Below are positions 1 to 64,000 of a stretch of DNA of 64,000 nucleotides, in pieces. Numbering within the stretch: the stretch's first letter is position 1; the number at the start of each line of letters is the position of its first letter. Position numbers and translations under genes: made by a program. The DNA comes from Tragulus kanchil (lineage: Eukaryota > Chordata > Mammalia > Artiodactyla > Tragulidae). Under the pieces are notes generated by a model, which saw only the letters and a list, made by a program, of their open reading frames with translations, did no database searches and had not been told where the DNA came from. The stretch lies in assembly GCA_022376925.1 (NCBI GenBank), contig JAIOJX010000032.1, positions 97,952,794 to 98,016,793 of the forward strand, read 5' to 3'.

Positions 1-599
1 AAGCTAGATGGTTCTTAAACTGCTTCTGTTCTCTGATAGTCTGGGTTTTCATATCTACTGTCCTCGAAGGCATCCAACAAAAGAATCAAAATAACAGGAA
101 GGGTGAGCCAGAGGCAGGATCCCTTCCTGTGGGTCAGGAGTCCAGGAAAGGCTAGAGACAGCTGCTGCAGAATAAACAAACGGAGCCTGGTGTTCCTTGC
201 ACCCTCTCATTTTCTTGTCAATTTCCCCAGTCCCTGCCTCCAGCATTCAGGTACTCTGCTGCTGGCTTTACCACCTCTAACACACCCCACACACACCGAA
301 TTATAGCACCCCAGCCAGGTGTGCCTGGATGCTCACGATGCTGAGTTAAAAGGTCTAGTTATTTTTAATCTTGCCAGATGAATGGCTCCTTTTCTGTAAA
401 GTATAAGAAGATCCTTCTCCAAACTGGGTAGATATAGCCCTGAATCAGGATGTGTGCTTGGCAATCAGAGTACAACTGACTTCTCAGAACCTCCCTTTCC
501 CACTCAGCCAGATGCCCTGTGCACTAGTGCACAACTCACACAGCTGTCTGTGGCGGCCCCAAGACAAGGCCAGCTGTTGATTCACTTCAGTGAATGATA
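1..599. other. Unannotated sequence, no gene seen
   Basis: I recognise no gene or repeat family here. Short open frames of 63-67 codons exist on both strands but lack codon structure or any recognisable domain. A CA-rich patch at about 276-299 is too short to call a microsatellite. Confidence 0.5.
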
Positions 600-1655
600 T
601 TCTTTCCATCCAATTACACATGCCAGAGAGGAATCCAGGACATATCCTTGACTCCCAACTTCATCTCCCATATTCTATCCACCATATTATTGATTTTCAG
701 TTCAGTTCAGTCGCTCACTCGTGTCCAACTCTTTGCAACCCCATGGACTGCAGCACACCAGGCTTCCCTGTCCTCCACCATCTCCCGGAGCTTGCTCAAA
801 CTCGTGTCCATTGACTCAGTGATGCCGTCCAACCATCTCATCCTCTGTCGTCCCTTTCTCCTTTGCCTTCTATTTTCCCCAACATCAGAGTCTTTCCCAA
901 TGAGTTGTTTCTTCCATGACTTAATTGATTTAGCTCCAGTTTATCTATCACCACCATCACCTTAGTCGAAAGAACGTAATTTTTTTTCTGGACTACAACA
1001 CTTCTAACAAGCCTTCCCTCTCATCTATAATGTTCAGCCTTTATTCTCATTGTCTCAGCCAGACTGCATATAAATTCATTTGGGTCTAATAGTGAGAGCT
1101 TTGTAGCTGGAGGATCTTTTCAAAATATAAATGTGACCATCCCTTTCATGCTAGAAATTTTCAGTGGCTTCTTATGACTCTTAGAATAAAGACATAATTC
1201 TTTTAGAGGTGGTAAAGCCAGAAGGTCAGTCCCACACTATAGATCCAGCTCCAGTTTGTATTACTTTCCTTTTAGATCTCTCTCCAACACCTCTGGAGAG
1301 TAGCCCAGGTACACACTATTCCTGCTTCAGAGGGGCTGGTCCTTCCGTCTATGAACTGGTCACACTACAAGCGTGTCAAAGATCAGCAAGGCTTTCCCTG
1401 CTCCCCATCTTGATCAGCTCCCTTTAGGATAAATTTCTTAGTGACAAAAGCCTTCTTCCCTTCTCTATGCTTATCAGTTATGATTCCATGTATATGTGTG
1501 GGACCATCTGACACTGTCTCTTGCCTCTCCAGCCAGCTGTACGGTGCATAACAAGCACACTGCCTGGGCTCATCATTGTATTTCTAACTCCTTAGTATCG
1601 TGTCTGGCACACAGGTTATAGCTGATAAATGTGTCTTGAATGAGTGTAAATAAAT
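600..1655 (+). mobile_element. LINE L2 3' region, interrupted by BovB
   Basis: The text around 630-696 and 911-1440 reads like the sense strand of LINE2 near its 3' end. It has pyrimidine-rich blocks, a 'ccaccatcacc' block at about 950, and 'ttgatcagctccc' near 1420. It closes with the typical L2 end at 1590-1655, with 'gtgtctggcacacagg' followed by 'gataaatgtgtcttgaatgag'. A BovB fragment splits it at 697-910. The element is old and diverged with no intact frame. Most of it recurs at 1815-2750 because it lies in a duplicated unit. Confidence 0.6.
697..910 (-). mobile_element. BovB/ART2A LINE 3' fragment
   Basis: The plus strand shows repeated 'ttcag' units, the reverse complement of the ACTGA-type BovB tail, then 'ccatggactgcagcac', 'ctcccggagcttgc' and 'catctcatcctctgtcgtcc'. 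These are hallmarks of the ruminant BovB 3' end read backwards. It is truncated and inserted in an older L2. The frames at 590-965 are read-throughs of it. Part recurs at 1815-2010. Confidence 0.8.
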
Positions 1656-2911
1656 TTGTCTGACTTGGAGAAACCAGCATTTACCAATGACCGGTTTTGA
1701 TAATCCCTCAAGAAATTTGCAAGCTTAACTTCCTCAAACTGGTGGTGCAAAAGGAAGAGGAAGAAGAACAAATCACAGAAAATCAGTTACTGATGAATAG
1801 CTCCTCCTAGCTACTCGTGTCCCACTCTTTGCAACCCCATGGACTGCAGCACACCAGGCTTCCCTGTCCTCCACCATCTCCCGGAGCTTGCTCAAACTCG
1901 TGTCCATTGACTCAGTGATGCCGTCCAACCATCTCATCCTCTGTCGTCCCTTTCTCCTTTGCCTTCTATTTTCCCCAACATCAGAGTCTTTCCCAATGAG
2001 TTGTTTCTTCCATGACTTAATTGATTTAGCTCCAGTTTATCTATCACCACCATCACCTTAGTCGAAAGAACGTAATTTTTTTTCTGGACTACAACACTTC
2101 TAACAAGCCTTCCCTCTCATCTATAATGTTCAGCCTTTATTCTCATTGTCTCAGCCAGACTGCATATAAATTCATTTGGGTCTAATAGTGAGAGCTTTGT
2201 AGCTGGAGGATCTTTTCAAAATATAAATGTGACCATCCCCTTTCATGCTAGAAATTTTCAGTGGCTTCTTATGACTCTTAGAATAAAGACATAATTCTTT
2301 TAGAGGTGGTAAAGCCAGAAGGTCAGTCCCACACTATAGATCCAGCTCCAGTTTGTATTACTTTCCTTTTAGATCTCTCTCCAACACCTCTGGAGAGTAG
2401 CCCAGGTACACACTATTCCTGCTTCGTAGAGCGCTGGTCCTTCCGTCTATGAACTGGTCACACTACAAGCGTGTCAAAGATCAGCAAGGCTTTCCCTGCT
2501 CCCCATCTTGATCAGCTCCCTTTAGGATAAATTTCTTAGTGACAAAAGCCTTCTTCCCTTCTCTATGCTTATCAGTTATGATTCCATGTATATGTGTGGG
2601 ACCATCTGACACTGTCTCTTGCCTCTCCAGCCAGCTGTACGGTGCATAACAAGCACACTGCCTGGGCTCATCATTGTATTTCTAACTCCTTAGTATCGTG
2701 TCTGGCACACAGGTTATAGCTGATAAATGTGTCTTGAATGAGTGTAAATAAATTTGTCTGACTTGGAGAAACCAGCATTTACCAATGACCGGTTTTGATA
2801 ATCCCTCAAGAAATTTGCAAGCTTAACTTCCTCAAACTGGTGGTGCAAAAGGAAGAGGAAGAAGAACAAATCACAGAAAATCAGTTACTGATGAATAGCT
2901 CCCTCCTAGCT
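717..2911. repeat. Duplicated unit A, two head-to-tail copies
   Basis: About 717-1811 and 1815-2911 are near-identical over roughly 1.1 kb (offset about 1098). Differences include a cluster at 1325 versus 2424 and a C-run of three versus four near 1136/2236. The join at about 1812 cuts a BovB fragment in mid-element. No target-site duplication or element boundary lies at the join, so mobile-element activity does not explain it. Probably an unmerged assembly overlap. Confidence 0.9.
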
Positions 2912-2914
2912 AGA

Positions 2915-3325
2915 CCACACCGAACCCATCCTCTGTGAGGTATTGTGGCTAAAAAGTTCCTAGCAAATATTTGTTGAATCCGTGGACAAAATCCAGTCAT
3001 TCGAGGGGGCCCAGTTTAGATGTTACACCTGCTAAGGAGTCATATCTAATGTATACCACTCTCCAGAAATAATCTCTCTGTTCCCTGTATGTTCAGAGCA
3101 TTTCAACCCCGCCGCCCGCCCACCCCCACCCACACCCCCCGCCACCACCACACCCAATGATGGTGTTTATCTTGCATGAGAGTTATCTAGGTATCTGTCT
3201 CATCTCTTAGAGCACACTGTAACTGTCTAACTTATTTCTACTCTGACCCTCCATTTCCCAAAACAGTGTCTACCTATAGTAGTGCTCACATCAAGTTTGG
3301 TGAATGAATGAATGAAAGATTGGAT
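2915..3325 (+). mobile_element. L2-like 3' ends and C-rich tract
   Basis: The block around 2955-2990 ('caaatatttgttgaatccg') and the block at 3240-3320 ending in repeated 'gaat' units both look like L2 3' termini on the plus strand. Between them lies a C-rich tract at 3107-3155. The whole stretch recurs at about 4020-4430. I see no gene. Confidence 0.4.
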
Positions 3326-3341
3326 TATATATAATGCTTGA

Positions 3342-3373
3342 ATAAGCACTCTCTCTCTCTCCCTCCCTCCCTA
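3342..3373. repeat. CT microsatellite
   Basis: A (CT)n run grades into CCCT units. The duplicate is at about 4450-4476. The join of unit C starts in the second copy of this tract. Confidence 0.8.
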
Positions 3374-4779
3374 GCTCTCTGTCTCAGGGATACAACCCTG
3401 CTAGTTTGAGTGTACCCTGACTTTCCTCATCTTCTCTTCAAAAAAAGCTGGGGGAAAGGACGGCTGGGGGAAATTGATACTTTCAATTGCTTTAAATTAA
3501 TTATCTAGCCTTTAAGATTCCCTTGTGAGAAATTAGGTTTTGGTTTCCCTTCCCCCATTCAAGCGTCTTCCATTCAGGTGAACAGTCTAATTTAAATCAG
3601 ACACCTTCCAGTTTCAGATATGTGCTCCAAACACTATTGAAGTTCAAAATCCAGCTTAGTACCCAGCACATAATCTTATCAGTTATGATTCCATGTATAT
3701 GTGTGGGACCATCTGACACTGTCTCTTGCCTCTCCAGCCAGCTGTACGGTGCATAACAAGCACACTGCCTGGGCTCATCATTGTATTTCTAACTCCTTAG
3801 TATCGTGTCTGGCACACAGGTTATAGCTGATAAATGTGTCTTGAATGAGTGTAAATAAATTTGTCTGACTTGGAGAAACCAGCATTTACCAATGACCGGT
3901 TTTGATAATCCCTCAAGAAATTTGCAAGCTTAACTTCCTCAAACTGGTGGTGCAAAAGGAAGAGGAAGAAGAACAAATCACAGAAAATCAGTTACTGATG
4001 AATAGCTCCCTCCTAGCTAGACCACACCGAACCCATCCTCTGTGAGGTATTGTGGCTAAAAAGTTCCTAGCAAATATTTGTTGAATCCGTGGACAAAATC
4101 CAGTCATTCGAGGGGGCCCAGTTTAGATGTTACACCTGCTAAGGAGTCATATCTAATGTATACCACTCTCCAGAAATAATCTCTCTGTTCCCTGTATGTT
4201 CAGAGCATTTCAACCCCCGCCCCGCCCACCCCCACCCACCCCCCGCCACCACCACACCCAATGATGGTGTTTATCTTGCATGAGAGTTATCTAGGTATCT
4301 GTCTCATCTCTTAGAGCACACTGTAACTGTCTAACTTATTTCTACTCTGACCCTCCATTTCCCAAAACAGTGTCTACCTATAGTAGTGCTCACATCAAGT
4401 TTGGTGAATGAATGAATGAAAGATTGGATTATATATAATGCTTGAATAAGCACTCTCTCTCTCTCCCTCCCTCCCTAGCTCTCTGTCTCAGGGATACAAC
4501 CCTGCTAGTTTGAGTGTACCCTGACTTTCCTCATCTTCTCTTCAAAAAAAGCTGGGGGAAAGGACGGCTGGGGGAAATTGATACTTTCAATTGCTTTAAA
4601 TTAATTATCTAGCCTTTAAGATTCCCTTGTGAGAAATTAGGTTTTGGTTTCCCTTCCCCCATTCAAGCGTCTTCCATTCAGGTGAACAGTCTAATTTAAA
4701 TCAGACACCTTCCAGTTTCAGATATGTGCTCCAAACACTATTGAAGTTCAAAATCCAGCTTAGTACCCAGCACATAATC

Positions 4780-5060
4780 ATCTAGGTATATGTCCTTATG
4801 ATATGGAAATTCCATATAGTAACTGTGAACACATTCCTTAAGTCTCTTGTTTGTACTAGTCAAAAACATACATTGATACATAGAAAGTATACCCTCTTTA
4901 CGTGTCTCCCAACTGAAAGGCTGTTCAACTAATTTGTCAGGACGGTGCGAGTCTCTTTTCTAACCATGAGCTACCATTAGGATTCAAACATGTGTACAGG
5001 AATACACCTGGAGAAGTTATCAAGTTTCAAAGCCTCAGGGAGAAACCTCAGGGTTATTTG
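4780..5060. other. Unannotated AT-rich sequence
   Basis: No gene or repeat recognised. The same sequence appears at about 5912-6195 as part of unit C. Confidence 0.5.
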
Positions 5061-5064
5061 ACCC

Positions 5065-5365
5065 AAACATCTATTTTACAGGTGATGAAACTCAAGCCCA
5101 AATAGAGGAAGTCACTTCTGGAGCTGAGATCCAAACTCAGGTTTTTGGAGTTGAAACATGTTTTATATCCCAATGATGGGCCAACCTTCTTAAATATTTT
5201 ATCACTGGTTATCTCTAATAATGTCCCAAGAAAAGTGGGATCACTCACATTTTACAGTTGAGGAAACTGGGCTCAGAAAGTTGAAATGATTTGTCTCAGG
5301 GTTTCCTGGCTCACAAGAAGTCTTCTAGATAACACAGTTGGAATTGAAAACCAGCTCTGATTAAA
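5065..5365 (-). mobile_element. MIR SINE remnants
   Basis: Two MIR-core-like blocks read in reverse. One is at 5075-5160 ('ttttacaggtgatgaaactc'). The other is at 5180-5360 ('cattttacagttgaggaaac', then 'gctcagaaagttgaaatgat'). They are diverged. The second copy is at about 6205-6500. The 64-codon minus frame at 5054-5248 is a by-product. Confidence 0.6.
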
Positions 5366-6704
5366 TCTGAGGATGGAGTGACTTCTACCACATCACAGTG
5401 GCAAAGGTCATTGGAACTTTGTCAAGAGCACATTGTTACTGAATGATGGGTTTGAGGCCAAAAGAATGCAAATTTCAGACGAGAAAACTCAAGACTAGAG
5501 ATGCCATATGCTCCTATGCCCCCACCCCAGCCCCATTACACAATACCACCAGCTCCCTGGATACCTCCAGGACCGGTCTTTTAAAATGCAGATTAATGGA
5601 AGCCTCCCTCCCTAGCTCTCTGTCTCAGGGATACAACCCTGCTAGTTTGAGTGTACCCTGACTTTCCTCATCTTCTCTTCAAAAAAAGCTGGGGGAAAGG
5701 ACGGCTGGGGGAAATTGATACTTTCAATTGCTTTAAATTAATTATCTAGCCTTTAAGATTCCCTTGTGAGAAATTAGGTTTTGGTTTCCCTTCCCCCATT
5801 CAAGCGTCTTCCATTCAGGTGAACAGTCTAATTTAAATCAGACACCTTCCAGTTTCAGATATGTGCTCCAAACACTATTGAAGTTCAAAATCCAGCTTAG
5901 TACCCAGCACATAATCATCTAGGTATATGTCCTTATGATATGGAAATTCCATATAGTAACTGTGAACACATTCCTTAAGTCTCTTGTTTGTACTAGTCAA
6001 AAACATACATTGATACATAGAAAGTATACCCTCTTTACGTGTCTCCCAACTGAAAGGCTGTTCAACTAATTTGTCAGGACGGTGCGAGTCTCTTTTCTAA
6101 CCATGAGCTACCATTAGGATTCAAACATGTGTACAGGAATACACCTGGAGAAGTTATCAAGTTTCAAAGCCTCAGGGGAGAAACCTCAGGGGTTATTTGA
6201 CCCAAACATCTATTTTACAGGTGATGAAACTCAAGCCCAAATAGAGGAAGTCACTTCTGGAGCTGAGATCCAAACTCAGGTTTTTGGAGTTGAAACATGT
6301 TTTATATCCCAATGATGGGCCAACCTTCTTAAATATTTTATCACTGGTTATCTCTAATAATGTCCCAAGAAAAGTGGGATCACTCACATTTTACAGTTGA
6401 GGAAACTGGGCTCAGAAAGTTGAAATGATTTGTCTCAGGGTTTCCTGGCTCACAAGAAGTCTTCTAGATAACACAGTTGGAATTGAAAACCAGCTCTGAT
6501 TAAATCTGAGGATGGAGTGACTTCTACCACATCACAGTGGCAAAGGTCATTGGAACTTTGTCAAGAGCACATTGTTACTGAATGATGGGTTTGAGGCCAA
6601 AAGAATGCAAATTTCAGACGAGAAAACTCAAGACTAGAGATGCCATATGCTCCTATGCCCCCACCCCAGCCCCATTACACAATACCACCAGCTCCCTGGA
6701 TACC

Positions 6705-6895
6705 TAGGACCAATATATTCACAGATTTTACTATGCATGCAGATCACCTGGGGATCTTTTTAAAATGCAGATTATGATGGAATAGTTTTTGAGTGGGGCC
6801 TGAATTTATGCAGATTCCAAGATGTTTAGGTGATGCGTATGCCCCAGTTCTGGAGCCATACCTTGCACAACAAGGCTGCTAAAGATATGACTCAG
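6705..6895 (+). mobile_element. MER5A-like hAT DNA transposon
   Basis: Shows the MER5A layout: 'gcagatcacctgggg', 'tttaaaatgcagatt', 'gagtggggcctgaattt', then 'aggtgatgcgtatgcc'. About 190 bp is close to the full length of this non-autonomous Charlie-family element. The first, end-damaged copy at about 5560-5602 lost its internal part at the contig end. Confidence 0.7.
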
Positions 6896-6989
6896 TCCTC
6901 AGGGGCTCCATCTCCAGACTGCCAAGCAGCAAAGGTCAAAAGAACAAGGAAGGGCAGCTGTGGTGAAGGAACTGGAAGGGGCACAATGG

Positions 6990-7180
6990 TGGTGTACATG
7001 TCATTTGTTGAACATCTTAATACATGCTGGGCATAATGCTAAGGACTCTACAAGTCTAATTACATTTAATGCCTACTGTTATCCTCTGAGTAGCTCTAGT
7101 TTAGGCAGCTTCTCCAAATTCACATGATCCTGTCTGATTCCACAGCTCATGTTCTTAACCACAAAGCCAACTTCCTCCAC
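6990..7180 (-). mobile_element. MIR SINE
   Basis: Reverse MIR features: 'tgttgaacatcttaatacat', 'gctgggcataatgctaagg', 'ctaattacatttaatgc', then 'ttcttaaccacaaagcc'. Diverged, near full-length. Confidence 0.6.
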
Positions 7181-8555
7181 AGTGAGTACTTCCTTTACAT
7201 TCAGAGCAAATATGAATAGAACTTTTAAGGAGGAAGAAGTCTTTGAGTAAATGTTAATGAGCTGATGTAGACATCACAAACCTAACCCCAAGGTGCCAAA
7301 GAATCTCTTAGACCAGACCTTAGTCAACTTGCTAGAGAAATGTGCAAAGGATTCATTCAGTTAGGCAGAAATGAACACAAGTAGCTTGAGTGAAAAATTT
7401 AAAATAACTTGCATTCCCAACAATAGAGGAATGCTTAAATCAAACAGTTTATTAGGCAGTGGACACACTAATCAGTCCACGGATATACAGATAGCTAATA
7501 ATACTTTTGTTACTATAGCATGACCTGACCTGAATTTTGTTGGAAAAAAGATGTGTGCATATGTTTATACATAGGAAAAGATTAAAATTACATACTTTAA
7601 GAAACTAATATCAGTAACCTTTGGATAGTGTTAGTATTAATTTAATTTTTTTTTTTTTTTTTACTTTTTATACTTATCTGTATTTCTCACTTTTCTATAA
7701 AATGGTATATAATATGTATATTTTTTAAGAGAAAATAAATATACCATCAGGATAAAGCTGAAAAAGGATAACAAAAGTGTTTATACACTAAAATATATTA
7801 CTTTTATATATGAAATATATTTATTTTCATATATTAAAACAAATTATGAAGTTATAAGTATTAAAACAATTTAGAGTTGAGAAATATTAGAATGATAAAT
7901 TGGTGGAAGGGAATAGAAAATTTTAAAAAAGATTTGCATACATAAATAATTTATTTTTTCTCTTGGAGTTGAGAACACTTTCCTAAAAATAACACAGAAC
8001 TATGTTATGCCCCCTCAATACTATGTATGTAGTCAATAGATCATGGACAAGGTAGGAAAAATATTTCTAATGTGGAGAAACGTATTTCTAACATACATGG
8101 CAAGTAAACAGGACTAGTTTTCTTTAGATAATTTTCTTCAGATGAATTTAATAATTTATCTATTAGAACGCTAACAGACAAAACGTTCTTATAATTAAAT
8201 AGAAAAAAAGGGGGGTGGAGACAGAGTAGAATGTAAGAATGAATGCCAGCAGCATTGCGAAGAGGGCTCTGCTCATGCCATTGTCCACCCTGCTGACTAA
8301 AGTTTCTATGCAATAATCAAGGTAGAAATTTAAATCAAACCAGAACAGGAACAATCCCACTAGTCACATCTGAACACTAAGGGCTTCATCAGTAGCTTAG
8401 CGAGAGAGGGATAGGAAATGAATACCCATTCCTACTGTGCAAGATTCAGAGTCTGCTGTACATAATTAGGCTTACACTGACTGCATAATAAAACATCACA
8501 GCACGGGAAGTGAGATGGAGTGAGGAATGAAAAGGGGACTGATAAGGGATTCCAA
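7181..8555. other. AT-rich intergenic sequence
   Basis: About 1.4 kb with no recognisable gene. A T-rich run lies at 7640-7665 and AT-rich low complexity at 7700-7950. The part near 7410-7600 resembles an old L1 3' section but is too diverged to be sure. The 90-codon minus frame at 8041-8313 has no recognisable domain. Confidence 0.5.
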
Positions 8556-8715
8556 CTCCAGCTCTTCCTCTAGTTGTGTGTACCCTGGAACACCCTCACT
8601 AAACCTCCTTTTCTTCATCTATAAAATGGATACAATAAATCCCATTTTGCATGTAAAAAGCACTTAGCAACCTCAGTGAATATTGACTACAGTAGTAACT
8701 GTTATTACATCCCCA
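8556..8715 (+). mobile_element. MIR SINE, sense orientation
   Basis: Contains 'cttcatctataaaatgg' and a downstream 'aaaagcacttagcaacc', the MIR core and 3' part in consensus orientation. Diverged. Confidence 0.6.
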
Positions 8716-8737
8716 GGATTCTTATTAACACCCATGA

Positions 8738-8936
8738 CCCAGGTGGCTCAGTGGTAAAGAATCCGCCTGTCAAGAAGATGTGGGTTTGATCCCTGGGTCA
8801 GGAAGATCCCTGGAGAAGAAAATGGCAACCCACTCCAGTATGCTTGCCTGGGAAATCTCATGAACAGAGGAACCTGGTAGGCTACAGTCCATGGGGTCAT
8901 TAAGAGTTGGACACAATTGAGTGACTAAACAACAAC
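8738..8936 (+). mobile_element. Bov-tA SINE
   Basis: tRNA-like head ('gtggctcagtggtaaagaat', B-box-like 'gggtttgatccctggg') is followed by the ruminant Bov-A body ('atggcaacccactccagta', 'tccatggggtcattaag', 'agttggacacaattgag'). About 200 bp with a single A unit. Reverse-strand frames at 8770-9240 are read-throughs. Confidence 0.9.
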
Positions 8937-9060
8937 CCAAGAAGTGAAGTGATCTACCCAGGATCACACAGCTAGTAGGTACCAATACTGGGATTGGAAT
9001 TGACAGTCTTCCGAGTCCAAAGTCATGTGCTCCCCATGACACCATGCTGCCTTCCCCAAT
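8937..9060 (-). mobile_element. MIR SINE fragment
   Basis: 'gtgatctacccaggatcaca' then 'cagctagtaggtacc' is the MIR core in reverse. It directly follows the Bov-tA element. Confidence 0.6.
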
Positions 9061-9351
9061 CCTGTAAGACTGACTTTCATCTAAGTTCTTCTCAGAGCCG
9101 AGAGACTGCTGTTGTCTCTGCCCATTGGTTGGTGGCCTGGAACCATGCCTGACTTTTCTCAGTTCCTTTCCCTGGGCACTGGGGTCTGGAGTCTGTCCTT
9201 GCTGGTAGACAACCCCTGCAAGTGGACAGATCTTCCCCAAAGTGGCAAATTTCTACCTGGTTCCAGAAAATGCAAACTAGAGTTCCTGCTCCAGAGACAT
9301 CCAGCTTTAAGAATGAATGCAAATGGGTTAGAAGCAAACTAACCCATTCCC

Positions 9352-9536
9352 TGGGAATGCTCTGGTAACTCAGTTGGTAAACAATCCACCTACAATGCAG
9401 GAGACCTGGTTCCATTCCTGGGTTGGGAATATCACCTGGAGAAGGGACTGACTATCCACTCCAATATTCTTGGTTGGAGAATTCCATGGCTCACCATGGG
9501 GTTGCAAAAGAGTTGGACACAAATGAGCGACTTGAC
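9352..9536 (+). mobile_element. Bov-tA SINE, diverged
   Basis: Head 'ggtaactcagttggtaaaca', 'aatgcaggagacctgg', and body 'ctatccactccaatattctt', 'gcaaaagagttggacac'. More substituted than the neighbouring copy, so older. Confidence 0.85.
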
Positions 9537-9780
9537 TTACCTACTTTTGGCTGCTCTGTTGGGTCTTAAGTCACCTTGCTCCTAGGCTGACTAGTGTGGG
9601 ACCAAGAGGCGAGTCCCCCATCTGGCTTTCTCCCAGTTTCATCCTCCTGTTCATTCAGGCATGAGTGATCCATAAGACCTTATACTCAAGCCTGACCCGT
9701 GACAACTGTGAGCTGCTATTTTTCATTATGTTGTTCATCTCCAATTATAAAAGCAACATGCTCATTGTGTCATTTCCCAC
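9537..9780. other. Unannotated sequence
   Basis: No gene or repeat recognised. A short open frame at 9665-9853 has no support. Confidence 0.4.
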
Positions 9781-11870
9781 TGCTATGACAAACCCATCCT
9801 CTCCACAGCAAACACTGCAGAAACATCAAGGGAGAAGGAGTTACACTTTATAACTGACATGAGTACTAATTAAAAATCCTCCAAGGTGTTCAAAGGAAGT
9901 TACAACTGGATCAATTGGCGATAGAGGAAAAGCAGGCTAAGAAATAGAATATTTAGATCCTGCAAATCATTTCCTTGGAAAGGCTCTCTGCATCTTGTCA
10001 GAGGAGCGAGTCATCTTCCTGCATGAAGTGCTCATACTCACTTCCGGTGAGCAATGAGAGGGGCATTCAGGTCTGGACGCAGTCACTGTGCACGCAGTGG
10101 GAGCCCACAGCACTCCAGTTTCCTTTTCAGAATGCAGACATGCCACCTCAAGGGCCCCATCACTCCTGGCTTTTCTCCAGGCTGCAAAACAGCCAGTTTC
10201 TGAGGGACATCTGCTGATGGCATCTACCAGCTCTCCAACCAGTGCATCGTGGTGTCTGCCTGAAAGCAAGTTCCCACTGGAAACCATTGCCCTGTATCTC
10301 TGTGCAGGGTCTGCTGGCTGAAGCTTGTGCCATCCCCAGGAAAGGTCTGTGAGGCTGGCAGGCAGCAATCAGCTGCTGGGACCCAGCCTTAGCTTGGGCA
10401 GCAGCAGACTTATGGGCAAAAATACAAGCCAGCACAAACAGATGTATTTGATGAATGGGCCAGTCTATTCAGTAGACTGGAAAACACGTACCACAGATAC
10501 AGTGGAGAATGCAAATACATGCCACACATGGAGAAGTCTGTATATTATCTAGGTCAAGCACAGTATTGCCAAAGAGATAAGGAAGAAAAAGAACCCGGAA
10601 CAGCGGATGAAGCAGGAGAATGGGAGATTCAATGTGTTAGAAGCTCCCGTCCTGCCTCTAATTAAGGTTAAGCATAAAATCTTCAAATGATCCCCATAGA
10701 AACAGGCTGGAAGGGAAGTGTTGTTCCCTCCACTTCATACAACCTGGGCTTCCAAGATCACACCAGTAGTCGGTGCTCTAGCGGTGCGAGAACCCACACC
10801 TCTCAGACTCCTATGCTCTTCGCCCCCCTGCTATGACAAACCCATCCTCTCCACAGCAAACACTGCAGAAACATCAAGGGAGAAGGAGTTACACTTTATA
10901 ACTGACATGAGTACTAATTAAAATCCTCCAAGGTGTTCAAAGGAAGTTACAACTGGATCAATTGGCGATAGAGGAAAAGCAGGCTAAGAAATAGAATATT
11001 TAGATCCTGCAAATCATTTCCTTGGAAAGGCTCTCTGCATCTTGTCAGAGGAGCGAGTCATCTTCCTGCATGAAGTGCTCATACTCACTTCCGGTGAGCA
11101 ATGAGAGGGGCATTCAGGTCTGGACGCAGTCACTGTGCACGCAGTGGGAGCCCACAGCACTCCAGTTTCCTTTTCAGAATGCAGACATGCCACCTCAAGG
11201 GCCCCATCACTCCTGGCTTTTCTCCAGGCTGCAAAACAGCCAGTTTCTGAGGGACATCTGCTGATGGCATCTACCAGCTCTCCAACCAGTGCATCGTGGT
11301 GTCTGCCTGAAAGCAAGTTCCCACTGGAAACCATTGCCCTGTATCTCTGTGCAGGGTCTGCTGGCTGAAGCTTGTGCCATCCCCAGGAAAGGTCTGTGAG
11401 GCTGGCAGGCAGCAATCAGCTGCTGGGACCCAGCCTTAGCTTGGGCAGCAGCAGACTTATGGGCAAAAATACAAGCCAGCACAAACAGATGTATTTGATG
11501 AATGGGCCAGTCTATTCAGTAGACTGGAAAACACGTACCACAGATACAGTGGAGAATGCAAATACATGCCACACATGGAGAAGTCTGTATATTATCTAGG
11601 TCAAGCACAGTATTGCCAAAGAGATAAGGAAGAAAAAGAACCCGGAACAGCGGATGAAGCAGGAGAATGGGAGATTCAATGTGTTAGAAGCTCCCGTCCT
11701 GCCTCTAATTAAGGTTAAGCATAAAATCTTCAAATGATCCCCATAGAAACAGGCTGGAAGGGAAGTGTTGTTCCCTCCACTTCATACAACCTGGGCTTCC
11801 AAGATCACACCAGTAGTCGGTGCTCTAGCGGTGCGAGAACCCACACCTCTCAGACTCCTATGCTCTTCGC
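9781..11870. repeat. Duplicated unit D, two head-to-tail copies
   Basis: About 9781-10822 repeats at 10829-11870 (offset 1047-1048). The only clear early difference is an A-run (five versus four A) at about 9873/10921. A run of C at 10823-10828 sits on the join, replacing the sequence that follows copy 2. Every frame in this stretch therefore appears twice. Confidence 0.92.
9960..10440. other. GC-rich stretch, open on both strands
   Basis: Overlapping open frames occur on both strands here: 133 codons minus at 9967-10368, 91 codons minus at 10160-10435, and 75-80 codons plus. I recognise no protein family and frames on both strands argue against real coding. It could be an old processed pseudogene. 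Duplicate at 11007-11487. Confidence 0.3.
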
Positions 11871-12500
11871 TACTTCAAAACTCATTTTGTTCTGATAGAT
11901 TTTTATTGAGAACCACCTGTGTGCATAGTCCCAGACTGGAGCAGATGAGGCACGGGGCATCATGGGGAGGGCAGAGCCAGATCTCAATCTGACTCCACCA
12001 GCAACCAGAAAGGGGTGGACATCCAAGTGATCACCAGGCCCCTCTGGTCTCCAGTTATTCATTTGTGCAACAGTAGACTTACTCTTAAGGACCTCTACCA
12101 CCTCTGGCACAGTGTTATTTTATGGTTGAGAGGTTGAAATTAGATTATTGTAAACATCTAACTTTTTGTTATAAGATTCCCATCATCTCAGATTTTCTGC
12201 ATAGATGCGGAGACAGACTGAGATCTTACCATTACATAAGAGGTTGGCCCTTAGCACAGAACACTTCACAGCCCAACAGAGTTGCTGCCTCTCCCTGCTT
12301 CTCTGCGGGCACTGCATGGAGGCCTGGATGATGTCTCCTCCATCCAGGCTAACACGCAAAGCGACTCTCACCAAGGCCATGCTGACTGCTTCAGCTTGTG
12401 AGTCAGAGGCCCACCTCTATCTCTAAGGAATTACAGCAATATAGACAGGGAATTCTACAAGAACAAAGTCTGTATCTGTGTGTCACCCATCTCCCTGCCC
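11871..12500. other. Unannotated sequence with an L2-like end
   Basis: A short block at 11895-11960 ('gatttttattgagaaccacc', 'tgtgcatagtcccag') resembles a reverse L2 3' end. The remainder is not recognised. Frames of 65-86 codons here have no recognisable domain. Confidence 0.4.
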
Positions 12501-12504
12501 GTAT

Positions 12505-12757
12505 AGCGAATTCTGCTACCGCTACCACTGTGGCAGCTGACCTTGCTACCACGGCGACTATTACTAGCTCGGCGCACTACATATCTGCTACCACTGCATT
12601 CCTGTTGCTACTGCTCCTACTGCTGCCACTGCCACGAATACTGCTCGGGCTCAGTGCACGGCAAATACTATTGCTATTCCCCCAACGTATGGCAAATACT
12701 ACTGCTGCTCATAGTAAGAATAATAACAACAATAACATCAGCAACAACAGCATGTGG
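12505..12757. repeat. Degenerate trinucleotide tract
   Basis: About 250 bases dominated by CTA/CTG/ACT-type triplets ('tgctaccgctaccactgtg', 'ctgttgctactgctcctact') that end in AAC/AAT/CAG-type triplets. The triplet phase keeps a 146-codon plus frame open (12398-12838), rich in Thr, Ala and Leu runs. This looks like a decayed triplet repeat rather than a protein. Confidence 0.65.
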
Positions 12758-12777
12758 CATTCAGTAAAGCACATGTC

Positions 12778-12897
12778 GGGCTTCCTCATGGCTCAGACTG
12801 TAAAGAATCTGCCTGAAAGGCAGGAGACCCAGGGTTGATCTCTGAGTTGGAAAGATCCCAAAGAGTCGGACACGACTGAGTGATTAACGCTTCCACT
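12778..12897 (+). mobile_element. Bov-tA SINE with internal deletion
   Basis: The head ('ttcctcatggctcagactgt', 'aggagacccagggttgatc') is joined directly at 'ggaaagatcccaaagagtcg' to the end of the body. About 80 bp of the usual middle part (the 'aacccactccagtattctt' region) is missing. It lies a few bases upstream of a full-length copy. Confidence 0.8.
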
Positions 12898-12901
12898 TTT
12901 T

Positions 12902-13117
12902 TGGGCTTCCCAGGTGGAGCTAGTGGTAAAGAACCTGCTGGCCATTTCAGAGACATAAGAGATGTGGGTTCAGTCCTTGGGTCAGGAAGATCCCCTGGAG
13001 GAGAGCATGTCAACCCACTCCAGTATTCTTGCCTGAAGAATCCCATGGACAGATGGGCCTGGCAGGCTAAGGCCACAGGGTCGCAAAGAGTCGGACATGA
13101 CTGAAGTGACTTAGCAC
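12902..13117 (+). mobile_element. Bov-tA SINE
   Basis: Head 'gggcttcccaggtgg', 'ggttcagtccttgggtcagg', and body 'tcaacccactccagtattct', 'gtcgcaaagagtcggaca'. Full length with one A unit. The 115-codon minus frame at 12786-13133 is its shadow. Confidence 0.9.
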
Positions 13118-13134
13118 ACATGCACACAAGCACA

Positions 13135-13340
13135 TGTTAAACGCCAGCCTTTATGTAACATGCTTTGTACACAACATCTCACATATTTGCCCTTCAATAA
13201 TCCTTGGCGCGAGATGCCATTGTCATCCCTACTTTACAGATGAAAAGGTTAAAATACCTGCTTGGAATTGCATGGCGTCAAGTGATATTATTGAGATTCA
13301 AACCCAGAGAGCCTGACTCCTGAGCTTGTTCACTTAACCT
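13135..13340 (-). mobile_element. MIR SINE
   Basis: Reverse MIR: 'tactttacagatgaaaaggt' then 'attcaaacccagagagcctg' and 'gagcttgttcacttaacc'. Near full-length. Confidence 0.7.
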
Positions 13341-13889
13341 TCAATGGCACTGAGCTACATTTTGAATAAACAAGTGAACATGTGCAAGGATCGGAGAGGG
13401 GTAGGACACAAGCTTAGAAGTCAGGCAGTCTCAAGGTCTGAACATCAGCCCTGGCACTAACTAGCAAGGACTGAAGTCCAAGTCTCTGCCACAGCAACCT
13501 TTGGAAGTGATACTTCTTTTCTGCAGTATTTGTTTGAAGTCCCTTTCCAAATCTGCCTCTTCTCAACTTTAGCAAGTCTACACGCACATATGGAATGGCC
13601 ACCATTGTCGAGCTGTCACTGGGCCCTGGGAAGCAATGTGCAGATGAATGGGACAGACCTTGCCCTCCAAGAGCACAGGGATCTCAGGGGTGGACATGAA
13701 ACAGCCACTTACTAGGTATGTGGGATCTATGCTGTATGACACAGATGCAGAGGAAAGGCTGATTAACACTCAAGACTCCATCCCTGAACCACAGCTGCCT
13801 TCTGGAATTACATCTTGGGTCCTTTGGCCTGGATTACATTATTGGGTGACTTATCATAGAATTTAGTGTGGGATAAGAATCTTGAGACA

Positions 13890-13990
13890 TTTTAATTCAA
13901 TCTTTATTTCACAGGTGAGGAAACTGAGGCCCAGAGAGGTGACAGTCATAAGTAGGAAGGGACAGGAATTGGTTCTGACTCAGACCTCTC
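13890..13990 (-). mobile_element. MIR SINE core
   Basis: 'tttcacaggtgaggaaactg' then 'aggcccagagaggtgacagt' is a well preserved reverse MIR core. Duplicate at 14995-15095. Confidence 0.75.
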
Positions 13991-14320
13991 AACCTCCCCG
14001 GCTTGCTAAGCTTCAGCACTTATGAGATGTCCCAATCTTCTCATTTATTTCACCCCCTCCATTCATATTCTCCAACCTCCTTCAGCTGGGTGTGTAATGC
14101 AGGACAGGGACTGAATACATATAACATTTCTCAGTGGGATACTTGAAATTAAATAAACATTATATTTTTTGGACTCATTTCCAGAAATCTCTCCAGCGAG
14201 GACCTTTATTTATCTAGCTGAAGTGCCAAAGTCTCAGTTAACATTAAAAGCTGCTGCAGATGAATCTCATTTGTAAAATGTAGTAAATGTAAAAAGTCCT
14301 AATCTAGGATTTGGGAAGTG
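13991..14320. other. Unannotated sequence
   Basis: No gene seen. It recurs at 15096-15425. Confidence 0.4.
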
Positions 14321-14540
14321 CAGATTCTAAGGTCCGCTCTGCCAGGAGGTGGCCCAAGGCCATAGGCCTGTCCCTCAGCTCCTGGGACCTCCAGCAGTTC
14401 TCCAACTGTAAGGGAGAAGCTGTCCCCTAATGGAAGCTTCATGAGGTTAGGGGCTTGATCCACTTCTGTCTCACAGGGCCTGGAGCCATCCCTGGCATTC
14501 AGCAGGGACTCGATACATACTTCTTTAACATGTGGACCAA
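14321..14540 (+). mobile_element. MIR-like SINE, sense
   Basis: 'gggaagtgcagattctaagg' then 'ccagcagttctccaactgta' and 'ggcattcagcagggactcg' resemble a diverged sense MIR. Duplicate at 15426-15645. Confidence 0.4.
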
Positions 14541-16044
14541 CTCCAAAGCCTCAAGCTTTCGGTAAATAAAATCATTTCCATAAAATCATAAAAACCCATT
14601 GCCCATAAAATCATTTCCAAAATCTAAAGTTCATCTTTTTGGTTTTTTCCCCTCCCTTTTACTAAAGGCACAAATACCTCCCCCATACACCAACCCAGTC
14701 TCTTAGCAACAACAGGAAAGAGTTGCTGGTTCTGAAGCAGTTCTCAAATTGTGTGACCTGGCATCTGGGAGTTATTCTATGGACTCTAATATTATCGGAC
14801 ATGAAACAGCCACTTACTAGGTATGTGGGATCTATGCTGTATGACACAGATGCAGAGGAAAGGCTGATTAACACTCAAGACTCCATCCCTGAACCACAGC
14901 TGCCTTCTGGAATTACATCTTGGGTCCTTTGGCCTGGATTACATTATTGGGTGACTTATCATAGAATTTAGTGTGGGATAAGAATCTTGAGACATTTTAA
15001 TTCAATCTTTATTTCACAGGTGAGGAAACTGAGGCCCAGAGAGGTGACAGTCATAAGTAGGAAGGGACAGGAATTGGTTCTGACTCAGACCTCTCAACCT
15101 CCCCGGCTTGCTAAGCTTCAGCACTTATGAGATGTCCCAATCTTCTCATTTATTTCACCCCCTCCATTCATATTCTCCAACCTCCTTCAGCTGGGTGTGT
15201 AATGCAGGACAGGGACTGAATACATATAACATTTCTCAGTGGGATACTTGAAATTAAATAAACATTATATTTTTTGGACTCATTTCCAGAAATCTCTCCA
15301 GCGAGGACCTTTATTTATCTAGCTGAAGTGCCAAAGTCTCAGTTAACATTAAAAGCTGCTGCAGATGAATCTCATTTGTAAAATGTAGTAAATGTAAAAA
15401 GTCCTAATCTAGGATTTGGGAAGTGCAGATTCTAAGGTCCGCTCTGCCAGGAGGTGGCCCAAGGCCATAGGCCTGTCCCTCAGCTCCTGGGACCTCCAGC
15501 AGTTCTCCAACTGTAAGGGAGAAGCTGTCCCCTAATGGAAGCTTCATGAGGTTAGGGGCTTGATCCACTTCTGTCTCACAGGGCCTGGAGCCATCCCTGG
15601 CATTCAGCAGGGACTCGATACATACTTCTTTAACATGTGGACCAACTCCAAAGCCTCAAGCTTTCGGTAAATAAAATCATTTCCATAAAATCATAAAAAC
15701 CCATTGCCCATAAAATCATTTCCAAAATCTAAAGTTCATCTTTTTGGTTTTTTCCCCTCCCTTTTACTAAAGGCACAAATACCTCCCCCATACACCAACC
15801 CAGTCTCTTAGCAACAACAGGAAAGAGTTGCTGGTTCTGAAGCAGTTCTCAAATTGTGTGACCTGGCATCTGGGAGTTATTCTATGGACTCTAATATTAT
15901 CATTTCGGCGTGACGACCCCTCTGCTGTCACTGCCCAGGCCTCCTGCTCAAAACCGCCCCTCAGACCGGGGTTCAAATCCCAAGTTTGAAATCTGTAAGC
16001 ATTTGCTGGCATCTTCCATGTGTCACTTGATTGCACACCAGATT

Positions 16045-16082
16045 ATATATATATGCATATATATACATATATATATATATAG
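16045..16082. repeat. AT-rich TA microsatellite
   Basis: TA repeats with GCAT and ACAT interruptions. They abut the 3' (tail) side of a minus-strand SINE at 16083-16323, where an A-rich tail is expected. Confidence 0.8.
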
Positions 16083-16323
16083 TTACTTCTTTTGGTCGTT
16101 CATTTATCTATTTTCATCCATCTTTGTTCTTTGACCTGCGCGGGCCCCCCCATCGCCCCAGAGCACCGGCTGCGGGCGCATGCGCTCCAGAGCTCCGGCT
16201 CGGTAATTGGACACATTGGTTCAGCCACTCGGCGGCATTTGGGATCTTCCCAGGCCAGGGATCAAACCGGCGCCCCTTGCATTGCAAGGTGGCGTCCCAC
16301 CTACTGGACCACCAGGGAAGCCC
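16083..16323 (-). mobile_element. Unfamiliar tRNA-headed SINE, copy 1
   Basis: In reverse, the 5' head is at the right end ('ccaccagggaagccc', 'gggatcaaaccggcgcccc') and the body runs left through 'gagctccggctcggtaattg' to 'tcatccatctttgttctttg'. It carries an intact GCGCATGCGC palindrome at 16176-16185. The G/C-rich and AAAT parts of the 3' tail seen in other copies are absent. TA repeats follow instead. Confidence 0.8.
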
Positions 16324-16349
16324 TTAAATATATTTTTAAAGCAACTAAT

Positions 16350-16555
16350 CGTCACAACCATTTACAGAGCACCTACTGTGTGTCAAGCAGCTTCACTCTC
16401 CCTCTTAATCTTCTCAACAAGCCTGAGAGCACACGCTCTTATAGACGAGAGAATAGAGGCTCAGAAATACCAATGAACTTCTCAAGATCACACAGCTAGC
16501 ACATGCTGTGACCAGTACTGGATTTGGATCTTTTGTCTGATTCCACCCCTCCTAG
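16350..16555 (-). mobile_element. MIR SINE
   Basis: Reverse MIR, near full length: 'catttacagagcacctactg', 'gtgtcaagcagcttcactc', 'tagaggctcagaaatacc', 'agatcacacagctagca'. Confidence 0.8.
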
Positions 16556-16559
16556 ATTT

Positions 16560-16889
16560 TAAAACATGATTTAGAAGAATCTGGACAGTGTTTTAAGAGG
16601 CCCACTGGAACAACCTCAGGAAAAAGGAACAGAATGGCAGTTATAGACCATCCAGTTCCTTCTCCACCCACTTTAGTTCCACTCCTAAAGCTGAAATAAC
16701 TTGCTTTCTGTTGCTCCAGTATCCAGAGCTGCCACTAACAGTTGGGAGTAATGAGGAGATGACGAACAAGTATTAGGCCCAAGAGAGTTCAACTTGGAAT
16801 GAACATTTTAGCCCATACAGTCTAGTCCTGAAATTTTAAACTGTAGCCCAGAAAGCTTAAGGAGGTCACCCTAAGGCTTACTCAGGCAG
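16560..16889. other. Unannotated sequence
   Basis: No gene or clear repeat family seen. Confidence 0.4.
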
Positions 16890-17265
16890 TCAGCCTTGTT
16901 TCTACCAAATTCCAAACTTTTTAATCTGTAAAAGAGGCAATAACACCTGTATATTAAGCTGTGACTGTGAGGACCAGGTGAGATAATGTCTTCAAAGTGT
17001 TCGGCCTAGGGGTTCAGCAGTAAAGAATCTGTTTGCCAGGCAGGAGATGCAGTTTTGACCCCTCCCCCTCCACCCCACTGGAGTGACAACCCACTCCAGT
17101 GTTCTTGCCTGGGAAATCCCATGGACAGAGGAGCCTGGCGGCTATAGTCCATGGGGTCATAAAAGAGTCAGACAGGACTTACTGACTAAAAATAAACGAA
17201 AACAAAGTGCTTAGCCAGGTCAGGGCCTGGCCCATGGCAAGTTCGGCAAATCGTAGATGCCGCTG
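16890..17265 (+). mobile_element. MIR SINE split by a Bov-tA
   Basis: The MIR 5'/core part ends at about 17000 ('gataatgtcttcaaagtg') and the 3' part resumes at about 17208 ('cttagccaggtcagggcctg'). A Bov-tA lies between, flanked on both sides by 'caaagtg', which looks like its target-site duplication. Most of it repeats at 18032-18357. Confidence 0.7.
17003..17200 (+). mobile_element. Bov-tA SINE
   Basis: Head 'ggttcagcagtaaagaatct', 'caggcaggagatgcag', then body 'acaacccactccagtgttct' and 'gtcataaaagagtcagac'. A C-rich interruption at about 17060-17080 widens the head/body junction. Duplicate at 18094-18291. Confidence 0.88.
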
Positions 17266-17354
17266 ACCCTGATCCTCTCTGAACATCACTCTCTTTGTAA
17301 TTGGGACTGGCAAGGGCCCCTACCTCATATATTCATTAAGAAAACTCATCGAGG

Positions 17355-17700
17355 ACTTCCCTGGTAGCTCAGAGGTAAAGAGTTCGCCTGCCAATGCAGG
17401 AGACATGGGTTCAGTCCCTGATCCAGGAAGATCCCACGTGCTGCAGAGCAACTAAGCCCATGAGCAACAACTATTGAGCCTGTGCTCTAGAGCCTCGGAG
17501 TCACAACTATTGAGCCTGTGTGCCACAACTACTGAAGCCCATGTGTCCTAGAGCCCAAGTGCCACAACAGGAGAGGTCACCACCACAAGAAACCTGCTAC
17601 CTCAACTAGAGAGTAGCCCCCACTCCCTGCAACTAGAGAAGAGCCTGTGGCAGCAGTGAAAACTCAAGGTAGTCAAAAATAAATATTAAAAAAAAAAAAA
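17355..17700 (+). mobile_element. Long Bov-tA-type SINE (SINE2 body)
   Basis: Head 'acttccctggtagctcagag', 'ccaatgcaggagacatgg', then repeated 'acaactattgagcctgtg' modules, 'actagagagtagccccc', and an A-rich tail at 17680-17700. This is the longer ruminant tRNA-SINE body with tandem 'acaactac' modules, unlike the Bov-A body. Duplicate at 18446-18793. Confidence 0.85.
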
Positions 17701-18015
17701 CACTCAAAAGTTACATTACAAGTAGGTTTCAATAAAAAATTTAAAAAGAAAAGAAAAGAAAATCCATTGAGCTCTTGGATATGGCAGAGCTTTGTTGTGT
17801 TTGCTTCACAAATGCTAGCTCCAAACTTCTATCAGGAAAGGTATTTCACATGTGCCTAGATGATTTTCCAGGTGGGTAACATCAAAGTCAGGTTGGTAGC
17901 ATCTCCCCAGCCTCTGATGACTATGGATGATTATGAAATAGGGCAAAGGAAAGACATAGGAAAAATCTTAAAATTTGAATCCATGTATACGTGTTACCTT
18001 CTCACTATTCTCTTC
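17701..18015. other. Unannotated sequence
   Basis: A GAAAA-type run at 17740-17762 and unique sequence. The 62-codon plus frame at 17860-18048 crosses the artificial join and is not a gene. Repeats at 18794-19107. Confidence 0.45.
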
Positions 18016-19166
18016 GCTTACGGCCTAGGGGTAACACCTGTATATTAAGCTGTGACTGTGAGGACCAGGTGAGATAATGTCTTCAAAGTGTTCGGCCTAG
18101 GGGTTCAGCAGTAAAGAATCTGTTTGCCAGGCAGGAGATGCAGTTTTGACCCCTCCCCCTCCACCCCACTGGAGTGACAACCCACTCCAGTGTTCTTGCC
18201 TGGGAAATCCCATGGACAGAGGAGCCTGGCGGCTATAGTCCATGGGGTCATAAAAGAGTCAGACAGGACTTACTGACTAAAAATAAACGAAAACAAAGTG
18301 CTTAGCCAGGTCAGGGCCTGGCCCATGGCAAGTTCGGCAAATCGTAGATGCCGCTGACCCTGATCCTCTCTGAACATCACTCTCTTTGTAATTGGGACTG
18401 GCAAGGGCCCCTACCTCATATATTCATTAAGAAAACTCATCGAGGACTTCCCTGGTAGCTCAGAGGTAAAGAGTTCGCCTGCCAATGCAGGAGACATGGG
18501 TTCAGTCCCTGATCCAGGAAGATCCCACGTGCTGCAGAGCAACTAAGCCCATGAGCAACAACTATTGAGCCTGTGCTCTAGAGCCTCGGAGTCACAACTA
18601 TTGAGCCTGTGTGCCACAACTACTGAAGCCCATGTGTCCTAGAGCCCAAGTGCCACAACAGGAGAGGTCACCACCACAAGAAACCTGCTACCTCAACTAG
18701 AGAGTAGCCCCCACTCCCTGCAACTAGAGAAGAGCCTGTGGCAGCAGTGAAAACTCAAGGTAGTCAAAAATAAATATTAAAAAAAAAAAAAACACTCAAA
18801 AGTTACATTACAAGTAGGTTTCAATAAAAAATTTAAAAAGAAAAGAAAAGAAAATCCATTGAGCTCTTGGATATGGCAGAGCTTTGTTGTGTTTGCTTCA
18901 CAAATGCTAGCTCCAAACTTCTATCAGGAAAGGTATTTCACATGTGCCTAGATGATTTTCCAGGTGGGTAACATCAAAGTCAGGTTGGTAGCATCTCCCC
19001 AGCCTCTGATGACTATGGATGATTATGAAATAGGGCAAAGGAAAGACATAGGAAAAATCTTAAAATTTGAATCCATGTATACGTGTTACCTTCTCACTAT
19101 TCTCTTCTTGGATTTCACTGAAGCCCCAATAATTGCAAAAAAAACAAAAAAGGCTCTGTCTAAATA

Positions 19167-19318
19167 TGCTGAGAGGCTGTGCTCTGCAACAAGATAAGCC
19201 ACTGCAATGAGAACCCCGAGCGCTGCAACTAGAGAGTAGTCCCTGCTCATCTCAACCAGAGAAAGCCTGCACAAAGACCCAGCACAGCCAAAAATAAATA
19301 AATTAAAAAATAAAACAA
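19167..19318 (+). mobile_element. Bov-tA-type SINE 3' body
   Basis: 'agataagccactgcaatgag', 'actagagagtagtccctg', 'cagcacagccaaaaataaat' is the 3' half of the long ruminant SINE. No clear head. The last 75 bases recur at 20380-20455. Confidence 0.75.
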
Positions 19319-19374
19319 AACACAGTGCTGACTGCAGTACCATCCGATGTTATGTGTCACACTCTCTTATAAAT

Positions 19375-19500
19375 ACTATATTCATTGATCTGTTCAATCC
19401 TATGAGGTAGTTACTATCACTATCCTGATTCGCAGACGAAGAAACTAAGACACTGGAAGATGAAATTTTTTGCCCAAAGTCGAGCAACTTTAAAAAGCAG
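19375..19500 (-). mobile_element. MIR SINE fragment
   Basis: 'caatcctatgaggtagttac' then 'attcgcagacgaagaaacta' is a reverse MIR core. The SINE at 19505 sits at its end. Duplicate at 20506-20631. Confidence 0.6.
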
Positions 19501-19504
19501 TTGA

Positions 19505-19770
19505 GGGCTTCCTTGGTGGTCCAGTAGGTAAAGACACCTCCTTGCAGTGCAAGGGGCACTGGTTCGATCCCTGGCCTGGGAAGATCCCACGTGCCATGGA
19601 ATGGCTGGACCAGTGTGTCCAACTACCGAGCTGGAACTCTGGAGCACATGTGCCCAGAGTCAGTGCTCTGCAGCGAGAGAGGCCACTGCGATGGGAGGCC
19701 CACACAGGTCAAAGAACAAAGATATAAATAAATGAAAGACCAATAGAAGTGGCCATAAAAACAAACAAAG
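19505..19770 (+). mobile_element. Unfamiliar tRNA-headed SINE, copy 2
   Basis: Head 'gggcttccttggtggtccag', B box inside 'actggttcgatccctggcc', body 'tggaccagtgtgtccaac', 'gagagaggccactgcgatgg', 'caaagaacaaagatataaa', then 'gaccaatagaagtggcc'. No G-rich tract remains. The tail has AAAC units. Duplicate at 20636-20901. Confidence 0.85.
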
Positions 19771-20029
19771 GCAATTGAACCCAATCCAGTGACCTTCCAG
19801 GTCAGTAGTTTGGACAAGTTTGTGGGACCCACAGTAATGGGGATTAAACTCAAACCCTCTATTGTCTGACTCTCAAGGCCATCCTTTCTCATTATGTCAA
19901 TGTGCAACATTATGTCCCAAACTCCCTAACAGCTGGGGTGTCTCTCTGGTGGAAGCAGGCAAGTAAGTAGGGAAGGTTGCCATAGTGTCTGCCACAATCA
20001 TGCAGGGAGAGAGGTGTTTTACCTAAGTC

Positions 20030-20345
20030 TCCATTCACTCAGTAAATCATTGATCGACCATCAGTCCTGCCCAGCACTGTGCTATCACAGGCCTTACAGG
20101 AGGGAGAGCTCCTGGCTCGTGCTCTTTGAAGAACTTTAAGACTCTAAGACTGATACTTAGAATGAACACGTGAGCAGACATGTCCATCACAACGTGTGGC
20201 AACATCCTATAGTGAACTACATAAAAGGGTGCTGGAAACAGGCGCTCTTCTGTCCAGGGGAGGAAGTGAGAGGCAGGCTTCACAGAGGTGCCATCACTGT
20301 TAAGAAAAAGTTTGCCAGATGAACAAGGGAAGTGAGGTCATGAGA
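20030..20345 (-). mobile_element. L2 LINE 3' remnant, reverse
   Basis: 'ccattcactcagtaaatcat', 'cccagcactgtgctatcac', 'ggcaggcttcacagaggtg' follow the order of a reversed L2 3' end. Diverged. Duplicate at 21160-21478. Confidence 0.5.
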
Positions 20346-21659
20346 CTCAGGCCAAGGGACGTGTGTGCACAGTTACGGAATCTCAACCAGAGAAAGCCTG
20401 CACAAAGACCCAGCACAGCCAAAAATAAATAAATTAAAAAATAAAACAAAACACAGTGCTGACTGCAGTACCATCCGATGTTATGTGTCACACTCTCTTA
20501 TAAATACTATATTCATTGATCTGTTCAATCCTATGAGGTAGTTACTATCACTATCCTGATTCGCAGACGAAGAAACTAAGACACTGGAAGATGAAATTTT
20601 TTGCCCAAAGTCGAGCAACTTTAAAAAGCAGTTGAGGGCTTCCTTGGTGGTCCAGTAGGTAAAGACACCTCCTTGCAGTGCAAGGGGCACTGGTTCGATC
20701 CCTGGCCTGGGAAGATCCCACGTGCCATGGAATGGCTGGACCAGTGTGTCCAACTACCGAGCTGGAACTCTGGAGCACATGTGCCCAGAGTCAGTGCTCT
20801 GCAGCGAGAGAGGCCACTGCGATGGGAGGCCCACACAGGTCAAAGAACAAAGATATAAATAAATGAAAGACCAATAGAAGTGGCCATAAAAACAAACAAA
20901 GGCAATTGAACCCAATCCAGTGACCTTCCAGGTCAGTAGTTTGGACAAGTTTGTGGGACCCACAGTAATGGGGATTAAACTCAAACCCTCTATTGTCTGA
21001 CTCTCAAGGCCATCCTTTCTCATTATGTCAATGTGCAACATTATGTCCCAAACTCCTAACAGCTGGGGTGTCTCTCTGGTGGAAGCAGGCAAGTAAGTAG
21101 GGAAGGTTGCCATAGTGTCTGCCACAATCATGCAGGGAGAGAGGTGTTTTACCTAAGTCTCCATTCACTCAGTAAATCATTGATCGACCATCAGTCCTGC
21201 CCAGCACTGTGCTATCACAGGCCTTACAGGAGGGAGAGCTCCTGGCTCGTGCTCTTTGAAGAACTTTAAGACTCTAAGACTGATACTTAGAATGAACACG
21301 TGAGCAGACATGTCCATCACAACGTGTGGCAACATCCTATAGTGAACTACATAAAAGGGTGCTGGAAACAGGCGCTCTTCTGTCCAGGGGAGGAAGTGAG
21401 AGGCAGGCTTCACAGAGGTGCCATCACTGTTAAGAAAAAAAAGTTTGCCAGATGAACAAGGGAAGTGAGGTCATGAGACTCAGGCCAAGGGGACGTGTGT
21501 GCACAGTTACGGAAGCAGGGAGAAGGATGGAAAGTTCTAGAAGCCTTTAAAAGTCCAATATGACTGCAGCAGAGATGCCAGCTTTGGGGGAAGGCAGTGT
21601 GGGAGTTGTAGCTGGTGAGGTAGGCCGTAGCCAGACCACATCACAATAGGTGCTGCACA

Positions 21660-21825
21660 CCACATAAAGGAATGTAATCCTTACTACCACCCTGAGAATC
21701 TGGTCTATTCCTACTTCCAATTTCAGATAAGAAAGTGCCCTCTGTCCACAACTGATAAGAAGCAGAACCAGGGTTTGAACCCAGACGACCTGAAGCAAAG
21801 CCCATACTCTTTCCCCTGTATCGTA
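21660..21825 (-). mobile_element. MIR SINE
   Basis: 'caatttcagataagaaagtg' then 'accagggtttgaacccagac' is a reverse MIR core and head. Confidence 0.6.
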
Positions 21826-22459
21826 AGAATGACCTCTGCTAGGCTTCTAAAGCTACTGCACCCTATTGTGTAACCGAAATAAATAAAAGCCTTTTTTGCT
21901 ACATTGGCAGGGGCAAAGTCCTTCCAGAAACTAAGATCTGTTCCCTTTACAAATGAGGGGTCGGTGTATTTTTTTTTCTTGCTCATTATAAAGACCTGCT
22001 TCCTACCAGAATGAGTAATGAGGCTGTAGCTGTCTGCATTCAGCCAAAGGAAGAGGCATAATTGTATTTCTTCCCTGATGGAAGAAGCAGCTGTGGCACT
22101 AATAAAAATGACTGCTTTTCAATTCTTTCAACAGAGTAAATAAAACTCCCTTGTGATTAACAGCAAATTGGTTTCCTACAGAGTTGTCAAGTCTGAACGA
22201 GGGCGGTGAGGGGGAGGGGGCAGATGTGGGGGAGGGCTTGGTTAGTGCACTTTCTCTGAGTACATGTTCCAAAGGTGCTTTGAGTAGGAAAGATATTTTT
22301 AAATAGTTTTAAAGATACTTAAAGATATTCCCAAGCCTAACAAAAGAATGCTCCAATATCCTGGCATGGGACAAAGGGAAAAACGGGGCTCGCTTACTAA
22401 TACCTTTAGTGTCTCTAAGGCTTTGAAATGTGGGACATCAATTCTTCCCCTCTTTTCAT
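21826..22459. other. Unannotated sequence
   Basis: No gene seen. A G-rich patch at 22200-22232 ('gggcggtgagggggaggggg') could form a G-quadruplex on the plus strand. The rest is ordinary AT-rich intergenic DNA. Confidence 0.45.
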
Positions 22460-22625
22460 TTATTCTATTAGGTATTTACCAAGTGCTTCCTAGTACTTTA
22501 TTTACTAACTGAATATTGTCTACTCTACCCAGGAACAGTGTGGTGCTTCCAGGGAAAGAAGGTAAAAAAAAAATCCAGTTCCTGCCCTCAAGGAGTTCAC
22601 AGTCTCAGGAAGAGAGGGAGAAGCA
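22460..22625 (-). mobile_element. L2 LINE 3' end, reverse
   Basis: 'ggtatttaccaagtgcttcc' then, after a gap, 'gttcctgccctcaaggagtt' and 'cacagtctcaggaagag', in the order of reverse L2. Confidence 0.55.
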
Positions 22626-23199
22626 CCGAGCTTGTCAGGATTCTGGTGATAAGATCTACGTACTAGAAATAGAAATAATGGACTCTTATAGGTTTTCCTC
22701 TCTCTTGACAATTAAGGGAGAAAAACTGTTTTGCCCTCAACTTCACGATAAAGAGTGACAAATCCAAGTTACTGAAAGAACTATCAGAAATGAAGATAAT
22801 AGAGCTTTGAAATGGTAACAGAAGGAAATGCGATATTGTTTGCAAAATATTGGTGATCAGAACAGTGTAATTTGAGGAAATGTATTTACAAAGGGATCCT
22901 TTGTTTACAAGGAGTGAGTGGGATGCAGGAGCCCCATCAGGGGCTGTGCGGTACCAGTGAAGGTGCTAGCAGCTGGTGACACCCCACCTGCTGTTACACC
23001 CCAGGTTCAAAAGAGTGAGGGAGGGAATTGATTGACTACAGAGACCCAGGAGGGAAGAGCTGTGCAGAGATGATGATCTTGAAATGAATAGTGACTGATA
23101 GTGGAGGGTCAAAACCAGACTACGGTGACCAAACAGGGAAAATACCAGGGAAATAGACTGTTCGTCTCACTCTCCTCCACCTCAAGATTTTTTTTTGAT
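22626..23199. other. Unannotated sequence
   Basis: No gene or clear repeat. A frame at 22516-22758 (80 codons) overlaps the L2 end and has no recognisable domain. Confidence 0.4.
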
Positions 23200-23660
23200 C
23201 TTAGAGGTCAGGGAAGGCTTCCTGTAGCAGAGATAGCACTTGAGTTGAACCTTTCCAGATGAATGGGAGTATGGTATGTGATGAACAAAGAGAAAAAAAG
23301 TCTCCAGTCAGATAAGATACAGCAAAAGCAAAAAGCTGAGAGGTAGACTGAAGCCAAATCCTGAGAAGGAGCTTGATATTATGGAGAGAAGTTTGGCTTT
23401 TGTGCCCAGAGCACTGGAGAGCCATTGAATAACTTCAAACCAGATGATGAACATGATCGTATTTGCATTTATCAAAAAATGCCCTTGGCTGTAAACATGG
23501 AAGATGGTTTGGAGCAGGGTGGCTATTGGAGAAGATAGGACAGGCTGGGACAGTAAGCCACAGATAAGGGGTGAGGGCCTGGACAAGACTAAACTCGTGG
23601 AGACAGAGAGAGGGGGATAGTTTTGAAATAAGTGTAGGAAATAGACATTATGGCTGATTG
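23200..23660 (-). mobile_element. L2 LINE, reverse, upstream part
   Basis: 'tcagggaaggcttcctgtag' through 'cactggagagccattgaata', 'gatggtttggagcagggtgg' and 'gacagtaagccacagat' matches the reversed L2 region upstream of the 3' end. Minus frames of 150 codons at 23308-23760 follow LINE sense but show no RT motif. The part after 23545 is duplicated from 24646. Confidence 0.5.
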
Positions 23661-25746
23661 AATGGGAGAAGCCTGTGCAACAGAGGGAGGCATCTTGGTT
23701 GACATGCATATAGACATATAGGCTGACAGTGGATGGCTTGTTTACTTGGATTAGAAACAAAGCAGAATAGGTTTGGGGGAGGAAACGAAATGGCTTTGGC
23801 CTAAGGCATTCTGTTTCACATGTCTGAAGGACATCTAGGTAGAGATGTCCAAAGGTGACTTGGCTTTGACTTTCAGGTTTGGGAAAGGGAGCAAGCTGGG
23901 CTCAGAGACCAGGACACATGAGCACTATGCTGATTAGCCCACAGAAGTACACAAGAAGAACCCAGAGAGTGCAGAGAAAGCGAGAGAGACAGGCAAGGGC
24001 TCTCAGGCTAGGTGACCTCCCACCCTGATCTATAGGATGAAAATGAGGGTGCCTCCTTCCCTGGGTTGTCATGACATTAAGAAGCGAGATATATGTGAAC
24101 GTGCCTTGTGCGGAGAAGAGACTATATTTGCAAAAGCAGAGAGAAGGTACAAATACTGAGAAATTCGGTTTTATACTGTGTTCAGAGAACAAGGCAGCAA
24201 CATCTTTACATTTAATGAGTGTCACAACATAATCTTTGTGCTTCTTTCTTTCCATTCCTGTCCCTCCTTGCTGCGTGGACATTAAGGAAAGAGAGATGAG
24301 GTCCCAGAGCTGTTGGTAGTTCACATTCCCCTAAGTATTTGCAAAACAGTTAGCACATTATAGGTATCCACTAAATGTATAAATATGGCTGATTGATTGT
24401 CTGGCAGAGGGGGAAAAAAAATGAGAGTCTCTGAGCTGGATGTAGTCTCATTGACCCCAGCCCTTATCCATAACTGACAAGCCACTTGCGCTCAGGGTCC
24501 CCTCTTTACCCCACCGGGGACCCATGATTAATGTCCTCTCTCTGTTGGAGAGTGGTGGTCCGAAGATTAATGAAGTCAGAATCCCTTGGAGATACTTGAG
24601 TAAGAAATCAGGCGTATTGTTGTCGTGTTCTAATTAATTTGAAAACTGGGACAGTAAGCCACAGATAAGGGGTGAGGGCCTGGACAAGACTAAACTCGTG
24701 GAGACAGAGAGAGGGGGATAGTTTTGAAATAAGTGTAGGAAATAGACATTATGGCTGATTGAATGGGAGAAGCCTGTGCAACAGAGGGAGGCATCTTGGT
24801 TGACATGCATATAGACATATAGGCTGACAGTGGATGGCTTGTTTACTTGGATTAGAAACAAAGCAGAATAGGTTTGGGGGAGGAAACGAAATGGCTTTGG
24901 CCTAAGGCATTCTGTTTCACATGTCTGAAGGACATCTAGGTAGAGATGTCCAAAGGTGACTTGGCTTTGACTTTCAGGTTTGGGAAAGGGAGCAAGCTGG
25001 GCTCAGAGACCAGGACACATGAGCACTATGCTGATTAGCCCACAGAAGTACACAAGAAGAACCCAGAGAGTGCAGAGAAAGCGAGAGAGACAGGCAAGGG
25101 CTCTCAGGCTAGGTGACCTCCCACCCTGATCTATAGGATGAAAATGAGGGTGCCTCCTTCCCTGGGTTGTCATGACATTAAGAAGCGAGATATATGTGAA
25201 CGTGCCTTGTGCGGAGAAGAGACTATATTTGCAAAAGCAGAGAGAAGGTACAAATACTGAGAAATTCGGTTTTATACTGTGTTCAGAGAACAAGGCAGCA
25301 ACATCTTTACATTTAATGAGTGTCACAACATAATCTTTGTGCTTCTTTCTTTCCATTCCTGTCCCTCCTTGCTGCGTGGACATTAAGGAAAGAGAGATGA
25401 GGTCCCAGAGCTGTTGGTAGTTCACATTCCCCTAAGTATTTGCAAAACAGTTAGCACATTATAGGTATCCACTAAATGTATAAATATGGCTGATTGATTG
25501 TCTGGCAGAGGGGGAAAAAAAATGAGAGTCTCTGAGCTGGATGTAGTCTCATTGACCCCAGCCCTTATCCATAACTGACAAGCCACTTGCGCTCAGGGTC
25601 CCCTCTTTACCCCACCGGGGACCCATGATTAATGTCCTCTCTCTGTTGGAGAGTGGTGGTCCGAAGATTAATGAAGTCAGAATCCCTTGGAGATACTTGA
25701 GTAAGAAATCAGGCGTATTGTTGTCGTGTTTTAATTAATTTGAAAA
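23545..25746. repeat. Duplicated unit H, two head-to-tail copies
   Basis: 23545-24645 repeats at 24646-25746 with constant offset 1101. One visible substitution is beside the join (C versus T at about 24630/25731). The 140-codon minus frame occurs at 23902-24324 and 25003-25425 for this reason alone. Confidence 0.93.
23661..24640. other. Unannotated sequence inside unit H
   Basis: The 140-codon minus frame at 23902-24324 has no domain I recognise and is not flanked by exon-like signals. No other gene seen. Repeats at 24762-25741. Confidence 0.4.
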
Positions 25747-26128
25747 TTATCCTATATTGTTCAAATGGCAACTGACTCATCAAAAGTGGGTGTTTGGAAG
25801 TGATAAATGGAAATTCTGAGGATTTTCTCATTAATTAATTTGGCTGTGAAAATAAGCACTGGCCCACATTCCCAGTGAAATAAAAACAGACCCAAAGGTA
25901 ACCAAGAAGCTGGGCTAGTGTAGAACGGCATCAATTCTGCCCCGGGGTAGAGACTCACACTTTTAGCAGACTAGAAATACTTTTACATATGTAAGATATG
26001 ATTTTTCTGTATTTTCCAAATTTTCTACAATGTGCACATGTTATTTTACAACGAAAGCTTCGTTTAGAAAAAACATTAAAAATATTCATCATACATATAT
26101 GACATATAGAGTACATAGTATATGCAGT
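25747..26128. other. Unannotated AT-rich sequence
   Basis: AT-rich, possibly an old L1 3' piece around 25980-26100, but not assignable by eye. Confidence 0.35.
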
Positions 26129-26340
26129 GGCTTTTCTGGTGGCTCAGACGGTAAAGAATCTGCCTACAATGCAGGAGACTACAGTTTGATCCCTGTGTTG
26201 GGAAGATGCCCTGGAGAAAGAAATGGCAACCCACTCCAGTATCCTTGACTGGAGAATCCCATGGACAGAGGAGCCTGGCGGGCTACGGTACATGGAGTTG
26301 AAAAGAACTGAACACGACTGAAGCAGCTTAGCACACAGCA
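26129..26340 (+). mobile_element. Bov-tA SINE
   Basis: Head 'cttttctggtggctcagacg', 'caatgcaggagactacag', and body 'ggcaacccactccagtatcc', 'tcccatggacagaggagcct', 'gaacacgactgaagcagc'. Single A unit. Confidence 0.92.
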
Positions 26341-27105
26341 CTCAGCACATGCAATACGTAAACTAATATAGAATGAATTCTACATTTATTTTTCTCTTTA
26401 TATATGCTTTGAGACTTTTTAAAATGAACTCTCCATAATGGTATGTGTTCCTCTACTCTGTTACCAAGTAAACCAGGAGTCTTTACTGGTATGCAACAGA
26501 AACTGCATTTGTTGAATACCTATCAAAAGGCATTGGGGGAAAGAATGTGAGAGAATGCAAAATTTCAAAAGGAAAGCTAGGAACCAGGCTTAGAAAGACA
26601 GGAAGAGGAAGCAAGTAGTTCCAATAGTTTGGCAGGAACTACGAACAGGTTCTTCCAGCAGACCCTGTAACAACCAGCGAGCTCAAAACCACTCATGTGA
26701 CCAATTAGGAAGGAAAGGCCTGGTCAGCCCAGCTTCTGCCTGTGGGTAGAGGAGAGCAGGGCGCCCTGCTAACTGTCCTAGCCAGCCTGAACTTTGAATG
26801 CACTTTGAGGATTTTGAGTGCTTCTCATATTGTGCAGGGTACCCACTGCACGATCACGGAAGCTGTAAGAACACTCAAGGGGCCATAGAAGCTGCAGACT
26901 TGTTTATTCTCTCTAGGCTGGGCCAACCCACACCAATAGTAGCCCTCACATAGTCTCTCCCCAGCAGCAGCAACAGCAGCAGCCCCCCAGGGTCTTTGAG
27001 GAGAACTTAACATATGGTTACAGAACAAAGGTAGCCTAGGGCCAGCAGATTCAATGCAACGCACAGGAGCCTTCCATAACCAAGGTCAGCAATATCCTTG
27101 TTTAC
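26341..27105. other. Unannotated sequence with a short CAG run
   Basis: No gene recognised. A short CAG/CAA run lies at 26962-26987. A minus frame of 79 codons at 26825-27064 has no recognisable domain. Confidence 0.4.
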
Positions 27106-27121
27106 AAAAAAATAGCAGAGC

Positions 27122-27442
27122 GGGCTTCCCCTGGTGGTCCAGTGGGTAAGGACACCCCCTTGCAGTACAAGGGGCGCCGGTTCAAGCCCTGGCCTGGGAA
27201 GATCCCACGGAGCGGCTGGACTGATGTGTCCAGTTACCGCGCCAGAGCTCTGGAGTGCATGCACCCAGAGCCGGCACTCTACGACAGACGCCACCGCGAT
27301 GGGAGGCCCACAGGAGCCAAAGAACAAAGACGGATGAATATAGAGAAAGACCAATAGAAGTGGCCCGCCCGCTCCCCTCCCTCCCCAACCCGACCCCCAC
27401 CCAAAATAAATAAATAAATAAATCTTTAAATGTAAAAAAAAA
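27122..27442 (+). mobile_element. Unfamiliar tRNA-headed SINE, copy 3, complete
   Basis: Head 'gggcttcccctggtggtcca', B box in 'gccggttcaagccctggcc', body 'gctggactgatgtgtccag', 'ccaccgcgatgggaggccc', 'gaccaatagaagtggccc', then a C-rich tract (27365-27403), AAAT repeats and a poly(A) end. It is flanked by a 16-bp target-site duplication at 27106-27121 and 27443-27458, so it is a complete retroposed copy. Confidence 0.92.
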
Positions 27443-27458
27443 AAAAAAATAGCAGAGC

Positions 27459-27711
27459 AGGGTCGAGAGAAAGCAGGCAGGAGAGCCTGCCTGGCGTGAG
27501 GAACAGGAGAGCCTGTCTGAGGCCATGTTACCAGGGACTTTCCCTACCATTGTGCACCCAAGAGAATCTTAAACCTAGTCGGCAAGAAAATGGCATGAAT
27601 TTTGGGCAAACAAAAGCAGCTGCCTACCACATTTGTAATCGTTCCCCTCCTTGACCCAATTTTTTTTAGGTATAATCTACATATAAGCAATAATAATTCA
27701 AACTGAGCACT
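27459..27711. other. Unannotated sequence
   Basis: No gene or repeat recognised. Confidence 0.4.
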
Positions 27712-27984
27712 GCTCCATTGCAGAACAGCTCTGATTGTTAGAAAATCCTTCTGAAGCGTTGACTCCACTAACTGTTTTCCCATATCAGAGAGGAGGCGGG
27801 ATGGTGGTGGAACTGGAAACTGTCTTGTTTGAGGATCGGTGGAGAAAGTGGAAGAAGTGGGAGGCTAGAGGAAGACTTGAGGGTGAAGTGGGCTGTTCTC
27901 TTCTAAGGATTGCAGTTAGAGCTGAGAGGTGGAAGTTCTGGAGAAGCAGATGTCATCTCAACAAATGGTTTTAATGTTTAGGAA

Positions 27985-28125
27985 TGAGAACTACCTCTCT
28001 CTGGAAGGTAGGAAACCTGTTATCTCAAGGAGTAGGCAAGGAGGAAGTCCAGCCCAGGTAGGGGTTGGGTTATATGATTTCTAAAGGACTCTTTGAACCC
28101 CAAGACTCTATGATCCTTTGTTATT
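27985..28125 (+). mobile_element. L3/CR1-like LINE 3' end
   Basis: Ends in 'gactctttgaaccccaagac' then 'tctatgatcc', the typical CR1/L3 terminus, preceded by 'ggttgggttatatgatttc'. Old and diverged. Duplicate at 29068-29208. Confidence 0.5.
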
Positions 28126-28339
28126 TGCAAGCCTAATATGTCCTTCTGAAAGGGTTCCTCACCTCTCACAGCTGCTCCATCTCTGCTTCAGGTGGACCTT
28201 GCTTCTCCTTTTTAGTTGGTTTGCTTGCAAACCTGTATCTGTGGAGAGATTTCCCATGTACTACTTGTCGTGGGGGAATACTGAGATTTTCTCAGCTGAG
28301 CATGGTAAGCTGGAGAGGAGAGGAAAGGTACAAGTGGTA

Positions 28340-28530
28340 GATTAGGAGTAAGAATTTGTGGCCAGCTCTACTACTTACATATTGTGGAATCTCGGGTCAA
28401 TCAATGAGCTTTGTGACTCTCATTTTATTCACATATAAAAAGTGAATGAGGATACAACAACAATAAACAGTAAAATAATAACCTCCCTTACAGAGTTGAT
28501 TCTAAAAATAGGTAACACCTGGCTTTCATT
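28340..28530 (+). mobile_element. MIR SINE, sense
   Basis: 'ttgtggccagctctactact', 'tcattttattcacatataaa', 'taataacctcccttacagag' follow MIR order in sense. Duplicate at 29423-29613. Confidence 0.6.
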
Positions 28531-28544
28531 ACCTCCTCATGTTG

Positions 28545-28700
28545 TACTATATTACATAGATACATTGTTTAATCCTTCCAACATTCCCCTGATGTGTAGA
28601 CTCCATCCCTTATACTTCACAGATAAGAAAACTGAGGTTTAGAGGATAGAAAGCCTTTGCTTAAATGTTGGAGTTAAAATGACAATTAAGAGGTCTAACT
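28545..28700 (-). mobile_element. MIR SINE, reverse
   Basis: 'atacttcacagataagaaaa' then 'ctgaggtttagaggatag' is a reverse MIR core. Duplicate at 29628-29783. A further short reverse MIR core follows at 29876-29930. Confidence 0.6.
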
Positions 28701-30019
28701 CCACAGGCTGAGTACTTTGTAATGCCATCTTACAGTTATCAGAATTACATGAAATAGCACAATCATACAGACATAATAGAGGGTCTGTTATCCAGCTCCA
28801 TTGCAGAACAGCTCTGATTGTTAGAAAATCCTTCTGAAGCGTTGACTCCACTAACTGTTTTCCCATATCAGAGAGGAGGCGGGATGGTGGTGGAACTGGA
28901 AACTGTCTTGTTTGAGGATCGGTGGAGAAAGTGGAAGAAGTGGGAGGCTAGAGGAAGACTTGAGGGTGAAGTGGGCTGTTCTCTTCTAAGGATTGCAGTT
29001 AGAGCTGAGAGGTGGAAGTTCTGGAGAAGCAGATGTCATCTCAACAAATGGTTTTAATGTTTAGGAATGAGAACTACCTCTCTCTGGAAGGTAGGAAACC
29101 TGTTATCTCAAGGAGTAGGCAAGGAGGAAGTCCAGCCCAGGTAGGGGTTGGGTTATATGATTTCTAAAGGACTCTTTGAACCCCAAGACTCTATGATCCT
29201 TTGTTATTTGCAAGCCTAATATGTCCTTCTGAAAGGGTTCCTCACCTCTCACAGCTGCTCCATCTCTGCTTCAGGTGGACCTTGCTTCTCCTTTTTAGTT
29301 GGTTTGCTTGCAAACCTGTATCTGTGGAGAGATTTCCCATGTACTACTTGTCGTGGGGGAATACTGAGATTTTCTCAGCTGAGCATGGTAAGCTGGAGAG
29401 GAGAGGAAAGGTACAAGTGGTAGATTAGGAGTAAGAATTTGTGGCCAGCTCTACTACTTACATATTGTGGAATCTCGGGTCAATCAATGAGCTTTGTGAC
29501 TCTCATTTTATTCACATATAAAAAGTGAATGAGGATACAACAACAATAAACAGTAAAATAATAACCTCCCTTACAGAGTTGATTCTAAAAATAGGTAACA
29601 CCTGGCTTTCATTACCTCCTCATGTTGTACTATATTACATAGATACATTGTTTAATCCTTCCAACATTCCCCTGATGTGTAGACTCCATCCCTTATACTT
29701 CACAGATAAGAAAACTGAGGTTTAGAGGATAGAAAGCCTTTGCTTAAATGTTGGAGTTAAAATGACAATTAAGAGGTCTAACTCCACAGGCTGAGTACTT
29801 TGTAATGCCATCTTACAGTTATCAGAATTACATGAAATAGCACAATCATACAGACATAATAGAGGGTCTGTTATCCAGATAAGAAAACAAAGGCTCAGAG
29901 GAGTTTAATTAATCTGTCCAGAGTCTGAGGACACGGATATGGTGGTGGGAAAGAAAATTCACATGCAGGGTGGATTTCTGGTAAAGAAGAGGCTCAGGGC
30001 TGTGGCAGGGTGGGAGAGG

Positions 30020-30205
30020 ATTCTAGACCACGGTTTTCACCTGTGCTGCATGTTGGAGTGACGAAGGTCACTTTAAACAGCATTGATGACTAGATCCCAC
30101 CCCTAGAAATTTTGTTCACTAAATCTAGGAGGCAGTTTAAGCATCGAGATTCACTAAAGGACCCCAGAATATTTTAATGTGCAGCCTACATAAGAGCTAC
30201 TGGTT
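30020..30205 (+). mobile_element. MER5A-like hAT DNA transposon
   Basis: 'gaccacggttttcacctgtg', 'gactagatcccacccctaga', 'ggaccccagaatattttaat', 'agagctactggtttagg' follow the MER5A order from one terminal repeat to the other. Confidence 0.6.
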
Positions 30206-30689
30206 TAGGACAAGAGCTATTGGAATGTGGAGGAATTGAGGCCCCTCCAGGCATGGATACCAAAGACTGTGTGTGTCCTGTTATTCCTCAATAATGTCAC
30301 CATCTACAAAGGACACCCCATGTTCCTTCCAGGCAGAGCTGAGCCCTCAGCGCCGGCATCTAGTAGGCAGTCACAGGGGAAGGGACGCTCTAGTCAGAGA
30401 ATGAACAATTTGCATACATCTTCTACCAAGTAATAGTGCTACCGTTCAACGATGGGGAAATAAAGGTTCAGAAATTTTCAGAAACTAAGCGTCTCTGGCT
30501 TTGTACTTTCAAGTTCTGTCCATCTGCAAAAGAAATTGGGAGTTTGAGAAACCAAACAGGGGCCTTTCCTCTCTCCTTCCCTCCAAAGCATCGCCTTGCC
30601 TCTTACTGTTTTATCCCTTCTGTGGCCCCTCCCATCTGCGGAGGAGCATCAGCTTTCCAAGAGAAAGGAGAAAAGGGCTAAAGTTTTCT
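30206..30689. other. Unannotated sequence
   Basis: Frames of 81-110 codons at 30436-30833 have no recognisable domain. A weak reverse MIR core may lie at 30450-30500. Confidence 0.35.
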
Positions 30690-30850
30690 GACATGGGCAG
30701 GAGACAGTACCAACTGTCATTTTTGAGAAACCCTAAAAGTTGGGATTTAGTCTGGTCTCAAAGCGTCGCTCATACTGTGACCCTGAATAAAGCACTTCCT
30801 ATTTCTAGGGCTGTTTTCTCATCTGTAGTCTGAAGACAGTGAACCAGAAT
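30690..30850 (+). mobile_element. MIR SINE, sense
   Basis: 'gggatttagtctggtctcaa', 'gaccctgaataaagcacttc', 'gctgttttctcatctgtagt' match a sense MIR. Confidence 0.6.
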
Positions 30851-31405
30851 CTGCAGGTCACAAACTTAGGTACTTAGGGGCCTCGGTAGATGATGTACAC
30901 CATGGGGCAGACTGGACGGGGACTGGGGGAAGCGGGAAGCAGCAAGCATACGCCCACGTCCAGAGGGGTCAGGATTTATTGAGTTCCAGTCAGTTGTGAC
31001 CACAGAGGCATGTGGGCTCAGAGATGTAGGTCCGATTTGTTTTCACAGAAATACTAAGAAATCTTTATTTTATGTGCAATCTCCTACTTAATCTAATGTT
31101 AGAATAATAGTATTAGTAGTCATGCATAGAAAACAAAACATGAATGTGGACTGAGACAGCTTCTTTGTGACCTGAGGGTTAACTGGTCTAAATAAAAGAC
31201 AGTCACGTTCTGTGTTTTCTAAACGAGGGGACCTAACCCAATATTGCAGAACACAAAAACTGGCATTTCTGCACTAGTTAAAAATTAGTTTTAAGAAGGA
31301 AATCCAAACGGCATCCTCCTTATTATCAATTCCTAGTACTTTGGTATGCATTTATTTCTGGGGTGCCTGAGAAATTGTTCTCCCTCCAAAATCTGACAAC
31401 CATCT
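30851..31405. other. Unannotated sequence
   Basis: No gene or repeat recognised. Confidence 0.4.
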
Positions 31406-31419
31406 AAAAGAGAAGGGCC

Positions 31420-31706
31420 GGGCTTCCCTGGTGGTCCAGTGGGTAGGGACACCGCCTTGCAATGCAAGGGGCGCTGGTTCGATCCCTGGCCTGGGAAGAT
31501 CCCATGTAACACGGAGCAGCTGGACCGATGTGCCCAACGACCGAGCCAGAGCTCCGGAGTGCATGCGCCCAGAGCCGGTGCTCTGCAACGACAGAGGCCA
31601 CTGCGATGGGAGGCCCACACAGGCCAAGGAATTGAGATGGATGAAAATGAATGGATGAAGGACCAATAAAAGGCCAAAATTTAAAAAAATAATAAAATAA
31701 AAAAAT
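31420..31706 (+). mobile_element. Unfamiliar tRNA-headed SINE, copy 4, complete
   Basis: Head 'gggcttccctggtggtccag', B box 'gctggttcgatccctggcc', body 'gagctccggagtgcatgcgc', 'cactgcgatgggaggcccac', then AAAAT-type tail. The 14-bp target-site duplication is at 31406-31419 and 31707-31720. The C-rich tract of copies 3 and 7 is missing, so it varies between copies. Confidence 0.92.
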
Positions 31707-31720
31707 AAAAGAGAAGGGCC

Positions 31721-32089
31721 ATCTGCTTTCTAGAGAAACAGTGCCCTCTGCTGGAAGAATAATACAGAAAGATGTTTTAGGAGCTGAGGTCATCTAATAC
31801 TTGAAAGATGTTTCCACTTGAGATAGATATAATGAAGAATAATAAATAAAAATCTAAATGCATATTTATGGATGGTTTGATGTATGTTAAGCAGAAATTG
31901 GGGTTTCATGTGCCCATTTGGGAGTAATTACTCTTAATCTATTTAAAAAAAAAAAAAGTCCAGGATTAGAGAAAGGAAGAAAACATTTGTTACATCAACT
32001 GACAGCAATCCAGAATGCACAGACAAGGAGAGGAAATTGGAGTCTAGGTCTGCAGACTAAGTTCTGGAAAATCAGAGCCTTTACAATAA
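31721..32089. other. Unannotated sequence
   Basis: AT-rich with an A-run at 31943-31957. No gene recognised. Confidence 0.4.
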
Positions 32090-32235
32090 TGTATTGCAAA
32101 TTTATAGGTTTTCATAGTTACATTCACCACAGCCTTTTAATAAATCCTCCCAATAATTCTCCAAGGCAGGTATTCTCATTTGACAGATAAGAAAAATTAA
32201 GAACAGAGAGTCTGAGTGATCAGCTCAAGACTTTT
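32090..32235 (-). mobile_element. MIR SINE, reverse
   Basis: 'ttctccaaggcaggtattct', then 'catttgacagataagaaaaa' and 'agagagtctgagtgatcag' form a reverse MIR core. Confidence 0.6.
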
Positions 32236-32244
32236 GAGCAATTA

Positions 32245-32415
32245 AAATGATACAGACAAGCTTAGGCCAGTTGCTTAGCCCCTCTAAGCCTCAATTGCCC
32301 TATTTGTAAACCATGAGTAAAAATATCATCCATATTTGCAACAAGGATTAAATGCAAAACATGGCAAGTCCCTGAACACAGTGCTTGTTCCAGAATATAA
32401 GTGCTAGGAACTCAC
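32245..32415 (+). mobile_element. MIR SINE, sense
   Basis: 'gcccctctaagcctcaattg', 'ccctatttgtaaaccatgag', 'gaacacagtgcttgttcc' match a sense MIR. Confidence 0.6.
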
Positions 32416-32439
32416 TACAATGATCAGAACCCAGATCAC

Positions 32440-32692
32440 TTATGTGTTTATTTATTTTTGACTACACTGGGTCTCTATTGCTGCCTGCGGGCTTTCTCTA
32501 GTTTTGGTAAGTAGGAGCTGCTATATAATTGTGGTGCCTGAACTTCTCATTGTAGTGACTTCTCTTGTTTCAGATCATGGGCTCCAGAATTTCGGCTCAA
32601 TAGTGGCTCATGGCCTTAGTTGCTCCGTGGCATGTGGGATCTTCCCCAGACTAGGGATCGAAACTGTGTCCCCTGCATTGGCAGGCAGATTT
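32440..32692 (-). mobile_element. Long Bov-tA-type SINE, reverse
   Basis: In reverse: an AAATA tail at 32447-32458, 'cgggctttctctagttttgg', 'ggcctt agttgctccgtgg' type modules, and 'gggatcttccccagactagg' near the head. The outer head is replaced by a T-run. Well diverged. Confidence 0.7.
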
Positions 32693-32804
32693 TTTTCTTT
32701 TAAGATAATTCAGGGGGTTTCATCAACTCTTTTAAGTTTTACAATATTGGGTTGATTTCTGTTAAACAACAGAAATCAGTCATAATTATACATATATGCT
32801 TAAC

Positions 32805-32843
32805 TATATATGTGTGTGTGTGTGTGTATATATATACACACCT
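32805..32843. repeat. TG/TA microsatellite
   Basis: TA, then (TG)n, then (TA)n and a short CA stretch. Confidence 0.85.
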
Positions 32844-32977
32844 CCCTCTTGAGCTCTCTCCCACACCTGCACCCCAGCCTTCTAGGTAGGTCATTAGAGT
32901 GCTAAGCTGGGCTCTCTGTGTTATATAGCAGTTTCCCACTAGCTAGCTATCTTACGTAGACATAGAGAACAAACTTG

Positions 32978-33018
32978 TGGAGGATGGGTTCTTAATCACT
33001 GGACCACTGGGAAAGCCC
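32978..33018 (-). mobile_element. tRNA-SINE head fragment
   Basis: 'atcactggaccactgggaaa' followed by 'gcccagg' is the reversed first ~40 bp of a ruminant tRNA-type SINE. Confidence 0.6.
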
Positions 33019-33334
33019 AGGAGCCCAGATCTTTTATGTCCTAGTATTATGCCTTTTCCACTACATTCCACATTATCTTGCATGGTCAAAATAAGAACCA
33101 CATTGCTGCTGAGATTTGTAACATTGGCCCCAAACCCTAAAAACATAGCCCAGAATTTTTTTTAACATAGCTGGCTTTGTCAATAGCTGTGATGATCTTG
33201 ATTTGCATCCTACAGATAGAATATTCTAAATGAGAGGTGTCATGAGAACAATTCTTGTGAATTGTTCTCCTATGTCCTCACTCTGGTGTGGTAGATTCCT
33301 AAGCTCCACATTTGAATAGGAACATTACCATGTT
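33019..33334. other. Unannotated sequence
   Basis: No gene recognised. Confidence 0.4.
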
Positions 33335-33508
33335 GGGGTTCCCAAGTGGCACTAGTGGTAAAGAACTCACCTGCCAATGTAGGAAGCACAAGAGATGCAA
33401 CCCACTCCAGTTTTCTTGCCTGGAGAATCCCACGGACAGAGGAGTCTGGCAGGCTATAATCCATAGGGTCACAAAGAGTCAGATATGACTGAAGCGACTT
33501 AGCACATT
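33335..33508 (+). mobile_element. Bov-tA SINE, short variant
   Basis: Head 'ggttcccaagtggcactagt', 'gtaaagaactcacctgcc', then body 'caacccactccagttttct', 'ggtcacaaagagtcagat'. The B-box section is deleted: it runs from 'aggaagcacaagagatg' straight into 'caaccc'. Confidence 0.85.
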
Positions 33509-33589
33509 ATCCTGTTGAATGATATCTAAAAGAAAGGGGTGAGGGTCCAGGACCCACATCAAAGAGTAAACATTTCTTCATTCACCCCT

Positions 33590-33790
33590 TTACTTGTTCA
33601 TTTATCCTACAACATTTATTGGGTGTTTGTTTTGTGCCATGTGCTAAGGATACAGCCAGGAGCAAAACAAACATAACTTCTGGTCTCATCAACCCAAATC
33701 TAGAGAAGATTCATATGGTCAAAGCGTAGTGGAAGCCGTCATGTGAAGAATCAGCCTTGTTCTGAGGGAACCCATGCGGCAGGACTGGGC
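33590..33790 (-). mobile_element. L2 LINE 3' end, reverse
   Basis: 'caacatttattgggtgtttg', 'gtgccatgtgctaaggatac', 'taacttctggtctcatcaac' are in reverse L2 order. Confidence 0.6.
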
Positions 33791-34177
33791 CAGCAAGGGT
33801 TTGGGCAGGACTCTTTAACTGGCTGATGGGGCAGTGACTGGCTTGAATGTGCCAGTCTGGCAGTCTGGCTGCCTACTGCTCAGCGTTCCCAAGAGTCCAG
33901 AAGACTTCTGAGAGAAGGAGATTCAAGATGGGGCCACTTTAATTACCTTCAAGCCTAGGTAGGCATCATGGATATGTCAATATGGACCAGTTTGTTTTGA
34001 AAAGGCTCCGGGGAGCTTCCTCCATAGTGGGGGAGAAAGGCGAGGTCCTGAAGTCCCTTGGACTTTGGCCTTCTCTCCCTGAACCTCGGTCTTCTTGATG
34101 CTTCAGTGATACTGTGGATCTTTCTCTTCCAGTCACAGAGAATTCTGAAGTATGTCCCTCAGCAGAGCACAAGGGGT

Positions 34178-34398
34178 GCGCACGTGCTAAGTCGCTTCAG
34201 TCGTATCCCACTCTTTGCAGCCCCATGACGGTCCCCACCAGGCTCCTCTGTCCCTGGGGTTCCCTAGGCAAGAGTACTGGAGTGGGTTGCCACGCCCTCC
34301 TCTGGAGGATCTTCCTGATCCAGGGATCAAACCTGCATCTTCTGCGGCTCCTGGATTGCAGGCAGATTCTTTTGACTGCTGAGCCTCTGGGGAAGCCC
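34178..34398 (-). mobile_element. Bov-tA SINE, reverse
   Basis: Reverse body 'gctaagtcgcttcagtcgta', 'ctggagtgggttgccacgcc', then head 'agggatcaaacctgcatctt' and 'ctctggggaagccc'. The direct repeat 'cacaaggg' at 34168-34175 and 34402-34409 looks like its target-site duplication. Duplicate at 35335-35555. Confidence 0.9.
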
Positions 34399-34409
34399 AA
34401 ACACAAGGG

Positions 34410-35091
34410 AATCGGCAGCAGAAATCTTTAGTGCAGGACAAAGATGATTTTCAAAAGCTTGTTATGGGACAAATTCATTTCCATTGTTAATTATGATGCA
34501 AAATATAAGAAATAAGAGGGAAAAAAACACTCAAAATGACCATGACTTAAGAGTACTTCTTCCACTACTTCCTTCTGTTTACTATTTTATTTTTTAGGTA
34601 TGTATAATCACACCAAATCCTGCTTATTCACCTACAAGTATTCAAAAGAAATAGGTCTTTAACACTGTTACAAGTTCTTCATTATAATCCTATATTGACT
34701 TGTGTAGTTATTATTCTATTATTATTATTGATATATAATATTATACAGACTAACTACACCATCACTTATGTATCCATTCTCTTAACATTGGTCACTTTCA
34801 ATTTTTGATACTGTTTTGTTACTATGGTAGAGGTCTATACAGGATACATATTTGGGGGAATGAAGGAGGAAATAGTATGTTGGGTGGGGAGGAAGGATGT
34901 TGGCATTGGGCGGGGAGGAAGAGAGCTGATAAAAAGGAACAGAGGAAGTGACATAGACTTAGAGATCATAGATGTTCCCAGTGTGAACCGGTGAGTGAAG
35001 CACACATGAAGACAGGATATTTGGAATTCAGCCTATGGTCTAGGAAACGATAGATTTTTCTCACTGAAACCTCCCTAATAGCAGAAATAGG
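34410..35091. other. AT-rich sequence, possible old L1
   Basis: The part at 34740-34830 ('catcacttatgtatccattc', 'tttcaatttttgatactg') loosely resembles a reversed old L1. No gene recognised. Present again at 35567-36249 and partly at 36950-37340. Confidence 0.35.
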
Positions 35092-36308
35092 CACTTTAAT
35101 TACCTTCAAGCCTAGGTAGGCATCATGGATATGTCAATATGGACCAGTTTGTTTTGAAAAGGCTCCGGGGAGCTTCCTCCATAGTGGGGGAGAAAGGCGA
35201 GGTCCTGAAGTCCCTTGGACTTTGGCCTTCTCTCCCTGAACCTCGGTCTTCTTGATGCTTCAGTGATACTGTGGATCTTTCTCTTCCAGTCACAGAGAAT
35301 TCTGAAGTATGTCCCTCAGCAGAGCACAAGGGGTGCGCACGTGCTAAGTCGCTTCAGTCGTATCCCACTCTTTGCAGCCCCATGACGGTCCCCACCAGGC
35401 TCCTCTGTCCCTGGGGTTCCCTAGGCAAGAGTACTGGAGTGGGTTGCCACGCCCTCCTCTGGAGGATCTTCCTGATCCAGGGATCAAACCTGCATCTTCT
35501 GCGGCTCCTGGATTGCAGGCAGATTCTTTTGACTGCTGAGCCTCTGGGGAAGCCCAAACACAAGGGAATCGGCAGCAGAAATCTTTAGTGCAGGACAAAG
35601 ATGATTTTCAAAAGCTTGTTATGGGACAAATTCATTTCCATTGTTAATTATGATGCAAAATATAAGAAATAAGAGGGGAAAAAATCACTCAAAAATGACC
35701 ATGACGAAGAGTACTTCTTCCACTACTTCCTTCTGTTTACTATTTTATTTTTTAGGTATGTATAATCACACCAAATCCTGCTTATTCACCTACAAGTATT
35801 CAAAAGAAATAGGTCTTTAACACTGTTACAAGTTCTTCATTATAATCCTATATTGACTTGTGTAGTTATTATTCTATTATTATTATTGATATATAATATT
35901 ATACAGACTAACTACACCATCACTTATGTATCCATTCTCTTAACATTGGTCACTTTCAATTTTTGATACTGTTTTGTTACTATGGTAGAGGTCTATACAG
36001 GATACATATTTGGGGGAATGAAGGAGGAAATAGTATGTTGGGTGGGGAGGAAGGATGTTGGCATTGGGCGGGGAGGAAGAGAGCTGATAAAAAGGAACAG
36101 AGGAAGTGACATAGACTTAGAGATCATAGATGTTCCCAGTGTGAACCGGTGAGTGAAGCACACATGAAGACAGGATATTTGGAATTCAGCCTATGGTCTA
36201 GGAAACGATAGATTTTTTCTCACTGAAACCTCCCTAATAGCAGAAATAGTAAACTTCTACTTTCATGGGTTCTGACAGCAATTGCCATGAGCAAAAAATT
36301 CTTTGAAA

Positions 36309-36352
36309 CAATGAACAACAAACCTCTGTAAAAATAAATAAATAAAATTTTA
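36309..36352 (+). mobile_element. 44-bp L1 3'-end insertion with TSD
   Basis: 'gaacaacaaacctctgtaaa' followed by AAATA repeats matches the 3' terminus of the L1 seen elsewhere in the window ('aacaacaaaactctgtaaaa'). It is flanked by a 16-bp direct repeat at 36293-36308 and 36353-36368. The extreme 5' truncation leaves only the tail. Duplicate near 37396-37439. Confidence 0.75.
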
Positions 36353-36539
36353 AAAAAATTCTTTGAAATCTTTAAAACTCACCCCAAGTTTTCATGTATA
36401 CTATAATATATTCACTTGTTTTCATGTAAAATAATATTTTGATTACTAGCCATCAAGTGAAATGAACATTCTAAAGTGATGCTATGTTTATCCTATGGTT
36501 TTGAACACTGTTCAGACCTGGTTATCAACCAGTTTGAGA

Positions 36540-36820
36540 GCACAGCCCAAGGCAGTATGGCAACACTGAATGTTTTTGAGGAACAAAGTAAAAATAAAGC
36601 AACTGGTTTTGAATGATCTCTGTGCTGCAAGTGTGGGGGCAGAGAGATCTCTTATAGGCTGTTGTAATAATCCAGGTGAAAATGATGAGATACCAAAATT
36701 AGACCTGGCAGTAAGAAAAGAAAGGAGCCAAGACAGGCACCTAAGAGAGTTAGTGCAGGTCACTGTAACCACTGACTGCAGCAGAAGAAAGTCCAGGTCA
36801 AAACATATGATAGCCAAGAT
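36540..36820 (-). mobile_element. L2 LINE fragment, reverse
   Basis: 'ggctgttgtaataatccagg' followed by 'tgaaaatgatgagata' and 'gacctggcagtaagaaaag' is reverse L2. The minus frames of 129-135 codons here have no RT motif. Duplicate at 37627-37907. Confidence 0.5.
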
Positions 36821-38269
36821 CCTTCTAGCACAAAGGTATCGGGATTTCTTCCTGCTTCTCTCTACATTGTGCTCACCTCTTAATCTAGTATATATTTTCA
36901 TAGTTTGTTCTACTCAAAGACCAAAGGTTTTTCACTTAAAAGGGTTCTCTAGTTATTATTCTATTATTATTATTGATATATAATATTATACAGACTAACT
37001 ACACCATCACTTATGTATCCATTCTCTTAACATTGGTCACTTTCAATTTTTGATACTGTTTTGTTACTATGGTAGAGGTCTATACAGGATACATATTTGG
37101 GGGAATGAAGGAGGAAATAGTATGTTGGGTGGGGAGGAAGGATGTTGGCATTGGGCGGGGAGGAAGAGAGCTGATAAAAAGGAACAGAGGAAGTGACATA
37201 GACTTAGAGATCATAGATGTTCCCAGTGTGAACCGGTGAGTGAAGCACACATGAAGACAGGATATTTGGAATTCAGCCTATGGTCTAGGAAACGATAGAT
37301 TTTTTCTCACTGAAACCTCCCTAATAGCAGAAATAGTAAACTTCTACTTTCATGGGTTCTGACAGCAATTGCCATGAGCAAAAAATTCTTTGAAACAATG
37401 AACAACAAACCTCTGTAAAAATAAATAAATAAAATTTTAAAAAAATTCTTTGAAATCTTTAAAACTCACCCCAAGTTTTCATGTATACTATAATATATTC
37501 ACTTGTTTTCATGTAAAATAATATTTTGATTACTAGCCATCAAGTGAAATGAACATTCTAAAGTGATGCTATGTTTATCCTATGGTTTTGAACACTGTTC
37601 AGACCTGGTTATCAACCAGTTTGAGAGCACAGCCCAAGGCAGTATGGCAACACTGAATGTTTTGAGGAACAAAGTAAAAATAAAGCAACTGGTTTTGAAT
37701 GATCTCTGTGCTGCAAGTGTGGGGGCAGAGAGATCTCTTATAGGCTGTTGTAATAATCCAGGTGAAAATGATGAGATACCAAAATTAGACCTGGCAGTAA
37801 GAAAAGAAAGGAGCCAAGACAGGCACCTAAGAGAGTTAGTGCAGGTCACTGTAACCACTGACTGCAGCAGAAGAAAGTCCAGGTCAAAACATATGATAGC
37901 CAAGATCCTTCTAGCACAAAGGTATCGGGATTTCTTCCTGCTTCTCTCTACATTGTGCTCACCTCTTAATCTAGTATATATTTTCATAGTTTGTTTTACT
38001 CAAAGACCAGTCTCACTTAAAAGGGTCTTCTGCTAGCAGTTTGCCAATGAGGTGAGAATGTGTAGACTTGTTTGTTTTAAAGCTAAAGAGGGTGTTCTAG
38101 ATCAAAGAAACTCTGATAATTTGACAGAGGTGTCTAGTAATTTCCAATTCTAATTTGACAATGTTACTTGGCAGATAGAAGACAATCAATAAATATCTTT
38201 TAAATTACCAATTGAGTAAATAAATGACTAGTTACATATTTCAATGCATTCCCACACGTCTTATAACAA

Positions 38270-38440
38270 GTCTTCCCTTATGCTATCCGTGTCACCTGAC
38301 ATTATCTTGGCACTTCAGCTCATAGCTTAAGGCCTTGTCCATATATGTGCTGTTCCCTCCACTTACAATGTCTTTTTCCTCTTAATCCATCTGGAAAATG
38401 TCTGCTCACTTGTCACAACTCAGTTTAAATATCACATTGT
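38270..38440 (+). mobile_element. L2 LINE fragment, sense
   Basis: 'aaggccttgtccatatatgt', 'gctgttccctccacttacaa', 'ctgctcacttgtcacaactc' are in sense L2 order. Confidence 0.6.
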
Positions 38441-38640
38441 CAGACAAGAGAATAGATATATAAGCTGAACCCGGGTATTTAGAATCACACAGACCTCTGT
38501 TCAGATGAAGCTCTAACATATTCAGTGGGAGGGCATCCCAATAGTCTTTTCTCATAAACCTTTGGTTTCTTAGATGATAAGTAAGACAAAATTGAAAAGT
38601 CAGTTTTCTAGATCCAGCCATCATCTTCCACAGCTATGAA

Positions 38641-39395
38641 CCATATCTCTACTGGCAGCCCATCCTGGTAATAGATAGCACCAAACTTCATGTTTGATTT
38701 TGCTGTATGTCTCAAACCTCTGCCCATGTGGAAATATGGCCATAGGCTGCAGAGCAAACCCACCTGATGACATGAAATCTCAGCCATATGCTAGAAGCAC
38801 TGGATCTGTAACTCCATCCAATGTCTCAACTCTACTTAGGTCAAAAATGTTCCCCATGCTTCTGCACCACTACACTCAAAGGATCCATGCTTTGAGTTGA
38901 ACAAGGTTGGTCCATGCTCCTTAGAAAACTTGAAAACTATCATTATTCATATTCAGTTATTCAGAGATCCATGTGGATTTCATAAGAAGACTGTGGGGAA
39001 CCAATTGAAAACATAAACCCTTTCTTTTTCTACCCACACCTTTGTGTTGCACTTGAGTCCACCCGGCTGAGCCACCAAAGGGACTCATAGTGCCTTTCAC
39101 CCACTGTCAGCCTCTGGGTCTGAGGGCCCACAGATACGCCATGTTGCAACCTTCACTCTCAAGCCTGTCTCCCATAAGAAACCCAGACACTTAAATTGTA
39201 CTTTTGTCAATCCACACCCAAAGGCCTAAACAAAATGAAATGTACTTAGATGGCAGGAACTCATGGGCAGCTTGAAACAAACTTCAAAGTGATACCAAAC
39301 TTGCTGGTACACAGCTTGACTTTCACTCTGCAAACCTAGCATCAGTATCATCCTTCACAACAAAATAATTTTTGAGACTCACTAGATTTTCACTC
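38641..39395. other. Unannotated sequence inside unit L
   Basis: No gene. The 68-codon plus frame at 38694-38900 has no domain. Repeats at 39762-40516. Confidence 0.4.
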
Positions 39396-39670
39396 TTAGA
39401 CAAATCTCATAAGCTCTCTTAAAGAGTTTCAGTTTCCTCATTGTAAATTGTGAGTAATAATTCCCATTGTGAGACCTCAGTGCAGTATATTAACAAACCT
39501 GGCACACAGGAAATGTTTAGTCAACAGTGGATGTAATTATGCCTCCAAAATACTTCATGAAGTGTTTTTCCTTTCTCAGTACCATGAATACAGAGTTTTC
39601 TCACCTACTAACTGGGTAAAATAATACCAAACTCATAGGATTTATCACGGCTAAAGTAGATAAGACACAT
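39396..39670 (+). mobile_element. MIR SINEs, sense, two pieces
   Basis: Core blocks 'agagtttcagtttcctcatt' at 39424-39443 and 'tttctcacctactaactggg' at 39597, followed by 'cacatagtatttacaatc'. Diverged. Repeats at 40517-40791. Confidence 0.55.
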
Positions 39671-40894
39671 AGTATTTACAATCTCATCACAATTCCCATT
39701 TGCATTATCCTAAAATTGAACATGCTTCCACCATAATTCTTGAGTTTTTCATGTGTGTCTTCCATATCTCTACTGGCAGCCCATCCTGGTAATAGATAGC
39801 ACCAAACTTCATGTTTGATTTTGCTGTATGTCTCAAACCTCTGCCCATGTGGAAATATGGCCATAGGCTGCAGAGCAAACCCACCTGATGACATGAAATC
39901 TCAGCCATATGCTAGAAGCACTGGATCTGTAACTCCATCCAATGTCTCAACTCTACTTAGGTCAAAAATGTTCCCCATGCTTCTGCACCACTACACTCAA
40001 AGGATCCATGCTTTGAGTTGAACAAGGTTGGTCCATGCTCCTTAGAAAACTTGAAAACTATCATTATTCATATTCAGTTATTCAGAGATCCATGTGGATT
40101 TCATAAGAAGACTGTGGGGAACCAATTGAAAACATAAACCCTTTCTTTTTCTACCCACACCTTTGTGTTGCACTTGAGTCCACCCGGCTGAGCCACCAAA
40201 GGGACTCATAGTGCCTTTCACCCACTGTCAGCCTCTGGGTCTGAGGGCCCACAGATACGCCATGTTGCAACCTTCACTCTCAAGCCTGTCTCCCATAAGA
40301 AACCCAGACACTTAAATTGTACTTTTGTCAATCCACACCCAAAGGCCTAAACAAAATGAAATGTACTTAGATGGCAGGAACTCATGGGCAGCTTGAAACA
40401 AACTTCAAAGTGATACCAAACTTGCTGGTACACAGCTTGACTTTCACTCTGCAAACCTAGCATCAGTATCATCCTTCACAACAAAATAATTTTTGAGACT
40501 CACTAGATTTTCACTCTTAGACAAATCTCATAAGCTCTCTTAAAGAGTTTCAGTTTCCTCATTGTAAATTGTGAGTAATAATTCCCATTGTGAGACCTCA
40601 GTGCAGTATATTAACAAACCTGGCACACAGGAAATGTTTAGTCAACAGTGGATGTAATTATGCCTCCAAAATACTTCATGAAGTGTTTTTCCTTTCTCAG
40701 TACCATGAATACAGAGTTTTCTCACCTACTAACTGGGTAAAATAATACCAAACTCATAGGATTTATCACGGCTAAAGTAGATAAGACACATAGTATTTAC
40801 AATCTCATCACAATTCCCATTTGCATTATCCTAAAATTGAACATGCTTCCACCATAATTCTTGAGTTTTTCATGTGTGTCTTGGGGAAGGATGG

Positions 40895-41055
40895 CCAAAT
40901 AACATGTGTTGGGTACCTACCATGGATCAGACATGTACAATGTGCTTTTGATGTTATGTCCTTGGGTCTACCCCCAGACTCTGTAAGGAAAAATTGAATC
41001 CCCGTCATGAGATGAGAATATAGATGATACGAAAGGTCAAGGAACTAACCAAGTG
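40895..41055 (-). mobile_element. MIR-like SINE, reverse
   Basis: 'gttgggtacctaccatggat' then 'cgtcatgagatgagaatata' and 'gaaaggtcaaggaactaac' fit reverse MIR. Low similarity. Confidence 0.4.
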
Positions 41056-41227
41056 TGATGTCATGTTCTTTGCATCATTCTGCAGCATAGCAGGTGCTCA
41101 ATAAAGGTCAAAGAACATTGCAGAGAGCTCTGAAGACCCTCCCCTGATGCCAAATGTTCACTAAAGCTCGGTACTTGAGAGCACTCTGGGGCCAAATTGC
41201 TGTGGCTCTTCCACTTTCCAATACTCT

Positions 41228-41552
41228 TTTTTTTTTTAAAGATTTATTTATTTATTTATTTTGGTGGGGGAGGGGTGGGGAGGGAGGGGAGCAGGCGGGC
41301 CACTTCTATTGGTCTTTCATTTATCTATTTTCATCCATCTTTGTTCTTTGGCCCGTGTGGGCCTCCCATTGCAGTGGCCTCTGTCGTCGCAGAGCGCTGG
41401 CTCTGGGCGCATGTGCCCCAGAGCTCCAGCTCAGTAATTGGACACATCAGTCCAGCTGCTCCACGGCACTGGGATCTTCCCAGGCCAGGGATCGAACCAG
41501 CGCCCCTTGCACTGCAAGGCGGTGTCCTTACCCACTGGGCCACCAGGGAAGC
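41228..41552 (-). mobile_element. Unfamiliar tRNA-headed SINE, copy 5, complete
   Basis: Read in reverse: head at the right ('gggccaccagggaagccc'), B box 'cagggatcgaaccagcgcc', body to 'atccatctttgttctttgg', then a G-rich tract on the plus strand at 41266-41299, AAAT repeats and a T-run. Target-site duplication 'ccaatactct' at 41218-41227 and 41553-41562. It is inserted in a sense MIR. The first 75 bp of the head recurs at 42579-42655. Confidence 0.92.
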
Positions 41553-41562
41553 CCAATACTCT

Positions 41563-41735
41563 AACTTTTAATGCCTTCTTTAACTACTCTGTGCCTCTGT
41601 TTAAATCAACTATAAAATGGGAATCACACTATCATCCACCTTATATTGGTGTTTTTCTAGCATAAAATTAAATAGTGTGTGTAGATTATTTTGCATAGTG
41701 CCCAGCATATAATAAATTCTCAATAAATGCCTCGC
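41563..41735 (+). mobile_element. MIR SINE, sense
   Basis: 'gtgcctctgtttaaatcaac', 'tataaaatgggaatcacact', 'tgcccagcatataataaatt'. A short 5' part precedes the SINE insertion at 41228. Duplicate at 42666-42838. Confidence 0.65.
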
Positions 41736-42324
41736 CTAAATAGGTAGGTCTCAGAGACCCCTGAGTAGCCCTGCTGGAACAGCTCAAGAAGCTGCCCATG
41801 GAGCTGCCATATATCTGGGCCTCAGGAGCCTGCAGACACTTGGATGCTGTTGCCAGTTGGAAGTGGGGCCCATTTCCAGCTGTAACAATCTCACAGTTGA
41901 CAAAGGGATAGTGTTCCTTTCCCTCAAAAGTTGTTTGGCTCTCTTTCCAAGGCTTTAGGGCAACTGCTGTTTCAACAGGAAGCTCTCTGAAGCCATGAGT
42001 CAACAGTCGCTCATCCTGGGAGGTGATTCACACGCCAGAGAGTGCAGTCCACAAATGGTGTGGGGGTGGTACCTCTGGGGGAGAGACTGACGTGCCCCCA
42101 AATGAGTTGTTTGTGATAACAAGCTGCTCACGAGCAGACACGAGAACAGATGCACCAATTAATTTCTTGTCATGTCCCCTCCACACTCCTTCAGGAGGGG
42201 CACAAATGTTGCTCAAAAAGATGTTGAATTTGGACATGAGATCAGTCATTGCGCAGTCCTTTTCAAAATGAGGACTGGTCAAAAAGTCAGGATGAGGATA
42301 AAGAGATTTGAATGGTTCCAAGAT
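41686..42324 (-). pseudogene. Coding-like remnant, unidentified parent
   Basis: One minus-strand frame runs about 210 codons from 42324 to 41686, with a single TGA at 42028-42030 (97 codons before it, eight to the next start-like codon, about 105 after). The sequence looks protein-like: balanced composition, and segments such as 'MTDLMSKFNIFLSNI' and 'LVSAREQLVITNNSFGGTS'. I cannot name the parent protein. The last part overlaps a MIR, so the end is not real coding. It could be a processed pseudogene or a chance frame. Duplicate at 42789-43427. Confidence 0.4.
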
Positions 42325-42455
42325 TTGTGTTATTCATATTGAGGTAAGATGAGTGAATTCCTGAGAAGATGACTGGAGAAGGACTTTGGAACTAAAGGAA
42401 ATTTCAGTGGGGTGACAGTTTTGCCCCTAGTTTTTTACTTGAAAATAAAAATTTT

Positions 42456-42572
42456 AAGTCTCGTCTGACACTCCGTGACCCCATGGACTGCAGAACACTC
42501 TGTTCTTCACTGTCTCTATGAGTTTGCTTAAATTCACATTCATTTCCTCGGTCATGCTATCTAACCATCTCA
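42456..42572 (-). mobile_element. BovB/ART2A fragment, truncated by the join
   Basis: 'gtgaccccatggactgcaga' and 'atgctatctaaccatctca' are the reversed BovB 3' region. The more complete version is at 43557-43740. Confidence 0.7.
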
Positions 42573-43556
42573 GGCTAACTTCCCAGGCCAGGGATCGAAC
42601 CAGCGCCCCTTGCACTGCAAGGCGGTGTCCTTACCCACTGGGCCACCAGGGAAGCCCAATACTCTAACTTTTAATGCCTTCTTTAACTACTCTGTGCCTC
42701 TGTTTAAATCAACTATAAAATGGGAATCACACTATCATCCACCTTATATTGGTGTTTTTCTAGCATAAAATTAAATAGTGTGTGTAGATTATTTTGCATA
42801 GTGCCCAGCATATAATAAATTCTCAATAAATGCCTCGCCTAAATAGGTAGGTCTCAGAGACCCCTGAGTAGCCCTGCTGGAACAGCTCAAGAAGCTGCCC
42901 ATGGAGCTGCCATATATCTGGGCCTCAGGAGCCTGCAGACACTTGGATGCTGTTGCCAGTTGGAAGTGGGGCCCATTTCCAGCTGTAACAATCTCACAGT
43001 TGACAAAGGGATAGTGTTCCTTTCCCTCAAAAGTTGTTTGGCTCTCTTTCCAAGGCTTTAGGGCAACTGCTGTTTCAACAGGAAGCTCTCTGAAGCCATG
43101 AGTCAACAGTCGCTCATCCTGGGAGGTGATTCACACGCCAGAGAGTGCAGTCCACAAATGGTGTGGGGGTGGTACCTCTGGGGGAGAGACTGACGTGCCC
43201 CCAAATGAGTTGTTTGTGATAACAAGCTGCTCACGAGCAGACACGAGAACAGATGCACCAATTAATTTCTTGTCATGTCCCCTCCACACTCCTTCAGGAG
43301 GGGCACAAATGTTGCTCAAAAAGATGTTGAATTTGGACATGAGATCAGTCATTGCGCAGTCCTTTTCAAAATGAGGACTGGTCAAAAAGTCAGGATGAGG
43401 ATAAAGAGATTTGAATGGTTCCAAGATTTGTGTTATTCATATTGAGGTAAGATGAGTGAATTCCTGAGAAGATGACTGGAGAAGGACTTTGGAACTAAAG
43501 GAAATTTCAGTGGGGTGACAGTTTTGCCCCTAGTTTTTTACTTGAAAATAAAAATT

Positions 43557-43740
43557 TTAAGTCTCGTCTGACACTCCGTGACCCCATGGACTGCAGAACA
43601 CTCTGTTCTTCACTGTCTCTATGAGTTTGCTTAAATTCACATTCATTTCCTCGGTCATGCTATCTAACCATCTCATCCTCTGCTGCCTTCCTCTCCTTTT
43701 GCCTTCAATCTTTCACAGAATCAGGGTCTTTTCCAATGAC
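43557..43740 (-). mobile_element. BovB/ART2A LINE 3' fragment
   Basis: Reversed BovB 3' end: 'accccatggactgcagaaca', 'ctaaccatctcatcctctgc', 'tcagggtcttttccaatgac'. More diverged than the copy at 697-910. Confidence 0.72.
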
Positions 43741-43764
43741 ATTGTAAAGTAGGAGAAAGAATAA

Positions 43765-43965
43765 AAACTTTGGAATTAGGCATAACTGGGTTTAATTTTT
43801 AACTCTGCCACCTAGTGACTAACAAGGCACCTAATCTCTGGGCCTCAGCTGCCTCATTAGTAGAATGGGGATTGTAACCCTTACTTTGTAGGGTCCTTGT
43901 GAGAATCCACAGTGGTATCTGCAATGTGCTCCTGACAGAATATTTCAATAATTGTTAGTGTCTAT
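43765..43965 (+). mobile_element. MIR SINE, sense, near full-length
   Basis: 'ggaattaggcataactgggt', 'ctctgccacctagtgactaa', 'cctcagctgcctcattagta', 'gtccttgtgagaatcc'. Confidence 0.75.
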
Positions 43966-44199
43966 CTCCCTCATTTTTCCATGAAGGAACATCTGTGTAG
44001 CAAACTAAAGATTGCCACAGATATTGTACTATTTCTCTCACTGAAAAGTGAAGTTTAATTTGCTCATCTCATTCTGAGCTGGGTTCAATGTCTCATTTGA
44101 CCACAGAACCTAGCATAAGCCATGTTCCACGACTTATTAAACTAGGTCATAAGAAATCTCTCAGTTTTTACCTGGGCTACTTAGAAGATTGTCAGAGGC

Positions 44200-44520
44200 T
44201 CCTGCCATGTATGTATTTGATTACTCTATGTTCCATGATGTAAGGAAGCCCAAGTCAGAAAAGCAGAGAAGGCAGTGGAGGAGTCTCCCACAGGACCAGT
44301 CACCCCAGCCCAGGTGAAGTGAAGAATGAGTGCAGAAGTCTTCTGAAGATCCCAGTGCCAACCACCATCTCTGGTGATAACTACATGAAAGACTCTGCAA
44401 GAATTACCCAGCTAAGCACATCAACAGCAGACTTCTAAGAGAAGATACTACAGCTACTTGTTGTTTTAGGCACTACATTTCAGGGTGATTTGTTAATCAG
44501 CAGTAGATAACCGGAAAATT
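44200..44520 (+). mobile_element. Ancient LTR-like 3' end
   Basis: The end ('cttgttgttttaggcactac', then 'gtgatttgttaatcagcag' and 'tagataacc') resembles old mammalian LTR termini of the ERVL/MaLR type. Family uncertain. Duplicate at 45315-45635. Confidence 0.35.
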
Positions 44521-44785
44521 CAGATAGAATTTCTGGTCTTTCTGCCCCTTACTAACTTAGTAGTGACTGGTGGTTTGTCAATAGTTTAACCTCCATTGAT
44601 CCATCTACAATTCTGTACTAGCCAAGATTAAGGTGTTCAAGGTTACTGTGCACACACAGCCTGCTCTTGTTCCCAATTTTTGTGACCTGTGAGCTTCTTC
44701 CTCTGTGAGTTGAGTGGTTCTTCCTTGATGGGAGGGCTGCTTGCCTTGTTTACCTGTGCTTTGGCTGATAACTAAAGAGGAGTCC

Positions 44786-44871
44786 ATTAGAAGTTGGCCC
44801 AAAAGTTCATTTGAGTTTTTCCATAAAATGTTCCAGAAAAACACAAACAAACTTATTTGGCCAACCTAATA
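44786..44871. mobile_element. Mariner-derived MITE
   Basis: About 85-bp palindromic element: 'ttagaagttggcccaaaag' at one end and 'cttatttggccaacctaa' at the other, with 'gagtttttccataaaatg' and its complement in the centre. Matches the short mariner MITE common in mammals. Duplicate at 45901-45986. Confidence 0.75.
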
Positions 44872-46146
44872 GTTTGGCTTCAGGTTGAAACTAGTTTCTC
44901 CTGTCCAGATCTGATATGGTCATTGCCTTCTCTTGGACTCAATTGGTTCAGAACCAACAGTGGGGCATGTTGGGACTGGCCGTGCAGAGGGACCCCAATC
45001 TCCCTGACAGCTCTGACATTCAGAAGGGTATGAGGCTAAACCCGCAAACATGAATATTTCAATTATTGTTAGTGTCTATCTCCCGCATTTTTCCATGAAG
45101 GAACATCTGTGTAGCAAACTAAAGATTGCCACAGATATTGTACTATTTCTCTCACTGAAAAGTGAAGTTTAATTTGCTCATCTCATTCTGAGCTGGGTTC
45201 AATGTCTCATTTGACCACAGAACCTAGCATAAGCCATGTTCCACGACTTATTAAACTAGGTCATAAGAAATCTCTCAGTTTTTACCTGGGCTACTTAGAA
45301 GATTGTCAGAGGCTCCTGCCATGTATGTATTTGATTACTCTATGTTCCATGATGTAAGGAAGCCCAAGTCAGAAAAGCAGAGAAGGCAGTGGAGGAGTCT
45401 CCCACAGGACCAGTCACCCCAGCCCAGGTGAAGTGAAGAATGAGTGCAGAAGTCTTCTGAAGATCCCAGGGCCAACCACCATCTCTGGTGATAACTACAT
45501 GAAAGACTCTGCAAGAATTACCCAGCTAAGCACATCAACAGCAGACTTCTAAGAGAAGATACTACAGCTACTTGTTGTTTTAGGCACTACATTTCAGGGT
45601 GATTTGTTAATCAGCAGTAGATAACCGGAAAATTCAGATAGAATTTCTGGTCTTTCTGCCCCTTACTAACTTAGTAGTGACTGGTGGTTTGTCAATAGTT
45701 TAACCTCCATTGATCCATCTACAATTCTGTACTAGCCAAGATTAAGGTGTTCAAGGTTACTGTGCACACACAGCCTGCTCTTGTTCCCAATTTTTGTGAC
45801 CTGTGAGCTTCTTCCTCTGTGAGTTGAGTGGTTCTTCCTTGATGGGGAGGGCTGCTTGCCTTGTTTACCTGTGCTTTGGCTGATAACTAAAGAGGAGTCC
45901 ATTAGAAGTTGGCCCAAAAGTTCATTTGAGTTTTTCCATAAAATGTTCCAGAAAAACACAAACAAACTTATTTGGCCAACCTAATAGTTTGGCTTCAGGT
46001 TGAAACTAGTTTCTCCTGTCCAGATCTGATATGGTCATTGCCTTCTCTTGGACTCAATTGGTTCAGAACCAACAGTGGGGCATGTTGGGACTGGCCGTGC
46101 AGAGGGACCCCAATCTCCCTGACAGCTCTGACATTCAGAAGGGTAA

Positions 46147-46620
46147 GTGGTTAGCTGCTAAGCAGGTTCCCAGCTTGCCTTGCACTTTTACTAACATGAA
46201 TCTTTTGCTCATGTTGCTAATAAGGTGTTAAATATCCTCAAACTTACAAACAAGCTAAAGCAATTATAATTATGGTTGGTAAGTTGTTGGTTTTCTTTTG
46301 ACATGTTTGATGGTTTGCTTACATTACTTCTCACAAAAATTAAGACAACATTTTGCAAAGCTGAGCTAATATACAAAACTCTTCAGAATGCCATCATATT
46401 CTGTATGCAACTCAAACATGACAGCTAATTTCCTTGGCCCCTGTGAAGCCAATAGTGTGTATATGGTTTATTGAATTTGTTGGGCCTTTTAAAAAAAAAA
46501 ATTAGTTACTGTTGTGTTGCTTCCAGTTATCCTTAAAGCTCAAGATATCAAAAGAGGACACTCTTTTAAGGTAACAAATATAATGTTTTCCCATCTCATC
46601 CCCATGCTTATTTTAATTCA
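46147..46620. other. Unannotated AT-rich sequence
   Basis: No gene seen. A-run at 46491-46501. Confidence 0.4.
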
Positions 46621-46624
46621 TTTA

Positions 46625-46765
46625 TACCTCATCTCTCAAGTCATTCATTCAGTATGTTTTTATTGGAAGTCTTCTCGGAATCATGAACTGTTCTAGGTCC
46701 TGCACGTATAACTAAAAATGAAATACTTTCAGACCCTTTCCTCATGAGCAATGCTTCAAGAGGTA
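46625..46765 (-). mobile_element. L2 LINE 3' end, reverse
   Basis: 'tcattcattcagtatgtttt', 'gaactgttctaggtcctgca', 'actttcagaccctttcctca' in reverse L2 order. Confidence 0.55.
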
Positions 46766-47044
46766 GAACAATAGAGCAAGTGACTGGAATGCTATTGTAG
46801 AGCACTCCAAATAAAAATACACAGGGCTCTGAAGGAAGACAGCAGAGTCACCAAGGACATAATTTTCTGGTAACTGTCTGAACTGTCTTCTTTTGTGTTC
46901 TTCTTCAAACACAAAAATTTTTAAAAATTTATGACGACATATGCATTTGGACATTGTGTTCTTCTATTACCTTATTAATAAAAGCTTAAGCAAAAGAACT
47001 ATTGAAGATGGTAAATGAATCTCTAGTAATATATATTAATGCAG
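46766..47044. other. Unannotated sequence
   Basis: No gene or clear repeat. The 70-codon minus frame at 46742-46954 has no support. Confidence 0.4.
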
Positions 47045-47195
47045 ATTGCAATATACATTATCTTAGATAAGCCCCACCACAGCTCTGTGAAGGGGCCTAT
47101 CATTTCTGTTTTACAGAGGAGGAGGCTGAGACTTCTGCAGGTCAAATAATTTGCCTAAAGGTCACACGGCCTGTAAAAGGCAGAGAAAAGATATG
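47045..47195 (-). mobile_element. MIR SINE, reverse
   Basis: 'ctgttttacagaggaggagg', 'ctgagacttctgcaggtca', 'ggtcacacggcctgtaaaag'. Confidence 0.75.
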
Positions 47196-47338
47196 AAGAT
47201 AAGTTTGTATAAGTCCAGTTCCATCTTCTCACTATCATATTGCAAAATATCTAGAGAAATCATACTCATCTTTAACGTTTTGCTCTTAATGAAATGAGGT
47301 CATATCTGTACATTAAGTTGTAAATCAAGATTCTGTTC

Positions 47339-47595
47339 CAGTGGGTGAGAGGCATGGAAAGAGTAACATGGAAACCTATACTATCATATGTAAAAGAGAT
47401 AACTATTGTCAACGCGCTGTGGGAATAAGGGATCGTACATGGGGGCTATATGACGGGCTGGAGGGGTGGCATGAGGAGGACTGGGAGGGGGTCAGAGGAG
47501 AGAAGGGTCAGGGATATACATATGACTAATATGGGATTATACATATCTGTAAACAACAAAACTCTGTAAAAGCAAAAATTAAAAGAAAAAAGAAA
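47339..47595 (+). mobile_element. 5'-truncated L1 with TSD
   Basis: About 257 bp of L1 3' UTR: 'gggatcgtacatgggggcta', G-rich 'ggctggaggggtggcatg', 'tcagggatatacatatgac', and end 'aacaacaaaactctgtaaaa' followed by an A-rich tail. Flanked by a 12-bp direct repeat at 47327-47338 and 47596-47607. Same 3' end as the large L1 at 56-64 kb. Confidence 0.85.
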
Positions 47596-48414
47596 AAGAT
47601 TCTGTTCAGAAACCCTACTGGATTTTTTGAACTGGATTAAACCAAAAATCTAGGGGTGGAGATTATTGGCCAAACCACAGAAAGAAGAAGAATGCATCTG
47701 GCCCACAGAGATGACTGGAGCCAGATTCAGACCTCATCAGTGCTGTCCCTCACCGCCGTGGAATGACGTCATTCTTTCTGATCAGCATTCTACGTGGTGG
47801 CACAAAGCAAGGGAAATGTAAACAATTATATTAATCAATGAGAGCGCCATAATACAGATATAACCAGGACATAATCATTAAACATAACCTCTAAGACATA
47901 ACCATTACATATAACAACCGAGACATAACCATTTTAGTAGGCTTTAGATTTTAAATATTTAGAATGGCAGAAAAAAACCACTGAAAACCACCTAAATGTC
48001 CAACAATATGAAGCCATTAGGTGAACTCTAGTTTATATTGTCCGTGGATGTTATGCAAAAATGTATTTACACAGAACCTAGAATGATAGAGATGAACTTG
48101 TATACAAATGCTGACAGCAGCATTTTTCATAGGAACCAAAAAATGAAAACAATCCAAATCCCGATCAACTTAAGAATGAATAAACAGACTGTAATACAAT
48201 GCAATATTATTTGACTATAAACAGAAATGAAGTACTGATTCATGCTACAACATGAAAGAACCTTGAAAACAGTATGCTACATGAAAGCAGTCAGTCACAG
48301 AGGACCACATATTGTACTATTCCATAAATATGAACCTATATATCTATATGTAATACCATACCCAGAATAGACAAACCTGTAGAGACAGAAAATAGATTGC
48401 TGGTGATATAAGAC

Positions 48415-48608
48415 TGCATCACAGGCACAGTGGTAAAGAATACTCCTGCCATGCAAGAAACTGGAGTTCAATCCCTGGGTTAGGAAGATACCCTGGAGCA
48501 GAAACATGGCAACCCACTCCAGTATTCTTGCCTGGAAAATTCTATGGACAGAGGAGCCTGGTGGGCTACAATCCATAGGGTCACAAAGAGTCATGACTGA
48601 GCACACGC
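48415..48608 (+). mobile_element. Bov-tA SINE
   Basis: Head 'catcacaggcacagtggtaa', 'gttcaatccctgggttagg', and body 'ggcaacccactccagtattc', 'gtcacaaagagtcatgac'. Inserted in the old L1. Confidence 0.88.
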
Positions 48609-49024
48609 ATTCACAGGGCTAGGACGAGGGAGCAAATGGTAAGTGATTGCTGATGACTGTGCAGAGTTTATTTTTGAGGAGAAGAAAATATTCTAGAAAT
48701 AAACAGTGGTATAGCCACAACCAGAAGAATGAAATTGGTCCCTTATTTTACAAGACTCACAATGGATTAAAGAGTTAATCATAAGACCTGAAACTATCAA
48801 ATTCCTAGAGGAAAACTAGAGAAACTTCCTGGTAGTGATTTCCCGGACATGACACTGAGAGCACAAAAAACAAAAGCATACATAGGTAAATTGAACTATT
48901 TCACACTAAAAGGCCTCTGCTCAGCAAAAGAAATGATCAACAAAATGAAAAGTTACATGATTAACAAGTTCTGGCGATCTAACGTACAGCATGGTGATTA
49001 CAGCTAATAATACTGTATTACATT

Positions 49025-49156
49025 ATTTTTAAACTTTTATTTTACTTTTAACTTTTACAGAGTTTTGTTGTTTACAGATATGTATGTTCCCAGATTAGTC
49101 ATATGTATATCCTCCCCATCCTATCCCTCTAGACCGTCACACAGCACCCCTGCAGG
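49025..49156 (-). mobile_element. Short L1 3' insertion with TSD
   Basis: Reversed young-L1 3' UTR: tail side 'acttttacagagttttgttg', then 'gttcccagattagtcatatg' and 'cctccccatcctatccctct'. About 130 bp flanked by a 15-bp repeat at 49010-49024 and 49157-49171. It sits inside the older L1. Confidence 0.85.
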
Positions 49157-49618
49157 ATACTGTATTACATTTTGAAGGCTGCCAAACTTATTAAATGTTC
49201 TTACCACTGAAGGGAAATGGTAGTTTTGTGATGGGGTGGAGGGATTAGCTAGTTACTGTGCTGATGATTATTTTGCCATACAAAATGTATCAAACATCAA
49301 GTTGTACACTGTTTACAATGTGCACAATGTTGTTTATTATGTCTCAATAAAGTTGGAAAAATTTTTAATAATGTTAGATTTCATTAGATCTTAAAGCTAA
49401 ATATATATATATATACACACACAAATAATTAAATAAAGACAGTGATGATGGTTACACACTATGATTTTGATAAAAACACTTTAAAGAGTGAATTTTATGA
49501 TACACAAATTATGTCTTAATAAGACTATCATTAAAAAATAATAGAACTCTTATTGGAGAAACAACAAAAATCATGGGCAGAATGTTAATGGTATAATAAC
49601 GCTGAGACTAAAAGCAGG

Positions 49619-50231
49619 TGTTATGGACTGAATGCTAGTGTCCTCCTTCCCAGTTCTCATGTTGAAGACCTAGCTTTCAATGTGATGGCATTTGAGAGGA
49701 GTCTTTGGGAGACGATTAGGTTTATATTAGGTCATGAAGGTAGGACTTTCATTATGGGATTAGTGTCTTATAAGAGGGTTCCCCAGGTGGCACTAGCAGT
49801 AAAGAATCTGCCTGCTAATGTAGGAGATGAGGGAAATGTGGGTTCAGTCCCTGGGTCAGGAAGATCCCCCAGAGGAGGGCATGGCAGCCCGCTCCAGTAA
49901 TCTTGCCCGGGATAGTCTATGGACAGAGGAGCCTGGCAGACTATAGTCTATGGGGTCATGAAAGAGTTGGACACAACTGAAGCAACTTAGCACATGTGAA
50001 TGCCTTTATAAGAAGAGGAGGAAGAAGCTCCATCTTCCTTGCCAAGAGCATGCACTGAAGAAAGGCCATGTGAGGACACAGTGAGAAGAAATCTGCAAAC
50101 CAGGAAGGAACTGTAACCTGGCACCTTGATCTTGGATTTCTTAGCCTCCAGAACTGTCAGAAATAAATGTCTGTTGTTTAAACTCTCCAGTTTCTGGTAT
50201 TTTATTATAGCATTCCAAGAAGACTAAAACA
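49619..50231 (+). mobile_element. MaLR-type solo LTR, interrupted by Bov-tA
   Basis: Starts 'tgttatggactgaatgctag', has 'gggattagtgtcttataaga', then after the SINE 'ccatgtgaggacacagtgag', 'tggcaccttgatcttggatt', 'cctccagaactgtcagaaat', and ends 'aagactaaaaca'. TG...CA ends and order match MST/MLT1-like LTRs. The LTR part alone is about 395 bp. No internal viral genes. Confidence 0.8.
49779..49995 (+). mobile_element. Bov-tA SINE in the LTR
   Basis: 'gttccccaggtggcactagc', 'ggttcagtccctgggtcagg', 'ggcagcccgctccagtaat', 'aactgaagcaacttagcaca'. It splits the MaLR LTR at its 'cttataagaagag' block. Confidence 0.9.
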
Positions 50232-50404
50232 GCCGAATATGAAATTCAATACAACTGTAACTGTATAAGACAAATGTATAGAACAAAAAACACATGGCAG
50301 AAAGATTTATAATGTTAGCTCTATTCTATGTGATACTTTTTTCAAACTTTTCTATCTTTTCTAGGATGTTTGTAAAACAGCTCATTTGAGCTCCAAGAAC
50401 TCAT
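50232..50404. other. Unannotated sequence
   Basis: AT-rich, no gene or repeat recognised. Confidence 0.4.
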
Positions 50405-50464
50405 AAGCTAATGTTTATTGAGCATTTACTCCATGCCAAGCTCCACAATTTCAGCTGATTTTTT

Positions 50465-50793
50465 TTTTTTTAAAGATTTATTTATTTATTTATTTTTGGG
50501 CGGGGGTCGGGTTGGGGAGAGAAGGGAGCGGGCGGGCCACTTCTATTGGTCTTTCATTTCTCTATTTTTAGCCGTCTTTGTTCTTTGGCTCCTGTGGACC
50601 TCCCATCGTGGTGGCGTCTGTTGTTGCAGAGCGCCGGCTCTGGGCACATGCGCCCCAGAGCTCCGGCTCGGTAATTGGACACATTGGTCCAGCCGCTCCG
50701 CAGCACGTGGGATCTTCCCAGGCCAGGGATCGAACCGGCGCCCCTTGCACTGCAAGGCGGTGTCCTTACCCACTGGACCACCAGGGGAAGCCC
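50465..50793 (-). mobile_element. Unfamiliar tRNA-headed SINE, copy 6, complete
   Basis: Head at right ('ggaccaccaggggaagccc'), B box 'agggatcgaaccggcgcc', body through 'gagctccggctcggtaattg' to 'tagccgtctttgttctttgg', then a G-rich tract at 50498-50536, AAAT repeats and a T-run. Target-site duplication 'tcagctgatttttt' at 50451-50464 and 50794-50807. Partial duplicate at 51741-51917, which carries GCGCATGCGC at 51768-51777 where this copy has a CpG change. Confidence 0.92.
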
Positions 50794-50844
50794 TCAGCTG
50801 ATTTTTTAACCAATCTTATAAGGCAGGAACTATAAATTCCTCCA

Positions 50845-51242
50845 CAGTTGGTCCTCTCTATCCATGGGTTTCACATCTGCAAATCAAAAATACTTGAAAA
50901 AAATTCATATTGGAAGATATGCATAGGTTATATGCATATACTATGCCATTTTATAAGGGCTTACACTGTGACTCAGAAGTAAAGAATCCACCAACGCAGG
51001 AGATGCAGGAGGTGTGGGTTCAATTCCTGGGTTGGGAAGATCCCTTAGAGGAGAGCACTCCAGTATTCTTGCCTGTAGAATCCCATGGACAGTGGAGCCT
51101 GGTGGGCAAAGCGTCAGACACAACTGAAGCAATTGAGCACACATGCATGTATGCCATTTTATATAAGGGGCTTGAGCATCCTTAGGCTTTGGCATTCAAG
51201 GGGATCCTGGAACTAATCCTCCTCAGGATACCAAGGGGTGAT
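50845..51242. mobile_element. MER2-like Tigger DNA transposon, internally deleted
   Basis: One end reads 'cagttggtcctctctatcca' and the other 'cctcaggataccaaggggtg', the inverted terminal repeats of MER2. Internal blocks are 'tgcataggttatatgcatat' and 'ggggcttgagcatccttagg'. A Bov-tA is inserted at 50957, with 'atgccattttata' on both sides as its target-site duplication. Duplicate at 51969-52366. Confidence 0.75.
50957..51143 (+). mobile_element. Bov-tA SINE inside MER2
   Basis: 'gggcttacactgtgactcag', 'gttcaattcctgggttggg', 'gagagcactccagtattctt', 'cgtcagacacaactgaagc'. Duplicate at 52081-52267. Confidence 0.88.
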
Positions 51243-51360
51243 TATATTTTACATAAGGGAAGAGTAAGGCTCAGAGAGGTTAAGTCATTTGTTAAAGGTC
51301 ACACAGCTGGTACATGACAGTAGATTCAGATTTCAGTCTGTCTGGCTCTACAACTCCCAA

Positions 51361-51540
51361 TTTTAAGTTCCAAAAGCAATGAACTTTATATTCGTCCTTG
51401 CTCTCACCCTAAATTAGGACTCCAAAGAAGGTTGTACTATTACAAAATTGTAACCTTCATTTGTATATTCCTATTTTGATACTGGGAAGACAATAAGTCT
51501 ACAGAGATGCTCAAAAGTCTAGGCTGCCCTAAAGGAATAA
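51361..51540. other. Unannotated sequence
   Basis: No gene or repeat recognised. Repeats at 52485-52664. Confidence 0.4.
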
Positions 51541-51740
51541 ATGGGCTTCCCTGATGCCTCAGTGGTAAAGAATCTGCCTGCCAATGCAAGAGACATGCGT
51601 TTAATCCCTGGTCTAGGAAGATTCCCTAGAGAAGGAAATGGCAACCCACTCCAGCATACTTGCCTGGGAAATCCCATGAATAGATCAGCCTGGTCTGCTA
51701 CAGTTCGTGGGGTCCCAAAGAGTCAGACACGACTGAACAA
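51541..51740 (+). mobile_element. Bov-tA SINE
   Basis: 'gggcttccctgatgcctcag', 'gccaatgcaagagacatgcg', 'ggcaacccactccagcatac', 'aaagagtcagacacgactga'. Cut by the unit O join in this copy. The complete version is at 52665-52870. Confidence 0.9.
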
Positions 51741-52870
51741 TCTGTTGTTGCAGAGCGCCGGCTCTGGGCGCATGCGCTCCAGAGCTCCGGCTCGGTAATT
51801 GGACACATTGGTCCAGCCGCTCCGCAGCACGTGGGATCTTCCCAGGCCAGGGATCGAACCGGCGCCCCTTGCACTGCAAGGCGGTGTCCTTACCCACTGG
51901 ACCACCAGGGGAAGCCCTCAGCTGATTTTTTAACCAATCTTATAAGGCAGGAACTATAAATTCCTCCACAGTTGGTCCTCTCTATCCATGGGTTTCACAT
52001 CTGCAAATCAAAAATACTTGAAAAAAATTCATATTGGAAGATATGCATAGGTTATATGCATATACTATGCCATTTTATAAGGGCTTACACTGTGACTCAG
52101 AAGTAAAGAATCCACCAACGCAGGAGATGCAGGAGGTGTGGGTTCAATTCCTGGGTTGGGAAGATCCCTTAGAGGAGAGCACTCCAGTATTCTTGCCTGT
52201 AGAATCCCATGGACAGTGGAGCCTGGTGGGCAAAGCGTCAGACACAACTGAAGCAATTGAGCACACATGCATGTATGCCATTTTATATAAGGGGCTTGAG
52301 CATCCTTAGGCTTTGGCATTCAAGGGGATCCTGGAACTAATCCTCCTCAGGATACCAAGGGGTGATTATATTTTACATAAGGGAAGAGTAAGGCTCAGAG
52401 AGGTTAAGTCATTTGTTAAAGGTCACACAGCTGGTACATGACAGTAGATTCAGATTTCAGTCTGTCTGGCTCTACAACTCCCAATTTTAAGTTCCAAAAG
52501 CAATGAACTTTATATTCGTCCTTGCTCTCACCCTAAATTAGGACTCCAAAGAAGGTTGTACTATTACAAAATTGTAACCTTCATTTGTATATTCCTATTT
52601 TGATACTGGGAAGACAATAAGTCTACAGAGATGCTCAAAAGTCTAGGCTGCCCTAAAGGAATAAATGGGCTTCCCTGATGCCTCAGTGGTAAAGAATCTG
52701 CCTGCCAATGCAAGAGACATGCGTTTAATCCCTGGTCTAGGAAGATTCCCTAGAGAAGGAAATGGCAACCCACTCCAGCATACTTGCCTGGGAAATCCCA
52801 TGAATAGATCAGCCTGGTCTGCTACAGTTCGTGGGGTCCCAAAGAGTCAGACACGACTGAACAACAACAA

Positions 52871-53389
52871 AAGAATAAATGCCTTACTTTTGAGATGTGA
52901 ATGAATTCTTAAAAATCACTTAGTACCTTGTTTCATTCAAGGGACCTTCTTCATCCTTTCCAGCTTTTGCTTTCTGTTACCCTTCTCATTGGCTGACTGA
53001 CCCACTGAATCACAAAACTCTAAAGTTACAAGGACCCCAGGGACCATCGAGTCCAAGTCCCCATGTGGTACTGGTGACTTTCTTTAACCTCCCTCGCAGG
53101 GAGATGCTCTAGCTATTCCTTTAATACACCTCTGGGTACAATCACTGTCCCCTATATCATGACCCCAACAAAGATGGCTGAAACCATGTTCTTGATTTGA
53201 GAAAATTTATCTCAGCCATATCACTTGCAGAGAAAAACAGAGCAACTGCAGTGCTCTCTTTCCTTTTCCCTCATGGAAAAGGAATTTTAAGGTGCTGCAA
53301 TAAATTGATTGTCCAACATATTTAAGAAGCTTCTTGAGTCAGAGGCTAGGTTGTCTCTGACTAAGAACTTCTTCCTCAATCAGCTCCAG
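52871..53389. other. Unannotated sequence
   Basis: No gene seen. The block at about 53020-53075 ('ccccagggaccatcgagtcc') resembles an ancient interspersed repeat I cannot name. Confidence 0.4.
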
Positions 53390-54070
53390 CTCCAGTCTTC
53401 ACATCTCAGCAAACAGCACCTGTATCCACTACATTGCTGAAGCCAAAAACTTGGGAGTTATTCTTATTGCCTCCCTCTTCCTCACACCCACACGGCCCAT
53501 CTGTCACCAAATCCTGTTGATTATACCTCCAAAATACATCTCAATTTCATCTGCTTCTCTCTATTGCCACTACTCATGTTCAAACAACTATTACACCCCA
53601 TCTGGATCCCTGATCTCCCCCACTTTCACAATATTCTCCCCAAAATACACACACACACAATACATTAACCATCCAATACCCAAAGTGATCTTTTAGAAAA
53701 ATATGCAAGATCATGTCACTTTCCTGCTTAAAAACCCATAAATAGATTTTCTGATGCCCTCAGAATACTATTAAAAATCTTCCCTAATGCTTCCACGGCC
53801 TTTCTATGATCTGGCCTCAGCCCACCTCTTGGCTCCATCTTATACCATTCTCCATTTTACTTATCATATTTCAGTCTCAACAGACAGCTCGCAATGTCTG
53901 ACTGTCCTCAGGCTTCCATCTCCTACCAGCCTGGAATGCTCTCCCTGCACTGCCCACTCTCTTCCCTGATCCTGATTTGGCCAATTCCTATTCATCCTTC
54001 AAGTGTCAGAATAAATGTCACTTCCTCAGAGAAGCCTTCCATGATTTCCCAATATATATCAGCTCTCTCT
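53390..54070 (+). mobile_element. L2 LINE, sense, ORF2 end and 3' part
   Basis: Long sense L2 stretch: 'ccaaaaacttgggagttatt', 'ccaaatcctgttgattatac', 'tgctttccttta'-type blocks, 'ctatgatctggcctcagccc', 'gcctggaatgctctccctgc', 'cctcagagaagccttccatg'. Diverged with stops. Frames of 60-81 codons are fragments of it. A short CA run lies at 53646-53660. Confidence 0.7.
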
Positions 54071-54240
54071 GGAGGCCAGGGATGTTTTCCTGCAAATAAC
54101 TAAAATCCAACTCTAATTGGTTTAGTTAAATAAGCAGTTATTCTCAGATAAAATTTTTAAATAAATGTATTGACCTGTGGAATTTAAAAATCTAGCTTTG
54201 GTCTTGTTTCAGGCACAGTGGATCCAGGACTCAAATTTCA
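54071..54240. other. Unannotated sequence
   Basis: No gene recognised. Confidence 0.4.
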
Positions 54241-54296
54241 GAACTAGCTTTGATTCCATCTCTTCATTCAATCTTACATTCAACAAATATTTATTG

Positions 54297-54651
54297 GGCT
54301 TCCCCTGGTGGTCCAGTGGGTAAGGACACCGCCTTGCAGTGCAAGGGGCGCCGGTTCGATCCCTGGCCTGGGAAGATCCCACGTGCCGTGGAGCAGCTGG
54401 ACTGATGTGTCCAATTACCGAGCTGGAGCTCAGGGGCGCATGCGCCCAGAGCCGGAGCTCTGCGACGACAGAGGCCACCACGATGGGAGGCCTGCAGGAG
54501 CCGAAGAACAAGGATGGATGAAAATAGAGAAATGGAAGACCAATAGAAGTGGCCCGCCCATCCCCCTCCCCACTTTCCAAAAAGATAAATAAATAAATAA
54601 AATAAATGTAAAAAAAAAAAAAAAAAAGCCTGTTTCTTTAAAAAAAAAAAA
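54297..54651 (+). mobile_element. Unfamiliar tRNA-headed SINE, copy 7, complete
   Basis: Head 'gggcttcccctggtggtcca', B box 'gccggttcgatccctggcc', body 'gctggactgatgtgtccaat', a perfect 14-bp palindrome at 54434-54447 containing GCGCATGCGC, 'gcgacgacagaggccacca', 'gaccaatagaagtggccc', a C-rich tract at 54555-54575, AAAT repeats and poly(A). The 15-bp target-site duplication is at 54282-54296 and 54652-54666. Confidence 0.93.
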
Positions 54652-54739
54652 AACAAATATTTATTGTGTTTTAGGTACCAGAAAGTGTACCAGGTGCTGG
54701 GATATATCAATTTAAAAAAATGACTGATTTAGATTTAAG

Positions 54740-54806
54740 CATAGCTGTAAACAACAAAACTCTGTAAAAGTAAAATAAAAATAATTATATATATATATAT
54801 ATGATA
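54740..54806 (+). mobile_element. L1 3'-end stub with TA tail
   Basis: 'gctgtaaacaacaaaactct' then 'gtaaaagtaaaataaaa' and (TA)n. Only the last 30 or so bases of the L1 3' UTR plus tail. It interrupts the reverse L2. I could not fix a clean target-site duplication. Confidence 0.6.
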
Positions 54807-54998
54807 AAGTCCTTGTGTTCATGGAGCTGTCTTTGTAGCAAAGCAAGACACACAAGAACAGTAAATATACTAAATAAGTAGAACACACCAATATTAGAAA
54901 ATGTACCTAATATGAAAAATATACATAAGGCAGATTAGGAGTACAGAGGGAGGAAACAGGGCTTGCAATTGTAAATAGAGTAGTCATGGTAAACCTCT

Positions 54999-55220
54999 GG
55001 GCTTCCCAGGTGGTGCTAGCGGTAAAGAACCTGCCTGCCAATGCAGGAGATGTAAGAGACATGGGTTTGATCCCTGGGTTAGGAAGATCCTCTGGAGGAG
55101 GGCACGGCAGTCCACTCCAGTATTCTTGCCTGGAGAATCAAATGGACAGAACAGCTTGACAGGCTAGTGTACATAGAGTCGTAAAGAGACGGACACAACT
55201 GAGGTGATTTAGCACACATG
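54999..55220 (+). mobile_element. Bov-tA SINE with TSD
   Basis: 'gggcttcccaggtggtgcta', 'caatgcaggagatgtaaga', 'ggtttgatccctgggttagg', 'cagtccactccagtattctt', 'ggacacaactgaggtg'. Direct repeat 'catggtaaa' at 54985-54993 and 55221-55229. Confidence 0.9.
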
Positions 55221-55229
55221 CATGGTAAA

Positions 55230-55650
55230 TCCCTATGAGAAAGTGACTTTTGCACATAGTTTTAAAGGAGATGAGGGAAGAAGCCATGTAAATATCTGAG
55301 TTAGAGGAACTTCCAGGATGAAGAAATGGCCAGTAAAAAAAACCTCCCTACAAGAGTGCGTCTGCCACCCTGAGAACCAGCAAAGGAGTAAGTGAGGCTG
55401 GAGTGGGGGAGCGGGGATGGGAGAAGATCACAGCTAACAAGAATCTCATCTTGGAGAGTTTCACCAGCAAATGGAGCATTTTCAGTAAAGAAGTTAAAAA
55501 TCTTACTTCTAAAAGAATCATTACCTATTGAATGTAGGTATCAAGTGGGAGAGTAAAAGTAGAAGCAGTTAAATGGCGTTTGTACTCATCCATGGGAGAC
55601 TGATGATGGCTTGGTCCATAGTAAGAGCAGGGAAATGCTGAGAAGAGAAT
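55230..55650. other. Unannotated sequence
   Basis: No gene or repeat recognised. Confidence 0.4.
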
Positions 55651-55689
55651 GGATGCTGGACACATTTGACAGATCTGATAGGGGGTGGG

Positions 55690-56040
55690 ACAGATGCCCA
55701 GGAGAAAGACTTTATTTCCCAGCTTCTCCTGAAACTAGGCAAAGTCATCTAATTCTAAATTCTGACTCATGGAATATAAACGGAAGTGGGAAGTGGTGGG
55801 CAACTTCCCAAAGGGGAGAAGCGTGCTCTCTAGTTCGCCCCTTCCCTCGGCCTTACTGGCTAACATTTGGCTGTAAGGCTGGTAGCCACCTTGGGTGCTG
55901 CCATGTTGGATCACCAAGAAGTCACTGGGTGACCCAGGGAGTAGTGGCCACATCAGCCATGGTCTGGCAATGCATGCCCTGTTACATGAGAAAGACATTT
56001 CTGCAGTATTTGAGCCCTTTTACTTAAGGTCTCTGCAGAG
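55690..56040. other. Ancient repeat-like sequence, family uncertain
   Basis: Blocks such as 'tatttcccagcttctcctga', 'actcatggaatataaacgga' and 'gggagaagcgtgctctctag' look like an old mammalian interspersed repeat, but I cannot assign it. The 138-codon plus frame at 55611-56027 and 87-codon minus frame have no recognisable domain. Duplicate at 56812-57162. Confidence 0.35.
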
Positions 56041-56321
56041 ATGTCAAATGTCCATCATACCTAACATTATGACCATGTGTTCTTCATCCAGAGTTCCAAA
56101 AGGATTTTATCTTGGAATCTGAAAGTCTAAGTCAACCCAAGAAGATATTTTGATGGCAGAAACTATGTCTTCTAGAAGTCACTAGAAAGAAGTCCCAAGT
56201 GTTCATATCTTACTTTTCACAATGAACTATTCAATTCACAAAATATTTTGCATTATTTAATTCTTGAAGCAGCACTTTGAGTTGAGTATCATTCTCTACT
56301 CTACTGTGATCACCCAGGGGA

Positions 56322-56323
<2 letters not shown>

Positions 56324-56386
<63 letters not shown>
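56324..56386. repeat. (TA)n microsatellite at the L1 3' end
   Basis: About 31 TA units directly next to the L1 tail ('attctttattttaaagg'). The second copy at 57446-57509 has a slightly different length and boundary. It encodes only Tyr-Ile runs in plus-strand frames. Confidence 0.92.
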
Positions 56387-56389
<3 letters not shown>

Positions 56390-57443
56390 CTTTATTTTAA
56401 AGGTTTTACAGAGTTTTGTTGTTCACAGACTTGTATGTTTCCAGATCAGTCATATGCATATCCATGGTCCCCACCCCTCCAGTTCCCCCCAATCTGACCC
56501 CTCCAGACCATCGCCCCAAGCCATTGTAAGCACTCCTATTCCCTTAGCACAATGACACTAGCTATCTTTTCCACACATAACAGTATAGGTTTCCATGTTA
56601 CTCCCTCCATGCTTCCCCCTCCCTATTTCTTCCCCACAATGTCCATATGTCTATGCTCTGTTTTTCTATGAGTTCCCTCGCTGTTATCAAGACTATCCTA
56701 CTAGATTCCATATATGTGTGTTAGTATACTGTATTTGTCTTTCTCTTTTGACTTCACTTTTATGATACGTTTGGATGCTGGACACATTTGACAGATCTGA
56801 TAGGGGGTGGGACAGATGCCCAGGAGAAAGACTTTATTTCCCAGCTTCTCCTGAAACTAGGCAAAGTCATCTAATTCTAAATTCTGACTCATGGAATATA
56901 AACGGAAGTGGGAAGTGGTGGGCAACTTCCCAAAGGGGAGAAGCGTGCTCTCTAGTTCGCCCCTTCCCTCGGCCTTACTGGCTAACATTTGGCTGTAAGG
57001 CTGGTAGCCACCTTGGGTGCTGCCATGTTGGATCACCAAGAAGTCACTGGGTGACCCAGGGAGTAGTGGCCACATCAGCCATGGTCTGGCAATGCATGCC
57101 CTGTTACATGAGAAAGACATTTCTGCAGTATTTGAGCCCTTTTACTTAAGGTCTCTGCAGAGATGTCAAATGTCCATCATACCTAACATTATGACCATGT
57201 GTTCTTCATCCAGAGTTCCAAAAGGATTTTATCTTGGAATCTGAAAGTCTAAGTCAACCCAAGAAGATATTTTGATGGCAGAAACTATGTCTTCTAGAAG
57301 TCACTAGAAAGAAGTCCCAAGTGTTCATATCTTACTTTTCACAATGAACTATTCAATTCACAAAATATTTTGCATTATTTAATTCTTGAAGCAGCACTTT
57401 GAGTTGAGTATCATTCTCTACTCTACTGTGATCACCCAGGGGA

Positions 57444-57511
<68 letters not shown>

Positions 57512-57823
57512 TTTATTTTAAAGGTTTTACAGAGTTTTGTTGTTCACAGACTTGTATGTTTCCAGATCAGTCATATGCATATCCATGGTCCCCACCCCTC
57601 CAGTTCCCCCCAATCTGACCCCTCCAGACCATCGCCCCAAGCCATTGTAAGCACTCCTATTCCCTTAGCACAATGACACTAGCTATCTTTTCCACACATA
57701 ACAGTATAGGTTTCCATGTTACTCCCTCCATGCTTCCCCCTCCCTATTTCTTCCCCACAATGTCCATATGTCTATGCTCTGTTTTTCTATGAGTTCCCTG
57801 CGCGTGTTATCAAGACTATCCTA

Positions 57824-58340
57824 CTAGATTCCATATATGTGTGTTAGTATACTGTATTTGTCTTTCTCTTTTTGACTTACTTCACTTTTTATGATACGTT
57901 CTAGATCCAGCCACTTCATTAGGACTGAGTTTTCTGCATTTCTTTTAACAGCTGAGTAGTATTCCATTGTATATATGTACCAGGGCTTCTGTATCCATTC
58001 ATTCGTCGATGGACATCTAGGTTGCTTCCAAGTTCTGGCTATTGTATAAAGAGAGAGCTGCAATGAACATTGGGGTACAGGTGCTTCTTTCAGTTTTGAT
58101 TTCATCAGGATATAAGCCTAATAGTGGGATTGCTGGGTCATAGGGTGCTTCTATTTTTAGTTTTTTAAGGAATCTCCATACTGTCTTCCATAGAGGCTGT
58201 ATCAATTGACATTCCCACCAGCAATGCAAGAGGGTTCCCTTTTCTCCACACCCTCTCCAGCATTTATTGTCTGTAGATTTTTTGATGATGGCCATTCTGA
58301 CGGGTGTGAGGTGGTATCTCATTGTAGTTTTAATTTGCAT
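57824..58340 (-). pseudogene. L1 ORF2 C-terminus, frameshifted (copy 1)
   Basis: Two overlapping minus frames: 58017-58340 (107 codons, Cys-rich segment '[18 protein letters not shown]' typical of the L1 ORF2 C-terminal cysteine motif) and 57824-58105 (93 codons, ending 'ILTHIYGI'). The frame changes between 58105 and 58017, so the reading frame is broken. The true ORF2 stop is at about 57824. Confidence 0.88.
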
Positions 58341-58893
58341 TTCTCTAATAATAAGTGAAGTTGAGCATCATTTCATGTGTTTTTGGGCCATCTGTATGTC
58401 CTCTTCAGAGAGGTGTCTGTTTAGGTCCTTTTCCCATTTTTTGATTGGGTTGTTTATTTTTCCAGTGCTGAGTTGTCTGAGTTGCTTGTAGATTTTGGAG
58501 ATGAATTCTTTGTCTGTTGTTTTATTTGCTATGATTTTCTCCCACTCTGTGGGGTGTCTGTTCAGCTTTTTTGTAATTTCTTTTGCTGTACAAAAGCTTT
58601 TAAGTTTTGTTGTTCACCGACATGTATGTTCCCAGATCATTCATATGTATATCCATGGTCCCCACCCCTCCAGTTCCCCCCAATCTGACCCCTCCAGACC
58701 ATCGCCCCAAGCCATTGTAAGCACTCCTATTCCCTTAGCACAATGACACTAGCTATCTTTTCCACACATAACAGTATAGGTTTCCATGTTACTCCCTCCA
58801 TGCTTCCCCCTCCCTATTTCTTCCCCACAATGTCCATATGTCTATGCTCTGTTTTTCTATGAGTTCCCTGCGCGTGTTATCAAGACTATCCTA

Positions 58894-59410
58894 CTAGATT
58901 CCATATATGTGTGTTAGTATACTGTATTTGTCTTTCTCTTTTTGACTTACTTCACTTTTTATGATACGTTCTAGATCCAGCCACTTCATTAGGACTGAGT
59001 TTTCTGCATTTCTTTTAACAGCTGAGTAGTATTCCATTGTATATATGTACCAGGGCTTCTGTATCCATTCATTCGTCGATGGACATCTAGGTTGCTTCCA
59101 AGTTCTGGCTATTGTATAAAGAGAGAGCTGCAATGAACATTGGGGTACAGGTGCTTCTTTCAGTTTTGATTTCATCAGGATATAAGCCTAATAGTGGGAT
59201 TGCTGGGTCATAGGGTGCTTCTATTTTTAGTTTTTTAAGGAATCTCCATACTGTCTTCCATAGAGGCTGTATCAATTGACATTCCCACCAGCAATGCAAG
59301 AGGGTTCCCTTTTCTCCACACCCTCTCCAGCATTTATTGTCTGTAGATTTTTTGATGATGGCCATTCTGACGGGTGTGAGGTGGTATCTCATTGTAGTTT
59401 TAATTTGCAT
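58894..59410 (-). pseudogene. L1 ORF2 C-terminus, frameshifted (copy 2)
   Basis: Identical content to the block at 57824-58340, shifted by 1070. Frames at 59087-59410 and 58894-59175. An in-frame TGA at 59438-59440 separates it from the upstream ORF2 frame at 59438-60610, so the element also has a stop there. Confidence 0.88.
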
Positions 59411-59437
59411 TTCTCTAATAATAAGTGAAGTTGAGCA

Positions 59438-60833
59438 TCATTTCATGTGTTTTTGGGCCATCTGTATGTCCTCTTCAGAGAGGTGTCTGTTTAGGTCCTT
59501 TTCCCATTTTTTGATTGGGTTGTTTATTTTTCCAGTGCTGAGTTGTCTGAGTTGCTTGTAGATTTTGGAGATGAATTCTTTGTCTGTTGTTTTATTTGCT
59601 ATGATTTTCTCCCACTCTGTGGGGTGTCTGTTCAGCTTTTTTGTAATTTCTTTTGCTGTACAAAAGCTTTTAAGTTTCATGAGGTCCCACATGTTCATTT
59701 GTCTTTTCAGTTCCACTATTTTAGTTGGTGGGTCAGGGAAGATCTTGCTTTGATTGATGTCCTTGAGGGTTTTGCCTATATTCTCCTCTAACAGTTTGAG
59801 GGGTTCTAGTCTTACATTTAGGTCTTTAATCCATTTTGAGTTGATCTTAGTGTATGGTGTCAGGGAATGTTCCAACTTCATTTTTTTGCATGTAGCTGTC
59901 CAATTCTCCCAGCACCACTTGTTGAAGAGGCTGTCTTTGTCCCATTTTATAGTTTCTCCTCCTTTGTCAAAAATAAGGTACCCATAGGTGCGTGGGTTTA
60001 TCTCTGGGTTCTCGATCTTGTTCCATTGGTCGATATTTCTGTTTTTGTGCCAGTACCATACTGTCTCGATGACTGTTGCTTTGTAGTAGAGTCTGAAGTT
60101 AGGGAGGCTGATTCCTCCAGCTCCATTTTTCTTTCTCAGGATTGCTTTGGCTATTCGAGGTCTTTTGTATTTCCATATGAACTGTGCTATTCTTTGGTCT
60201 AGTTCTGTGAAGAATGTCAATGGAAGTTGAATAGGTATTGCATTGACTCTGTAGATGACATTTGGTAGTATGGTCATTTTCACAATATTGATTCTTCCGA
60301 CCCAGGAACATGGAATATCTCTCCATCTGTTTAAGTCTTCTTTAATGTCTCTCATGAGTGTCTTGTAATTTTCTGTGTACAATTCTTTTGTTTCTTTGGG
60401 TAGGTTTATTCCTAGATATTTGATTCTTTTGGTTGCAGTGGTGAAGGGGATTGCCTCTTTGGTTTCGTTTTCTGATTTTTCATTGTTTGTATACAGGAAT
60501 GCCAGTGATTTCTGTGTGTTGACTTTGTATCCTGCGACTTTGCTGAATTCGTTGATTAGCTCTAGTAGCTTTGTAATAGAGTCTTTGGGATTTTCTATGT
60601 ATAATATCATGTCGTCTGCAAAAACAGAGAGCTTGACTTCTTCCTTTCCAATCTGGATTCCTTTGATTTCTTTCTCTTCTCTTATTGCTGTTGCTAGAAC
60701 TTCCAGGACTATGTTGAATAGTAGTGGTGAAAGTGGACACCCCTGTCTTGTTCCTGATCTTAAGAGGGAATGCTTTCAGTTTTTCACCGTTGAGGATAAT
60801 GTTCGCTGTGGGCTTCTCATAGATGGCTTTCAC
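59438..60833 (-). pseudogene. L1 ORF2, RT and downstream region (copy 1)
   Basis: The 390-codon frame 59438-60610 covers ORF2 downstream of the RT active site: '[18 protein letters not shown]', 'IKYLGINL', '[10 protein letters not shown]', '[18 protein letters not shown]'. The catalytic F-A-D-D motif lies just upstream at about 60608-60625. A one-base frameshift at about 60762 moves the upstream part into another frame (60480-60833, starting '[20 protein letters not shown]'). Enzymatically dead. Confidence 0.9.
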
Positions 60834-62216
60834 TATGTTGAGCTAGGTTCCTTCTATGCCCATTTTCTGAAGAGTTTTTATTATAAATGGATGTTGTACT
60901 TTGTCGAAGGCTTTTTCTGCATCTATTGAGATGATCATGTGATTTCTGTCTCTCAGTTTGTTGATATGGTGTATCACGTTGATTGATTTGCGGATGTTGA
61001 AGAAACCTCGCATGCCTGGGATGAGCCCGACTTGACCATTATAAATTTGATGTTGTACTTTGTCGAAGGACTTTTTTGCATGTAGCTGTCCAATTCTCCC
61101 AGCACCACTTGTTGAAGAGGCTGTCTTTGTCCCATTTTATAGTTTCTCCTCCTTTGTCAAAAATAAGGTACCCATAGGTGCGTGGGTTTATCTCTGGGTT
61201 CTCGATCTTGTTCCATTGGTCGATATTTCTGTTTTTGTGCCAGTACCATACTGTCTCGATGACTGTTGCTTTGTAGTAGAGTCTGAAGTTAGGGAGGCTG
61301 ATTCCTCCAGCTCCATTTTTCTTTCTCAGGATTGCTTTGGCTATTCGAGGTCTTTTGTATTTCCATATGAACTGTGCTATTCTTTGGTCTAGTTCTGTGA
61401 AGAATGTCAATGGAAGTTGAATAGGTATTGCATTGACTCTGTAGATGACATTTGGTAGTATGGTCATTTTCACAATATTGATTCTTCCGACCCAGGAACA
61501 TGGAATATCTCTCCATCTGTTTAAGTCTTCTTTAATGTCTCTCATGAGTGTCTTGTAATTTTCTGTGTACAATTCTTTTGTTTCTTTGGGTAGGTTTATT
61601 CCTAGATATTTGATTCTTTTGGTTGCAGTGGTGAAGGGGATTGCCTCTTTGGTTTCGTTTTCTGATTTTTCATTGTTTGTATACAGGAATGCCAGTGATT
61701 TCTGTGTGTTGACTTTGTATCCTGCGACTTTGCTGAATTCGTTGATTAGCTCTAGTAGCTTTGTAATAGAGTCTTTGGGATTTTCTATGTATAATATCAT
61801 GTCGTCTGCAAAAACAGAGAGCTTGACTTCTTCCTTTCCAATCTGGATTCCTTTGATTTCTTTCTCTTCTCTTATTGCTGTTGCTAGAACTTCCAGGACT
61901 ATGTTGAATAGTAGTGGTGAAAGTGGACACCCCTGTCTTGTTCCTGATCTTAAGAGGGAATGCTTTCAGTTTTTCACCGTTGAGGATAATGTTCGCTGTG
62001 GGCTTCTCATAGATGGCTTTCACTATGTTGAGCTAGGTTCCTTCTATGCCCATTTTCTGAAGAGTTTTTATTATAAATGGATGTTGTACTTTGTCGAAGG
62101 CTTTTTCTGCATCTATTGAGATGATCATGTGATTTCTGTCTCTCAGTTTGTTGATATGGTGTATCACGTTGATTGATTTGCGGATGTTGAAGAAACCTCG
62201 CATGCCTGGGATGAAC
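59882..62216. repeat. Duplicated unit R, with junction filler
   Basis: About 59882-61023 repeats at 61072-62216 (offset 1190). The 48 bases at 61024-61071 resemble L1 sequence from about 60885-60915, not the true continuation. They look like a mis-assembled bridge between the copies. Confidence 0.9.
61039..62023 (-). pseudogene. L1 ORF2 RT region (copy 2)
   Basis: Repeats the block at 59882-60833. The 253-codon frame at 61039-61800 ends early because the artificial join at about 61072 truncates it. The same frameshift lies at about 61952. Its C-terminal residues come from junction filler. Confidence 0.88.
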
Positions 62217-62855
62217 CCAACTTGATCATGATATATGAGTTTTTTGATGCGTCGTTGAATTCTGTTTACTAGGATTTTGTTGAGGATCTTGGCATCTAAG
62301 CTCATCAGAGAAATTGGTCTGTAATTTTCCTTTTTTGTGTTGTCTTTGCCTGGTTTGGGTATCAGGGTGATGGTGGTCTCGTAGAATGTGTTTGGAAGTT
62401 TTCCTTCCTGTACAATTTTGGAAGAGTTTTAGAAGGACAGGCATTAGCTCTTCTTTAAATGTTTGGTAGAATTCGACTGTGAAGCCATCTGGCCCTGGGC
62501 TTTTATTTTTGGGTAGATTTTTAATCATAGATTCGATTTCTGAGCTTGTGATTGGATTGTTCAAAGTTTCTGTTTCTTCCTGGCTCAGTCTTGGGAGATT
62601 GATCTTCCCCAAGAAACTGTCCATTTCTTCCAGGTTGTCCAGTTTGTTGCCATAGAGTTGCTCATAATAGTCCCTTAGAATCCTTTGGATTTCTGAATGA
62701 TCTGTTGTAATCTCTCCTTTTTTGTTTTTGATTTTGTTGATCTGGTTCTTCTCCCTCTTTCTCTTGATGAGTCTGGCCAGAGGCTTGTCAATTGTGTTTA
62801 CCTTTTCAAAGAACCAGCTTTTTGTTTTATTTATCCATACTATAGTTTCTTTCAT
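62033..62855 (-). pseudogene. L1 ORF2, start of RT domain (copy 1)
   Basis: Frames 62226-62855 (209 codons) and 62033-62305 (90 codons) together cover the region before and into the RT domain: 'NKSPGPDGF', '[18 protein letters not shown]', '[10 protein letters not shown]'. The two-base T-run difference at about 62415 breaks this copy. The copy at 63171-63983 is open through the same point, so this break may be a sequencing error rather than a real mutation. Confidence 0.88.
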
Positions 62856-62869
62856 TTCTTTCTGATTTA

Positions 62870-63107
62870 TTTCTGCTCTAGTCTTTATAATTTCTCATTT
62901 TCTGCTGGCTTTGGGATGTTTTTGTTCTTCTTTCTCCAATTGTTTTAAGCGGAGGGTTAGGTCATCTGCTTCATATTTTCCTAATTTCTTGAGGTGGGAT
63001 TGTATTGCTATAAATTTGCCTCTTAGAACTGCTTTTGCGGTATCCCATAGGTTTTGCATGGTCGTATGTTCATTGTCATTTTCTTCTAGGAATTTTTAAA
63101 TTTCTCC
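62870..63107 (-). pseudogene. L1 ORF2, upstream linker part
   Basis: Reversed ORF2 sequence upstream of the RT domain ('gaggtgggattgtattgcta', 'gcggtatcccataggttttg'). It is the furthest 5' part of the L1 seen and ends at the unit S join. No long open frame remains. Confidence 0.7.
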
Positions 63108-63170
63108 TGAGGATAATGTTCGCTGTGGGCTTCTCATAGATGGCTTTCACTATGGTGAGATAGGTTCCTT

Positions 63171-63983
63171 CTATGCCCATTTTCTGAAGAGTTTTATCAT
63201 AAATGGATGTTGTACTTTGTCGAAGGCTTTTTCTGCATCTATTGAGATGATCATGTGATTTCTGTCTCTCAGTTTGTTGATATGGTGTATCACGTTGATT
63301 GATTTGCGGATGTTGAAGAAACCTCGCATGCCTGGGATGAACCCAACTTGATCATGATATATGAGTTTTTTGATGCGTCGTTGAATTCTGTTTACTAGGA
63401 TTTTGTTGAGGATCTTGGCATCTAAGCTCATCAGAGAAATTGGTCTGTAATTTTCCTTTTTTGTGTTGTCTTTGCCTGGTTTGGGTATCAGGGTGATGGT
63501 GGTCTCGTAGAATGTGTTTGGAAGTTTTCCTTCCTGTACAATTTTTTGGAAGAGTTTTAGAAGGACAGGCATTAGCTCTTCTTTAAATGTTTGGTAGAAT
63601 TCGACTGTGAAGCCATCTGGCCCTGGGCTTTTATTTTTGGGTAGATTTTTAATCATAGATTCGATTTCTGAGCTTGTGATTGGATTGTTCAAAGTTTCTG
63701 TTTCTTCCTGGCTCAGTCTTGGGAGATTGATCTTCCCCAAGAAACTGTCCATTTCTTCCAGGTTGTCCAGTTTGTTGCCATAGAGTTGCTCATAATAGTC
63801 CCTTAGAATCCTTTGGATTTCTGAATGATCTGTTGTAATCTCTCCTTTTTTGTTTTTGATTTTGTTGATCTGGTTCTTCTCCCTCTTTCTCTTGATGAGT
63901 CTGGCCAGAGGCTTGTCAATTGTGTTTACCTTTTCAAAGAACCAGCTTTTTGTTTTATTTATCCATACTATAGTTTCTTTCAT
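63171..63983 (-). pseudogene. L1 ORF2, RT N-terminal half, open (copy 2)
   Basis: A 270-codon frame: '[18 protein letters not shown]' linker, 'NKSPGPDGF', 'ENYRPISLM', '[11 protein letters not shown]', '[18 protein letters not shown]', '[15 protein letters not shown]'. These are RT motifs 0 to A of L1 ORF2. It is interrupted at its C-terminal end (from about 63195) by a one-base difference from copy 1 and then by the artificial join. The upstream end is simply the window edge. Confidence 0.9.
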
Positions 63984-64000
63984 TTCTTTCTGATTTATTT

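Follow-up and report, generated by a model that had tools for sequence, protein, structure and literature searches.

Nineteen head-to-tail sequence pairs were found in the window, the whole stretch of 64,000 nucleotides analyzed in this study, with offsets between the two copies ranging from 1048 to 1190 bp (mean 1111.3, SD 31.5) and adding up to 21,115 bp. Judging from the sequence, these doublings are almost certainly a product of the assembly and not of biology, in which consecutive short segments would have been joined with the approximately 1.1-kb anchor that they share retained twice. An earlier sequence-only reading had listed the same nineteen pairs with their offsets, and all of them were recovered here to within about one base of the values given. 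The window contains no N and the doubled copies adjoin without a gap, the segments between joins being 1858 to 6676 bp in length.

All pairs were annotated on the forward strand and are given here as left copy, right copy and offset in bp. The first three pairs are chained together: pair 1 (717-1813, 1814-2911, offset 1097) is followed by pair 2 (2568-3674, 3675-4782, offset 1107), the left copy of which overlaps the right copy of pair 1, and by pair 3 (4466-5602, 5603-6711, offset 1137), the left copy of which overlaps the right copy of pair 2. Next along the window are pair 4 (9776-10823, 10824-11870, offset 1048), pair 5 (13692-14796, 14797-15901, offset 1105), pair 6 (16941-18031, 18032-19107, offset 1091), pair 7 (19249-20379, 20380-21514, offset 1131), pair 8 (23545-24645, 24646-25746, offset 1101) and pair 9 (27712-28794, 28795-29878, offset 1083). 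Pair 10 (33935-35091, 35092-36249, offset 1157) is overlapped by pair 11 (35863-36949, 36950-38036, offset 1087), and they are followed by pair 12 (38641-39761, 39762-40882, offset 1121), pair 13 (41476-42578, 42579-43675, offset 1103), pair 14 (43951-45064, 45065-46161, offset 1114) and pair 15 (50617-51740, 51741-52864, offset 1124). Pair 16 (55650-56771, 56772-57900, offset 1122), with differences in the final 93 bp or so of the left copy, is overlapped by pair 17 (57579-58648, 58649-59694, offset 1070). The last two are pair 18 (59882-61071, 61072-62246, offset 1190) and pair 19 (61981-63107, 63108-64000, offset 1127), the latter being cut by the window end. The copies of pairs 5, 9 and 12 are 100% identical. 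A twentieth pair has its left copy upstream of the window and the end of its right copy at positions 1-279 of the forward strand; these positions match G000:C2:97951703-97951980, located 1091 bp upstream in the genome, at 99%.

A repeat scan was carried out on the window and on 22 stretches fetched from the genome, covering repeats of at least 250 bp at distances of 300 to 5000 bp and skipping 24-mers that occur more than six times. It returned the approximately 1.1-kb class together with eleven diagonals at 2138 to 2288 bp, and nothing else, so chance is excluded as the source of the doublings. The complete units in the window and the 22 stretches (n=64) have a mean length of 1110.9 bp with an SD of 32.6 (about 3%) and a range of 1024 to 1191 bp. 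The overlap length is near-fixed whatever the sequence content. The sequence-only reading had also described the units as sharing no sequence with each other, which fails for units 1/2, 2/3, 10/11, 16/17 and 18/19; these overlap, leaving approximately 220 to 390 bp in three copies, and the eleven longer diagonals fit third copies of such overlapping units. The Rfam scan of the window gave nothing at the gathering threshold, and the Pfam scan, which covered 10 out of 49 stop-to-stop frames with a length of 110 amino acids or more, matched RVT_1 in three frames, all within the L1.

Pairs 18 and 19 both lie within the same minus-strand L1 ORF2, the reading-frame pieces of which (59087-64000, minus strand) were aligned to the known ORF2p 8uw3_A. 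Seven minus-strand pieces, lying on either side of 61038-60776, were taken into this comparison: 63998-63171 (residues 350-619), 63095-62895 (residues 273-337), 62894-62226 (residues 339-499), 62428-62033 (residues 499-625), 61965-61039 (residues 653-947), 60775-59438 (residues 653-1093) and 59437-59087 (residues 1095-1202). The residue numbering falls back at both seams, and the two units repeat parts of ORF2. With the repeat set aside, the seven pieces are collinear with the known protein.

The paired copies are near-identical without being perfect. Few differences occur in the interior, and often these are changes in homopolymer or TA-repeat length; interior substitutions amount to 0.41 per kb in 61 units, a comparison from which the interior value alone is used because unit starts were set at the onset of the exact match, so that some bases past the true seam enter the comparison and the rate for the last 100 bp is inflated. 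In the window pairs, the differences crowd the seams. The exact match ends 4 to 93 bp before the next exact match in thirteen of the eighteen pairs that lie wholly within the window (pairs 1 to 18); the bases beyond it are often a degraded form of the copy. Fifteen places present in three copies, which provide a sounder test than the seam-side rates of the pairs, were used to determine which copy is the odd one. Among the 30 differences found, which include events at one join that are not independent and exclude the ends past the last 8-column match, the odd copy is the left seam-touching copy in 14, the right seam-touching copy in 15 and the middle copy in one. Twenty-six of the 29 differences in seam-touching copies are located at most 100 bp from the seam of that copy. 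The errors are concentrated at the piece ends, which is the consensus-error pattern of homotype false duplication.

The doubling extends beyond the window, with all 14 contigs sampled out of 32 being affected. Pairs of the 1.1-kb class were found in 19 of 20 further 10-kb stretches of this 3.17-Gb genome, with 51 joins in the 200 kb sampled, which corresponds to a join roughly every 4 kb, and with approximately 28-30% of the sequence redundant. Round coordinates were used for the stretches, the majority of which lie on long contigs. L025 has no join within its 10 kb, the sole exception among the 20, and L030 was set 1 Mb away from it since it is pairless. This count drops two stretches (L012 and L013) that flank the window; all 22 stretches (220 kb) contain 54 joins, with at least one join in 21 of them. 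Conserved exons are doubled too. p53-family exons occur twice at three of eight exon places, 1094 bp apart for two exons on C2 and 1149 bp apart on C23, and 85 of the 150 scored homeobox rows take part in 44 pairs spaced 1013 to 1203 bp. These sequences are known to be single in other mammals. The joinless L025 and the one difference out of 30 in the middle copy of a triple point away from the artefact reading.

The sequence-only reading had proposed contigs joined with their overlaps kept. Its first half, the untrimmed overlaps, is the best-supported explanation in view of the spread over the sampled genome and the doubled conserved exons; its second half, ordinary contigs, does not agree with pieces as short as those between joins and the absence of N between them, and for these same reasons the fault more probably lies in the layout or consensus step than in scaffolding. 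The assembler, presumably working from long reads, would have represented the chromosome as a row of short segments (1.9-6.7 kb in the window), with neighbouring segments having in common an anchor of about 1.1 kb, probably a graph node. Each segment would then receive a separate consensus and the segments would be written end to end, neither copy of the anchor being cut out.

If the doublings are an artefact, we lean slightly towards a fuzzy-Bruijn-graph layout of the wtdbg/wtdbg2 type with 1024-base nodes as the best fit, in part, to the observations. In such a layout one edge would span two nodes, consensus would be made per edge and adjacent edges would overlap by one node, with the joining step having failed or been skipped. 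The consensus pieces of neighbouring edges in wtdbg/wtdbg2 have one vertex in common, which a correct run should trim; vertices on the same read may overlap by 256 bases at most, and if segment starts lie on 256-base bins, spacing in steps of 256 raw bases would be expected. The graph vertices of wtdbg2 are segments of 1024 bases, according to the available text of two papers (PMC10989838, PMC7506008). With such vertices the overlap would lie close to 1024 bases and vary little; the overlap seen here has a mean of 1110.9, an SD of 32.6 and a minimum of 1024. The minimum distance between successive joins agrees with such a layout. About 14 of the 51 join spacings would be expected to fall below 681 bp and none does, a floor that is firm only for 300 to 681 bp (about seven expected, by hand arithmetic) as joins less than 300 bp apart could be fused, and twelve of the 51 lie at 681 to 842 bp. 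Such a floor is expected if adjacent graph nodes may overlap only slightly. On the other hand, the mean overlap is 1111 and not 1024, which would hypothetically require net deletions in the raw reads (about 8%) or extra consensus at the segment ends, and no 256-base periodicity was found in the 33 join spacings below 2200 bp (Rayleigh test, p about 0.20), nor any period from 150 to 518 (p about 0.53). Our literature search for this joining fault returned general papers on false duplication, users of wtdbg2 and unrelated work; the fault is not mentioned in the accessible portions of two wtdbg2-using papers (PMC8854726, PMC7367183).

The nearest published counterpart is homotype false duplication, in which overlapping assembled pieces are both kept and a locus appears twice in tandem, the copies differing by sequencing error and not by allele, as set out in the sections available of two Vertebrate Genomes Project (VGP) accounts (PMC8081667, PMC9516828). 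In the same sections, one VGP case is traced to a FALCON bug and duplication rates before purging reach up to 30% (PMC8081667), while the homotype share is at most 2.7% across six tabulated assemblies (54.0 Mb, an earlier platypus assembly; PMC9516828). The present case is similar in that sequence, presumably from one locus, is doubled in tandem and conserved gene sequence is included (p53-family exons at three of eight places and 44 homeobox pairs). It differs in the frequency of joins, with the redundant share being 28-30% of the sampled sequence. Scaffolding or gap filling of ordinary overlapping contigs could have produced the same artefact at another stage, and duplications at contig boundaries, approximately of read length, are known in vertebrate assemblies from the available part of PMC8081667. 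We consider this stage unlikely, however, since the segments of 1858 to 6676 bp are very short, and the joins very frequent, for contig ends in sequences of 73-297 Mb. In addition, published overlaps track read length whereas the SD here is about 3%, and the published copies, in that part of the account (PMC8081667), lie at contig ends with a gap between them whereas the window copies have none. A graph of fixed k in homopolymer-compressed space, exported with its overlaps untrimmed, would agree with several copies that differ in homopolymer length alone, but substitutions near the seams separate copies as well and we regard it as very improbable. This candidate was rejected on the compressed length, for which a fixed k would give one value and which ranges from 765 to 833 in the near-complete units 5, 6, 7, 8, 9, 12 and 13. 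Both of these alternatives are versions of the same artefact and the confidence placed in them overlaps with that placed in the main explanation.

Real and very recent tandem duplication of arbitrary blocks of about 1.1 kb, occurring very many times throughout the genome of this lineage, agrees with the sequence as given, which reads head-to-tail on all 14 contigs sampled, but is hardly credible. It gives no reason why 29 of the 30 differences should fall on seam-touching copies, nor does it sit well with exact matches that stop 4-93 bp short in thirteen of eighteen pairs with an often degraded remainder. The near-fixed length without common sequence and the doubling of p53-family and homeobox exons also speak against it; we know of no mechanism that doubles blocks of near-fixed length without shared sequence, conserved exons included. 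Heterotype false duplication, with both parental alleles placed in tandem, could account for the few interior differences (0.41 substitutions per kb) but is equally hard to believe, as allelic blocks have no fixed length and the differences here crowd the seams and are polarised.

Assembly by untrimmed joining would have consequences for the genome as a whole. If the rate in the 200 kb sampled holds, approximately 28-30% of the 3.17 Gb would be redundant and the assembly would have a true length of about 2.2-2.3 Gb. We see an even chance that this is a systematic segment-joining failure, undescribed in the literature searched, that affects many or all joins across this chromosome-scale mammalian genome. 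Extrapolated from 200 kb, it would add about 0.9 Gb and double some 40% of the true sequence, with exons among it. Other assemblies produced by the same pipeline may carry it unrecognised. A simple scan for self-overlap of about 1.1 kb could reveal the same fault in other assemblies. The doubling of conserved exons could lead to apparent exon gains that are false, to broken gene models, false segmental duplications, halved read depth and multi-mapping. The doublings would have no biological meaning but are serious as a data-quality fault, and work on gene families, copy number or repeat age in this genome would be misled by them.

Self-comparison of the 64-kb window recovered all nineteen head-to-tail pairs claimed in the sequence-only reading, with offsets of 1048-1190 bp (mean 1111.3, SD 31.5, n=19) that sum to 21,115 bp. 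No N bases were found in the window, and the interiors of the copies are near-identical, the few differences often concerning the length of homopolymers or TA runs. The copies of pair 16 differ by one unit in a TA run (56325-56385 versus 57447-57509), as expected of a consensus error, and those of pair 19 by two bases in a T run (62416 and 63542). Five couples of neighbouring units overlap (1/2, 2/3, 10/11, 16/17 and 18/19) and therefore about 220-390 bp is present three times. Querying the genome with window 1-1500 revealed that positions 1-279 repeat sequence 1091 bp upstream and are the right-copy tail of a twentieth pair beginning upstream of the window. At the seams of 18 pairs (the pair cut by the window end being left out), exact matching in the left copy ends within 1 bp of where it begins in the right copy in five; in the other thirteen, 4-93 bp lie between, often as a degraded copy.

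Pairs 18 and 19 fall within a minus-strand L1 ORF2, where seven window pieces match the solved ORF2p (8uw3_A). From 64000 downwards these pieces cover residues 350-619, 273-337, 339-499, 499-625, 653-947, 653-1093 and 1095-1202; the numbering drops back at each seam and is elsewhere collinear, frames between 61038 and 60776 being outside the search. In pair 19, the ORF2 frame closes earlier in the left copy than in the right.

The assembly, in which the window lies at C2:97952794-98016793, contains 3,167,203,957 bases in 32 contigs. The repeat in window 1-1500 matched many of them, with thirteen couples 1036-1156 bp apart counted by eye away from the window among 48 rows. Twenty-two additional 10-kb stretches were fetched, two flanking the window and twenty elsewhere on 14 of the 32 contigs. 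Nineteen of the latter twenty contain at least one doubled pair, and their 51 joins per 200 kb correspond to 28% redundancy, or 30% after correction for stretch ends. One stretch with three joins was chosen close to G000:C26:30000001-30010000 because the latter had proved pairless; without the chosen stretch, 18 of 19 stretches have pairs, with 48 joins in 190 kb. The pairless stretch, the sole one of the 22 without a doubled unit, may be one long segment or may have had its joins properly trimmed. The 64 complete units in the window and the 22 stretches span 1024-1191 bp, with a mean of 1110.9 bp and an SD of 32.6. All repeats 250 bp or longer that lie 300-5000 bp apart belong to this class, apart from eleven at 2138-2288 bp, a distance compatible with a third copy where units overlap.

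Gene sequence is doubled as well. A homeodomain family search (439 candidates, 150 scored rows) gave 71 row-to-row distances below 4 kb, of which 44 fall at 1013-1203 bp and take in 85 of the 150 rows, 13 are below 1000 bp and 14 above 1250 bp. Five homeoboxes are doubled at spacings of 1095-1158 bp in contig C27 (60.94-61.15 Mb), in what resembles a HOX cluster. Eleven p53-family matches represent eight exon places, three of them doubled: two exons in C2, the contig of the window, both at 1094 bp, and one in C23 at 1149 bp, whose copies score differently. The p53-family and homeobox exons concerned are single in mammals; neither family had matches in 14 control genomes, which thus offer no comparison. 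Three equal-scoring homeobox matches (G000:C30:132727863, 132734427 and 132741913), 6.6 and 7.5 kb apart, do not belong to the 1.1-kb class; they may reflect either a genuine tandem gene family or a different assembly error.

Overlapping units yield triples, in which one copy ends at a seam, one starts at a seam and one is internal. Fifteen were compared, five in the window and ten in nine fetched stretches, including one adjoining the window. Two have no difference; the 30 differences make the odd copy the one ending at the seam in 14 cases, the one starting at the seam in 15 and the internal one once, where about ten would be expected if the copies were alike (P of one or fewer about 8e-5 by hand arithmetic, an approximate figure since events at the same join are interdependent). 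All but three of the 29 differences in seam-touching copies, 26 in number, are found less than about 100 bp from the seam of the odd copy. Real duplication offers no reason for errors on seam-touching copies, whereas independent consensus pieces with poor ends would give this pattern. Consecutive assembly segments written with their overlaps untrimmed almost certainly explain the doublings.

The segments between seams measure 1858-6676 bp and are too short for ordinary contigs. None of 51 spacings between starts of anchors, the sequences common to neighbouring segments, is below 681 bp, and twelve lie at 681-842 bp; about 14 shorter spacings would be expected from an exponential with the same mean, or about seven by hand arithmetic at 300-681 bp alone, as the script may fuse joins less than 300 bp apart. 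This limited overlap and the near-fixed anchor length suggest graph nodes. In wtdbg2, one vertex is common to adjacent edges and vertices may overlap by no more than 256 bases. Given untrimmed overlaps, we lean slightly towards anchors being nodes of the wtdbg type, although two points count against this: the mean unit is 1111 bp and wtdbg2 vertices, in passages of two papers, are 1024-base segments (PMC10989838, PMC7506008), and no 256-base rhythm was found in join spacing.

Portions of a Vertebrate Genomes Project paper describe homotype false duplications of about read length at contig boundaries, one case due to a FALCON bug, and pre-purging duplication rates of 0.3% to 30% (PMC8081667). 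Those homotype cases are gapped, whereas the copies here abut, and the redundant share in our samples is about ten times the homotype maximum of 2.7% that a table gives for earlier assemblies (PMC9516828).

The explanation of the sequence-only reading, untrimmed overlaps between assembly pieces, holds; the present analysis adds that the fault occurs throughout the sampled genome and that its stage is likely layout or consensus rather than contig joining. Judged from sequence alone, the doublings are not a real biological feature. If the sampled redundancy holds throughout, simple arithmetic gives a unique length of about 2.2-2.3 Gb. C2, C3 and C15 are 292-297 Mb each, the 14 long contigs with a stated size are all at least 73 Mb, and C27 and C31 are no shorter than 114 and 151 Mb, sizes inflated by the doubling. 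The contigs suggest a low chromosome number for a ruminant, about 15-16.
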